Shown: piece by piece, positions 1-64,000 of the stretch
Layout: each line of letters begins with the position of its first letter
Numbering within the stretch: the first letter of the stretch is position 1
Assembly (NCBI GenBank): GCA_025602905.1
Contig: JAHLKI010000003.1
Span: 1,302,001 to 1,366,000, forward strand
Length of the DNA: 64,000 nucleotides
Direction of reading: 5' to 3'
DNA from: Phlyctochytrium arcticum
Taxonomy: Eukaryota; Chytridiomycota; Chytridiomycetes; Chytridiales; Chytridiaceae
Position numbers and translations under genes: made by a program
Notes under the pieces: generated by a model
Seen by the model: the letters and a program-made list of their open reading frames with translations, nothing else
What the model was told of the DNA's origin: nothing
Database searches by the model: none

Positions 1-255
1 AATTCGCAATTCTCTCTGTCCTTCCTTTCCGTTGTTTCTCTTTTCCCAATTTTTGTTTTTGTCACTACCGTGCTTCTCTTTACTTTATATTTTCTCTCGT
101 TTACTTTTTACTATTCTCCAGTCTAAACCTGAGTGTTAGGGGGTCTGGGGGTACCCGTCAATTGGGGGAACTCAGGGGGCATTTTTGCATGAAGCCAGCT
201 GGCGGTGGTTGATGTGGTATTGAAGGGGGAATGCTGAAGTCAAGTAGAAGGTGTT
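1..255. other. left edge, no recognisable gene
   Basis: Pyrimidine-rich, mixed sequence upstream of the first readable piece of gypsy element E1. It should hold the 5' part of E1 (gag and start of the protease), but no gag, zinc knuckle, LTR or primer-binding site can be read. E1 is therefore either truncated or badly decayed on this side. Confidence 0.4.
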
Positions 256-265
256 TCTTCTGGCT

Positions 266-1592
266 CCGCTACGCGTGAACTTGATTCTTGGCCTACCACT
301 GTTCAAGTGGCTGAACGACGTGTCATTGAACGACGAGCGAGGTCACTGTTAAATGGTGTTCACGCACAAGCCAGGGGAAAGAATGCAATTAACAGCAAAG
401 CCCACAAACCGAAGGTGGGAGAAGCCCACACGCAATGCAATTCACCTCCGGGAATGGGATAGAACACGATCAAGGTTCACCCCGACAACTAAACCATTCT
501 CATGGGTACTGACAGAGTCCCAACTGGCAAGATTGGTCCGGAAGAAAAGTGTCGCTCAGGTGTTTGCAGTACTGGTGCGACGCTGGGATGAAGCCCAGTT
601 AGTGCAACCGGTTCAGGTGGATCCATTGGAAATGATAGCACAAGATCATCCCTTGGGGACGGTAGTAGAGAAATACCGCCATGATCTTTTTCGAGAAAAT
701 ACGGACCAACCGGATAGAGGTGACAACAATTTTCGGATCGAGACACTCCCCGGGTCAAAGCCTGCATTCCTATCCTTACGACACATGGCCGAGGATGAGA
801 GTGGAGAGCTCAGGAAACAGATCGAAAGTTTGTTGAACAAGGGATGAATACGACATTCGGAATCTCCGTGGGGTGCCGCGGTATTGTTCGCCAAGAAGAA
901 AGATGGCGGGCTCCGCTGCTGCATAGATTACCAAAGGCTGAATGCCCAGACGAAAAAGGATCGTACACCCATGCTGAATCTTGCGGAACTCGGAGACCGG
1001 CTCACCGGATAGAAGTACTTCACCAGTGTCAACATCAGGGATGCATATCATTGCATCAGAATGCACCCTGATGATATCGGGAAAACAGCCTTTGGGACTC
1101 AGTTTGGACACTTTGAATACTTGGTGATGCCATTTGGGTTGACAAATGTGCCGGCAACATTCCAACGCAGGATGAACAAGGTTCTTGGTGACCTCTTTGA
1201 CAAGTTCGTAGTGTCGTACTTGGACGACATTCTGATTTACTCGGACACCCTCGAAGAGCATCGACAGCATGTCGATGTCGTATTGAAGCGCCTCCAGGAC
1301 CACAAAGTGTTCGTGAAACTGTTGAAATGCGCATGGGTGGTCACCAAAGTAGAATTCTGTGGCCACGTTGTATCGGCCAAAGGATTCAGGATTGCCCCAA
1401 GCAAGATTCAATGGGTGCAGGAGTGGGGACGACCTTCGAATTGGCGTGAGGTTGCGTCATTTTTGGGAATGACAAACTACCTGAGCAAGTATGTGGATTG
1501 GTATGCCGAAATAGCAATGCCGTTGTTGCAGCTACAGTCTCCCCAAAGTGTGTTCAAGTGGGGCGAAGAACAAGAGTTAGCCTTTAGCGCAT
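266..1592 (+). pseudogene. E1 pol, part 1: protease tail and reverse transcriptase
   Basis: Around 266-355 the frame reads LRVNLILGLPLF, the end of a retropepsin domain, matching [12 protein letters not shown] in E2. From 353 one frame carries the protease-RT linker and most of the reverse transcriptase: [13 protein letters not shown], then VMPFGLTNVPATFQR and the catalytic box SYLDDILIYSD near 1216-1248. Two in-frame stops break it, a TGA at 845-847 where relatives have Trp and a TAG at 1010-1012. The segment ends at the target duplication of MULE-1, and the protein resumes at 3912. Element type is certain; family assignment is by motif only. Confidence 0.85.
1584..1592. repeat. 9-bp target duplication of MULE-1, left copy
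   Basis: TTAGCGCAT directly precedes the left terminal repeat and recurs at 3903-3911 directly after the right one. Nine base pairs is the usual length for Mutator-like elements. Deleting one copy plus the element rejoins the E1 frame as AFSALKDA. Confidence 0.95.
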
Positions 1593-1700
1593 GAGAAAAC
1601 GTCTGATATACTGTACCCCTGTTTCTGCTCGAAATATTAAAATGCCCCTTTTTTTCCAAAAATCCTCAAATGCCCTTGTTTTTGGGGTGATAATGGAACA
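1593..1700 (+). repeat. MULE-1 left terminal inverted repeat
   Basis: Pairs with 3798-3902 on the opposite strand. The two arms agree along the ATGCCC-rich core and the TTGTTTTTGGGGTGATAA block, with scattered mismatches and the CTGTA insertion on this side only. Confidence 0.9.
1611..1615. other. CTGTA insertion (TA excision-type footprint) in MULE-1 terminal repeat
   Basis: The left arm reads GATATA-CTGTA-CCCCTG, the right arm GATATA-CCCCTG. Arms of one element start out matching, so this is a 5-bp insertion after a TA, giving TACTGTA. Confidence 0.85.
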
Positions 1701-1851
1701 TATCTGGTATAGACCACCATTCACTGCCACCTGTCTGATTCAGTTTTCTCACACGAAAAACGCAACGAAAACCATGAAAATACCATACAAATTACACAAA
1801 GGAAGTGTCTCTCTAGCATGCTACCATACATTATGTCCCTAGCAATGTCAA

Positions 1852-3671
1852 TCATCGATGAGCCTCACGACATGTGCGACGACTATGTCCCCGCTCTCCG
1901 CAAGTGCGACAACCTTGGTCCGAGGGAGTAGCTCCAGCTTGGGAAGATCCCTGCATTCCACTCTCCCTGCGACGAGTCTTCGGACGGCCTCGAGGACGTT
2001 TTACAACGGGAGGGTTTAGAACGTCTTTGGGAAGGTCTTCCAGAGTGACAGGGGCGTACGGGTGGCCATAGGCTGCGTTGTAGGTATCGATGGAGTAGAC
2101 GGATCCTACAAGCGAGACCGGTGATGCTCTCACTGCATTACCAAATGCGCATGCATGCTCGCATGGTATCCACATGAGTTGGAACTCTTTGCAAGAGCAA
2201 CGACCCTTAGAACTCGCCCCGGTTGAAAGATTGACCGCATATTGCTTTGCAGTCCTGCTGGATACAACAATGCCATCGGTAGTGGTGGCGCGCCGAGGGG
2301 TGAAAGATCGGCTGTGTAGAATGTCCTTTCGCAGGGTTTCCTCAACGGAGGGTGTCATAGTCCCCCGCCATGCCAGGGATTCTTGAGCTCGGTCATAAAA
2401 CTTCCCCATTTGATGCAGGTAGATCGAATGTACCATTTCAAGTGCTGGAAGGGTCCGAATCTCACGTAAAAGGGCGTTGGCAATCTCTGCCAGGTTTGAA
2501 GTAACATGTCCAAATCGCCTCCCAGTCACTGCATACGTAGCCCATCGCTCGTGGGGATTCTCGTCAATGTCATCTGCGGCTGCTGCATTCGTCGTGCAGA
2601 TCTCAGCCATAATCTCCAGAAACTTGGTTTCTGTGTCTGGAAGAAGGCCTTTGAAATTAGGCCTTGCTCAAGTAGACGTGTCGGTGATGTCGCAATGAAC
2701 CTACCCGCGTATGCGCATCTCCAAAATATCCTTTTCATCTGCAGGCCGTATCTATTCTGGACGTTCATTGAGATATGATAACAACACCAAGCGGGATAGG
2801 CATCAGGTGTCTGTGTTTCTAGCGCGTTTATAAGCCCTTTCTCTCGGTCATTGATGATAACAGTTTGGTTGCTGTTCAAGGTTGGCTGGGCGGCAGATAG
2901 ATGTTGAAGGAACCAGGTCCATGTTTCCTCACATTCGTGACGAACCAGGGCCCAAGCAAGAACAACCAACTTATCTTCGCCATCCATAGTGCACGCAAGT
3001 AGCAAAGTTTGTATGAATCTGTTCTTGGTGAAGGTTCCATCCGTTGCAAGAAATTTGCAGTTATGAGACCAAAAATGCTTGGCTCTTCCAGTACAAATGA
3101 AGACGCTGCGAAAGTGTTGTGCGTATGTTTGGGCAGCGTCAGGTAAGATTGCTGGAAGTTGAATGTTGCTTGCCTTGACAATCGCAGTGGTTTGGGGGTC
3201 CGCTGCCTGTAGGGCTGCACAGTCGGAGCGAAACTTTCGAAACTGCTCTCGTTGATCATCGGCCGATTCAGATAGAAGGGCTTCCTTGACACGTAATGCA
3301 GTGGAGTAGGATGGGACGTTCCCATATTGCTGACGCATGTGTGCCTGAATCTGACTTGGGGTAGTTTTACTAGTAACGACCATTCCAGCTTCAACTGTTT
3401 TGCTGACCCATTTCTTGGCATTCTGAGACCCCCGTTCTTCTTGGAGGTTGCCCACGCATGTATGTTCAGTGTTGAGCTTCGTAATCTTGCAAACTTGATG
3501 ATAATCTACAATTGCCCGCAAGTGAAAGGGACATTCCTCAGCACGACAAGCAAGGACCAAGCGTTTCATATCACGTTTGTCAACACTAAATGAGTATCCA
3601 TGAAGAGACGCATGGTCTGCTGCAGCTTGCACGACGGCGTCAAAGTTGTCAAAGGGAGTGCCAACCTCCAT
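1852..3671 (-). CDS. MULE-1 transposase (Mutator-like, SWIM zinc finger), intact
   Basis: Two exons on the minus strand, 3671-2705 and 2636-1852, with a 67-nt GT-AG intron (2704-2637). Together they give 584 codons including the stop, with no interruption. The intron position matches MULE-2. The N-terminal third has a FAR1/MuDR-like Cys-rich region (LVLACRAEECPFHLRAI). The DDE core starts at FLATDGTFTKNRF, followed by VIINDREKG and SNLAEIANALL. A SWIM finger, CSCKEFQLMWIPCEHACAF, and a C-terminal zinc knuckle, CRTCGERGHSRRTC, close the protein. It should bind the terminal repeats and catalyse cut-and-paste transposition in the nucleus. The start at 3671 is chosen because MULE-2 begins at the same point. 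Confidence 0.9.
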
Positions 3672-3797
3672 GATTTGCAGTGGCAGACTGTTGAACTGTT
3701 GAAACTTCAGGATCTTGAATCTTAGGATCGATCTCAGCTGGGATCTCAGCCAGATGAGGCCCAGATCCGACGTACAACTGAAATGAACTTCTGCGCC

Positions 3798-3902
3798 AGC
3801 CATATTATCATCCCAAAAACAAGGGCATTTTAAGATTTTTTGGAAAAAAAGGTGCATTTTAGAGATTTCAAGCAGAAACAGGGGTATATCAGACGTTTTC
3901 TC
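3798..3902 (-). repeat. MULE-1 right terminal inverted repeat
   Basis: Reverse complement starts GAGAAAACGTCTGATATA and lacks the CTGTA present in the left arm. It is followed by TTAGCGCAT. Confidence 0.9.
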
Positions 3903-3911
3903 TTAGCGCAT
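3903..3911. repeat. 9-bp target duplication of MULE-1, right copy
   Basis: TTAGCGCAT, identical to 1584-1592. Confidence 0.95.
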
Positions 3912-4147
3912 TGAAGGATGCCATCAGCTCAGCACCCACCTTGGCACTGTACGACCCAAGCCAGCCAACGTACGTATATACCGATGCATCAGGATGTGCA
4001 ATATTAGGATGTTTGGCTCAACCGGCTCAGGACAATGATGTGTTACCATCCCTGTTACCATTGACAATCACCGGGCTCAGGAACCTACAGAAGTTACGTC
4101 CGATATCGTACATCGCGCGGAAGTTGCAGGATGCGGAGACTCCATAT

Positions 4148-4152
4148 CCCGT
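4148..4152. repeat. 5-bp target duplication of solo LTR, left
   Basis: CCCGT, repeated at 4445-4449. Five bases is the usual duplication made by gypsy integrases. Confidence 0.9.
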
Positions 4153-4444
4153 TGTGACGGGTTCTGGTTCTTTTATACTAGCGGCAGGCGGCCGAATGAC
4201 ATGTGTCATTGGTCCCTGAGAGCGGTAGCACTTATTACGGCGCGAGCTGGCATGCGCCACACTCGTGACAGGTTTTCTTCCATCATAAAGTACTCTGATA
4301 GCATTAGACATACTGTAACTTTAAGTGTTTTTTGACCATTACACTACCCGAACTCTCGCAACCTGGGAAGTTGCATATAGCGCCCATTTTACTTTTCTTT
4401 GAGCCCCTTTCTTTCATCAGACCGATCCCCCTGACCCCTTTGCA
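4153..4444 (+). mobile_element. solo LTR of the E2 gypsy family
   Basis: 292 bp, starting TGTGACGGGTTCTGG and ending CCCCTTTGCA, clearly related along its whole length to the two LTRs of E2 (45337-45624 and 52058-52344). Flanked by CCCGT on both sides. It is a single LTR without internal sequence, the usual product of recombination between the two LTRs of a full element. It carries a 5-bp CTGTA insertion at 4313-4317 that neither E2 LTR has. Confidence 0.95.
4313..4317. other. CTGTA insertion in the solo LTR
   Basis: This copy reads AGACATA-CTGTA-ACTTTAAG; both E2 LTRs read AGACATAACTTTAAG. The insertion sits after TA and yields TACTGTA. Confidence 0.9.
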
Positions 4445-4449
4445 CCCGT
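4445..4449. repeat. 5-bp target duplication of solo LTR, right
   Basis: CCCGT, identical to 4148-4152. Confidence 0.9.
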
Positions 4450-4640
4450 GCACGAACAGGAATTGTCAGCGTTGGTCAAAACGTTGTGGTCGTTTTGTCC
4501 ATACCTAGTTGGACGCCGGTTTCGATGCTTCAGTGACCACCGATCGTTGACATTCCTACAGCAACAACCAAACTTGAGTACCGCGCCAACCGGGCCCATA
4601 CCTACAAACTACTTGGATTTTATAAGCAACACAATCGGGT

Positions 4641-6284
4641 ATACAAAAAAGTTGACATCAACCATGACGCACCTGCAACAATGTTCGACACCACAACAGT
4701 AGTGACAAATATCAAGAAAGAAGATCCAGAGTACGAAGCTCTCGCGAAAACAATTCATGCCTCCAGCAGCACACATTGGTAGCCGGAGATGCCTGCGGGC
4801 AGGAATCAGTCATGGTCAATGGCACAGTTCAGTTGAACGGTTGTTACTAAATTTCATTCTCTTCCGCAGCGGTGGCAGGTCCATCATGGTCAGCTTGAGG
4901 CAATTCTTCTGCGATATCCATAGGATTGCTAGGCCTGCAAACGTATTATAAACAAATGCAAATTGAAAGGCACTTTTGCCCTTACATCTGGCCATCCGAG
5001 TCCATTCCACCCATTGTGGACGTGGCAGGATTTATAAATCGTCTATGTGTGTTCGTACAGGGCGTTTGCAAAGTTTGAACAAAATGCAATGCCTAAATGG
5101 CAGAAGCTCTGACTCGGACTCCGACTTGGACAAGGCTTGACAAGCGGAGATCGGTGGCTGTGGACAAAATAGTTCTCATTTTGGCCATAATTGCCTCTAC
5201 CTTACTGGGGGCGTTGTTTTAAGTTTTGATGCCAGGCATCACTTTAACAACTTCCTTGATGTATAGCGTGCCGTATTACGTAAGCCTCCGCCTAAAGCTC
5301 AACTGCCCGGAGATCCACTGTGTTTACATAATTTGGAAGTTCCAACAAGTTACTGCCAAGATGGTGGCAAGATTGCAAGACCAGGGTATGCTTTTCACTT
5401 CAGAACTTTTTTTGGACTACTGTATGATATATTCAAACATTGATAGGGAGAGTATTTTTTACAAGAGAGACCACAACTTTTTGGGAGACTTTTTGTTGAA
5501 ATATGACCGAAGATTCTTCTTCGGTGGCTGGTATTGTGCGCAATTCACTGCCTTGCCATTGCAGGTGATCTTCTTGTTTTTGCAGTTGTTGCAAGCCTTG
5601 AGCCGGGGTTGTTTTTACTGGGCCGTAGCTGTGGTCGTGGTTGTTTTGGTGGGTGTACTGTCAGCGGAATCCTGGACGTGTAGTGGCCTTTGGGTGGTGG
5701 GTGATGTGCTACGCTTCCTTTTGTACCCAGTGGCGGCAGGTTCCGTGGTTATGCGGTCGTTGGCTGACGAGATTGCTTGGAGTGATGGGGCCTCTGACAT
5801 TACGGCGGGTGTGAAGGATGTGGATGGTCGAGACAGCGTGGCGGTGGGAGTGGTGGGTGCGGGGGAAGGAGCAGGGGATGCCAGTTCCGCTTTCTCGAGG
5901 GCAATTCGCTGAAGCCCTTTGGCAAGACCGGGCACACTCGTATTGCGGAATTCCATTGGGTTGTTTTTCTTCCCCATGTCAAGGAGCATCCTCTAGGTGT
6001 GCTTGGGATTTTGGACCTTGAGTGATGCGAGATACTCAATGCTCCAGTGGCGTTGATGGTGCGGGTGTTGGCTCATCGGAACTGGTATCCATTTCGCTGC
6101 GGTTGCCGTTGCTGACCTCTTTGGGTGCAAGCTCAGAGTAGATGATTCGTCTAATAACTCTTGTCCTTCCCAAGATGCTTCGGAGCTTTCGTCTGCGTAT
6201 GTGGCTGCCAATCGTTCTTTTTAAGGAAGCAAATCTGATCTATATCCATGTGGGTAAGTTCATAGTTGTTGCACTCTGTACCTT
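4641..6284. other. 1.6 kb without a supported gene
   Basis: No family motif seen on either strand. A minus-strand frame at 5989-5615 (124 codons, rich in Ser, Pro and Thr, with KRKRSTSP) follows the end of FamX-1 and could be a low-complexity exon. The plus-strand frame across it at 5226-5912 looks antisense. A TACTGTA heptamer lies at 5418-5424 but has no second copy to compare. Confidence 0.4.
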
Positions 6285-8812
6285 TTAACAAGAGGCATCA
6301 CGTTTAGCCTTTTTCCGTAGAGCGTCAAATTGCCTGTCAATCACTTCCTGGGTACGATGCGAGAGCTTGTCGGTCAACATAGCCGTGAGATGCGTCAGTT
6401 GGCAGAAGCGCTCCTGCTTCCAGGTGAGTTTGGTGGCGGCCAATGTGTCGAATAGTTTCTGAGTGACCCCTTTCTCGAATACAGCCAGATATTCGTCTTC
6501 TGACCGTTGCTTGGGAAGCCGCTGCAGTTGTACCACTGGGATTGAAGATTCTGGCGCCTCAAGCCAGTCTTCTTCTGCTGGAGACGGCTTGTTCTTGTGG
6601 ATGAGATGGGCAACCGCCGCATTGTACAGGATGAAGGTGGCAATGGGACATGTGGTGATTTGGAACTTTTCTCCCTCTTCAGTGGGTATATCTTGTCGTT
6701 GGCGAAGTGCGCCCCGAAAGAGGGTATACTCCTTTGTGATCGGACGGCATTGTGCTTCTTGGCGTTCACCTCCCTCGGTCCGGCTTTGGTGGAGTTCCTT
6801 GCATGGAAGAATGTCTGAATGGTTTGGGGACCTGCTGGCTGCTCCGTTTGCACACCGTTCTCGTTAGATTGTCTGGGCTGGGCCACACCGTAGGGGAAGT
6901 TCCGGTCCGACACCAAGATAGTTGCTGGATCCTTGGATCTGGTGGCCTCGCCGGTCTCCTTGAGCTTGTTCAAGATGGTCAAGGCAAAGTCGAGTTGGGG
7001 CGTTGGCGCCAGCAGGTTGTTGGTCAGGAGGGGGAGCTTGAGCAGTGCTAGAATATCCATTTGGTAGAGGTTCGGAATCCGGCTAACCAGCTGGCCAACT
7101 TCGATGTTCCTCGGAAGAAGAGGTGATTAAGTTAGCTATGTGATCTTGGAAGTGCGCAATAATATTTCTGGTAGATACTCACCGCAACAACAAAACAGTA
7201 CAGAATCCGAACTGCCGACTTTGGTCCCATTTTGCGCTTCGATAATTGAGAGAGGAGGTTGTTGGTGCTTTCCACCCCGCTGGAGTGCAAGAGTTTCCAT
7301 TGGGTGTCTTGTTTGTAATGGAAATTGTTCCGGCTGTCCATACTCACGAAGCCATTGGCGATGAGGAATGTCTTGTTCTTGACGGATCCTTGCCACTCCT
7401 TCCGGGCATCAGATCCTTGGTTCAGGTCGGCCCGGACCACCGTGTTGCAGGCAGCTTTGAAGTCTTTCGCCGCTTGGGTGTGTTCCTTTAGCTCGCCTTC
7501 GGTGTAGTAGAGTGCCTCCCTGAGCTTGTTTGATATGGAACTGGTGACACCTTTGCCACTGATTTTCTCGTTGATTCTATACAGGGAGTCGTTAGTACCG
7601 CCTCAACAAGAGCATGAAGACAGGGCAAAGTGATAGCAGACCTTTGGAAGAGGTGGAAGGGATCCTGCTTCGGCTTGTAGTGCGGTCCCAAGACCTTGAT
7701 GATGTTTTTGTCCCGGGTAACTTAGTCACATACCACAATGATTGGCCCGGCTTCTACTCATCAAATTGTATTGGGAGATTCAGACTTGCAACAACAGTGA
7801 ATACAAGCAACACACACCTCTTGGTATGATCCCATGCGCTTCGCTGACGGTTTTGATTCTCTCCAATACGGGACCTCCGCACGCATGGCTCTCCTTTTCG
7901 AGAAGATCGCATGCCATGCTCTGTCCGACTTCGTTCTGCACGATGTTCACCAGCTTCAGTTCTTGGGGGGTGACGAGTGAGTGAGTTTCGGGATCTTTGG
8001 CGTGCATCTTGCCCGGATACTTTTGGCTGGCGTCATACAGCACATGATGGCTTTGTTGGCTACCACCCTTTCCATCATGACCTTGGCAATGGCATGCATA
8101 GGGGATGTGAAGAAGAGCTAAGCATCTTGCATGGCGCGGGGATCGATTGACTCATGTTCCATCACGTATTGTTCAAAGGACCACAGTTGAGGCTTCTGTT
8201 CCGTATCGGCTAGCGCAAACTCTTTGTTGACGCGGGCGGTGTGTTCGACCCAAAGATCACCGTAGCGAGCCATGCGCTGGGTGTTGCCGGCTTTTGCGAG
8301 TCCGGCAATTCCTTTGGGCAACGTGGATGCCGCGAAACAATTGACGGGTGATTGCGGTCTTGTGGGAGAAGTAGAACGGGCAGCGGTTCGCAATGGCAGG
8401 ACCAACTTTCAGGAGGAAAGAGTCGGTGATGGTGGTAAACTGAGTTCCTTTCAGTGGGCAAGTGTCGGCGATGTACAGGATGTCGATGCAGTAACTACAG
8501 TCTTGTCCAATACTGGACAAGTATTCCTTGACTGAAGAAACAAAAGACACCTTCAAGTTAGTTTTGGGACTGTTGGGAGCCTCTATGATAATACTTACTC
8601 TTTGGAACACAGTGGTCATGGTTGCATTGACGGCAGGGAGGGATCTTGTTTTTGAAGAAGAGCTCAGGGGTCCAAGGAAAGACAGGCCGGGTGAACAGTG
8701 AGTGGTTGGTGGTGAGGAATTTATTGTCTTCAGGGAAGATGATGGCGGCCTGAAAGGTCTTGTTTGTGAGGGCCTGTTTGAAAGTCCCAGTGATGAGCTG
8801 TTGTTTGGACAT
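6285..8812 (-). pseudogene. FamX-1: cysteine-rich domain plus RNase H-like transposase-type protein, broken
   Basis: A multi-exon gene from ATG 8812 to a stop at 6285. The first exon ends with IPPCRQCNHDHCVPK; a GTAAGT...CAG intron (about 8611-8534) leads into CSYCIDILYIADTCPLKG and FPFY-type aromatic residues. This Cys layout resembles a fungal domain I know as DUF6729. After a frameshift near 8320 come LYDASQKYPGKM and IVQNEVGQ (about 8043-7800), the form of an RNase H-fold first strand, then DPFHLFQRINEKI and LLHSSGVESTNNLLSQL (about 7290-7210), a motif typical of transposase C-terminal helices. The last exon ends RTQEVIDRQFDALRKK. Related to FamX-2 and FamX-3. No terminal repeats identified. 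A transposase-like role is inferred. Confidence 0.55.
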
Positions 8813-9998
8813 GGCGCGCAGAAATGAAGGTTTGGAAGCAGGGGAAGGGAGAAGACTGGAAGCAAGGGATTGTTGATGGTGAAGAATGGTGGGTGCCGGG
8901 GGGCAATGGCTCCCTTTTTAAAGGCACTGCGCTGAGCTCAGGCCAGCGTTGGAATTTGGATCTGGACTTTGCAGATATCTCTGCCGTTCCGTTTCATTTT
9001 GTTCCATGAGATATCATATTCCTTTTACCTTTCCATCTTGGCAAACAAACTCCGCCATGTTATATACCAATAATAACAATATTATTTACTTTACCGTGCC
9101 ATTCCATCTTTTACATAACAGTCAAACGGCAGCGTTGTCTTTGCAATACCTTTCACCCATACGGTCTATCATTGGCATTAAAGATGAAAGTTTGATGACC
9201 ATCGCGTCCATCTCTGATTTCCATGGGAGGATCAAGACCACGACAAGGCACCGCACACGGTCAAGTCTTGAGGCATTTATTGTTATATACCTGCTGCATT
9301 TTGGAAGTTTATTGCAAACATCTGTGATGTTCCGAGATCATATTCCGCCTTCCTCTTCGTCTCAACACACTTGAAATTTTCTTCACCCATATGGCACTAA
9401 TCGAGTCAATCTTATTACTTTATCATACCATCCACCATTACATATCGTGCATAACGGCAGAACAGCCGCTGTCTCTTTGCAATGCCCTATTCCAATATTG
9501 ACATCATTGACAGGAAAGTTTGATGACCATTGCATCTATCTTCAAAACTATGAACCGCAGATGTCCAAGTATGGAGGCTTCATTTGCTATCTACCTACAA
9601 TAGTTTGAAAGGCTATTGCGTCCTGGACTGGTGGCAGAGTGCCGCTTTCCTCTAATGCAACGATGATTGAAAGAGGGACCCGATCCACATGCATTTTGAT
9701 CTATTTCCAATCCTTTTTATTGGACAAAAGGGAGTCTCAGAGACACGCAAACTCCGGCAACAGGTATCTAATTGAGCTATGGTTCAAGTCTGCTGCGCGT
9801 TCTAGAGTCCACCATGGCAAGTATAAAGAAAAACGCGACATGTTGCACTCCAGACACCCCATGCAATTTGCGTTGCCCCCGCCTCACTGTTCCACACAAA
9901 TAACACCTTTTCGGACAACGTTTTTTGTTGGTGTTCTCTTTGTACTGACAGTGGTGTACAATGAGCCTATGAACCATGTTTGTTTATGCTCATGCACT
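8813..9998. repeat. diverged direct duplication, about 9050-9340 and 9400-9640
   Basis: Two AT-rich stretches share order and wording: TTATTACTTTA..., then ...GGCAG...GTCTTTGCAAT, then GAAAGTTTGATGACCAT, at about the same spacing. No open frame stands out. The copies are old and gapped. Confidence 0.6.
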
Positions 9999-10001
9999 TT
10001 C

Positions 10002-10530
10002 ACAGAGACAAATGTAAACCAAACACAGAGGAAGTCTGCAAAAAAATGGCAGAGGTCCCATATACAGAATGCCCCTGGTCATACTCACCACTAATTCCAT
10101 TGAGCGCTCCTCTAAAACCATGGCTATGTGCAAACCCCCCTCCCATCTTGGGTTGGCTTCGCAAATCAAGGCTGTGTGCAACACCCGCCCAGTCGACGCC
10201 ATCCCACCATTGATGCTCGTTCCCTCCATCACTCGCAAACGGCCATGCCAAGATGCCATCTGTTTTCCCATGCTCAGGCCATGCCAAGACGTAATCTGGC
10301 TTTGGGACTCGGCCTACGGCCTGAAGAATTTGCCCAGAGATTTCAACTCAAGGCCCTCCATCACTCACCAATTGCCATGCCAAGATGCAATGTGTTTTCT
10401 CACGCGCTTATATGTAGCAAACTTGGCATTGGGACTCGGCCTATGGCCTCAACGCAAGGGGTGGACGGGTGTCCGAACAGGTCACTTGGGGCACGTGTTC
10501 TTTTTTGGACATTGCTATTTTACTATATAG
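10002..10530 (+). repeat. direct repeat D, copy 1
   Basis: Starts ACAGAGACAAATGTAAACC and ends GACATTGCTATTTTACTATATAG. Copy 2 starts 563 bp downstream. Inside, the phrase GGCCATGCCAAGATGCCAT and close variants recur three times per copy. The open frames on both strands seem to be a by-product of the internal repetition. Confidence 0.85.
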
Positions 10531-10564
10531 ACGAGGATATGCCAGTTATGGGGCTAAGCCCAAT

Positions 10565-11109
10565 ACAGAGACGAATGTAAACCAAACACAGAGGAAGTCT
10601 GCAAAAAAATGGCAGAGGTTCCATATACAGAATGCCCCTGGTCATTCTCACTGCCTATTCCATTGAGCGCTCCTCTAAAACCATGGCTGCCAATCCCCCT
10701 CCCATCTTGGGTTGGCTTTGGAAATCAAGGCTGTGTGCAATACCCGCCCAGGCAACGCCATCCCATCATGAATACTTGTTCCCTCCATCACTCCCAAACG
10801 GCCATGCCAAGATGCCATCTTTTCTCCCTCGCTCAGGCCATGCCAAGATTGAATATGGCATTGAGAGTCGGCCTATGGCCTCGAGAATTTGCCCAGAGAT
10901 TTCAACTCAAGGCCCTCCATCACTTACCAACTGCTGCAATGTGTTTCCCCACGCTCATGATTAGCAAACTGGGCTTTGGGACTCGGCCTACGGCCTCGAG
11001 GATTTGCCCAAATATACCAAGTCGCGGGACTTGCGGCGGGAGCAACAGTGTCCGAACAGATCACGTGAGACACGTCATCTTTTTCGGACATTGCTATTAT
11101 ACTATATAG
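10565..11109 (+). repeat. direct repeat D, copy 2
   Basis: Same start and end phrases as copy 1, with indels in the middle. The two copies are in tandem with about 34 bp between them. This could be the remains of a nested duplication or of two solo copies of an unknown element; no target duplication was found. Confidence 0.85.
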
Positions 11110-11222
11110 ATTACCAGTCTGTCAGCACCTCAGAAAGATACTTTACGGTTACGCCTGCAGGAATTTGACAGCACTTCATTCTATCGCTTTCTAGTTGTCA
11201 GGACAGTGAGCATACAGGAACT

Positions 11223-12049
11223 TTGAACGGCAAAGATTTCAAACATTTTGCCCAGATTGCACTATTTGTTCTTTTTGACTTGGTATTGGAAGATGTCTTC
11301 TCTTTGTGGGTTGCGACTGGCTACCTGGTTCGCGCCGTTTTCGCGAGAAGGCTGCAAGCCCAAAATGCGGTTCGGGAATTGCAACAAGTCATTGATGACT
11401 TTCTGTTCACCGTTCTTGGCTCAAACGCCCGATGGTTGAATAAAGCCAAATTTCACCTTTTGGTCCATATACCAAGATGTGTAGAACCATTTGAACCAGC
11501 AGTAACCCAGGGTACAGAAATGTGGGTTGTGCCACGCGTGCACCGCATGATTGATTGAAGTCTCATGTATCCCTTAGATTCGACAGCAACAACCATGTCA
11601 TTAGAGACACCTCCGCTCTCACCAATCGGTTGGCCCCATCACTTAATATTGCTAACGCGTTGGCCTTGTGGTATGTACACCGCCATGTGGCCGCTGGCGG
11701 TTGGTGGTGGGATGGAAGCAAATGGGTACGGGGCGGAAAGGACCTTATTCAGTATGCTTCAATGCAGTCAATTCGCAACATTTTGGAACAAACTGATCAA
11801 GATGAGGAATCTGAACAGCTAGCAGCCGGCCAAGTGACCTGCCCATTCCGTAGCAAGCGACAAGACCACAAATTTGATTGGCATTTAAGCGAGTGCGAGA
11901 CTGCTAAGGCCAACGGGGTGGCTCCGGCAGCCAGTAGCATCGTTGTATCAAGATGGAGGGCAGTTGGGACGCAATATGGAGAGCGCTGCAATGTCAGCAA
12001 GTTTGCACTTCTTGAGACTGGGGTGAGCTTCTCGAATATGCCTTTTTGA
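11223..12049 (+). pseudogene. Plavaka-like transposase fragment
   Basis: The first frame (11223-11558) reads DFKHFAQIALFVL and WLNKAKFHLLVHI...VEPFEPA; a second (11555-12049) reads TNRLAPSLNIANALA. These match the order of blocks in fungal Plavaka (CACTA-like) transposases: an NKPKFH-type motif, a GPA...TE motif, and an SNRxAPSxDIAxAFA-type motif. The frame changes between them and both ends are missing, so it is a dead fragment. Recognition is from memory of the family pattern. Confidence 0.6.
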
Positions 12050-12757
12050 TATATCAGACCTGACATCCTGAGCCTTAGGAGTTCTTCAGAATCACTGAAA
12101 TAGTGACCCACCAGGGCAGCACATCTTCCCCAGAAGTATCTGGCCAAATCTTCGTTGTCACACGATGAAAATACCACTCCCCCGTTATTCAACTTGCAAA
12201 TCCGCAAAGCAACTGTCTGGAGAGACTTGCGACCCCCAATCTTCTCGTTGGACCGGTTAACGTACAGCAACTATCCACCGCAGCCTGCACTGTAAACATG
12301 ACCAGCGGCGGCCCCAGAAGACGCGTGGAACGAGAACGGCAACAAGGACCATCCTTGACAATCAGTCATCGTGAGCATGATGAGACATTCGCGGTCAACT
12401 TGTTCTGTTTGAGAACTTCATGGCTGGATTCAGTATACCCCTTGCCCAGAATGCTTCCCGATGTGCCCGACTCTGTCAACGAGCGGCGAGTCTTACTTAA
12501 TTCATCTTTGGAAAGATTTGAGGAAGACCTGCTGGCAAGAGCAACGGCCACAACAGCAAGAAGAACAGCCAGAGCAGCCGAGGTCGGCCCCAACTCGCAA
12601 CCAGATAGCATCTGGCACGCATCACTAGTCAGCATTATGTTTTGTATTGCCAGTATATCAATGAGAAAACATGTTTGGCGCTCTAAGGACATCTCGGAAC
12701 ATTCTTGACCCAAAATGATATGGCAATAAGGTGTGAAAAGATGAGGTGTATTTGGAG
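12050..12757. other. no supported gene
   Basis: A 136-codon plus frame (12298-12708) and a 148-codon minus frame overlap here; neither shows a family motif. The stretch may be the decayed tail of the Plavaka-like element. Confidence 0.4.
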
Positions 12758-12764
12758 TATAAAA
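12758..12764 (+). promoter_or_regulatory. TATA box of the 12855 gene
   Basis: TATAAAA, 91 bp upstream of ATG 12855, a plausible core promoter position. Confidence 0.55.
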
Positions 12765-12854
12765 GCTGGACACTGTTTGGTATTTCCCTGTCTTCCCAGT
12801 CCCTTTTTTCAATCTTCTGCCATTTCCTTCTTTTACTCAAACTTTTTAGCCCCA

Positions 12855-13679
12855 ATGTTGTCTCTTCAATCACCATTTACCACACCCACCCGTGGAAGCA
12901 CCAGCAACGACAGAAACTCTCAAATGGATGATGTTCGCCACCGCGCCACGTTCCTAGCAGACGGTTTGGATGGGGGAGACGGCCGTCCAGGTGGTCCCTC
13001 ATCCCCACCACCAGGAAGCAGCGAGCCCAACCCAGGACAAATCCTCCATCCGTCGGTAGTCAGTTGCATGCGACTCGCAGTTGAAAAGTTGTCGGAGGGA
13101 GACAACAATTTGAGGAACTTTTTACTTGACTACTGCGAGGTATGTGTTCGTGCTTCTTTTACATTGTATTTTTTGCCTTTTTCTAACTTGTCAAATTTCA
13201 TACAAATGTTCCTATAGGTTCCCCCTGCCGTCCAAGCAATTGTGGTCATGGCAAAGTTGGAGAAGCTGGAGAAGAAATTGGATGCCTTCATGGACCTGCA
13301 TCATCTGACAATTACTATCTCAGAGGATCTTTTAAAGGCACTGATCTCCGCTGCCAATGCCCGAGTCAACAACCCCTGCTGCAACTCGTACCAGCTAAAG
13401 GATTCTCTCGACGTCATCATCAAGAGCTTGAAGGACGATGGCGCCATCACGGCGGCCCAGGCCAGGTCCACCATGTTTGTTGACACAGTTGCCCCGAAGA
13501 TCGGCAGGGCATATTCAACAGCCAAAGGCAATATGATGAAGCGGGTGGATGGCAAATTCGCAAGTGCTGCCTTGGACAAATTTGCTGATTCTATGTTCAA
13601 TGTGCGTGGGACCAGGATTGAGGATGCCTATTGGCACAGGGCCGGGCTGATCCGACACTATTGGGAAAAATGGATCTAG
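12855..13679 (+). CDS. two-exon gene of unknown function
   Basis: Exon 1 is 12855-13139 and exon 2 13218-13679, joined by a 78-nt intron with GTATGT donor and CTATAG acceptor, giving 248 residues. The N-terminal 75 residues are low in order (Ser, Pro, Gly rich, PGGPSSPPPGSSEPNPG). The rest is helical, with a charged stretch VVMAKLEKLEKKLDAFMDL that could be a short coiled coil, and ends IRHYWEKWI before a TAG. The frame after the stop stays open for about 35 more codons (AQAERNLKRL), so the stop may be a mutation. No family recognised. A TATA box, intron and single frame argue for a genuine gene. Confidence 0.55.
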
Positions 13680-14788
13680 GCCCAGGCTGAGAGAAATTTG
13701 AAGCGTTTGTCCAAGACGTTGGATCCGGCAGGTACGCCCAACAGCGAGGCTGGTGAAGATGACGGCGAGGACGGCCACACGTTTTGAAAATTCTTGACCT
13801 ACTCGGTACAACAGCTGGATCAGTCGGCAGATGGGGGCCGGAGTGAGTGCAGATTGGTTTTGGAAGTGGATCGACGAACATTTGGCAGGGGTTCCACTGG
13901 GGGTTCCAAACGAAATCGGACGAGCACCCCTAGCAATGGTTTCACCGAATCAGGGGGTCAAGGCAAGGATGGAGCAGACAAGCCTGCAGCTGGGGGTGCA
14001 GGCGCAAACCTGGGTGAAGAGGAGGACACCCGCGGTTTGCATGTTTACGGCTACAACCCGGACTTGGGCTACTAGTACTAGGTAGATTTTTTGCAAATAG
14101 ATACTAGATAGCTGGTCCTGCTTTTGGGACAAATTTTGCGTGCACATTTTTATTTTCAAATTTTTCATTCATTTTCATTGGCGCAAATTCCAACGTGTTT
14201 ACTCGAGTATTTCAGAACACATAAATACACACTGATATAAATTGTGTATACACGAACCATACACACGTGTAAAGTCGAAGTGGCCCCCAAATCGTATATC
14301 TGCTAGTTGGAACACGAGTAAACTTGCCTCCACAAAAATGACAGAACACGTGTTAACAGCAAGCAAACGACGTTGCCAACACGTCGTTTAACTTTGGGCG
14401 TGTAGGCAGCTTCACCAAATGCTTCCAGTCCTTGTCAAACATCTTCCAGGTACATATACAGTACCTCAACTTCACCATCTTCACCGTATTTGGGGTGCGT
14501 ATTGGGCGCTGGAAAATTTGGTTGGATCCTACTTTTGTCCAGGTTGTTCGGACTTTGAATCTGTGGTGAGGACCGTGAGGTGCATCAAACTGAATCAATT
14601 GATGTAATTGAGCAGCAACTACAATCAAAATTGAATTGCCAATAACTTCTCTTATCATCCACCAACCTTTCCAATAAAGCTAGTCATCTGTACTATTTTC
14701 TTCGGTATTTCACATCTTGAATTATTGCATTATTCTTAGGATTTAATGTTAATCACTCTGCATGAATTTATGAATCATTTGACAGAAG
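13680..14788. other. about 1.1 kb, no clear gene
   Basis: Short frames at 13794-14085 (ADWFWKWIDEHLAG in one) may be further exons or decayed copies of the gene upstream. From 14160 the sequence is AT-rich with small palindromes. A TACAGTA lies at 14457-14463 without a comparison copy. Confidence 0.35.
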
Positions 14789-16065
14789 ATGTCCCAACTA
14801 CGCGCAGCTAATGCGATTAAAGCACAGAATTCATCAATTTGGTACCGTCGACAGAGATTGTTCAATGCTGTCTCGTCGTTCCAAGTCCCTCTCAATGAGT
14901 TCGATACTGAATGGAAGTTGGGTGATAACTTTCGGACGCAGCTCCACGTGTCTATAGCAAAACGATCCGGCATCAACAAAATCACATACAAATGCAAGTT
15001 CGGTAAGCACTGCAAGTCCAAAGGAAAGCGCAGCGACGACGAGGGGGAGCCTGAGAAAAAAAGGCGCGTCACAGCATTGATGAACGCACCGGGCAAGTCA
15101 CAATACCGCACAAGCCTGGATATGCGGAACATGGCAAAGGGCATGCTATTCATGTCGCCGATGATAGAAGCTATGCTCCCATGCCTCTGATTATGTCAAG
15201 GCAGAGGCCAGCTCTCCATATGCTCATGCAGACATTGCACACGCATTGCCGGAAATCATGGGTCGTGCGTCGTCCCCTTCTCGAATCAGTGCGCTTGGTT
15301 TAGACCGTATTTCTGCGCGTGTCGTCTACAATGCTGACAAGTGATGTGAGCCAGGCTATCCAATTGCTTTGAGAGGAAGGCTACATCGTTGTGAGACTTC
15401 TCAGCGGTAGTGGAGAACAAGCAGACGAGGGCTTTACGTTTGCCGTGGAACCAGGTCTGCGCTTGCTCTCGACCAATAGCTACCTTGTCCTCCTTGATTC
15501 GACCCGCAAGACCAATCGTTTCGATTGGAGGCTTTTCACCTGTATGGTGCGGGATAACTTTGGTAGCTGGCTGCCCGCCGCACAATTTTTCGTGCGTACG
15601 GAGAATGCCGACGCAGTTGCGAAAGGACTGCTGGAGCTGAGGAAGATGGTGCGAGAAGTGTGCAGTGTTGAATGGCAACCTAGAAACATGCAAATTGATC
15701 AATCCAATATTGAAAACAACGGAATCAGGCATGCTTTCCTTGGAATGGCTGCAGGCGAGGAGGAGATCAAGATTTGTTTTTGCAAGGTAAACCGTAATGC
15801 AGAATCCTGACTCTCAAAATTTGTTGACTTGAGCAACCGCTAGGTCCATGTCGTACGCACGTTAATGCGACGAGTCGCGAGTCATCACAATGCATTTGCC
15901 AAAGTGCTGATCGCGCTCAACAAAACAACATATGTGGGAGCCACAGCAGCCGTAGAAGAAGCAATGCAGGGGGCTCCCGCATTTATTGCTAATTACATCC
16001 AACGAAATTGGACAAATCGCGAGGAAATGGAGTGTTGGACGATGGCCGCCCCGCAACATTCCCCG
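14789..16065 (+). pseudogene. MULE-B transposase, part 1
   Basis: The N-terminal part (14789-15190) is Cys/Lys rich (KITYKCKFGKHCKSKG), like the FAR1-type domain of Mutator-like transposases. From about 15430 the DDE core reads SYLVLLDSTRKTNRFDW, then SVEWQPRNMQIDQSNIE, then CFCK|VHVVRTLMRRV across a GT-AG intron (about 15786-15843). It ends at QHSPILL, where element U1 begins; the protein resumes at 19647 with QTTSTNALESYHWLVKA. Outer ends of the element were not found. Confidence 0.75.
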
Positions 16066-16073
16066 ATCCTTCT
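16066..16073. repeat. 8-bp target duplication of U1, left
   Basis: ATCCTTCT, repeated at 19639-19646. Removing U1 and one copy restores the MULE-B frame QHSPILLQTTSTN. Confidence 0.95.
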
Positions 16074-16086
16074 CTCAGCGCAACCC
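16074..16086 (+). repeat. U1 terminal inverted repeat, left
   Basis: CTCAGCGCAACCC, the 3' end with respect to the gene. The next 45 bp are closely similar to the U2 3' end. Confidence 0.9.
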
Positions 16087-16486
16087 AAGATTTTGGCGCC
16101 AAAAATTTACATAAGCAATGTCCGACAGCCCGAACCATTTCCGCGAGAATGAAGGGATACCTGAAGGTGACCCAATTTCACCCAAACTTGATATAAAATA
16201 ACGAAACCGAGTAAACGAGAATGAAGGAAACATATCTAAGAAGCTAAGGAAAACATGGCCGCTACCTCAGACTATATAAAGGATAGAGTTTGACCCGAAA
16301 AACCAACAGTCTAAGCGCATCTAAGAATTTGATGGGGTACGTGAAATGCGTAAGCATGGTGAGATACACGAGCTACTGAGTTGATGTTGAAACTGATGAT
16401 TCTAAATAGTGTTTGAAAGAAGGTTGTTAATCGCTCATAGCCGGGAAAAGGACGCAACTCGCGAGACACTGAGCGGTACCTCTGGC

Positions 16487-19383
16487 TTAATTACCTTCAT
16501 CATCACGCACAAGTTCCTTGTCAATGTTGTTTGAAAAATGCTTCAGGGACTTGGTTGCAATCCACTGGTACATTGCTGTACATTGGCAGTTGAAGATCAC
16601 GCAACCGCAAGCGGTCAGATCTTGCTTCAGCGAGTCTGATTTTAAGAAATCTCGCACTGTGACTTTTTTGGCCTTACTGGGAGATGGCCCATTCGTAATG
16701 TCAGCAAGAGGGGTCTTTGCGACCGGCATTGGAACACTTTGAAACCCTTCAACATCGATGTGGTTGCCGAGATTTACGAAGGGTTGACGGCGCAGCGGCA
16801 AAGGCAGAAGTGACTCCCGGATGGTAGCTAAGACTACCACGGGGATCTTTTCTGCGCTGGCTGGAGGGAGGTTTACCGTAGTGTTCTCTTTGTTGGTTGT
16901 AGCTGACCCGGAAGAGAGTACAGGGTTGGTGACGGGTGGGGCTGGAGCTGGAGGGCGGAGAATCAGGTTGTAATGCGGCAGAGCAGACGCATATGGAATC
17001 TTATCATGTTGTCCAACGACGTCAAAAGTGAACTGAGAAAGGGTGGAGAACAGGTCCTTGAGATACGCAACCATCCTCGGGACGACATCATCGGCTGCCT
17101 TTTCTAGCGGGGATAGGGCGGGAGTACGGGCCGGACCAGAGGTACCTGGCTCGACTTTGATTGGCGAAACTGGTTGTCCACGTAGCGCCAACTCCCTTTC
17201 TGTCATAGCCGCAAGCTGCTTGATGGCAGACTCACCCCTCATGGCGGTTATCAACATTGCCTTTCTTGAGACCTGCGCATTAGTATCTTGAAAGCGGATG
17301 GCGGCCCGGAGGATGGAGTGAAATACTTCCAAATCCTCACTTGAGAAAGTGGAGAAAAGGAAAGCCATTGCAACATCTTTTGGTAGGTGGGAGGGAAGCT
17401 TTTCTAAGAGACCAAGCTGGTAGAGGACAATGTTCACGTAGTTTTTCTTTCCCAAAAGAGTGAACAACGGGAACAGCCGCTTGAGGCACATCTTGATCTG
17501 TTCGAGATCCCCACTACACAGTAAATACGGACAATCCACCGCAAGAGGAATGTGATCTTCGAAAAGCGAGATGATCGAATCCACCATCGCCTTGCGGACA
17601 GGTGTTGCCTTTATATTGCTGGATGCCGCCGCCTTGTAGGAACGCAAGACTTCCTTACGGCACTCTTGCCAAGCGGTCATAGAGAGGGCCAACATTGCCG
17701 TCCTGCGCTTTGGCCGCATGTTGATGGGAGCTGTGTTTTCCACGTCCGGATACCCGGCAACCCACAGCCGGTGTATGATTGTCCAACCATGGACAAGGAC
17801 TGCCTCCTGTATGTTCAGGGCTATATGCATATTGTCCGGGACCGGTAGGACGTGAGGCCTGAGATTACTATACTTGGCTGATCGCAGCAATTTGCTAGCG
17901 TACAGTACATCCAAACATAGTAATCGCCGGCCAAAACCACAGACTTACTAAATGAACCGTCTTTGTCAGGATAGTTGACTTTCGCCAAGAATGTCTCGAT
18001 ATTGTCCATCACTGGTTCCAAATCGAGAGCGGACTTCATAGGCTTGTTGTCGCTGCCGATAATGTGGAAATCCTCTTGCGATCCGGCCTTGGTAGCCATA
18101 CTGTAGGCGTACATTTTTTTGGACAAAACTTCACCGTTACGTAGTTCCGCATACGTCTGCGTTGCGGGAGCACACAGGACTGAGGGAATCCATGTTGTGT
18201 CCTGCAACACAGAAGCTAGAACATCGGTGATTGCAGGAGGAAGAGGTGGCAGTTCCCTGTGAAGCTTTACCGCATAGTTGGCGGTGGTCCTCGCACTCGT
18301 AAACTTTCCGGGTGCGTTTGCGGCATCTGGTACAGGGCGGACTTGACACCAATGGAAGTCATCAATGGTGACGACCAAGAGTGGGTCATTCTCCAAAATA
18401 TCTTTCACAACGCGCTCGTGGGCCGTCATGATCATGTTGTTCATCCGCGTAATCGATTTTGACGGATGATAGCCCAGATTCACCCGTGAAAGAAGCCGTT
18501 GGTCTGTGTGGGATCCCGTGATGAAGACAGATCCGATATATCGTTTGACGTAATCAGTCTTCCGGTCCATACACTGTCCCTCATAGCATATGGCAAAGAT
18601 CAAGTGCCGCTTCATTCGATCGTTGTAGAGAACAGAATACCGGCTTTCGTCATGTCTGACCATGAGTGACTTGAGCTCATATAGGCGGGGATACTGAGCG
18701 ACAAATTCGTCCATCTCGACGAACGGATTTCCTCCGAACGGATGAGCAATGAAGTTGCGCATTTCTTGGTGAAAATCAGCAAGAGTCGCAGGAGATGGTC
18801 CTGATGTTTCAGAAATATCAACATCATCGCCTTCAGGTTCCGGAAGCTCGAAGTCCGTCATCAAGATGACACTGCCATTCGCAACCGCATCGACAACGTT
18901 GTCGTCACTGACTTGAGCGTTCACTGCTGCATCCACCACATTGTCGGTACTGATGCTGGCTTCCTGAATGGCCGCAACCTCATTGGGTTGAGCAGGGATG
19001 ATGGGCCTGACGGCGGGCTGTCGAATGATCCCTGCTTTGTACCAGCGGGTTCGACACGCATTGCAAGCATACGGATCAGCAGCTCCTGGTCCAACCTGGG
19101 GCCTCAAACGTGCCGCCCGACGGCTGTCAAGTTCAGCCCAAATGAACTTGTGAAATCGGGTTGAGCTCTTGGTCCCGCAGCCGATGCATCCAGGGTTATA
19201 GCCATATTTGTTACCCCTCTTACCGGGTACCTGATCGTACCAGCTAAGTCCGTCTGAGACCTGGCGCTATAATGGTTGTAATAAGAAGAAGTAAAAGAAT
19301 GAGTGAACTGACTCCTACAGCCGGATAAAGGCTTGTTTTCGAGATCATGAAGATGCCCATCTCACCTTTCTTTTGGGCGGCAT
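16487..19383 (-). pseudogene. U-family protein (candidate transposase), 930 codons, one 5-bp frameshift
   Basis: Exon 1 (19383-19366) encodes MPPKRK; a 99-nt intron follows; exon 2 runs 19266-16487. The frame is broken only by the CAGTA insertion at 17903-17907; without it the coding length is exactly 931 codons. Visible parts: a two-Cys pair GCIGCG near residues 33-36 and a second CNAC near 74-77, a likely zinc-binding head; an acidic linker; VTIDDFHWCQ near 305; YAVKLHRELPPLPP; VVLAGDYYVWMY then HVLPVPDNMH near 475; and a C-terminal CGCVIFNCQC near 890, like a CXC module. The layout (Asp-rich block, GD block, HVLPV...H block) recalls fungal DUF6589 proteins, which I cannot confirm. Terminal repeats and target duplication make a transposase role likely. 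Confidence 0.75.
17903..17907. other. CAGTA insertion in the U1 coding region
   Basis: On the coding strand U1 reads GGATGTA-CTGTA-CGCTAGC where U2 reads GGATGTACGTCAAC. Deleting five bases rejoins VWMY to KLLRSAKYS and makes the whole exon one frame. Confidence 0.92.
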
Positions 19384-19556
19384 CCTGTCACTTGCGCGTC
19401 GTAATTCTAAAGATCCTGTGAGAGAGGTTCAGATAAAGTCACACAGCCTCCTTCTAATACCGGCTGAGGTGAGGTTTGAAAGTTTACTGGAGGTGTATAG
19501 TTGAAAAGATCGCGTGGAAATGGACAGATGGTGAACAAATGTTTTGCAATAACGTA

Positions 19557-19561
19557 CAGTA
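19557..19561. other. CAGTA insertion in the U1 5' region
   Basis: On the coding strand U1 reads TTTTA-CTGTA-CGTTATTGCAAAAC; U2 reads GCCTACATTTTTGCAAAAC. The alignment closes when CTGTA is removed. Confidence 0.65.
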
Positions 19562-19625
19562 AAACGGCGAGGTTGGATCTGCTTACTTAATGCCACAATG
19601 ACTGTGCCTCCCTATAGTAAAAGTC

Positions 19626-19638
19626 GGGTTGCGCTGAG
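19626..19638 (-). repeat. U1 terminal inverted repeat, right
   Basis: GGGTTGCGCTGAG, the 5' end with respect to the gene, inverted copy of 16074-16086. Confidence 0.9.
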
Positions 19639-19646
19639 ATCCTTCT
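19639..19646. repeat. 8-bp target duplication of U1, right
   Basis: ATCCTTCT, identical to 16066-16073. Confidence 0.95.
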
Positions 19647-20330
19647 ACAGACCACATCGACCAATGCACTCGAATCATACCATTGGCTTGTGAAAGCCAA
19701 CAAGAATGGTGGCAAACATTCCGGTATCCTCAAGGCGTGTTGCGGTCTTCGCAAGGTAAACAAGCAGCGCCGCGTGGAGGCGGATCGCTCCGAAATCCTT
19801 TTCCGCGAAAAGACTGTGAAAAACCTCGAATCGTATCCCCAGGTTGCCAAATTCCCCCATCCAGCTCAACAGCTTCTAATTGAGCAGATTATGGCGGTGG
19901 AGCAACAGGTTGCGAAAGGAAAGGCAGTGCCTGCGTATAATACGCTCGAATGCCAATGTCTGTTCGCGCGAAAGTACCTGCTCCCATGTAAACACATTTT
20001 CCAGGCAAACAGTTTCAGAAGGAAAAAGTCTTGACAGAAGAAATCTGGGCAAATTTCGCGTTGATGTTTGAAGAGACACGATTTGAAATTTACGAGCAAC
20101 AGGTCCACCAAGCAGCCATACTGGAACCCGTAAACCCCGTTGAGATTGCACGGAACCAGCAAAAAAGGAAGCTCAAGGCTGCAGCAGAAGAGCTTTCGAA
20201 TTACTATTTCCAATTGGAAGACAAGGTTGCGGTAGGTGACCCTTTTGCCACTACTGAGCTACAAACTATCCTTCAAACACTTGAATCATTTGTCACATCC
20301 CAGTCGCAACGTAAATGGACTTTCCACTGA
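19647..20330 (+). pseudogene. MULE-B transposase, part 2 (SWIM finger and tail)
   Basis: Continues part 1 with TTSTNALESYHWLVKA, the conserved third-acidic block of MULE transposases, then CQCLFARKYLLPCKHIF, a SWIM CxC...CxH finger, around 19950-20000. The frame changes near 20030, and a helical tail (EIWANFALMFEETRFEIYE) runs to a stop at 20330. Together with 14789-16065 this is one disrupted transposase gene. Confidence 0.75.
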
Positions 20331-20419
20331 GTCAAAAACGAGTAGCTTTAACTGTAAAATATACTTGTTGTACACAAAACTTGACCGGATATTGACTCCC
20401 AACAAGTCGTGCCGCTCCT

Positions 20420-21600
20420 CTAGTATTGATGACGGTATCCATAACACGAGTCGCTATTTTCTTTGGCAGACTCCATAGCTACCGGGACGATCCGTTTCCG
20501 CTTTGCAGGTAACTTTCCTCGCTCAAATGTTCGGGCTGCTTGATCGAGCATCTGGCAAAGGACTCCTTCACGCAAGGGGAACCAACCGAACCAATTCGGG
20601 TGGCTGCGCACAATCCTGGACAAACGTGGATCCAACCAAATTTTCCAGTGCCCAATACGCACCCCATATTCGGATTTGTTGTCAAAGTACTTTGACAGTT
20701 CGATTGAATGTTCAGTAGGATATGCCACCGACAAAGCAGTCGTTTTGTCTGGGGCCAAACACCTTTGAGGGCACCAATGAGTGCTTTTGCCCAAGACTGG
20801 CGTTAACAGACGGAGAAACCACACGTAGTCGGCACATTTGTCTTGTTCAACAATGCCAAAGGCGATGGAAAAGGTGTGATTTGCTGCGCTGACGCCAACC
20901 GCCTGCATCATTGGCATTTTGTACCTATTTGTTTGGTAGGTTGCGTCAATGATGACGACGTCAGCAAGACCAAAACAAACGACAAACGGTGCAATCTTCA
21001 TTCAGCGTGAAATCAGGTACCAAATGTTTTTGTCTGATCTTTTGCAACAGTGCCTCCATCATGGTCATGGTCCCCAATTCGTTCCTCTGCATTTGGGGGA
21101 TAATATTGGTGACATCTCGAGCGACAATGAGTTTTGGCCTGTCTGGATTGTTGTCGGAGAGCGATTGCACAATTTCTCCAGGGCTTTGGGCGTCCGCCAA
21201 GATGAGGCCATCCGCAAGGTTCTGAGTGGCTAGTCTCGCAGTGGGCAAGCTGGCGAGTTCGGTAGTGGTTCTCCTTGGGTGATTGATATGATGGTCATTC
21301 TTGTCCCCGTACTTTTGAATTTTCCATACTTCCCCAACCAACCCTAACCGCAATCTATAGGTGCACCCGACCTTCTTGCTCTCCATCTTTCTCATCGACG
21401 ACGGCGCCTGCGCTGGGGGCGACCCACGCTGGCAACACTGAAAGACTACCTGATGAAAAAATTTTGGAGTGCCCCAGCTATTTTCTTTCTGTTCAGAAAC
21501 GGCAAAACCCTGGCCAAGCACGTACTGCTTGACGCCGTCAATACCTTTCTGCATGGTGGCAAATTCCACATCCGCCCATCTTCAGGAGCCAATGGACCGT
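20420..21600 (-). pseudogene. MULE-C transposase, N-terminal half
   Basis: Minus strand. The upstream part (21569-20961) has a FAR1-like head with KKVGCTYRLRLGL and KYGDKNDHHINHP. The next frame reads DVVIIDATYQTNRYKM and YVWFLRLLTPVLGK, the first acidic strand and following block of a MULE DDE domain. The SWIM finger and the third acidic block are missing, and two fr​ames are used, so this is a truncated relic. It is convergent with MULE-B, whose end lies 90 bp away. Confidence 0.7.
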
Positions 21601-22739
21601 GGCAGGAGGCGGCTTGCGCTATGATAGCATTTTGCCATGGTGCATCAGTTGAAGTATCAGGAGGTCTGCTTGGGAGGTGGATGACTTGACCGACAGTGGA
21701 CATCTCGGATTATTGTGTTTTGGTGTGGGGCAGGTTCTTTGCTTCAGAAGAATGGGGTGAACCTGAGTGGCAATTGGACAGCCGGAGCGGAGTTTTGTTT
21801 GCCAAAAGTGCTCAGCCACATCTCGGACAAGCATTCGGACATGGTAATATCTCGCGCAGACGCCTTCTAACCTTTGTCTTTCAGGGCATCAAGTCGTCGG
21901 CGTTTACCATTAGTCTAGTTCCTTGTTTATTTTTCAATGGTTTTGAGTATCCATTAGTTTGATTTTTCTCAAAATTTTGCTGAGCATATCAATTAATACA
22001 TTGGCTCCTTCCCTATGCAAATGCTAGGCTCAACATCTATGCCCAACAGAAATTTTTCAACAGGATGTGTGTGCAAGGGTAGTGGCAAGATGCATGTGTA
22101 AACAATAGACAATGATTGGACAAGTATAACCAAACATTATTAACAAAAAAAGTTGTTAAAAGGCAATGGCTGAAGATGAACACAAAAGATGCAATGGCTT
22201 TGAAGAAACTGTTTACCTCCACTGAAATTGTGCAAGACAACCTAAACTGTACAGAGCTTTTGACTGAAATGCGGAGTGTCCCACTCATTTGGCCCTAAAA
22301 GGGTGTAATGCTTGCCCAAAGAGGTATCATTACCAAAACCACGACCCGGCGAGGTGGAACAGGCGTCCTCTTGAGCTGGGACATACCCAGTCTGGCGTGT
22401 TGGTTCTGGGAACCTTGGGACAGTGCTCGTGTATCAAAACAGAACCTTTTTTAAAAAAAAGTCCATAGGGAAAAGACTATCATCGCCACACATAAACAAG
22501 AGCAAGTCTGATTAATAGTGATGAAAGTGAGGAAAAGAAAGGAGACAATAAATAAAACCGAGGGTCGAAAGATGAGAGAATTTAAAACCAGGTGAACAAG
22601 AAGATGATAGTCAGGACATGATCGTTGCTATGCAACCGACAACATCAGGTACTGTAAGCTTTGCCCCTGGGACATAATGGGATTAGCTGACACTTTCCTG
22701 AAGCAAAGCAAGAGGCATCATCAACTCACCACACTGACT
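21601..22739. other. about 1.1 kb, no supported gene
   Basis: Short frames only (for example 21696-21962) without a motif. AT-rich from 21900. A TACTGTA at 22650-22656 has no comparison copy. Confidence 0.4.
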
Positions 22740-23009
22740 CTAGCCTTGCACACGACGTCTGCGACCGCGCTGACTGCCTCTTCCGCGGCGGTTTCCTCTG
22801 CCTGCTGCCTGTAAAGGAGTTGGAGCGGTCCGCGATCTTCCACATCGTTTGTTGACGTGGTTGTAGACGTGGTCCGACAATCTGCAGTTGGGACATTTCC
22901 TTTTGGTGGGTGGCTGGCTCCAATTTTCGACTGCACCTGAGGCAGTGTCAGACACTTTGCCACTATCGGCGGTTTCATCATCACCGTAGAAGCTACTGGT
23001 AAATCGCAT
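22740..23009 (-). CDS. small zinc-knuckle and RG-rich fragment
   Basis: About 90 codons on the minus strand with CPNCRLSDHVYNHVNKRC, a zinc knuckle-like set of Cys and His, followed by a basic tail GRGNRRGRGSQRGRRRR. Such tails occur at the C-termini of Mutator-like transposases in this window (MULE-1, MULE-D, MULE-E), so it may be the last exon of a lost element. An independent small RNA-binding gene is the alternative. Confidence 0.35.
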   Translation of the reverse strand: MRFTSSFYGDDETADSGKVSDTASGAVENWSQPPTKRKCPNCRLSDHVYNHVNKRCGRSRTAPTPLQAAGRGNRRGRGSQRGRRRRVQG

Positions 23010-23392
23010 CTCATTCACAGTTTCACAGCGCGTTCACAAGCCTAACACGTGTTTTTGGAATGGTTCAAAATTCATTCACAGCTATTCACAGTCTTGAGGT
23101 GTTTTATGGTTTTTACAACTTTTACCTCAAGTTAAACCGAGGTAAAGGTTCATTTAGCCCAAACTGTTGCCCGTGGGGTGAAACTCGGCCAAAGATCCTG
23201 GCTAAGTTTGCAAAACTCCGGCATTGGCATTGCATCCTTGCCCATTTCCCTAAACAAAACAGACAGACTTGACGATGGCTCTACAGCCCGTCCGTCCGTC
23301 TCTCTTCTCCCCTCTCCCATACATCCCCCCCCCACATATATATTCGGCTTTGGCAATAAGAAGTGAATTGTATAAACAAACTCTCGGCCGAA
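23010..23392. other. promoter-like stretch before Crypton-1
   Basis: Contains a pyrimidine tract (about 23280-23335) and ACATATATATTCGGC just before the first ATG of Crypton-1 at 23393. No gene seen. Confidence 0.3.
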
Positions 23393-26040
23393 ATGGACTC
23401 AGACTCCGGTGCCGAGAACGCAGAGCGTGAAAGGGTACTTTTATTTGTTCAATCATCTTCCAGTGATATAATCTAAAGCTCTCTATGCTTAGACCCCCCG
23501 TCGCAGATGTATTCCTCCTTCCGGTTTGGCCCACCTGGTTGACAGCAACAAAGAAGAAGAGCAGCTGGATATAGATGTTTTGCCATTGGACAAGGCAGCC
23601 TTACCCTCAGGCTTATAGGTGAAAACCCAGCAGAGGACAAGGAGGATTAGGAGACTCGTTTAGCGAGCTCATGCTGAAGCTGTAGCGCGTGCACTCGAGC
23701 TTGTGCAGGAGAGTATGTCTGCCGCCATCGCCCATGCACGCCCGAAGTCAGGCAGCAATGGTTTGAAGAGCAGCAGGAATTTTCCAGACAAGTGGAGATC
23801 GCCCAGGAGGCTGCAGATGCTCTCTTGTCCCCTGCGACCCTGGCCTCTTGCAAGTCCTGTCGCAAGCAATTCATCCAGTTCTGTGACAGGCAGGAGTTTT
23901 GAGACTCCTACTGCGTCAGTGAAGCCAAGTTGGTCATGTACCTTCACGAGCTCCTTGGAGAGACGCCCAAGATGCCCCACAACACTGTCTCTCAACATAT
24001 AAAATTCGTTACAAATCTCTGGAAGACCCAGACCTCCACACACCCGCCTATGCATAAGTAAGTTGGAAATGGTGACATACATGATCATCTGGTCCCTGAC
24101 AAGTTTGGCGTTGGCCAGCTACGCGCACCTGCGCAAACGTGGAGGTGCCGTTGGTGGAATTTTGGAGGGGTCCAAAAGGCGTGGGTACGAGCGCTCCCTT
24201 CTTCAATATCGCGGGAACAATACACCCATAGATACGTACAACCAGAAAGACAAGGTCGGTCTGTCCGACTACTTTTTCGATGATCCCACTGCCAGCATGG
24301 AGAACCGGCACCACAACCGCATGTGCTACCTGGTACAGCAGGCCAGTATTGGGCGAAGTCAGCATATCCTTAATATGGAGTAAGGAGATATGTGGTTGCA
24401 GGAGCTTGACCGGCAGGCGGAGGGGCCTACCCCTGGTCATTTGATCTGTTTTACGTCCAGAAAATCCAAGCCGAACGTTCACGGAAGAGTCGAAATTAGC
24501 GGAGCAATGCGGCATGAGAATGTTTAGTTGTGTGTTCTCATCAGCGTCGGCAATTACTTCTTTTGGCTTTTCGAAGTCGAACAACCCCTCCCAACATGGT
24601 CACTGAAGAGTCTGGGTGGGCGGAAGTTCCCTTTGTCCGTGGAGAACGGGCTACAGTTGGCTCAAAGAAGAAGAGAAAGACGCGGGCCGATGGTACAACG
24701 ATCTAGCCGAGATCGGAAGCGTTTTCGAAAGCATGTAAGTATAGCATAGCATACGATACTTCTTCGTGTAGTTAATCTTCCTGATCAGATCCGGGTCTCA
24801 ATCTCCTTAGCTACGACCAACATAACGCTTTGGTGAAGACGGTATTTTTCACGCTCCATATTATGACTTCCAGAGTTACGCACGCATTCCGTGCACGCGG
24901 CGCGCAGGAGGCTGAAAGATTAGGAGTAGACTCAGAGCAGTTGGCCAGATTGGCCGGATGGACCCTTGCGACAAAAAATGCTTGCTATACCACCAACTTA
25001 CCCATGCAACCGATTCGCGCATTAGCTGGTTGGTCCAAAGACGGACGATCGTACTTTCGGCCCCGTGCAACTATCGAGCCCACCGAATCCTTACTAAAAC
25101 AAATTTTTCTATTCATTGAGGGACAGTTGGATGACATCCACCGCCTATTTATGGAGGAACAAAAAAGAATCATTGCAGGTAAAGACTTCCTAATCCTATT
25201 GAAGCATTTACGAACGGTCATCATACAAGACTCTGTCTTCCTGGTGGATACTCACGAAGATCATGGCATCTGGTTGCATGAGATTTTCCGCTCTGAAGAG
25301 TATCTGGCCTACGCGGAGGACTTGAAAGCAGCTGTTGCTGCATGCCCACCCAGTTCCCAATACTTTGAAGTCCAAATTCCGGTCATAGCAGATGCCATGA
25401 CCGCTCTAGGAAACAATCTTTCCACCAAAATCGACACACACATACAAGCGACAAACAAAATGCAGGAGACTGTCGACAAGCTGAAAAAATCCTTAGAAGA
25501 CGCCGCCGAAGAACGTCGCATTGCCACGGAGCATAGGGCTCGACAGGACGAGCAGATGCTTGCCCTACATACTGCTCTTGCCCGACTCAATCTCCAGCGC
25601 GAACAAGCACCGTGTACGGCAATGGACGAGGACTACCTTCAAATCCTTGGCAGAATGTCTAGCATTTTCCAAAGTCCTGCAGGCCAGCGCTTGGCGAATT
25701 GTTCGTCGGGCACAGCGGGGCCGGCCTTCCCTGCCACACCCCAACGTGGGCCGCCGCCACAGGACGATCCTCCACCTGTGATTGATGCTCTTGTCATGGA
25801 TCGAAAGGTCAATACAATTGCACATGTATGGGGCACCTAATACACTTCTTATGAATTAAAAATTCACCACAATTGCGTAGGTCTGGGAAGAGTTTGATGA
25901 TGGCCGTAACGGCAAGCCTTCGGTGCGATTGATGCAGAAGCATCACCGCGAGGCATGGAGAAAAGCCCCAGCTCCCCGCAAATTTTTCAGCAATCGCAAC
26001 TTCATTTGCAGAGCTATCCGCAGAAAGTCCAGCACAATGT
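23393..26040 (+). pseudogene. Crypton-1: tyrosine recombinase with GCR1_C-like tail, broken
   Basis: The first frame starts MDSDSGAENAERER at 23393. Around 23740-24060 one frame reads CKSCRKQFIQFCDRQEF then a TGA, and continues SEAKLVMYLHELLGE, a core-binding N-terminal domain. Around 24440-24530 come SRKSKPNVHGR and MRHENV with a TAG. From about 24850 the catalytic part is intact: VTHAFRARGAQEAERLGV (HxxR box), LAGWTLATKNACYTTNLPMQ (likely nucleophile Tyr) and FRPRATIEP. A coiled coil with Gln/Glu repeats follows (25440-25600). After an intron comes VWEEFDDGRNGKPSVRLM, a GCR1_C-type DNA-binding domain. Cryptons use such a recombinase instead of a DDE transposase. Stops at 23898 and near 24526 mark it as dead. 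Confidence 0.8.
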
Positions 26041-27465
26041 GAGGTCTGTTCAGACTCGGAGCTCTATGCTTGCGGACCGTGTGGTAAGGTGATTACGAAA
26101 GCGCTGGATGCACAGCGCAGGCAGAGAGTCATGTCATGATCGGCGTGCCAGGATGAACTGAAGAAGCCGCAACCTACGGTTGGCCAAGTCGCGGTAATCT
26201 TTCCTAATGCACAATTGTGAATGATTGGCGTATTTGGCATTTTTTGGACCACCACATCCTGCCGAATTGGGTTCGTCTGCTAATCCTTGACATGCAACCA
26301 CGTAGTGTTCCTCCTTTCTCTCAATCTCGCCTTGATCCAAGTATTTGTCTCTTCTTTCCCGAGTACTTCTTGTTCTACTTTTTTATCCACTTTTTCTTCA
26401 GTCTTCATCTATTTTTCTTTCTCATTTCCCTTCATTCACTCTTTGTTTGAATTCTAGTCATTTTTCAATTGCGTTTTGTTTTACTTCACGCATGGCACTA
26501 TCTCTTGCTGATCTCGATTTTAAGAGATACTGTATATTATGATAGCATATGAGTATTATGAGATGTACTAAATAATAGCATGCTCAACTCAGCTATGGGC
26601 AGCATCAAGCCAGGCAGAAATGCATATTAGCAATACGGATTGGGACATTGTATGCAATGAAACTCGTGGTTTCATGTCACAGACACTGTAAATCGAAAAA
26701 AAATAACCAAATGAAAGTACCCAGAAAGCTACAGAGATTCCTTGTCATTAAGTAGGCCATTCTTGATGGATTTCCATGTACTGAAAACGATTTTGGCACT
26801 GGTGTCTATATCAAGCTGTGAATCCTGTGAATGGGTGGCTGTGCTGTGAATGCGACTATGTTTTCAAATTTTTTGGCAGATGCTGGACTCCAGGACCCTG
26901 GTTATGTTATGGATATTGACCCCTTTCTGTTTCACGTCGCGACCTGCTCGCTGCCTTGAGCGCAACGCATTCAAAATATGCTGGGTTGCCAGCTCACGGC
27001 TGGATTATGACTGTGCCTGAAAGAGAAGTGGCCCAGCCATTGAAATTTCTCCAACCCGCCTCGGTCCTTGGACCTTGGTCGCAACTCCTGAAGCTTGGAA
27101 GGACGCGTAGAACTTCCGGCCACTGAATTGAATCTACTTCCAAACCCCATACTACAATAAATCTTCTACATCTTCCGCCAAAATCCTTGCTATTACTGCT
27201 TTTGCCAAGATCCTACTATCATCATACTACTGCCACGCTCGACGTCTTCCTCCGAGATTCCCTCATTATGCATGCAGTGGTGCCCTTGCAGTTTATTCAG
27301 AGTAGGGTGAGAGCAGCACTACTGTTACTGTATAATTCAGGAAGTATCATTATAGAAGAAAAGAGAATATAGGGACACTAATAAGAGAATTGGGGGTAAG
27401 ATAATCTACCAACTATACTGCAAAAAAACAACGAACGATGCTAAAACAAAATACTGTACTATCTG
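26041..27465. other. about 1.4 kb, no supported gene
   Basis: Pyrimidine-rich and AT-rich sequence with short frames only. TACTGTA heptamers at 26528 and 27326 lack comparison copies. Confidence 0.4.
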
Positions 27466-29376
27466 CGAATTGAATGCTATATGGAGAATGAATCGATACT
27501 CAGACCAGCCTTTCTGCTTGCGTATGTTGTCAAGCCAGAGCGCTGCACTTTCAGCACTGACTTGGTGAGGCTCCATCCTGGACGTGATAGCATCGACAAG
27601 GATCTTGCGTCGGTTGAAAAAGCGCCGTTCATTGCCCTGGCACCAGGTCGTGCGCCACTGTCTTTCTAGATCCTTGATCGCGGGCCTAAGAGCGAGACCA
27701 ATGTCCCACTCCCGCCAGACATCTGGCACCGTATGAATGCCACGGCTCATCATATGGTGGGGAGCCCGGGGAGGCACGTGTTGCGGAGAGTTGTTGTTGT
27801 TGGCGGCTTGCTGATTGGTACCACGTTGGTTGGCAGGCTGCTGCTGCAGAGATGGCGCGCCCAAGGATCCAGTTGCAGAGGTCGGTGCACCATCATGAGG
27901 AGGACCAGCGGCGGCACCAAGATTGAGAGGAGGGCCCGCTTGCATTGGGTCACTCATTACCTTGCATAAAGTCGACCGACGCGTGAAGACAAATGGGCGC
28001 TCTTCCGGTAAAAATATCAGTCAGAACCTGCTGCAATCCATTCAATCTGAGGTCCGTAGATCAACTCGCTGCTTGCTGGGATACGTGCATGGTCTTTAGT
28101 GTTTCGTTCAGAGCATCTAATTTATCGGACACAACCGGAATGGCGCGTTGTAGAACAAGATCGGTTGGCTCCTTCACCTCCTCCATCGACGCCCGCAAAC
28201 TCAATATACAGTGGATATTGGAAGATCGGATGATGCCGGGTGGGATGGCACGTGAAGTGGACGCGCAGCTGAACTGAGTCTTGCAGGATAGTCAACCGCA
28301 ATCTACGCAGAAGCTCCAGGAACCCGCCGGCCGCAATATTAGGCTCAGCGCCATCTCCCGTCGCTAGCCGTTCTATCCCAAGGTCCACATCAGGGAAAAT
28401 GAGCTTCTGCAATTCCTCGGGGGGGTCCAGTGTTGCGCGCTTCAAAAAGTAGGTACCCCCTTCCACGCTGTGGCCCGAGTTTGAACGAAGGACCTCACGC
28501 GGCAATGCAGTCAAGTAGCAAGTTTCCATTGACTGTTTGTTCCACCAGCCCGCGCGGCATATATGAGCATCTGATGCTCCTCCTGGCCCCAGCACGTTGG
28601 CCGACATGAGTCTTGGCTTGCGACTCAAGTCCAATTGAAGCCAATGCGGGCATGATGCCGGCGTAGTGCATGTTATAGGTCATGGGTTTATGCAGATCCT
28701 TGCCACTCTTCAATGTCTTGATTAAATACCATGAGGGACTGTTGGCGAAGGACGGGAAACTCTTTTGCATAATATGCCAGCGCCAAAAAAAGTTGAGGCC
28801 AACGGCCGCCCATGGACAGATCTGCACTTCCTTATTGCAAAGACATGCACTGATCTCCAATTGGTTATGTTGATTGGTTTTACCTTGACGCAGCGACGTG
28901 ATCATAGCGTAGCACGGTTGGAAGCCTTCTCTTTCCAGTTCACAGCAGTTCATATCGGGTAACTCTAAATTCCGTGCAAATTCTCCACGCAAAAGGTCAT
29001 AATGGGAGAGTAGGAAAGTTGCCCTAATATGTACAGCGTGCCTCTTGGTCTGGCGCCACCAGTAGGACCCAATCCCAATCATCTGCCCGACTGTCATGTA
29101 TCCATCTAAATGAGTTCCTCGACCTCGATCCGTAAAGTTGGCTCTATCTGTCGCAGTCTGGGTAACTTGAGCATTTTTGGTCAGGGCATTAACCGTCTTG
29201 TCGCGGGGACGAGGGTTGGTATTCATTCCAAGATGTTTTTGCTGTTTGTATAGATCTACCAGCGCTGATGCATATGCTTCGACAGTCCCGAGGCCAATAA
29301 TCTTCTCCGCAGCTCCGGGCTTTTGCCTTTTGCGAGACTTACAACCAACAACCTCCGTTTCCAGGAAAAAATGCAA
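27466..29376 (-). pseudogene. Crypton-2: tyrosine recombinase with GCR1_C-like tail
   Basis: Minus strand. The first long frame (29376-28495) has TVEAYASALVDLYKQQ, ANFTDRGRGTHLDGYMT, LRGEFARNLELPDM, LRQGKTNQHNQLEISA and KTHVGQRAGA (HxxR-type box). A frameshift near 28590 leads to AGWWNKQSMETCYLTALPRE with the likely catalytic Tyr, then FLKRATLDPPEELQKLIFP. After an intron the tail (27957-27466) has a disordered Gln/Asn-rich start and VPDVWREWDIGLALRPAI, a GCR1_C-type domain. This pattern is that of the Crypton and Ndc10-like family. It differs in sequence from Crypton-1, so they are separate subfamilies. The breaks make it non-functional as read. Confidence 0.8.
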
Positions 29377-29633
29377 CGAAGTCCGGAGACAACTTGCAAC
29401 TTTTTAAGCGTTAACCAAAACTGCTTTATCGCGGCTTTGTCGGACTTTCAGTACCGGAGCTGAGCCAGTGTGAGCCGCACCCATGGTACGCGATTTTGCT
29501 TCAAATTTATTTTCTAATTGCGACATTGCTTCAAATATGTGGACTTTTTTGAAGCCAAAAATCCAGAAAAGTGGACTTTTTTGGGGTGAGACGCGTTGCA
29601 ACCAGCCACAGTGTCGTGACGCAGACAGGGAAC

Positions 29634-29642
29634 AAGTCTCAG
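29634..29642. repeat. 9-bp target duplication of MULE-D, left
   Basis: AAGTCTCAG, repeated at 32968-32976. Confidence 0.9.
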
Positions 29643-32600
29643 GGCGGGTGCCAAATCTCCAGGGGCCTTTTTGCCAAATTCACATCCCCTGTTCAATGTG
29701 ACTCACGACCCCCTCTCATAAAGTGCATTCACAGCCACCTGGTTTGGACAAAAGTCCGACAAGTGTCCTCAAATACCTTTGTCCATCCAATGTACTGCCT
29801 AAACAGCTTACACTTACCGTAGCCCGTCCCAAAAAACAAACCATTTCATCTGATAGTAACCGCTCAGAAGAAGCTTTAAAAGCCATGCAAGCAAATTTAG
29901 CAGCGCACCAAGAGGCAGCCCGACAGATGCAACAACAGCTGGCAGAGTTCATGTCTTTGACACCCGTCACGCCGACGTTGATGCAATCGGCTGCGCGAGC
30001 GGCATTACAACCTGCGGGTACCATGTCTATTGTCGTCCGGTCCGATGGTATGTTGAACTCCCATATGAAAATCGTGTCCTATCAAAGGTCTAATTTGGCT
30101 ACTGTTTGTTTACGTTTTCCAGATGTCCTTGCTTCAGACCGTGTGAACAGCACCAAAACTGCCATGCCAACTGATCTTCAGGAACACCCTCAAGGTATAT
30201 TATGCCCCCAGACACCCCAATACAGAGAAATCAATTGATACATCCTGACCATCAGAAATTTGGATCGAGCGTCCTGAGGCAGACGGTGGCGATGTTGATG
30301 ATGAGACGACCGTAATCGGTGAACCTCACCAAGTGATGGCGCCTAACGATATGGCGATGCCTGAAAACACCCATGGTATGCTTTGAGCAAAGGGTGCAAG
30401 GTCTGCAGCACATTAATCTTATATGCGCAGCATGGACTCCTCCGTTGCCGCCTCCTGGACCGCTTGCTACTGCTACAGACGCCGACAATGCACTAAAACA
30501 GTTCGCATTGGATAACGGCTTTGCGATTGCTAATCTCAGAACGGAACGCATCGCGGGACCGGGAACCCCTATTCACAAATATTGGCGGGCGCTGCGCATG
30601 TGGCGGGGAATACAAGCCAAAGGACCAGGGAGTACCCCTGCTCAAGAGAAAGAGCAAAAAAACGGGCTGCAAATACATGGTCACTCTGAAGGGAGAGGTG
30701 AAGAATGGGCTCGTTGGGAGCTGGACAATCAAGTTGTGCGAGGGCAATGGAAAGGGAACTCACACAGGCCATCCGCAACTCTCAAGGGCAGCCTTGAGAA
30801 CATTTTTCCAAGCCCGCTGTTTCACCCAAAATGTCTGTGTTAAAAGTGATATCAATAATATGATTGAAGCGGGCACCAAGCCGGAGAAATTCTAGCGACG
30901 ATCAAGAAGCACCCGGCAGCTCCACTTATCATTGTCAAAGAAATTACGAACCAGAAAACGAAAAAAGTTGAAGACATTTTGCAGGGTCGTTCCCCCTTGG
31001 CAGCCCTGCTGGATCACTTGTCAAAATCGGTCAATCAGGGGGCCGTCACTGATGTCATACACAACGAAGAGAACGTCCTCACTCACCTATTTTTCCAAAC
31101 TGACGTACGTTTGATGGTTCATCAATCTTCCGTCCCTTGCTAAATTTAAAGGCGTAAAGCGAAAAATGGCTGAACTGTTGCGTAAATTTGGGGACGTCTT
31201 GATCTTGGACTGTACCTATCGTACAAATCGCCATAAGCTCCCACTTCTCCATGTTGTCGGAATTACCAATACTGCGCATTCGTTCTCGGGAGCATTCATG
31301 CTCATGGCGCAGGAGACAACTGAAGATTATAAGATCGCACTCAATTGTTTAACGGCATCTCTGCCCAAACCACCCTCTCTTGTTGTCATCGATTGTGACA
31401 GCGCGTTCATTGCAGCTGTTAAACAAGAATGGCCAACAACAAAGATCATTCTTTGCCGATAGCACCTTTGGCAGAACATTAAGAAAAATTGCCAGAAGTA
31501 CTTCGTAGATGAGAATGAGAAGTTCGATGCCAACGCATGGTCCGATTTCAAATTGTAGGTTTCACATTCCTTTCTGTAAAATGGAAATCCCTGAACGTGC
31601 TCCTTTAGATCTTGGATGGAGCTTGAGGGGGCTACCACCGAGGAGGAATTTCAGGAGCGTTGGAAGCAGATAGAGATGGATGTTGATGAAAAAACCTTCG
31701 CGTATCTCGAGAAGAATAAATTGCCGCTGCGCCAACATTGGGCTAGCATTTATATCGACAAAGTCCAACACTTCAATACCACCGTAACTTCCAGGGTTGA
31801 GGGAAAGCATTGGGCGGCCGTCAAAAAGAATGGATCCGCAAAATCAACAATCTTAACTTTGTACAAAACCATCTCTCGTAACTGTGCGCAGCAGATGGAA
31901 AATTTTGAAGATGCTGTTGTGGAGGATTTGACGGGCACACATCGTTTCCTGACCGAGGACAACCTACCAGAAAAACCCAAAAAAACAAAGCAGTGCCCAA
32001 TCCCCGTGAAAATGAAGGCCTTCTATGCGGACATCCACAACCGCTTGCCTGTGCATATTCTGAAGATGGTTGACCAAGAAAGAATAAAGGCGGATCGCAT
32101 TGTCAAAGCAAACAATCCCGACAACGTCCTGAGTGGAAGTACTATGGTGCTGAAGCCATGCTCGTCATGGCACAGAACAGTCATGGGGGTGCCATGTTCT
32201 CATGAGATCCTAGCCATGCGACAGGAGAAGCGGGCACTCCGACTATCGGACTTTACGCCGAGATGGCATCTGCCGCTATGCAACCAAAGGTCGGAGGTGC
32301 AAGAACCCTCTATCCCTGGTCGTTTCAATGTACTTTCTTATCAGCGCGGGAACAAACGTTTGCGCACATCGGCAGAGCGCGCTGAGAGTCAGCTAATGGC
32401 CAGCCAGAGACATTGTGGATTATGTCAAACACGTGGTCATGACCGAAGCCAGTGTCCTTCGATTGCGCTTGCGGCGGCGCAAACAGCGGAGGACATGGCC
32501 CAGGATATGAATGCGGGCCCTCAGTGGAGACTGCGCTGGACAGTGCCCTGGAGCCGCCGCGAAAAGTTCGTGCCAAGGCGCGTTGTACTGTTTGCGGGTC

Positions 32601-32967
32601 CACCAAACACACCTTCAAGAAATGCCCATCCAAATAACGCTCTTGGGCTGCGTGCTCTTTTGAGGTTTCCTTTCTCGCGTGCGTCTGTTCGACCCTATTG
32701 TGATGTTTACATATGGCTTGAATATATGATTTGTGTGTATCTCTCTCATAACACTTGTGGCAGATTACTTTCGACATTTCACAGAAGCAAGCGTCTCCTA
32801 CATGGGCTTACTTTGTCTTTCCGTTGGAGAAGCTTGCAGCCTTGCAATGCAATAAAGCGGAATGAGCGCAGGTGGCTGTGCATCACATTCATTGTCATAC
32901 CAACAACTGACGTGACTCATGCGGGACGTGAATTTGGACAAGCACCCCTGGAGATTTGGCACCCGCC
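29643..32967 (+). mobile_element. MULE-D, Mutator-like element with intact ends
   Basis: 3,325 bp. The left end reads GGCGGGTGCCAAATCTCCAG and the right end is its inverted copy. Similarity continues inward for about 70 bp through CCAAATTCAC and GACTCAC. Both sides carry AAGTCTCAG. The gene inside is damaged, so the element is probably not autonomous now. Confidence 0.9.
29723..32637 (+). pseudogene. MULE-D transposase, multi-exon, broken
   Basis: The N-terminal exon (29723 on) encodes a Gln-rich helix and is followed by GT-AG introns (for example about 30048-30121). A FAR1-like head reads CACGGEYKP and GCKYMVTLKGEV (about 30580-30690). The DDE core reads FGDVLILDCTYRTNRHKL (31186 on), SLVVIDCDSAF, then ILCR followed by a TAG where relatives have Trp (31460-31462), then HLWQNIKKNC. 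The third block is TSRVEGKHWAAVKK. The SWIM finger is degenerate, with GVPCSHEI kept. Two zinc knuckles end the protein, CGLCQTRGHDRSQC and, in another frame, CTVCGSTKHTFKKC. At least three frame changes plus the stop make it dead. Confidence 0.8.
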
Positions 32968-32976
32968 AAGTCTCAG
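32968..32976. repeat. 9-bp target duplication of MULE-D, right
   Basis: AAGTCTCAG, identical to 29634-29642. Confidence 0.9.
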
Positions 32977-32986
32977 TTCCAGGTCT

Positions 32987-33101
32987 GAGTCATCGCTTGT
33001 GCTGAGGGTTTACCCCAAAGTGTTGTCCCTGATTTTGGTCCACGCCAAAACCCTCAAATTAAATTGCGTACAGTCACCGCGCCAGGAATCTTCCGTAGCT
33101 A
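32987..33101 (+). repeat. inverted repeat pair, left arm
   Basis: Matches the reverse complement of 35068-35185. Shared blocks are GCTGAGGGTTTACCCCAAAG, then CCTCAAAT and GCGTACAGTCACCG. About 115 bp long with small gaps, separated by 2 kb that contains the tandem repeats. Confidence 0.8.
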
Positions 33102-33651
33102 CGCCTGAAATGTGCAGCTATATGTGACTCTTGTGTTGACTCATACATTGAAAATACAACCACCTGCCCCTTTGGATGCCGGCAATTTTCAAGGTGGGAC
33201 CCAAGGGGGGAGCTTTTCTTGTCATGAGTCATGACTCGTTTGTTGACTCACCCATTATGCTGGGGCCTGTGCTGCACAACAAACCAACAGTGCTGAGGGT
33301 TTACTTAGCATATGTTAATGTCTATGAGTTTGTGGCAGAAACAGGCATAGCAATATGTATGTATTGAGGAAGATATTGAATTACAGGCAAACAACTATCA
33401 TTTTAATTCCTTCCATCTCAGTGGTAACTTTTGATCTCTCCCTTGGGCACCTAGCATGTATTGGCTACCGTTTGAACCTACCAGGCCGCTAAACATCGCT
33501 TTAGTTCATTCGATCGTTGGTCTAGTAAAACTACTGAACTCTCCATTGCAAGCCTGGTGTCTGAAAAGCTGTCAGCTATAGTTCAATTTCTTTCATTCTG
33601 TGCATGTAACTTTAACCTTTGAACTCTCCCTTGCGCACCTGGCTTCCATTA

Positions 33652-33656
33652 CTGTA
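33652..33656. other. CTGTA insertion in one tandem repeat unit
   Basis: This unit reads CCATTA-CTGTA-GCTACCGTTTGAATC; the next reads GCATTA-GGTACCGTTTCAATC. Confidence 0.65.
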
Positions 33657-33944
33657 GCTACCGTTTGAATCTAACAACAAGCTGAAAAACCATTGTTTCA
33701 TTTCCTTCCATCTGATCTGTCCATCGCAAGCTGGTGTGCATTAGGTACCGTTTCAATCTAACAGGCAGCTAAGGTATTGTTTGAATTTTTCCATCTTTGA
33801 ATTACAACTAGGAGACACGCGCGGGGAAGCAGGCCCAGGAAGGATGAGTGCAAGGCCCTACGCCGTGAGATGTGAACAAAGTGTACTCAGATATGGCCAT
33901 GATCATAGGAAATGTAACATGGTAGATGCTGACCTTATTGAATG

Positions 33945-34165
33945 TCAGAACACATGAGGCGGGGAAGACCCTTCAGAATTTCAGAAACTTCTCAAATGTC
34001 ACTTGTTCCAGATTTGTCCGAAAACATTATTCATGAAACGAGGGAGACCCCCGCACCCCCCTTCAGAAAGTCGGAATCTCAAAAAACTTCACTTGGTCCG
34101 GTTTTGTTCAAAGTGATTACACATTAGGCGGGGGAGACCCCCGCACCTCCCTTCCCTGCCGGCGG
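33945..34165 (+). repeat. short tandem array, about 95-bp unit, 2.5 copies
   Basis: Recurrent order: GGCGGGG(G)AGACCC, CTTCAGAA, TCTCAAA, TCACTTGGTCC. Copies start near 33957, 34040 and 34127. Confidence 0.7.
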
Positions 34166-35067
34166 CCCTCGTAGGGGCGCAAACAGTGAGGAAGATATGA
34201 TATGCCATGAAGCACGCCAGGAATCACCAATATGTATTCCGTTTCACATGAACAACCTATTGACTGTCCACTGCAGGCCTGGCGTGCAATTTACTTCTGA
34301 CAAGCTGCCAATTATCATTTTGTTTCTTTACATCTCTGTTTTTTTCTTTTGAACTCTCCATTATATGTCTGGCATATTTCATTGTTGCTATCGGTTGAAT
34401 CTAACAACATGCTAGCTACCATCTCATTTCTTTCCATCCTTGTCTTACTATAACTTTTGATTTCTCCATTGCACGCTGTTGTGCTTTAGCTGTGGTTTTA
34501 ATCTCACAAGCAGCTTGGTATTGTTTTGTTATTTTTCCACCAGTGTATTAGTATAGCTTCTCATCTCTTCAGTGCAAGCATGGGTACCATTTGAACCTAG
34601 CAGGCCACCCTTCCTGTCTTCTATAACTTTTGATCTCTCCATTGCACGCTGGCCTGACTCAATCCGACTCTATGTCCAGTGGTTCTTTCCCCGTGGGATG
34701 TGCGTGGCGGTCCAGTCTTTATCTTTGTTGCCGTGTGAAAATCCGGACCTTGACATTTGGGGTTCTGTCTTTCATTGTCATTTGTCCTTTTTCGTTGTCA
34801 TTTGTCTTCATCCTCCATTGTCTTGCCTGGTCTTGTGCATGGTCATGGGCAGGTGGGCAGCAGCTAGGCCTTCCAGGGCAGGTTCGGGTGGCTGTGTTGT
34901 TAATGGGTGGGTCAACCGAAGAGTTATGATGAGATTCACAAGAAAAGGTCCCCCCCTTGAAAGGCCGTGGCTCAGGTCGCAGCTCCCTATGGGTGAGTGG
35001 CTGTGTTGCTAATGTATGAGTCAACGAAAGAGACAGTGAGACACATATGGCTGCGCGTTTCTGGCGC

Positions 35068-35185
35068 AGCCATGGAAGGGGCCTGGCACGGTGACTGTAC
35101 GCGATTTGATTTGAGGTTTTTGGCATGGTATGGAATTTTGGTACAACACTTTGGGGTAAACCCTCAGCATTAGGTCCATGACTCC
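35068..35185 (-). repeat. inverted repeat pair, right arm
   Basis: Inverted partner of 32987-33101. The two arms may be the ends of a 2.2-kb non-autonomous element, or two copies of a smaller repeat in opposite orientation. Confidence 0.75.
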
Positions 35186-35784
35186 GATTTATGTTCCTAT
35201 TGATTGGGTTGGGCAGAGATATTGGTTGACAAAATAATCTCTCAGGCAAAAAAAAATACAAACCAGCCTTTACTGTTGTCGCAAATGGGTCGCGGTCGCC
35301 CAAAGGGCAAACAGAATGCACCTGGTCATCATGCAGGAAGGCCTACCTTCTACAACCAACACTTTCAAACTCGTGCATCAACCAGTAGTTCAAGATCGTC
35401 ATCAGTGGAAGGGATCAAAGCCAGGGAACAACAGGAATCCAACACTGGCTGAACAAGCAGTGCGCATCAAGCTCCATTCTATCCGATATTCACAGTTGGG
35501 AAACCCCACGGGAAACCCGCTGAGAGTAATGGTATGTTTGATTCAAACTCGCATTTTGTTTTTTTCTTTGAATTGAATTTTGTGTACCAGTCGAATCAAA
35601 CTCCTTGGATGCTGGGATGGCAATGATTGTAAAGGAGAACGACGTTAGTAGGGATGACCGAATGCAGATAGTTTCGGAATTGGGCGATATTACCGGAACT
35701 ACCAGGATGTCAGAAACCGCCGTGGTCAAAGTGGCAGAAGTTAGTAGCGACGATGAACTCCAATTGCCGACAACAACGGAGGTA

Positions 35785-35789
35785 CAGTA
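35785..35789. other. CAGTA insertion in FamX-2
   Basis: GAGGTA-CAGTA-GACATT. Removing it fuses two frames into LPTTTEVDIVLKLQSATAVD without a break. Confidence 0.85.
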
Positions 35790-36782
35790 GACATTGTCCT
35801 GAAGTTGCAATCTGCAACTGCAGTGGACCGTGTGGTGTGCGAGATGCTGGAGGACGAGGCTGAAGCTCTTAGAGCCGAACTTGAAGGTAACTTCTCTGGC
35901 TGGTTGCCTTCATGCGCAAGTGCGCCTTGTGTGAGTGATGGGTCTAATCAGAGTTACATATCAGATCGCGAGGTGGAGGAGCCTGAGACCACTGACAAAG
36001 ACTTCGAGCCGGATACCCCGCACAACACATATCCAGAGTTCCTTACAGCAGAATAGCAAAGAATTCTTGACTCAACGGCACCGGGAGAAGTCCCAGATTG
36101 CGTCAAATTTGGCGACGGGTTTGTGAGACGGCCGTCCATCCAGAATATTCTTAAGAGCCAGAAGAAGTTGGACCCGATTGAGCTGGCTTACCCCGATTTC
36201 TACCTACATGTCCCACACCATTATGTAAACCTGAGATGTCCATGCGGCGGAAGTCTTTCTCCCAAAGGCTGGGGCAATATCTTTAGGAAGGTAGTGGACC
36301 TGACGCGGGTGTGGTATTTGCTATCAAGGGCATACCGCTGTGACAAGAGAGGCAAAGAACTGGATGCGGGAAAACATACGTAGGCCATACCAAGACAATT
36401 ATGGATCAACTACCGGAGAGCTTGCGCATGACATTCCTGGCCCACCTAACGAAGAGATTGGGAATCTCTCGTCTTCTTATTGATGCCATGCGACCCTTGT
36501 TCCAACACCGCATGGGTCCATTTCCCTTATCAAAAATGTTAAGGGAACTCCAGACCAAAGAATACGATTCCAGGCGCCTGGCGTACTTGGAGGGGATTCG
36601 TTACAGACTCAAGAACCCTCCAGCTTTTGGTGCCCAAGAAGAATTCTGGGCTTTTCCAGACTTTGATGGAGCGTATGGATCACACATACCCCACCCACAT
36701 TACTTGTCCAGTATTTATAACACCGTTCAGCGTCAATTCCTGGAGCGCCGTTCTCAACACATGGGTATGCTTTCTGCCAATA

Positions 36783-36787
36783 CTGTA
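36783..36787. other. CTGTA insertion in FamX-2 RNase H-like block
   Basis: GCCAATA-CTGTA-TTCTTTCG. Removing it restores GMLSANILSSDFSHNLPKR, which fits the family pattern. Confidence 0.88.
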
Positions 36788-37046
36788 TTCTTTCGAGCGA
36801 CTTTAGCCACAACTTACCCAAGCGGGTTGCGCGTGTTGACGGGGTACCAGTGTATACGGCGGGGCACACATTCGGGAACCAGTAAGGAGGGATCCGTGGC
36901 CATACTTTGACGTTTTCAAAAAGTCTTAATGAGTTAGACTAGCCTATCAGTGCCATGTTAACATCACTTGCGCAGTACGGGCACGAACAGCCACAGCTTC
37001 TGTTCGTTGATGACATTCCAGGTAAAGTCAAATTTGTTTCTTCACA

Positions 37047-37883
37047 ATGCATGCACCTTATCCAGCATTTGATATGATCAACCAAAAGGCGAAAGGGCAT
37101 ATTTCGAAAAACACATCCCATCCCTCAAAAAGAAAAAAGAATGTGCAAGCTACCGTTATCAACAAGTTCGCGCATCTCGAAGAGTATCAACGGCTTGAAT
37201 CTGTACAGGTGCTGGTGATCAACACGGCTAAATCCTGTGATACCTTGATCAACTTGTACATCCTAAACAAGCTTCCAACCAAAGAGGGGGAAGTTTTCCT
37301 GACCGGATTCGATTGTGAGTGGTGCCACAACCCGACCACGAATGTCTCTGGGGCAGTTGCTACCGTACAAATTGCAACCACCCAGGTTGTCCTCATCATT
37401 CAGCTTTTCCAAATAGGCTCAGTCCGGAAAAGTTTGCAGGACTTTATGAAAAATAGCCAAATACTCGAAATTGGCAAAAATGTCGGTGGAGACCTTGCGA
37501 AAATACTGCGGGACTACGAAGTAACGGTGCATGTACTCGGAAATATTGAGTTAGGAGCTCTGTGCAAGGAAAAGAAGGTGGTCGCTCGAGGAACAGCCGG
37601 TCTGGATGTGCTCTGTGCAGCAGTCTTACGACAAAAACTCCCGAAGCCTGATGCGGTGAGAATTAGTGAATCATGGGAGAACGAGCACCTCTCCAAAGCG
37701 GAAATCGAGTATGCTGCGAACGATGCCTATGTCGGCTTACAGATCTACCGGACCTTGCTTGCCATGAAACCTGCTGATGCGACTTCGCCTTTCGCAACTG
37801 CGGGACAGCGTGTGGAAATTCTTGCAGCTGACCGCAACAAAGCTGTTTTTAGCCATCGGGGTGATTGTTGCCGCAGATGTTGA
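37047..37883 (+). other. DEDDy exonuclease domain of FamX-2, longest clean stretch
   Basis: An uninterrupted frame holding the three acidic motifs of the RNase D/WRN exonuclease group: Asp and Glu in FDCEW (about 37308), Asp in GGDLAKIL (about 37490), and Tyr/Asp in YAANDAY (about 37710-37730). Such domains remove nucleotides from 3' ends of DNA or RNA. It is an internal part of FamX-2, probably not a separate gene: the codons before it continue from the previous exon. Confidence 0.8.
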
Positions 37884-38299
37884 GAAGTTGAACGGCGTTA
37901 ATGTGACAAAAACCCGCCAAGTTGTGGAAGTGCACGAGGTGTTTGTTGCTGGTGCATTCATCCCAGCAAGTAAAGGTGATTGAGATCTTCACTTCTTATC
38001 GTTGCTGGTTTCTAATGTATGTTTTCCTTGAAATCAGTTGTAACGTTTGGCAGCTTGAATTTGCCTGATTCTGTTGCAGTGCCAATATCCCGCTTAAGAG
38101 TAGCCAACCCAGGCCACAACCTGTGATTACTGCGCAAATCCCAGACCTTCCAAATTCAGGACCTTCACTGCACCACCATGCTTTGTTAGAGAATCTAGGG
38201 AGCAATCCACCCACTGAGCCTGATGAGTGTGCCGCTGAAGTCGGCGATGAAACTGTCACTCTTGCCGAACAGCTTTCAGTATATTCAGAGGACCTCACT

Positions 38300-39677
38300 A
38301 CAACGCCACTAAACGATCATCTAATTGACACCAACATTCGTTGTTGATGGTGTACAAGCCAATGATAGGTCGATGCGATTGAGAACTGGTATCCCCTTGG
38401 CGGCACGACCTTTCGTTTTCGCAGCCTCCTTGTGGGATCCATCCGCACCCCACACTTGGCCATCTATTAGTTGTTGATGACAGCGCATGTACTCTTCCAA
38501 AGTCCATTGCATTCCGTTAGGCTCCTACAATGGAATCATTTAGACGGATTCACTTCCAAACAACCTCCCGAAAACACGTACCACCAATACCACCATTTTG
38601 AAGAGTTGTGTGTATACTGTTGAGAGGTAGTGTTCTGAAGGGATAAATCCTTTGTATCTATTCTCGTCATAAAATCACCAAAGTCCAAGTACTGTAAGTG
38701 CTCCTGAGCTCATTGTTTACCCTTGGAAGTATCTGTGCTTTGCCAGCTCGAAGAAAGTTTTCCTGAGCGGTATGAAGTCTGGCAACATAGACCAAAAGCA
38801 ACGTTGTGTATCTCTCCATAGGGTTATGCATCAGGTGCTCTCGACAGGCTTTGACGCCCTTGCCATGCACAATATTATCGCGTAATTGATGCAGAATACG
38901 CTGAAGAAAAGCACTTCTCTGCGTGAGAACAATAGGAAATGACGCACAGCTGGATTAAGAAGATCAGTAACCTTTGAATCATAACCATGGAACGTCCCGC
39001 AAATATCACTTTTAGCCCCTGACGATCTAATATCCTGTGCGATCCTCCAAAATAACTCGTCTAAGAGTTCTGGCGAATCCATCTCGTTTCACTGCGGAAC
39101 TTTTTTTGCAAGACGGACAAGGAGGCTTGCCGTTTTCTAACATTCCTGGGAATTGCAGTTCAGGAACCCAAACAAACACAGGCTACATATGGCATTCTGC
39201 GTCAGCTGTGAGAATGCGAAACCTGTCAACGAAGATTACCTTCAAAAAGTATTGAGAAACTACCGGAAACTCCTCCAAAGGAGCCTCGTGACAGCCTAAA
39301 GCAGGATTTATAGGATGAACCCAAAAATATTCGAATGGAAGGGGAACTTTTGCCTTGCTGCAGTATTCCACCACTTTTTTGATCCATGAGTGGAAACTAT
39401 CCTGGTTTTGATAGCGCTGCTTCACAAGAAACGGAAGTTGTTCCAAGACACTCTTGGCGGCATCCGTCAGTCCGCTAGGCACTTGCATGGCCGTGGCAAA
39501 CGGGGATGGCTGTCTCGCAGCACCGGGACCTCTGGGGTGCTTGGGGTCTATGAGGGCCGTTGTGCTCGCTTGGGAGGTGGCATTTGCACCTGAGGCAGAT
39601 ACAGGTGTAGTGAATGTAGCGGGGATAGCTCCTGTATTTGCCGATGTATTAGCAGCTGTGTCATTGTTGTTGGACAT
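38300..39677 (-). pseudogene. FamX-3: third member of the cysteine-rich/RNase H-like family, truncated
   Basis: Minus strand from ATG 39677. A disordered Asn/Thr/Ala-rich start leads to FEYFWVHPINPALGC. After an intron come GKPPCPSCKKSSAVKRDGFA (about 39110) and FHGYDSKVTDLLNPAVRHF, the two halves of the DUF6729-like domain. A helical block HGKGVKACREHLMHNPMERY follows. The next part reads STYLDFGDF and YKGFIPSEHYLSTVYTQLF if CTGTA at 38692-38696 is removed and one T is added nearby. The gene ends at VWGADGSHKEAAKTKG, the form of an RNase H first strand, just where FamX-2 also ends. The two genes converge and both lose their C-termini at about 38340. Confidence 0.65.
38692..38696. other. CTGTA insertion in FamX-3
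   Basis: On the coding strand the gene reads AGCACTTA-CAGTA-CTTGGAC. Removing CAGTA gives RSTYLDFGDF, the family pattern, instead of an early stop. A further one-base change is needed downstream. Confidence 0.75.
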
Positions 39678-40159
39678 GTCATTCCGCTGTTGAGATGGAC
39701 GGAAGAAACTTTAACGGTTTTTAAAAACATCACATGACCAGGCCGTATGTGATCGGCATGCAGAAGCGCGCCGAAAAGTCTTGGAGCTCCGGCCAGGCAG
39801 AAACCACCCAGCGAGCTTCCTTAGCTAAAAAAATATTCAACAACATGTTTTCACACAATAAAGACAGCACAACCACTACTATAAGCAGGACATCTACGTT
39901 GCTGAATTATTCTGCCAAGTCGGGGCTGATTGATGATCAAGAGAGCAGTGATGAGGTTTTCCAGTCTCAATTGTCACGAAGTGCATCTTCACCAGACTTC
40001 AACTGCATGCACAAACCTGAAAACATTCACAAACAACAAAACACAAGTATATTGAAAACAAAAATAAATAATTATATGCTATAGTAACTCAATCAAAAAA
40101 TAAATACGCCAGTAATCAAAATGCTAAGAATTACGCCAAAAGGTGATACGCAACAATGG
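39678..40159. other. 480 bp between FamX-3 and Crypton-3, no supported gene
   Basis: A 116-codon plus-strand frame (39734-40084) shows no motif. The two flanking genes are both on the minus strand, so this holds the FamX-3 upstream region. Confidence 0.35.
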
Positions 40160-42538
40160 AATACAATACACTACCGCCATTGGATTTCCGCCAACCAATT
40201 ACGCCGGGCCTCGTTGTCAGTCATCAGAATGAGATTCATAGCTTGCAGTGTTGCGCCTTTCTTCAACTTCTTCCCCTTACGATATTCCGCCAGCCGCTTG
40301 CTTTCAAGATGTGCTGCGACCTCCCTTTCGGGCAGGTTTTTCTCCACGGACAGACGGATGATGTTTCCGATGATGAACTTGCGCCTTTACCACGCCTTTG
40401 AGTTCTTGGCACCTACTGCCCCTCTTCCATGCCAATTGCGGGTAGGGTCCTGCTCCTTCAATCGCTCCAAGTCCTTGATAGCTAGGCCTCCTTGGAAACC
40501 ATTATCCCATTCTGTCCACAAATCAACAACCAAATAGATCTCGTTTTTCATCAGATATTGGCCGGTGGGCTGGGTGGGTGTGGTTTGGGCGGCGTGTGCG
40601 GTCTGGGCGGAGGGGGTAGTTTGGGCGGAGGGGGTAGTCTGGGCGGAGGGTGCGGTTTGGGCAGTGGGGGTCGTTTGGGCAGGGGGGGCGGTTTGGGCAG
40701 GGGGAGCGGTCTGGGCGGTGGGGGTGGTTTGCTGCCATGAATGCTTATGGCAATATCGGAACAGCCAGCAGTCTGGCAGATACAAGCTGCCGATTTGCGA
40801 AAAGTGTGGGTAACCTTGCTCGTGTAGATGTCGTTTTCGGCGAGGATTTCCTTTACAAATTTGCCGTGGACATTGTAATTGCCCCCAAACAATGAGATCT
40901 TGTACCATTTTTTGGGGTCGGAGATGTCGGGCCATGGCTGGTCTTGCATTGTGAATTTGTGGAATAAATAGCTGGCCAGAGCATTGGGCAGGCATGCTAC
41001 GGGATTTAGCGCTCGCATTTGCTGACCCCACTTCGATGCGCCCTTCGTTGTTGGTTTTGGATGACTTAATGTTCAAAATAACCCCGGTCATTTTCATTGG
41101 TCTTTCTTCAGGGTACTATGAAGGAAATAAAAGATGTTAGACTCATGTCTCGTCCGCTTTTGTATATGCTTACTTTTTGTGTCATCAAATCAGCTATCAT
41201 GGCGGACACCACATCCTCTGATCGGCCCATAATCATATGAAGCATCATACAGACAGCCCTATGATAGTAAGGGTCTGCATTGGCTGCTGCAGCTCCCGTG
41301 GTCCTCAACATGAGGTTGTCACTGATGGTCAAGAATTCATCCTTGTCGTAACCGTCTTTGATACTTCCAAGCGCCTTGTCCTGATAAGTAGCAGCTGCCA
41401 TTTACCCTTTGCTTCTCTTGAACTTTTTCTTGAAGGCTTTCAAGAATGCCCCTTTCTGTGGGTCTGGGAATGGGGATGTGTGACCAATATTCTGATCCCT
41501 CCACAGGTCCTCAGCAGCCTTGATGTCGGTGTTGATATTTTTGAATCCTTGGTTGGGGTTATTTCTCAGCGACTCAAATCTAGGTTATGCAAAATAGTGT
41601 TAAAACTTTAAGTCTTTTGAATATCTCAAACCCGCAAGACCCTCTTCATTACCTGATCCATGTATGAATTTTTTGCTCACTAACGAGGACCGCGCGTTTG
41701 TAGAGTTTGTCCATCACTTCAGCACTTGTGTCTCGATCTTCTTCCGGAGTTTGTAAATAGACTTCATGGGCATAACGCAGCCAAAAGTGCTAAGTAAGTA
41801 CCCAGTTAGCAACCCATGAAAGTAAATTAATTGAGTGCAATGATTAAACTTACCATGAAACGAGTCTGTCTGGCATTCCAGGCTTTGTTGGTGCCTTGGG
41901 CTCGAACGCCGCGGCGATTGTTTGCAGCAAAATTCATAGTGTTCGTGAGAAGCGCTTGGGCATTCGGCGGTACAGCTCGGTCAACGGTCATAACAATCTT
42001 AGTGAATCTTTCCAATACATTGTCTACAATAAATAAATTCAATTGTAATGAGTGCAAATTCATATGGGGATTATATGAAAAAATACATACCTGGAACATC
42101 CACTGCAGCCACTTGATTCATCGTGGTCAAAAGTGTCTCATCAACCGTTTCCATGAACCAAATTTGGATTTCTTCATTCGTCAAATGACTTTCAAGAGGA
42201 TTCAATGGGTCCGACTCTAAGCTGCCTGGTAGTAGGGCCTGGTTTCCAGCTTTAAAAACAAAGACATTTTCCGTGTAACTTCGCTCAAAACATGGCAGGA
42301 AACAAATTTCTTGAAGATCACGGATCTTGGGGTTCTCGTCCATAACTACTTCCGGAGTTGTGGGGGTGGCTGCAACTTCCGCAAAAAATTCAGGCATGTC
42401 CCTTCTCCACTGATAGATGTTTGATCCTTGGATTCCGAGTTGTTTGGTGACTTTGGCAACCTTGCCATTTTTGACAGAGAGATACACAGCAGTTTGCTTG
42501 CGCTCTTTGTCGAATCGGCCTCTTCTGGGTCCCATAAT
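40160..42538 (-). pseudogene. Crypton-3: helix-turn-helix, tyrosine recombinase and GCR1_C-like tail
   Basis: Starts at ATG 42538 with MGPRRGRFDKERKQTAVYLS and a helix-turn-helix KVAKVTKQLGIQGSNIYQWR. At least four GT-AG introns follow, with donors such as GTATGT near 42088 and GTAAGT near 41851. Later exons read VMDKLYKRAVLVSEQKIH; AAEDLWRDQNIGHTSPF; then, after an in-frame TAA near 41402, MMLHMIMGRSEDVVSAMI. The recombinase core reads VILNIKSSKTNNEGRIE, LNPVACLPNALASYLFHKF and SKVTHTFRKSAACICQTAG with the HxxR box, in a shifted frame. A Pro/Gln repeat (40560-40730) leads to VVDLWTEWDNGFQGGLAI and KFIIGNIIRLSVEKN, a GCR1_C-type tail. The catalytic Tyr is not clearly seen. Confidence 0.7.
40556..40735 (-). 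repeat. low-complexity repeat in Crypton-3
   Basis: A run of units reading GGGCGGAGGGGGTAGTTT and variants on the plus strand. On the coding strand it gives TAQTAPPAQT-like or PLPKPPPLPK-like repeats, depending on frame. It links the recombinase and the DNA-binding tail. Confidence 0.75.
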
Positions 42539-43533
42539 GTTCAGGTTGATGTTGATGGGGCAGTGGTTGGTTGATGGAGTCGCGTCCAGAGCAGAGTCAG
42601 ATGAATGTGAAGGAAGACGAAACAGACGAAAGAGACAAACGAGACGGGGGGGATGCGGAAGAAAAATGATACTTGAATGCTTGGTAATGTGAAAGGTGGT
42701 TGCGAGGATAAAAAACAACACCGTTGGACATGAACGCCCTACCATCATTCCATATCTTACTCGGTGGATGAGTTTTCCGGGAAAAAGTCTTTGGACCACA
42801 ATTTACCACCACATCTGATTTTGAACAACATCGCACTATCTACAATTATCTTTTGCGCGAGGAACTAAAGGTTTGGTTTGGCCATGATTTTTTTTCTGGG
42901 GTGTCTGGGTTTTTTCCAGCCCAACAAACCAATGTCTGCCATGTTTTCCCAGCTCCAATTAGAAGCGAGGTTTTTAGGTTAAAAATCACTCTGGCCGCGT
43001 AGTTTTTACTAATTGATTAGGTTAAAAACCTCCGGCCGCGAACTTCGGCCGCCGAGGGTTTGCATAGGAATGCGTCCGGCTTGCTTCGGCATTCCTCAAG
43101 AAACTGGCTATCGGCTGTTGCAAACCAGATCCCATAGTGGGAAAACTTCACCTTCTGGGTTCCAGTAGATGTGTAGATGACTATATGCAAGCACTTGATA
43201 TGGCAGTACGATATATATATATATGGGAATGTGACAGTAAGGATCGGATCAATCAAAAACAAAAAAGAAAAAAATACTGGTCAGGGCTATGGCAATAATG
43301 GTGGAGATGGCAGAGCTGCTTCTGAGCTGCTTATCAAAGGTCATTTTGCCTAATTTATTTGGAGCCAGTCCGCTGGGACCACTGATGTTTCGATGGATAG
43401 TTAGATAGATGTACAGTATTACAAGTTCAGGCCATTAAAGTACATGAGTATCCCCAACAAGGAGGCTTAGCTCTGAGATCCATAAGCTCGGTAATCGGAG
43501 GACTCCGCATACCCAAAGGCTCAGTTCACTGAC
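42539..43533. other. about 1 kb, no supported gene
   Basis: Includes the Crypton-3 upstream region, and a GATATATATATATATG microsatellite near 43210. A TACAGTA lies at 43412-43418 without a comparison copy. Confidence 0.4.
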
Positions 43534-43692
43534 CAACAACCACTGCCCAACCGGAGCCGCTCCACTGGGACCACTGCCCAGCTGGAGCCGTTTTGCTGGC
43601 ACCACTGCCAAGCTGGAGCCGCTTTGCTGGGACCAATGTCCAGCTATTATTGCCTTTTCGAGCGCGGAGCCGTGCTGCTGGGACCAACGTCC
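43534..43692 (+). repeat. tandem repeat, about 33-bp unit, four copies
   Basis: Unit form CTGGAGCCGCTTTGCTGGGA followed by CCACTGCCCAG. It ends just before the part of U2 that can be aligned with U1, so it may have replaced the left end of U2. Confidence 0.75.
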
Positions 43693-43803
43693 GAACCCTA
43701 ACGGCCAAAGTGTAGCCTACATTTTTGCAAAACAGTCATTCACCATCTGTCCATTTCCACACAATCTTTTGCACTACACACCTCCAGTAAACTCTCGAAA
43801 CTA

Positions 43804-43808
43804 CAGTA
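43804..43808. other. CAGTA insertion in the U2 leader
   Basis: U2 reads GAAACTA-CAGTA-CCTCAACCGG; U1 reads AAACCTCACCTCAGCCGG. The fit improves when CAGTA is removed. Confidence 0.55.
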
Positions 43809-43895
43809 CCTCAACCGGTATGGGAAGGAGACTCTGTGACTTTATCTGAACCTTTTCTGACAGGATCTTTAGTATTCCGACGCACAAGTGACAGC

Positions 43896-44594
43896 ATGCC
43901 ACCGAAAAGGAAGGTGAGATGGGCATCTTGATCAACTTGAACATCAAGTGCCGCTACAGTCTACTGATCGTAATTCCTTCGTCATTTGCCTTTTTTCTTG
44001 AACCTCGGAAATCCTCAGGCTGTAGGCTCATGAGTTTGGTTCTATGAAGTGCCTGGAAGAAAGAACGGCAAGTGGTACTTTATACCCGGCTGTTTTGGTT
44101 GTGGGACCAAGAACTCCTCCCGATTTTACAAGTTTGGATATGACGAGCTTGGTAAGCTGGCGATGAATGGTGTGAAGCCTCAGCTTGCGCGTAAGGCCGC
44201 TGCCCCGTATGCTTGCGAAGGGTGTCGATCTCGATGGTATAAATACGGATTCTTCCGACCTGTGGAAATTGTACCAGATGAATCGCCGGAAGCAGATGAG
44301 GATGAAGCCGTAGTCATGATGGTGGATCATGATGAGCCGGAGAACTTGTATCCCATCACCATTATCACTCCTTCGAAACCGGAGGAAGAGGATCCTGCAA
44401 CGGTCAATGACTTGAAAAGAGCCATGTTGGACTTTATCAAACGTCCTTTCGACGGGAATCCCTTTGTGGATGTCGATGGATTCATTGCGGCATACCCACA
44501 TCTGTACGCGCTCAAGGCCACCTCGATTGGCTTCAAGGACACACCGCTCCAATCCGTGCTCTACAGGGACCGCATGAAGAGAAAAATTATTTTT
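43896..44594 (+). pseudogene. U2 gene, part 1
   Basis: Exon 1 begins at ATG 43896 and reads MPPKRK before a GTGAGA donor at 43914, exactly as in U1. In exon 2 a TGA precedes VWFYEVPGRKNGKWYF. The zinc-type head is kept: GCFGCGTKNSSRFYKFGYDE and YACEGCRSRWYKYGFF. The frame runs to RDRMKRKIIF at the MULE-2 target duplication and resumes at 53803. Confidence 0.8.
44586..44594. repeat. 9-bp target duplication of MULE-2, left
   Basis: ATTATTTTT, repeated at 53794-53802. Confidence 0.9.
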
Positions 44595-44798
44595 GAGAAA
44601 AAGTCTCATATGCCCCTGTTTTCATTCGAAATTTCTGTTATGCCCCTCTTTTTTAAAAAATCTCAAAATGCCCTTGTTTTTGGGGTGATAACTCAGCTGG
44701 CGCAGTAGTTCATCTTGGTTGTGACTTTAGCCCAAGGATCAGGCCCAAGGATCTCCGTAAGGAGGATCAACATTCTGAACCACTTCCTTCCAGCAATC

Positions 44799-45336
44799 AT
44801 GATAGAAGTTGGTGCTTACTTTGATAATTTTGACGATGTGATACAAGCTGCCGCGGACCATCATTCCCTCAACGGATATTCATTCAGCGTAGACAAACGT
44901 GGCAAAAGCCGCCTTGTTCTTGCTTGCCGCGCGGAAGACTGTCCTTTTCACCTGCATGCAATCGTAGATCGGCACCAGGTTTGCAAGATTTCTCAACTGA
45001 ACACCACACATACGTGTGTGGGCAATTTGCAAGAGGGAAGAGGATCGCAAAATGCTAAAAAATGGGTTAGCCGAACGGTCCAAGCTGGAATGGTGGTCAA
45101 TAGCAAGTCAACTCCCAAACAAATTCAAGATCATATGCGTCAGCAGCATGGAAGCGTCCCATCCTACTCAACCGCTTTACGCGTCAAAGAAGATCTCCTT
45201 TCCGAGTCCGCAGATGATCAGAGAGAGCAATTCAGGATGTTTCGATCCTATTGTGCAGCTTTGCAGGTGGCGGACCCGCAAACGACGGCCATTGTCAAAG
45301 CGAGCAACGCTCGTCTTCCCACAATTCTGCCTGATT
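44799..45336 (+). pseudogene. MULE-2 transposase, part 1
   Basis: Begins MIEVGAYFDNFDDVIQ, parallel to MEVGTPFDNFDAVVQ of MULE-1, and keeps the Cys-rich head LVLACRAEDCPFHLHAI. It stops at LPTILPD, the point where E2 is inserted; MULE-1 continues here with AAQTYAQHFRS. Confidence 0.85.
45332..45336. repeat. 5-bp target duplication of E2, left
   Basis: TGATT, repeated at 52345-52349. Confidence 0.95.
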
Positions 45337-45624
45337 TGTGACGGGTTCTGGTTCTTTTATACTAGCGGCAGGCGGCCGAATGACATGTGTCATTGGTCCC
45401 TGAGAGCGGTAAGCAATCATTACTGCGCGAGCGGGCATGCGCCACACTCGTGACAGGTTTTCTTCCATCATAAAGTACTCTGATAGCATTAGACATAACT
45501 TTAAGTGTTTTTCGACCATTATACTACCCGAACTCTCGCAACCTGGGAAGTTGCATATAGCGTCCATTTTACTTTTCTTTGAGCCCCTTTCGTTGATCAG
45601 ACCGATCCCCCTGACCCCATTGCA
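45337..45624 (+). repeat. E2 5' LTR
   Basis: 288 bp, TGTGACGGG...CCCCATTGCA. About 98% identical to the 3' LTR by eye. Confidence 0.95.
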
Positions 45625-45637
45625 TGGTAGCACCACC
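45625..45637 (+). promoter_or_regulatory. E2 primer-binding site
   Basis: TGGTAGCACCACC starts at the first base after the LTR. TGGTAGC is what pairs with the 3' end of an initiator methionine tRNA in yeast Ty elements; position 8 differs from that example. Confidence 0.7.
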
Positions 45638-46260
45638 TTTGTGGTTTGATTGAAAACAAGGTCGGCTTTCCAATTTTGTTTTTGAAGTTTTTGAAGTTTA
45701 CCCTTCTCTCACGTATCCGTTCTTTCTTTCCAGTATCATGACTTCCAAGCCTTTGAAGACTCGCAAGGGGCAGAAGGGTGCCACCGACGGTGAAGCGTCG
45801 AAGCGTGACAAGAAGGAGGAGGCCGTCAGGAAGGCGAGACCGTCGATGACCTTATGGACGTCGAGGGTGGAGCTGACCCCTCTCCCCCTGCTGGGCAACC
45901 CCTCACTGAGCAACGTCGTGGGTCGACTGGCGCAGCGCTTGGCGGAAGCCTTGCGGAGTTGAAGTTGACCGCGACTGATGCCAGGGACAAGGGTAAGGGC
46001 CCAATCCCCGAGACCGAGGCAGAGCTCTGTGCTCTCCATGACGAAGTAGTCCGGTTGAAGGGACAGCTCCGGGAGCAGGAAGCGCAGGTACCCGGAATGC
46101 CGGTGAACCCTGGATCCACTCCCCAAGTAGGCAGCTCCTTCTTTGAAGTGAGCGAGCTGAAGTCCTTGCAGAAGTCGGCGAGCGAGGCTCGTTTTGCGGG
46201 AATTCGGGAGGATTGCACGGCCAAAAGGATCCGTGACTTCTTGGTACGTCATCACGACTG

Positions 46261-46265
46261 CAGTA
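46261..46265. other. CAGTA insertion in E2 gag (first)
   Basis: CACGACTG-CAGTA-CATGGAG. Removing five bases joins RHHD to MERHLTGAARSW in frame. The left flank is TG rather than TA, possibly a later A-to-G change. Confidence 0.7.
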
Positions 46266-46700
46266 CATGGAGCGTCATCTGACGGGAGCCGCGAGATCGT
46301 GGTTGGACTCACTTGGTCCATCTTGCCCCCGTTGCAGAACGGACTTTGAAGCGATGTTGGGGAGTCGCTTCATGGAACGTAACCCAAGACCTCGGGTTAT
46401 TGCCCAATTGAGAGGGTTGCAATGCAGCAACTACTCGGAGTACCTAGCGGTTTTTAACCGTCTGACCTCCCAACTGGCTGTAGGAGGAGAGCCACTGCCC
46501 GATTCCGAGGTTCGCGCCCTTTTCAGGGATGGGTTGAACCGAGGAGGGCATGTCTGGGCTTCTATGGGCAAAGACATTTTGCGTCATGCCCATTCAGTGA
46601 GGTCGGCCAATGCAGGTATCGCTCCAGCCACAGTGGCGGACCTGCAGCCCATTGGATCGGAGTTGTTGGAGATTTTCTCCCTCGACAACAACGGCAAGTA

Positions 46701-46705
46701 CAGTA
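46701..46705. other. CAGTA insertion in E2 gag (second)
   Basis: GGCAAGTA-CAGTA-TGTCTATG. Removing it restores the frame NGKYVYAAGAPTEG through to the zinc knuckle and stop. Confidence 0.9.
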
Positions 46706-47023
46706 TGTCTATGCCGCCGGCGCACCCACTGAGGGTTCCGCGCCCACCGATCCCGCCAACCCTGGACCTTCCGGATCGTCTTCCAAGAGAGGGAAGGCGA
46801 GTGTATCCGCGGTTCAGTCTCGCGATTCTCGCAAGGCGGCACCTTATCACAAACGTGGTAAGGGCAGTGGTCAGAACGGAGGGAGTTCTGGATCCGGCAA
46901 CCGCAAAGAGGGCGGTTTGTCTGGGAACAGACCGCAAGGGGGGGCCCCGGCCTTCTTTTGTTTTGTCTGTGGGAGCACTGCGCACGTTGCCCGCATGTGC
47001 CCCAACAAAGCCACTGGTCCTTC

Positions 47024-47063
47024 GGGAAACTAGAGGAGATGGGCGAAGACGGCACAGGCCGTC
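47024..47063 (+). promoter_or_regulatory. likely -1 ribosomal frameshift site between E2 gag and pol
   Basis: G GGA AAC at 47024-47030 fits the X XXY YYZ slippery pattern in the gag frame and is followed at once by the gag stop TAG. Moving back one base continues into pol as [16 protein letters not shown]. Downstream, GACGGC-ACAG-GCCGTC (47048-47063) can form a stem, extended by ATGG/CCAT pairing that would start 8 nt after the slippery site. GGGAAAC is a known site in some retroviruses. Confidence 0.7.
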
Positions 47064-50000
47064 CATCCTTAGATGTTAGTGTTTCTTGTACTTTGACAAA
47101 TACATTATCATCTGTAAACTCTGTGTCTTTGCATCCGTTGGTACCGTCCGAAGGTTCATCCGAGAAAGGAGAAGCTACGCATACCGTAGGCAGTGAGCGA
47201 CCGTCTGGCGTGGTTCGGGTTGCTCCTGCTGAGGTCGCGAAGGGTTCTTCCGCCACAAATGAAACTCCGAGGCGTTCACCACCAGGGATGATTGATCCTG
47301 CCATCTCACCATATGCCTTTGTGATCTATGGGAAGCTGAACGGCAAGATGGCCCGAATGCTCATTGATACGGGCTGTGACACGATGATGGTCAGTGACAA
47401 ATGGGTTCGGAAACATGGTTTTCCAACCCATTCTCCTCCCACAACCATTGAGGTTGAGTGGGGTGACGACGGGGAAACATTCATGTCCACGCGTATGATG
47501 AAGGGTGACCTGGAGATCTACACGAACGCGGGCGAAAAGATCGGCTTCCAGGAAGCTCCGTTCATTGTGGCACCGCTCCGAGTTGATGTCATCTTGGGAC
47601 TCCCCTTCATCCTGGACCTTGAATCCCTCCAAATCGACAAGGTCGATGATTACCCCCGTCTGTCCTTCACTAAGGAGTTGACTCGCCATTATTGTGAAGC
47701 GCGACCTGTGTCACGCAAGTGGTCGGGAAAGTTGAGCTGCAACGCCAGTTCTCTGCGTTACTTCGCTTGCAAACCGAGCTCCTCACGCCTGAAATCGCCG
47801 TCGGAGCTTCCTGGAGTGAAGCAGATTCCAGAGCTCCTTCGGGCAGACAGGTTTTTACGCGGTGTGCGGAAAAAGGAGTTTGTCTCGGTGTTTGCTGTAC
47901 AAGTTGACGTTGAGCGCTGGATTGAGGGGGGTGGCCGTGTGCGTGTCGCTCCTGCCTCCGCGCGGGTGAGTGCAGCCCGATCGCAAGCCCGGGAAACTGG
48001 AACTCAGGAGTTGAAGGTCCCTGACAGTGTCCCCGACCCGCTGGCTTCGATCCCTGCAGATCATCCGTTGCTGGCGATCTTACGCCCATATGCAAAGACT
48101 GTATTTGCGGAGTTGCAGACTCTACCACCTTCTCGAGGAGAAGATGATTTCAAGATTGAAATCGAAGGCAAGGAGGCGCCTGTGTCAGTATCTTTGCGGC
48201 CAATGGGTCCTGATGAGCTCGAGGAGCTCCAACAGCAAATTACCAAACTCTTGGCCAAGGGATGGATCCGCCATTCTTCAAGTCCGTGGGGCGCCGCTGT
48301 GCTATTTGCGAAAAAGAAGGATGGTACTCTTCGTTGCTGCATTGATTACCGTGGGTTGAATCGGCAGACAAAGAAGGACCGTACCCTTTGCCACATTTAG
48401 CCGAGTTGCGTCACCGTACGGTTGGCAAGAAGTGGTTTTCGCTGTTGGACATCAAGGACGCTTACCATTGTGTGCGCATCAGGGAAGGTGACATCCCAAA
48501 GACTGCATTCAAAACCCGCTTTGGACATTTCGAGTACGCCGTGATGCCGTTTGGGCTAACGAACGCACCTGCGACTTTCCAACGGATTATGAACAAAGTC
48601 TTTGGAAGCATGTACGATGATTTCATTATCACGTACTTGGACGACATTCTCGTCTTCTCCGACACGCTGGAAGAGCATCAGCGCCATGTCGAGAGTGTGC
48701 TGAAGGCATTGGATGCCAGCGCACTGTATGTCAAACCGTCCAAATGCACTTGGGCTGTGCAGGAAGTTGAATTCTGTGGCCATATGATGGGTCAGTACTG
48801 GCGTCCGCATCTCTGAGAGCAAGATTGCAGCCGTCCAGAGCTTTGCTGTTCCCCGGAACTACAAAGATATTCAATCCTTCCTGGGTTTGACCAACTACCT
48901 TTCATCGTATGTCGATAGGTATGCTGAGATCGCGCATCCGTTGTCTGAACTGCAGTCTGGCAACAAGCCCTGGCAGTGGACCGATGCGGAGATCAAAGCG
49001 TTTGAGACGCTGAAGGAGAAGATTTCTACGGCTCCTGTGTTGACGCCGTACGATCCAGACAAGGAAGTCTACATGTTCACCGACGCGTCTGGCTTTGCCA
49101 TAGGAGGATGGCTTGCTCAACCAGCCAATGCAGATGACACTATGCCTTCGCCTTTGCCAACTACGGTTGCAGGGTTTAAGGATCTGCCCCGGCTGCGTCC
49201 CATCTTGTACTTCTCGAGGAAGATGCAAGATGCAGAGCCATGAGCAGGAGTTGCTTGCGCTTGTCAAGATGCTGAAGGCGAACCGACAGTTCCTCATGGG
49301 ACGCCATTTTCGCGCTTTCGTCGACCACAAATCTCTGATCTACTTGCAGGAACAGCAGCATTTGAGTCGTCGTCAGGCGAATTGGGTCGAATTTCTCCAA
49401 CAGTTTGACTTTGACATCGAGTACCTTCCTGGTGAATGGAACACCGTTGCCGATGTCCTTAGCCGTAACCCGTATTACGCGCCGCGTTGTGCGGATTGTG
49501 CGCAACGAGTTATGGTTAACGCTGTGACGGTTCAGGCAGCACACCTTTCCGAACATCGTGCGACGATCAAGGTTACGGTTAATGCCGCCCGCGCGAAGAA
49601 GCGCGCAAGGAAGCATATGGCACAGGCAGTCGGCCAGCTGGAAGATGTTCCTTCCGACCCCCTGCAGTGGGCCAAATTGCTTCGATCGGACGACTTTGCT
49701 ATCCAAATGCGGCAGAGTTTGGAGGCAAAGTCGAAAGCGCCGGAGACTATGTCAGTCCATGAGCGACGCTTTTCCGAAGAGGACCTCGGTATGCAGACCG
49801 ACGACGGCAAGCCGGCTTCGTTGCTCCGCTACGAGGGTCGCCGCTATGTCCCCGACGCGTTACGCACTGCGCTGTTAACGCGTTATCACGATTCCCTGCT
49901 GATGGGCGGACACACCGGAAAGCATTCGACTTATGCTCGCTTGCTCCAGGAGTATTACTGGCCCGGTATGGAACGCGACGTTTCGGACTATGTTACCACA

Positions 50001-51241
50001 TGCCCGCAATGTCAACGTTTCCGAACCACATCACCCGGTGTGGGGTTGCTCCGCTCATTACCTGTGCCTGACAAGCGTTGGCATACGATCGGTATGGACT
50101 TTGTGTCTTTGCCTCGTACGGAATCGTGGGGGGGAAGAATAGCCATAATGGCGATTATTACGATGCCGCACTCGTCATAGTGGATTACCTCTCCACTCGT
50201 GTGTATCTGATTCCATGTAACATGGAGATGGGGAGCCAAGAGATTGCATATCTCTTCACTTCGCACTTCTTCAAGAATGAAGGTGCACCGGAAGTGATTG
50301 TCAGCGACAGAGACAGCCGCTTTTTATCCGAGTTTTGGGAGGCCTTTACGGTCGGCTTGGGCAATAAGCGGGAAGTCGCGACGGCTCGTCATCAACAGAC
50401 TGATGGCAAGTGCGAGCGCAAGATCAAGTCTGTGAAAAGCATTTTGAGGGCTTTCATAGACCTTGACGGTAAGAATTGGGTGGACATCTTGCCGATGCTT
50501 GAGTTCCATCACAATTTGACTCCGTCAAGCACGGGCTTCGCTCCGTTCATGATAGACAAGGGGCGTCTACCGCTGGTATTCGGGGAATTTACCACGCGGA
50601 AAGGTCTTCAACAGATCGCAACACCTACTGCGCAACAAGTTGCAAAGTTCGTTGATGCTCTGAGAGACACTGAACGGGTCGTGCAGCAGCGCCTACGTGA
50701 TGCACAAGATGTGCAGGCGCGAAACCATGACCGCGGGCGTCGGACTCTGAAATTTGACAAGGGCGATCTCGTCTTGCTCAAACGTAAGGGGATCCACATC
50801 CCGGCCTTGGGAAAGCTGCCCGAGAAGCTTCGTCAGGATTGGATTGGTCCATTCAGTGTGGAGGACTTTGGACCTCATCCTGAAACATACTGGTTGAAGT
50901 TGCCACATACTATGCGTATGGTTCATCCGACGTTTCATGTCAATATCTTGAAGACATGGGAGCCCCCGAACTCCGTAGCCTACAGGGCTTCAGTGGAAGC
51001 GCCTGATCCTGTCCTTGTGAATGGAGAGGAACTTTGGCTAGTTGACCGCATCCTTGACGAGAAAGTCCGTCACAGGAAGCGGATGTACTTGGTACAATGG
51101 GAAGGGTTCGGACCTGAGGACGCGACTTGGGAGCCGCGAAAACACCTCGAGGGCACAGAAGCACTGGGCGCATGGGAAGTAGCAAATCCCCCAGTGGCAG
51201 ACCGTAACCCTCCGCTTTCGGCAAAGCGCAAAAAGGGCTGA
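47031..51241 (+). pseudogene. E2 pol: protease, RT, RNase H, integrase, chromodomain
   Basis: Reached by -1 shift from gag. Protease [17 protein letters not shown] near 47360. Reverse transcriptase: [35 protein letters not shown] and TYLDDILVFSD near 48631. RNase H: YMFTDASGFAIGG near 49074 and LLALVKMLKANRQF. Integrase: zinc region HTGKHSTYARLLQEYYWPGM with CPQC (49910-50010), then GMDFVSL, VIVSDRDSRF and QQTDGKCERKIKS as the DDE set. C-terminal chromodomain WLVDRILDEKVRHRKRMYLV and GFGPEDATWEP (about 51030-51180), expected to steer integration to marked chromatin. Frame lesions: one C lost near 48383, CAGT gained at 48793, two bases lost near 49238, and one G lost in a G-run near 50130. Confidence 0.92.
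48793..48796. other. 4-bp CAGT insertion in E2 pol
   Basis: GATGGGT-CAGT-ACTGGCGTCC. Removing four bases gives GHMMGTGVRISESKIA in frame. It looks like the same TA-CAG-TA scar with one A lost. Confidence 0.75.
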
Positions 51242-52044
51242 ACCACTTCCAAGGCAAGCACGGGCGATGTGCCCGCTGCCACTGCCAAACCAGCACGCAA
51301 GAGAGGACGTCGATGAGTGATCGTCCGTGCTGAAGGGAAACTGATATGTCTGGTCGTGAGTGGATACGACAGAGCGTGGATGGCGAGCAATGTGGCTCCA
51401 TCTTGAACCGTGGGAAGGTTCAATACGTAAGACGCTGGTCCTTGGATGACCCAACCAGCGCCCATCCGGGCTCACTACTATGAGATGAATGGCCATCACC
51501 GCCTTCAGCATGCCTAGCAGTTGAAGTGCACCCACATCCAAGGTTGCACCTTGTCGACAATGCGGCCTCGCTTGTCGTTGCTCCGGTAGGTCTGATCAAC
51601 CTGAGCTGAGCAGATGCGTCGTCTATGCATGGACTTCGAGGGACCCAGCCAAGAGGGCTTGTTTACATTACGCGTAACTTACAACAGTAAGGACCGCAAG
51701 CAGACATATACCATTCCCATCCCTACATGTGTGATATGTAGAAGCTTGCCAGAGTGACGGCAAGGAGAGTTTGACTCTACGCTGAAGAGGGGTTCAGCGT
51801 CCGCTTTCATTGAACATGTGCTTGAGTACAGACTGACAATGGTCAGTGTAACTCAGAGGAGCGAACATCTGGCGTTGTTCGGTTTGCTCTTCTGCACCGG
51901 AGGGTCTAGCATACATCTGGCGTTGTCAGGTATGTGGGATGCCGGTGAGGTTGTACTGATTACTGTCATCTATGCTCATTCGCCTGTTCGAGGAGAACCC
52001 TGTACTTGAGACTCGCTCATAGCTCCTTCATTCGCTCATAATCG
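51242..52044. other. E2 3' untranslated region
   Basis: About 800 bp between the pol stop and the purine tract, with no open frame of interest. Confidence 0.6.
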
Positions 52045-52057
52045 AGTCTGAGGGGGG
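52045..52057 (+). promoter_or_regulatory. E2 polypurine tract
   Basis: GAGTCTGAGGGGGG (from 52044), ending directly at the 3' LTR, the expected primer for plus-strand DNA synthesis. Confidence 0.7.
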
Positions 52058-52344
52058 TGTGACGGGTTCTGGTTCTTTTATACTAGCGGCAGGCGGCCGA
52101 ATGACATGTGTCATTGGTCCCTGAGAGCGGTAGCAATCATTACTGCGCGAGCTGGCATGCGCCACACTCGTGACAGGTTTTCTTCCATCATAAAGTACTC
52201 TGATAGCATTAGACATAACTTTAAGTGTTTTTCGACCATTACACTACCCGAACTCTCGCAACCTGGGAAGTTGCATATAGCGTCCATTTTAGTTTTCTTT
52301 GAGCCCCTTTCTTTCATCAGACCGATCCCCCTGACCCCATTGCA
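52058..52344 (+). repeat. E2 3' LTR
   Basis: 287 bp, same ends as the 5' LTR. Confidence 0.95.
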
Positions 52345-52349
52345 TGATT
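52345..52349. repeat. 5-bp target duplication of E2, right
   Basis: TGATT, identical to 45332-45336. Confidence 0.95.
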
Positions 52350-53580
52350 CTCCCCAAGTTTACAGACAGCACTTTCATAGCGTTATTATCTGTACCGGGA
52401 GTGCGAAGCATTTCTGGTTGAATAATCGACAATTTCTTGCGATGGACGGAACGTTCACAAAGAACCGTTTCATTCAGACCTTACTGCTTGCCTGCACCAT
52501 GGATAGCGAGAATAAGTTGGTTGTCTTGGCTTGGGCGCTGGTTCCAAATGAATGTGAGGAGACGTGGAAGTGGTTCCTTGAGCATTTGTCCGCTGCATTG
52601 CCAACTTTGAATTGTGGTCAGACAACTAACATCAACGACGCCCTTGACATTCAAGTACCCGAAGCATACCCCGCTTGGTGCTGCTACCACATCGCGGCGA
52701 ACGTCCAGAAGAACTAGGGCCTGAAGCTCAAACGCTTACTTTGGCGATGTGTATATGCTGGTAGGTTCACCTTGACCTTGAAATTGTGTTTATATGAAGC
52801 AACGTCCCGTGTAAAATGCATCGCTTTAGGCACGGAAGCAAAGTTTCTGGAAATTTTGGCAGAAATTCGCACAGCAAATACTTTGGCCGCTGATTATATT
52901 AACGACATCCCCCACGAGCCTTGGGCTGCCTATGCAGTCACTGGCAGGCGATTCGGGCACGTCACCTCAAATTTGGCCGAGATTGCCAATGCCCTTTTGC
53001 GTGAAATCCGGACGCTTCCTGCATTAGAAATGGTTCACGCCATTTACCTGCACCAAATGGGCAAATTTTATGATCGCGCCCAGGCATCCTTGGGGTGGCA
53101 GGGCCAGCTGACACCTTCGATTGAGGAAACGTTGCGAAGAAACGTGTTAGCCGCTCGGTCTTTTGTCCCACGACCAGCAACCAATACAGATGGAGTCGTG
53201 GTTTGCAGTAGGACGGCCAAGCAGTTCACGGTTTACCTTCCGACAGAGGAGAATGGTGAGGGGCGTTGCTCCTGCAGAGATTTTCAATTGTTGTGGGTAC
53301 CATGCGAGCACGCTTGTGCGTTCGGTAATGCGGTCAGGAAGCCTCCCATCTCACTCGTCGCGACCATTTATTCTACCGATATGTACAAAGCGGCGTATGG
53401 ACACCCGTATATCCCGGTTACTTTGGAAAATCTAGCGGCCTCGTGGACGCCCCAAGACCCGTCGCGTGGAGAGTGGCATGCAAGGTTCGTCCCAAGCAGC
53501 TACTCAGAACAACCAAGGGTGCCGCACCTGCGGGGAGCCGGGCCACAACCACCGTACCTGTCGTGAGGGTCACAGGTAAT
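52350..53580 (+). pseudogene. MULE-2 transposase, part 2
   Basis: Continues with VYRQHFHSVIICTGSAKHF and FLAMDGTFTKNRF. Seven residues present in MULE-1 (after TxNIND) are missing. A TAG at about 52715 follows VQKN. The conserved intron is 52761-52829. The second exon has NLAEIANALLREIRTLPA and the SWIM finger CSCRDFQLLWVPCEHACAF. After a frame change near 53430 the zinc knuckle CRTCGEPGHNHRTC ends the gene. Confidence 0.85.
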
Positions 53581-53793
53581 GGTTGTTTGCTATAGCTGTA
53601 TTTAGGAAGTAGGAAGTAGTTTCATGTCTGTCTTTGATATGGAAAAATTATTCAATAGGAAAAGCTATTTGTTGATTTTATATCCCATATCTCTCATTAT
53701 CACTCCAAATACAAGGGCATTTTGGGATTCTTTAAAAAAGAGGGGCATAACAGAAATTTCGGGTGAAAACAGGGGCATATGAGACTTTTTCTC

Positions 53794-53802
53794 ATTATTT
53801 TT
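53794..53802. repeat. 9-bp target duplication of MULE-2, right
   Basis: ATTATTTTT, identical to 44586-44594. Confidence 0.9.
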
Positions 53803-55908
53803 TCCATCTGCTATGAAGCCCATACCATGGATAGGAGGTGCGACTATATCAAGCAAGTCGTTGGAGGCAGATCATCGGTCAGTCATATACCCTGCAGTGA
53901 TACTTTTCGAGAGTAGGGATCTGCTACAATCCATCAAAGTCGGTTGCCCGTTCAAACGATCTAATCCTGGAGTCGCAAGAAGCCGTGGTGAAGGACATTC
54001 TCCAAACAAACCCCCTTCTTGTAGTCACGATTGACGATTTTCACTGGTGTCAGATTCGCGCCATACCGAGCACGGCTAATGCGCCAGGAAAGTTTACGAG
54101 CTCAAGAACAACTGCCAACTATACAGTGAAGCTTCATCGAGACCTCAAACCCCTTCCCCCTGGTATTAGAAAGTTGAATGCCTCTCTCCTGCAGGACGTG
54201 TCGTGGATCCCCCAGGTCATCGAAGGCCCCGGAAGCGAAAGCTATGCCAAGTTGCGCAATGGCGAAGTTCTCTCCAAGAAAATGTATGCTTATAGCATGG
54301 CAACAAAGGCGGCATCTTAAGAAGACTTCCATATTATCGGGAGCGATAATAATCCCATGAAGTCAGCTGATGACCTTGCCCGTCATGGACAACATAGAGG
54401 CTTTTCTGTCCGAAGTAGGCTATCCTGGCGAGGATATTGCACACAAACAGTCCTTTGTGCTGGCCGGGGATTTTTACGTATGGATGTACGTCAACAAGCT
54501 GCTCAGGTCCCCCAAGTACCAGGCTTTACAACCACATGTACTGGCAGTTCCCGACTTGATGCATGTATCACTCAACTCTCAGGAGGCCGTCCTCATACAT
54601 GCTTGGACGCTGATTCATCCCCTCTGGATTGCTGGGTACCCGGAAATTGAGAACACCACGCCAATCAAGATGTGACCTACATCAAATGCAGAACAGCTAT
54701 GCTGGCCCTTGCCATGACCGCATGGCAAGAATGTCAAGAGGAAATTCTAAAAACCTACCCAATCATCCTGACGCTACATCCGTCCGCAAGGCTATGATCG
54801 ATGCCGTCATGTGGGTTTTTGAGGAGGCTATTCCTCTTTCCGTGGACTGCCCATACTTGTTAGCCAGCGGTGATCTTGGTCAGATCAAGATGTGTGCAGC
54901 GCCTCTTCCCATTGTTCACCTGTCTGGAGAAGAAGAATTATGTGAACATTATCCTATTGCAGCTCGCCCTTTTGGAGAAATTGCCGGCTCACCTCCCACA
55001 GGATGTCCTCGTCTCTGTCCTATTCTCCACGTTTTCCAGCGAAGACCAAGAGGTCTTTCATTCCATCCTTCGCGCTGCTATCCGCTTTTATGATACCAAC
55101 AATCAAGTGACCCGGAAAGCGTTCCTTATCACAGCTATGAGGGGGGAATCTGCCCTCAAGCAGCTGGCACAGATGACTGAACGCGAATTCCAGCTTCGCC
55201 GACTTCCGATCCCGACGGATGATGACAATGATGAAGAAGATGATGATGAGAAGTCCGGTGCACCGCTTCCCTTGGAGAAGGCGATGGACGATGTTGTTCC
55301 AGAATGGTTGTTCATCTGAAAAATCTTTTTTCTACCCTTCTATCCTTCTTGTTTGACCTAAAAGGAAAAACTGGAAAGTTGTTGTGTTGGTCCAATTTGC
55401 CCCACTAGAACCTTGTGGTAAGGCCTCCCTCTCCACCCAGCCCAAATTCTCCTCTTCCATCCCCATCAAGTCCTCCAGTTCAATCCCCTCCCTCCTCTTC
55501 ATTGTTACCAACACCAGGGTCCAGTCCAGCAAGAAATGCAAACAACAAAAATCCGACGAGATCATTGTTACCATTCGAGAAAGCTTGGTTGCAATCCCTC
55601 TGAAGCGTCAGACATATGTTAATCTTGGAAAGCACGTCAATATTGTCGATTATCAATCTGTGCCAAAGCCATCGTCTAAATCCCCTCATGGCGACATCAC
55701 CAATGGGCCAGCGAAGCCATCAGCCAAAGCCCAGAAGACGCGGGATTTCTTGAACACGAATTCGTTGACAGGAGGTCGTGCAGGCTGCGGATGCCTAACA
55801 GACAATTGCAAGTGCCCCAGCATGTTTCAGTGGATTGCCAAGCAATTGCGGACCAACTTTTGGAAGAACATTGACAAGGTTCCAGCACGTGTTGTTGAAG
55901 GTGCGTAA
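53803..55908 (+). pseudogene. U2 gene, part 2
   Basis: Resumes as ICYEAHTMDRRCDYIKQVV, matching ICYEGQCMDRKTDYVKRYI of U1, then runs into stops near 53916. From 53985 it reads VVTIDDFHWCQIRAIPSTAN and YTVKLHRDLKPLPPGI with a TAA near 54319; then FVLAGDFYVWMYVNKLLRSP and HVLAVPDLMHVSLN, without the 5-bp insertion of U1; then FSTFSSEDQEVFHSILRAAI; and a C-terminal CGCLTDNCKC motif before the stop at 55908. Many frame changes make it dead, but it confirms the full length and ends of the U protein. Confidence 0.85.
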
Positions 55909-56291
55909 AGACAGGGTACTCGCCTGCCCCTCAGGCGCTGGTTGCGCCGCTACACCATGAACAATTACTCACTTTCTTACATACAATGTCTAGATTGAGA
56001 TATCTCAGCCTCACATCGATGCGTTCTGCGTTTGACGTTTGGGGTCCATTTCCATACCCCATGACAATCTCACGCTGTCGGTTTTTAGGGCGTAGTTTGC
56101 ACCTATTACACAGTTTGGCATGGTGAACATCCCCCCACTTATATTTTAGCATATGTTTGATCATTTCATTCACTTCGTAGCACTCTTTTACATTAGAATT
56201 TACATCAGTATACAGTAGCACCTATCAGTTGTTGTGGAAATTGTTTGGACCGTCGGACATTATTTACGTACATTTTTGACGGGAAAATCTC

Positions 56292-56304
56292 GGGTTGCAC
56301 TGAG
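56292..56304 (-). repeat. U2 3' terminal inverted repeat
   Basis: GGGTTGCACTGAG, one base different from the U1 form. Confidence 0.85.
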
Positions 56305-57269
56305 GGGCCGGGGCCGGGCCTGGCCAAAAACCTACAGTAACTAATCTTACAACATAACTGTGCCATGCTGCTTCCATGCCTTTGCCCCCAAAAAGCCTTC
56401 AATTAATTGCCAAATTCCTGACTCATACAACATCCTCTGATTGGTGGCAAAATTAGCGCAAACCACCCGCATCCGAGGTCTTTCTGTTTAGCGTGACAGA
56501 TTTTTGGCAAGTGACAGACTGCGCTGTCACTCCCAGTGACACCGCGCCACGCGCTCAGCACCGAAAAAACCTCGATTTCAACTAGAGCAGTGGGCTCAAC
56601 TCTGAAAAAACCTCGGGTTTTTCTGGGTTGAGTCTTGTCACTGAGGTTTTTGCAGGGTTGAGCGCTGCTATATCCAGACTCGCGGATCGGCCTCAACTCC
56701 GAAATCGCGTTCAACATTTCCAGATCAGAATTCAGACCATGGCCAGAAGAACATCTTGACATTCCGCACACATACGCATTATACACTCATCGACTCCGGG
56801 AACTGAATGATTGAAACAACACTCTGACACAATTGAAAAAAAGTAGAACGAAAGAAACAAGGGGAAAAGAAACAACAAAGAAAAGAGAAACAAAACTGAT
56901 AGATGAAAAGGTAAACTGATGGGGAAGGGAATGAGAAAGAGAGAAAAGACTAGAGATGAACTGCCTAAAAGCTGAGCTAGGAAAAGCTAATCAAACAAAA
57001 ACTAACAACTGAAAAATGGGAAACTGCATGAGAAATTCAAAGATGGACAAAGGCAACGCAAGATGCTGATGAGACAAGCTACGACTAAAAGAGTTGCAGA
57101 ATAGGTCCCACACTAATGCAATATAGTCAAGGGCAACACACCATCATTCCGCAGAAGCTGCTCCTTTCAGAGTAATGTCTTGATAGTGAGCCAGGGAAAT
57201 AGCAGGCTTTTGCCGTTCTGTTCCATCGAACGCTCTTTCATGGTCCATCATTACTGCAATCTCGAGCTC
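56305..57269. other. about 1 kb, no supported gene
   Basis: Contains imperfect inverted and repeated phrases around 56570-56660 (CTCAACTCTGAAAAAACC and GGTTTTTCTGGGTTGAG, nearly complementary), and an A/G-rich stretch at 56820-57010. TACAGTA at 56333 has no comparison copy. Confidence 0.4.
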
Positions 57270-59086
57270 GGTTAAGTTGCTGATGGTAGCCCTAGCCTTG
57301 ATGGCCTTCCACAACTGGTAGCCCTAGCCTTGATGGCCTTCCACAACTGATTCCTGCGCGAATACCACTGACGCTGCGAGCTTCTCCACACGGATCCATA
57401 AGTCGTGTCCATGTAACGGATGGACCTACCACCATTCGACCTCTCAAACCCTTCTGCATACTCAAGCCACGCGTCTTTCACTGTTTGGAGGCTGCGGTCC
57501 ATCACATACGGGGGGATGGGACGATTTGCTGACGCCGCTGATGCTGATGCTGATGCTGTTATTGAGGGTGCACTATTGTGGGCAGCTGTGGCATGGGAGT
57601 TGGATGCGCCTATTTCATTGAATTAGTTTCGGCAAATCTGTGACTCTGCAGCGCCATGTCGAATGGAGAGGGCAAATGCTGATATAGTATACCTGCTACC
57701 GGACCAGTCAAATGAGAAATGACACGTTGTCCCTCTGGTGTGCGTGCCGCTGCCATGAAGGATCCAACAAATGAAGTAACGCGAGAACTTTCGGCAGTGG
57801 TGGTTTCCATTCTTGCCTAGGGTAAACTAGTCAAACTTGTGATTTCAAGTGAAACAACAACAGGCATAACCAGACCTGACTGATCTGCATCTGCATGAGA
57901 TCGCGAATGAGGGCATTATGGCTCTCTTCCATTCGACGTTGTCCATCCAGCATTTGGTTCTGCTGCGCCTGGAGCTGATCGACTTTACTGTTGGTTTCGG
58001 TGCTTGCAACTGCAATGTTGGTTCTGATGGATGCGTGGCCAGAGGCGACAACATTGACCAGCTCTGGAACTACTTGCTGTAAAGTGGTGATGCAGGGGTC
58101 TTCTGCGGTGGCTGCGGCCTGCTTCAGTCGGGTTGCAAAGTCGTTAAATGAGGCGGATTGAAATATACAATGTCGCCACATAGCATTGCCAGCATAGATC
58201 TCGCGTAGAAAAACGGCATCCTGTAAGATTACAGGTCTCATCACCTGGTGGAAAAAAGACGCGTCAACGGAAGAGAAAACAAGAAGGAATTATAACGGTA
58301 CATACTTGCAGGGCTTCCAGAAAGTGAACAGATGCAATTTCTCGTTCACCGCCAGCACGGACTCTCGCACGGATCTTTTCCAACTGCGGTTCGACAAATG
58401 GGAAAATCTTGGCTATCAACTCCGCTGGAGGATCGATGGCCGCACGAGGCAGCCAGAAACTTCCACCCTCTACAAGCTGCGTGAGTCTCATGAATAGACT
58501 TCAATCTCAGTATTTTCGCATGCAACCTTTCTTCCAGCCACCCAGGATTCGGATGCTGTTCATGGGGAGGTCGGTGGTATAGCAAGAATTTTTGGCGCCG
58601 CTCACCCATCCAGCAAGCCTGCGCAACTGCTCGGCATCTCCTCCTTGACGTTCCACCTCTTTAGCGCTTGCGTGCCGAAACAAGTGTGTAATTTTGGATG
58701 AGGGAATATCACATGCTGTGATCCCGGCTCTATAGATAGAGACAATGAGTGGTCATGAAAAGCCAAGATGACAGTCGGATCGGGTCATACTTCACGGCAT
58801 CTGCCCAATTCTGAGGATTGACCGGTTTCTCTGGAAAAAGAATGTTAGTTGGTATACGTAGGAGCTTTTGCTATGTATAAATACGCGCAATAAATGCCTT
58901 TGCCATGCTCGTCCTACTTTATGGTGCGGGCCCGGTAGTAATACATGTGGTACCATTCACCTCTGTCAGTAGTATCGGGCGGATCGGCTTTCTCAATTTC
59001 CCACAAGTAGAATAAATTGAACCCGACACCTGAGAATGCACATTGTTTGACGTCCCTGTGCCGCATCACGGCCTTATACTCGTGCC
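57270..59086 (-). pseudogene. Crypton-4: 3' part of a tyrosine recombinase element
   Basis: Minus strand. The first readable part, HEYKAVMRHRDVKQCAFSGV and LWEIEKADPPD (59085-58930), is the conserved RHRD block. Next, across an intron and frame changes, come KITHLFRHASAKEVERQGG (HxxR box) and NSCYTTDLPMNSIRILGGW with the likely catalytic Tyr (about 58690-58540), then FWLPRAAIDPPAELIAKIFP. A coiled-coil Gln-rich stretch follows (58000-57900). The GCR1_C-type tail is TVKDAWLEYAEGFERSNGG and RQWYSRRNQLWKAIKA. Closest to Crypton-1 in this window. The N-terminal half is absent; the element stops at the hairpin starting 59087. A 32-bp tandem duplication at 57284-57347 shifts the C-terminal frame. 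Confidence 0.78.
57284..57347. repeat. 32-bp tandem duplication in Crypton-4
   Basis: TGGTAGCCCTAGCCTTGATG and the following 12 bases occur twice, head to tail. The length is not a multiple of three. Confidence 0.9.
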
Positions 59087-59153
59087 GTGTCACGGTGCAT
59101 AACCGAATACTATGCGCTGGAGGCGCATAGTATTTGGTTATGCACCGTGACAC
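59087..59153. repeat. 31-bp near-perfect hairpin
   Basis: Left arm 59087-59117 (GTGTCACGGTGCATAACC...), right arm 59123-59153, loop TGGAG. Only one of 31 pairs is mismatched. It marks the point where Crypton-4 is truncated. Confidence 0.95.
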
Positions 59154-59282
59154 TAGAAGTTATCCCATATACGGTTTGACCAAATTTGCCCGAAAACAGG
59201 CCTAGATTCAAGATCTATCGACAGGATCTCGCCCAAGCTAATAGTATTTTTAATTTGTATATTACAATGATGTAATACAGAT

Positions 59283-59291
59283 GTATTCTAT
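59283..59291. repeat. 9-bp target duplication of MULE-E, left
   Basis: GTATTCTAT, repeated at 62108-62116. Confidence 0.95.
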
Positions 59292-59392
59292 GGACGTGAC
59301 TAGGAATTGTACAGTCGGGCTAGGAATTGTACAGTCGCACAGCCACCTGAAATATGAACCGCGCGCTATCTTGAATCTCCGCTCAGATTGAC
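59292..59392 (+). repeat. MULE-E left terminal inverted repeat
   Basis: Starts GGACGTGACTAGGAATTG. It contains a head-to-tail 20-bp repeat (GCTAGGAATTGTACAGTCG form), a possible double binding site for the transposase. Confidence 0.95.
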
Positions 59393-59562
59393 AAAGGTCA
59401 TTCCCTGCTGTGAGATCTGTACCAAGATCTGTACAATATCCAACGTGAGAGCTGTGTACGCACTACCCAACGTCACCTTTGAGTAAGAAGAGCCGCATAC
59501 TGCTTTCTTGACGAGCAGAATATAACCTATCCTTTCTATATTTCTTTTTGCCGCAGACCGTC

Positions 59563-61873
59563 ATGATTGCTGGACCGTACAGTGATCTTATTAAAGAAAG
59601 AGAAGCTTCATCAGCGATTCAAAGCCTGCAACATACCGGGCACATTACTCAAGATGGAAATAGTAGTAGTACTCAAGGTGGAAATAGTAGTACTACTATT
59701 GGGACCGCCCGGAGTGCCGATGCAGACGAACTGAAAGCGACAGCTTTTGACACCCTGGAGGAGCTCCTTACTCATGCAAAGGCGAATGCGGAAGCAAACG
59801 GTTTTGCTCTGACCAGAAGGAGTAACAATGAAAGGTTCTATCTTCAATGCGGTCGTTGGGGAACGCTCCGCGAGAAAAAGGAGGCAACCATGGAGTCTGA
59901 TTCAAAGACGCGCAATCGTTCAAGCTTACGATGCGGATGCCAATTTCAACAATACGTTGCCCAAGACAAAAGAGGGTTAAAGGGCCCCAAAAATCTATGG
60001 TACTTGCACAAATCCTCCATTGAACACAACCACAACAATTCCGCACCTGTAGCCTATGCTGCTTATCGACAGTTCAGCAATGTACATAAGGAGTACCTAA
60101 GGCAGCACGCAAGAACAACGGTGAAAGAGCTGGTTTTGTCATTTCGTAAAACCTTTCCGGGTCATCCGGTAATCGATAAGGATATTCGCAACTTCCGGAC
60201 GCTTGAGCAAATGGAAGCTGCGAAGGGCAGATCTGCTATAGAGTGCCTCTTGGACGGACTTCACCAACCCGAATCTAGCTATATGGTTAGCTACCAAACC
60301 AGTGATGATGGTGCTCTTACCCACTTGTTTTTCGCTCATGAGAAGAGCGTTGAGAAATTAAGGCAATTTCCGGACGTACTAATATTGGATTGTACTTATA
60401 AAACGAATAAGTGGCAAATGCCGCTTTTCAATATCCTCGGCATAGACAGCACTGGAATGTCCTTTACCGTAGGTTACGCGTTCTTACGGGGTGAGACTGA
60501 GGAAGACTACACTTGGGCCTTACAGAACCTAGCTGGCCTTCTGGTAGGCAGCCGCGGGATTAAGACAGTGTTCGTGGACTGCAGCCGTGCTTTGATGAAT
60601 TCCTTGGAGGCGGTCTTCCCAGGTATATTCCCAGCAGTTAATGAAAATGATTTGCGGTCTTTTAATTACTTTGCTCTAAGGTCTTAATGTTCTACTATGT
60701 ATTTTTCATATCGTGGAAAACGTGGGAGCTCAACTGCAGCGTAAATATCCTCACATATCGGACGAAGACAAGCAAAACATTCTTACTCTATGGAACGCTG
60801 TCGCCTACGCTGCATCCTTGGAAGATTATGCTGCAGCTGTTGGAGCCATCCGCAATGTACTCGATGACTACTACCCAGCGATGCGAATGTACCTAGAGGA
60901 TACATGGCTTGTGCATCATAAACGGTTTGTAAAATTTTGGACAAGCCAGGTATTAACGCTAGGCATTAGAGCCACATCGCGAGTCGAAGGCTCGCATCGC
61001 TGCCTCAAAGATTGGCTTCACAATGGGGTGGGAGACTTTTTGACCGTATTTTCCGCCATGGATACGTTCATCAACAAGCAACTCATTGACGTAGAGAACC
61101 AATACTTAAGAGAAAAAGACAGATTGTCCTCAAAGATGCACGAAATCTTAGACGAGACACACCAAATTCGGGAGCATGTTTCCAATGTGACCTTCAACGA
61201 TCACCTCCACGCCAATATCGAGGAGGCTCGCAAGCAGGGTCCTCTGCAGCAATGCAATCACCAATACGCTGTCACAATGGGCTTACCTTGTCCCGATCAA
61301 ATTCGCTATGATTACAACCTTACGATTCCGCTGTCGGCTATTCATCCCGCATGGAGATATGATCCTTGCAATGCCAGTATTGATTCCTACTTTCTCCCCG
61401 ACGCGACAACAGATTACCGTGCGCGTCTTGTCGCTGAGCTGGCAGCTGTTCAAAAGCGTTTCGATGCCCTACAAACAACATCTCAGCGACAGCGTGCGGT
61501 GCAACAGCTTAGCCAGGTGGGAGTGATCAGCGGTTCTGTCCTGAACCCGGTACGCACCAGGCGCGTCGATGTATTGGCGGAGCATCGGGCAGCATCCAAA
61601 CGTCAACGGATCGACACATCCACCCGTGCGGATCCTACTTTATCGGCGCATGTTGCGAGGGAGCAGCAGGAGCGTGCCGCCTCGTCCTCCGCCGCTAACA
61701 GGCAGAAGCCAAAGTGTAGCGTATGTCGGTCTGAAGACCACAAGGCAAACCGGTGCCCTGAAGCTTGCAGGAGAGAGGCCGCGCGTATTAATGCTGCCTG
61801 CGGAGTGAATGAACCGATTGAAGAGAAGATTGAAGAAGATATTAGTATCCTTATTGACATGTCACTTAGCTAG
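59563..61873 (+). CDS. MULE-E transposase, intact, two exons
   Basis: Exons 59563-60622 and 60681-61873 with a 58-nt GT-AG intron give 750 residues in one frame. The intron is supported because it joins SLEAVFP to GLNVLLCIFHIVENV, the expected order for MULE transposases. A FAR1-like head has FYLQCGRWG and SLRCGCQFQQY. The DDE core shows FPDVLILDCTYKTNKWQM, TVFVDCSRALMNSLE and TSRVEGSHRCLKDWL. The SWIM-like finger CNHQYAVTMGLPCPDQI lacks the usual final His. The zinc knuckle CSVCRSEDHKANRC lies near the C-terminus. ATG 59563 is the first in frame. The protein should mobilise MULE-E in the nucleus. Confidence 0.9.
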
Positions 61874-62006
61874 CTCAGATATTTCAGTTTCCTTCTAGAT
61901 AGCATATGCGTATAGGGTTTCTCCTAATTTTAGTGCCAGCTCTCATGTTTTAGTAATTCACATTGTCTTCATCCGCGTCAGTCAACGACGGCCACAGGGG
62001 CCAGTG

Positions 62007-62107
62007 GTCAATCTGAGCGGAGATTCAAGATAGCGCGCGGTCCATATTTCAGGTGGCTGTGCGACTGTACGATTCCTAGCCCGACTGTACGATTCCTAGT
62101 CACGTCC
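62007..62107 (-). repeat. MULE-E right terminal inverted repeat
   Basis: Reverse complement matches 59292-59392 with three differences. Confidence 0.95.
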
Positions 62108-62116
62108 GTATTCTAT
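62108..62116. repeat. 9-bp target duplication of MULE-E, right
   Basis: GTATTCTAT, identical to 59283-59291. Confidence 0.95.
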
Positions 62117-62274
62117 CGATAGAATCTTGACCAAATATCCGAGCGGCCACATACTCATTCGACTCTAACTCTAATCTATCAATAGAATGTTGACCAGATC
62201 CAAAATCGAGTCAAATCCGAGGGCAACCGCCCACATCTTGAATCTTGTGGCATATTTGCCCCGAAGGTCCCCAT

Positions 62275-62400
62275 CTACATGTCGCTACTTGTCGCTAAAC
62301 TTTTAGCAAAAAGTCGGAAAAATACCACAAACGTAATAAACGTTTAAGTGTATTTTACTTTTGTGGCAAAATCACGAGTTTTTCAAATTGCTGAATATGA
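62275..62400 (+). repeat. AT-rich intergenic block, copy 1
   Basis: 126 bp starting CTACATGTCGCTACTTGTCG, matching 62990-63115 with about seven differences; weaker similarity continues for another 60 bp. It contains an imperfect hairpin between CCACAAACGTAA and TTACTTTTGTGG. Confidence 0.9.
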
Positions 62401-62476
62401 GGAATATGAGGAAATGTGTAGGAGTGTGATTAGAAGACCCTCACCGCGACAAAACGCAACGGTCTCGACACTAACT

Positions 62477-62890
62477 CTAAACTATCAGTATTACTTCTGG
62501 CTCGATGACGTCATCCGCCGCTGCATCTTCCACTGTCACGTTTCTTGTCCAGATTTCCATTAGTGTCTGGTATGAATCTCGAATATCCATCGGTAATGCC
62601 TTCACATCGACGCGGCTTTGTTTCCTTATGCTGAAGGCTAGCTTCTTTGATATTCTGCCGTCCTTCACTGATAATGAAGTTATATTCTTCTTCTTCATCT
62701 CTTGCTTGATATATTCTAAAGCTGCGGTGTGCTTCTTGACGACTCTATTTGCCGCCTCGTATTCTGCTGATATGTCAAGGTTGATAAACTCCAATACTCC
62801 TCCTCCAATCGACTCATTGCTCTTTGATGCTATCTTGATGCTATTTGGCGCTAACTTGATTCTAACTGATGCTGTGTGAGGCAGGTTCAT
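62477..62890 (-). CDS. small gene of unknown function, 137 residues
   Basis: Minus strand, ATG 62890. Lys-rich in the middle (HTAALEYIKQEMKKKNITSL), mostly helical, with ISKKLAFSIRKQSRVDVKAL and an acidic end. No family recognised. TATATAAA lies only 3 bp before this ATG, so the true start may be further in. It lies between the two copies of the AT-rich block, in a stretch with a different base composition from the rest, and on the same strand as the edge gene at 63451. Confidence 0.45.
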   Translation of the reverse strand: MNLPHTASVRIKLAPNSIKIASKSNESIGGGVLEFINLDISAEYEAANRVVKKHTAALEYIKQEMKKKNITSLSVKDGRISKKLAFSIRKQSRVDVKALPMDIRDSYQTLMEIWTRNVTVEDAAADDVIEPEVILIV

Positions 62891-62989
62891 CGCTTTATAT
62901 ACTCGTGATTGTATCTATACCTTTTCTTTGTATCGATAGGAAAGAACCAATTGAATCTCTTGCCGCTTACTCGCTCCTAAGGACCCATG

Positions 62990-63115
62990 CTACATGTCGC
63001 TACTTGTCGCTTAACTTTTAGCAAAAAGTAGGAAAAATACCACAAACATAATAAACGTTTAAGTGTATTTTACGTTTGTGGAATAATCACGACTTTTTCA
63101 AATTGCTGAATATGA
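62990..63115 (+). repeat. AT-rich intergenic block, copy 2
   Basis: Second copy of 62275-62400, 715 bp downstream. The hairpin arms here are CCACAAACATAA and TTACGTTTGTGG. Confidence 0.9.
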
Positions 63116-63331
63116 TGAAGTGTGTGGGAGATGTGATTACTTGGCCCTCCGCGCATCAAAACGCAACGGGAATGAAATATTCACTTTTCAGGATCTATCC
63201 CTATCATCTCGATACGGATACCTCACATTACCCCCGGCACACCACTCTATTCTTTATTGATTCGGAGATGATTTGGGCATGATTCTCCCATGATTATTTG
63301 AAGCTTTTATGTTACAAATTCTGTTATATTT

Positions 63332-63404
63332 TCGGCCGGCAGGGAGTCGAACACTGCATCGGGAATGCGATGAAACCTTATGATAACCTTTACACTACGG
63401 CCGG
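63332..63404 (-). tRNA. tRNA-like sequence, possibly degenerate
   Basis: The reverse complement has an A-box-like TAGTGTAAAGG and a B-box-like GTTCGACTCC at tRNA spacing, in a 73-nt unit with GC-rich ends. CGGCCG at both ends can pair (six pairs) and the T arm pairs with one mismatch. CATCG-CATTCC-CGATG can form the middle arm, but its loop has six bases, so no anticodon can be assigned. It may be a tRNA pseudogene or the head of a short interspersed element. Confidence 0.35.
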
Positions 63405-63450
63405 ATTTTTATGATTATATTCTTACTGTATCTTTATGTCCATTTCTTGT

Positions 63451-64000
63451 CTAGATCACATCGACTAGTGTACTGATTGAGAGTGTGACGTTCTCAGAAT
63501 ACTGGAATACCATGCGACAGTTGGTAGAAGGCTGCTGTCCAGCTTCGTGGATAGTCGTCATTTCCATAATACTATCAGTGCCAACAAACGAAAGGGCCGC
63601 ACTTGAAGATACATCAATACTTGGATATGAGAAGCCAGCGCTAAAGAACTTGTTTTGATAATCTGATAGAGAAGGTAAATCCAGTTCACCCACTGCGGAC
63701 AAGTAGTTACCCTTGATTTGAGAAATGAGCAATGTCTCAGGGTTCGCAGGTCCGTTAAGGAATCCAGTCATACCCGAGGGTGTCACGAGGTTACCGATCT
63801 GTATGAACCACTCTCGAAGGCCTTTACTTGACGAGATTTCATTCTTGTCAAGTGCAGGATTGGCAAGAAGGTCTTCATCTACGAAACTGAAATCAAAGGC
63901 CTTCAAACTTCGAACACCATTCATGTGAATACGGTAAGTTTGACGAGTAGATCCATTGCAAGCCAACTCTTGAGTAGAGTACCGTGTGTAGTCATAGAAT
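63451..64000 (-). CDS. C-terminal part of a beta-rich protein, possibly capsid-like; runs off the window
   Basis: An open frame on the minus strand from the window edge to TAG 63451, at least 183 residues with no N-terminus. It lacks Cys-rich or transposase motifs. The make-up is short strands and loops: IHMNGVRSLKAFDFSFVDED, REWFIQIGNLVTPSG, NKFFSAGFSYPSIDV and CRMVFQYSENVTLSISTLVD. This order loosely recalls C-terminal domains of jelly-roll major capsid proteins in viruses and virus-like elements. That is an impression from pattern only; an unrelated beta-sandwich protein is possible. The AT-rich setting and nearby repeats differ from the rest of the window. Confidence 0.3.
   Translation of the reverse strand, partial: FYDYTRYSTQELACNGSTRQTYRIHMNGVRSLKAFDFSFVDEDLLANPALDKNEISSSKGLREWFIQIGNLVTPSGMTGFLNGPANPETLLISQIKGNYLSAVGELDLPSLSDYQNKFFSAGFSYPSIDVSSSAALSFVGTDSIMEMTTIHEAGQQPSTNCRMVFQYSENVTLSISTLVDVI

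Follow-up and report, generated by a model that had tools for sequence, protein, structure and literature searches.

Seven sites in a 64,000-nucleotide stretch of contig C3 of Phlyctochytrium arcticum (the window) carry 5 bp that are absent from the sister copies with which they were compared, and these sites are very probably footprints left when Tc1-type (Sleeping Beauty-like) transposons were excised. The inserted bases at the surviving sites consist of CWG and a second TA, and the direction of change appears to be a gain of 5 bp by the window copies. A Tc1-type element would enter at a TA dinucleotide and duplicate it; on exit, the transposase would cut within the element, 3 nt from each terminus, so that each flank keeps a CAG 3' overhang. 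The two overhangs would pair C:G and G:C, with A opposite A in the middle. Through end joining together with mismatch repair, this A:A mismatch would then become either CAG or CTG, producing TA-CWG-TA with a net gain of 5 bp, and it is probably by these cutting and repair steps that the scars arose in this genome. The seven exact scars contain CAG at three sites and CTG at four, as random mismatch repair would give. The mechanism is already known and its instance in a chytrid is new; the titles and abstract openings searched, which leave subscription journals mostly outside, contain no mention of similar scars in a chytrid, and this is weak evidence of novelty.

The heptamers TACTGTA and TACAGTA (together, TACWGTA) occur 12 and 9 times, respectively, across the 64,000 nt counted. 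These 21 occurrences agree with the excess claimed in the first-pass annotation (about 21 versus about 9), since 8.5 are expected by base composition; order-1 and order-2 Markov models predict 3.0 and 4.76, all three expectations being fitted to the window itself. Under the order-2 model the pair ranks first for excess among 8,192 heptamer pairs, and the dinucleotide-matched control TAGTACA/TGTACTA (a single word) is found 3 times. Genome-wide, TACWGTA occurs 4,110 times in 31.48 Mb (8.4 per 64 kb) versus 1,918 for the dinucleotide-matched control, a surplus of ~2,190 that may include non-scars and in which scars duplicated along with multi-copy elements are counted repeatedly. Some of these heptamers are not scars, because TACWGTA is also common on the large contig C1 (100 within the first 892 kb). 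The comparison with other copies covers 12 of the 21 window heptamers, the other nine being those at 5418, 14457, 26528, 27326, 27452, 35783, 36781, 43412, and 56333. Nine of the 12 are insertions, seven of exactly 5 nt and two (22650 and 43804) with one more base altered, and no insertion is demonstrated at the other three (18099, 19555, and 33650).

The sites borne out by sister copies (all on the + strand) lie in a variety of repeats. The scar TACTGTA at 1609-1615 (site 1611) occupies one of the terminal arms of an element whose transposase frame (2529-3902) has a MULE domain; the 5 bp are missing from the element's own other arm near 3883 and from a paralogous arm (window 44594-44691, read on contig C61). 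TACTGTA at 4311-4317 (site 4313) belongs to a multi-copy repeat, and 10/10 distinct copies lack the 5 bp. In the multi-copy element carrying TACAGTA at 17901-17907 (site 17903), the two long frames match no Pfam family, and the 5 bp are missing from 12/12 fetched copies (L078-L089, 98-100% identity) as well as from 16/16 spanning alignments at ~62-68%; the site can alternatively be read as a tandem duplication, GTACA-GTACA. All three homologues of the stretch around TACTGTA at 38690-38696 (site 38692; L051-L053, ~73-75%) are without the 5 bp. TACAGTA at 46699-46705 (site 46701) is carried by an LTR-retrotransposon copy with protease and integrase domains downstream; exactly 5 bp are missing in seven copies and 6 bp in L024, while the scar is common to a neighbouring copy (C3:1369151-1372391) and to contig C61, which also carries those at 17903, 38692, and 43804. 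Three further sites had been overlooked in the first-pass annotation, two of them good and one a near fit: TACAGTA at 56211-56217, where the 5 bp are missing from L072, the single homologue fetched (86%); TACTGTA at 63424-63430, where a comparison of flanking words indicates that 4/4 homologues (L073-L076) read TTCTTA-TCTTTATG with the 5 bp missing, the BLAST gap being put elsewhere because an adjoining T-rich stretch also differs; and a probable scar, TACTGTA at 22650-22656, where the sole homologue fetched (L077) lacks 6 nt. Another probable scar is TACAGTA at 43802-43808 (site 43804), within the multi-copy stretch 43718-44594, where 16/16 copies (L031-L046) differ by a net 4 nt.

Twelve scar sites had been proposed, of which five (1611, 4313, 17903, 38692, and 46701) hold good, 43804 is a near fit, and four gain no support from comparison. 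At 19557, 16/16 spanning homologues carry GTACAGTA. At 33652, the equivalent position is gapless in 3/3 copies; an old scar is possible there because another repeat unit inside L047 is without the 5 nt. The CAGTA at 46261 is common to other copies, with a 58-bp deletion adjoining it in the window copy, and the contigs differ at 48793 by 1 bp rather than 5. For 35785 and 36783, the genome contains no copy besides the near-identical C61, and the insertion reading depends on the reading frame; a protein search with the DUF6729 frame near 36783 gave no match at E <= 0.001. The heptamer at 18099 is likewise not supported as a scar, being gapless in 4/4 homologues examined (of 16). An unsystematic look among the copies met revealed no element still sitting at a scarred TA.

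A tally of indels made without regard to sequence found that 5/8 distinct non-homopolymer 5-bp events are TACWGTA scars, compared with 0.07% of random 5-mer insertions and 0.7% of tandem duplications in random trials; the remaining three events are other words, and the loci were chosen partly for matching scarred elements. Together with the CWG and second TA at the surviving sites and the presence of CAGT-ended elements in the genome, this tally supports, for those sites, the initial interpretation of Tc1/mariner-type excision scars.

Tc1/mariner copies with CAGT ends, which had been proposed as something to look for, are present in the genome as two Tc1 families (A and B) that have ends CAGTGACT... 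and TA duplications and are related to Sleeping Beauty. Exact pattern matching, which misses degenerate copies, yields five copies with 9 exact ends for family A and 15 exact ends at 9 places for family B. Perfect 29-bp terminal inverted repeats (TIRs) beginning CAGTGACT bound L005 (A) and L010 (B), and TA is found on both sides of 9/10 elements inspected, L013 having an altered right end. DDE_3 and HTH_Tnp_Tc3_2 score above the Pfam cut-off in both families, a DD34E spacing was computed for family A (34 residues between the second D and the E), and the family A catalytic part matches SB100X with an E of 6e-55. Each end contains two motif copies, the inner inverted relative to the outer and ~190 nt inside (one copy of each family read). 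With their DDE domain, TA duplication, and TIRs, families A and B are members of the Tc1 clade of the Tc1/mariner superfamily. Open frames of 338-364 aa occur in 7/11 elements read, and the family A copies L005-L008 share 99.4-100% mutual identity; judging from sequence, these natural relatives of Sleeping Beauty with open transposase frames may still be moving.

The window itself is without a resident copy, as had been stated at the outset, and C61, the remainder of which is near-identical to the window, carries one at window TA 30049-30050. There, C61 holds a 1,607-bp family A element (L006) with a TA duplication, the flanks of this locus aligning to window 29331-30050 and 30048-31166 on either side of the element, and C3 has an empty target without a scar. 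Altogether, 4/5 family A copies are on contigs whose near-identical partner is without them. In none of these four partner sites is an element on one contig matched by TACWGTA on the other: a plain TA stands at the partner site in C61/C3 and C4/C83, and the C72/C3 and C80/C3 sites show differences of 3 and 4 nt, neither of them CAG or CTG. The family A copy on C80 is at an error-prone contig end. Since no contig pair shows an element versus TACWGTA, the link between the scars and these families is indirect; the scars were probably made by family A or B and not by an identically ended relative that has since been lost.

It is somewhat unlikely that the scars derive from another source, such as a different Tc1 group or a non-autonomous CAGT-ended element that has been lost or was not sampled. 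Such a source is suggested by the low numbers of exact ends in families A and B while scars look numerous, by the existence of other DDE_3 groups in the genome, and by the fact that some scars, visible only against homologues at 73-86%, may be old. However, L062, the only other inspected group whose ends are clear, starts with TA-CTCCTCTG, so that a different footprint is expected of it, and it was set aside as a source; no clear TIR was found in L009 or L016; and families A and B fit without extra assumptions.

Two other explanations are far less probable. Small tandem or target duplications from unrelated events would account for 17903 as read above, but none of the remaining six exact scars in the window is a tandem duplication, and the proportion of scars in the tally greatly exceeds the tandem-duplication rate; this origin is highly improbable. 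Assembly error, which is marginally more improbable still, is suggested by the 1-bp contig difference at 48793 and by many 1-bp gaps in C80 and, chiefly towards its ends, in C61. In contrast, the scars consist of 5-bp units sharing a single sequence, four of them recur on C61, and the alignments of at least 800 bp listed between C61 and the window contain no 5-bp difference.

Under excision by Tc1-type transposons, traces of cut-and-paste excision in a chytrid can be read directly from the window, with repeat copies serving as built-in empty-site controls. The surplus of ~2,190 TACWGTA versus ~14 places having exact ends of family A (5) or B (9), the 10-bp double scars elsewhere in the genome at TATA-type sites, and the difference of 4/5 family A copies between near-identical contigs tentatively suggest that a few resident Tc1 copies move frequently, far outnumbered by their scars, hitting some TATA-type sites twice and still moving in the sequenced culture, although this broader picture is doubtful. 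If true, scars that shift the reading frame would hold back the other transposons in which the element lands. The scar-to-copy ratio and double scars could measure how frequently an element leaves versus stays.

The closest known systems are Sleeping Beauty, impala, and Tc1 and Tc3. Families A and B share with Tc1 and Tc3 of C. elegans membership of the Tc1 clade as well as the HTH_Tnp_Tc3_2 and DDE_3 domains, and the footprints of Tc1 and Tc3 differ in length or sequence. The fungal element impala leaves the same kind of footprint. In Fusarium oxysporum, impala is among the Tc1/mariner elements listed as active (PMC2874221). Its host belongs to a different phylum. Sleeping Beauty is a reconstructed Tc1-like element of fish whose ends begin CAGT and whose motifs at each end are direct repeats. 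Passages in the literature give its footprint as TACAGTA/TACTGTA, i.e., TAC(A/T)GTA (PMC4378557, PMC3432063), identical to the 3-nt overhangs (PMC7827188). Unlike Sleeping Beauty, the chytrid families have an inner motif inverted relative to the outer, and their copies are natural and resident rather than a reconstruction; the two systems share CAGT ends, a related catalytic domain, and a second inner motif ~190 nt inside the ends, and the scars in the window have the sequence of the Sleeping Beauty footprint.

Each site at which the first-pass annotation had proposed a 5-bp CAGTA/CTGTA-type excision scar at TA was set against other genomic copies of its surrounding sequence, and this reading proved right in kind, although a third of the listed sites lack support and two are unproved. 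Judged by copy comparison, the most striking site is 17903, where exactly 5 bp are missing from 12 of 12 other copies (12 of 14 full-length copies listed at 98-100%) that are nearly letter-identical across the 121 fetched bases. The insertion at 4313 is private to its copy (versus 10 of 10 others), that at 46701 is missing in the 8 other copies compared (seven without 5 bp, one without 6) and is common to one neighbouring 100%-identical copy and contig C61, and both 1611 and 38692 fit exactly. Site 43804 also fits, except that one further base differs. Copy comparison gives no support at 19557, 46261, 48793 or 33652, the last of which is a possible old scar because a different repeat unit within locus L047 is without 5 nt; for 35785 and 36783, the genome yields no copies for comparison. 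Two previously missed sites, 56211 and 63424, fit as scars (the aligner set the gap elsewhere at 63424 because an adjacent T-rich stretch differs too), and 22650 is a near fit. Other structural differences were also seen, including a 58-bp deletion at 46259-46260 in an LTR-retrotransposon copy relative to loci L019, L020, L022 and L024, also present in C61. Three copies of the 17903 element (C27:67064-69618, C4:608115-610668 and C1:1273395-1275960) are, by their coordinates, broken by 227-238 bp, perhaps solo LTRs, with an overlap of ~5 bp at the breaks.

To avoid confinement to chosen sites, the window was aligned with loci L001-L061 (omitting L017, a duplicate of the window), every short indel with matching flanks was listed, and alternative placements were merged by hand. 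Among the 8 distinct non-homopolymer 5-bp events, five produce TACWGTA (TACAGTA or TACTGTA), namely 1611, 4313, 38692, 46701 and a previously unseen one at position 3782 of L024, and three produce other words (L024:5476, L050:50 and window 54680), a tally that is not a random genome sample because the loci were partly fetched as matches to scarred elements. TACWGTA arose in 0.07% of random 5-mer insertion trials and 0.7% of tandem duplication trials. Site 17903 is missing from the tally; its near-identical copies were fetched later. The insertion at L050:50 produces TACCATA, perhaps the footprint of a different TA-targeting element.

The window contains 21 TACWGTA heptamers versus 4.76 predicted by an order-2 Markov model trained on its own sequence (P 3.6e-8; rank 1 of 8,192 pairs) and 3 occurrences of the dinucleotide-matched control TAGTACA. 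Across the genome, TACWGTA occurs 4,110 times and the control 1,918 times, so that the window is 2.5x denser in TACWGTA than the genome; the first 892 kb of contig C1 hold 100, which counts against a simple reading of the excess. The window corresponds to C3:1302001-1366000 of the chytrid fungus Phlyctochytrium arcticum, and the product of frame 17824-19266 has matches among proteins recorded under that species name. Transposable elements are abundant in the window, with a Pfam family in 7 of 10 frames scanned (among them two MULE transposases, LTR-retrotransposon protease and integrase, NDC10_II, and DUF6729/exonuclease) and none in both frames around 17903 or in 31595-33124.

CAGT ends, whose cut overhangs would pair with each other, predict the word seen here. 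According to passages in PMC7827188, the nick made by the transposases of Sleeping Beauty (SB) and mariner lies 3 nt within the element and produces 3' overhangs of 3 nt; end joining then yields SB footprints identical to these overhangs. Passages in PMC4378557 and PMC3432063 give the SB footprints as TACAGTA and TACTGTA, whereas one in a review (PMC2874221) conflicts with them in giving TAG(T/A)CTA.

A DDE_3 search of the genome returned 29 matches, including two resident families that are the likely source of the scars, A (1,605-1,608 bp in four well-assembled copies) and B (1,596 bp), both with 29-bp TIRs starting CAGTGACT, TA duplications and Tc1-type transposases. The longest frame from M is 364 aa in 3 of 5 family A copies and 338 aa in 4 of 6 family B copies, and shorter in the others. 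For family A, DD34E spacing was computed, the catalytic part matches Sleeping Beauty SB100X (5cr4; E 6e-55), and the copies on C25 and C61 are identical across 1,607 bp. Each transposon end carries an outer and an inner motif 161-163 nt apart in inverted orientation (L005:721-2327 for A, L010:1112-2707 for B); the right end of one family B copy (L013) is without its last base and second TA. A further Tc1-type group (L062, C28:205700-208000) has ends TA-CTCCTCTGTG and should therefore produce a different footprint.

Four of the 5 family A copies, those on C61, C4, C72 and C80, were compared with a near-identical partner contig, and in all four cases the partner lacks the element. The C61 copy sits at window TA 30049-30050, where C3 has a plain TA and elsewhere in 26617-51000 differs from C61 by five single bases; the C4 copy likewise faces a plain TA on C83. 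The C3 counterparts of the C72 and C80 copies are empty, with 3 nt fewer and about 4 nt more, respectively, the C80 copy's right end being 2 nt short. The partners may be alleles, culture cell lineages or recent duplicates. Recent insertion accounts for a plain TA better than excision with a scar does, and the contig pairs thus show movement rather than footprint formation.

Multi-copy sequence at C3:1079 kb contains TACAGTATACTGTA and TACAGTATACAGTA (L001:1501-1514 and 2943-2956; C3:1079256 and C3:1080698), and at each of these places 3 of 3 spanning paralogues are shorter by 10 bp (10-11 bp at TACAGTATACAGTA). Each is read as a double scar, a pair of neighbouring scars at a TATA-type site; both also occur on contig C80. 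At a third scar of that sequence (L001 near 2862; C3:1080617-1080623), CTG is kept on C3 and the near-identical C80 is 4 nt shorter, the sole multi-base gap among 17 gaps over 4,456 bp, which hints at recent, independent repair, although C80 is error-prone. The excision mechanism is already known; what is new is its chytrid instance, together with the possibly active resident Tc1-type elements, the inverted orientation of their inner motif and the occurrence of double scars.
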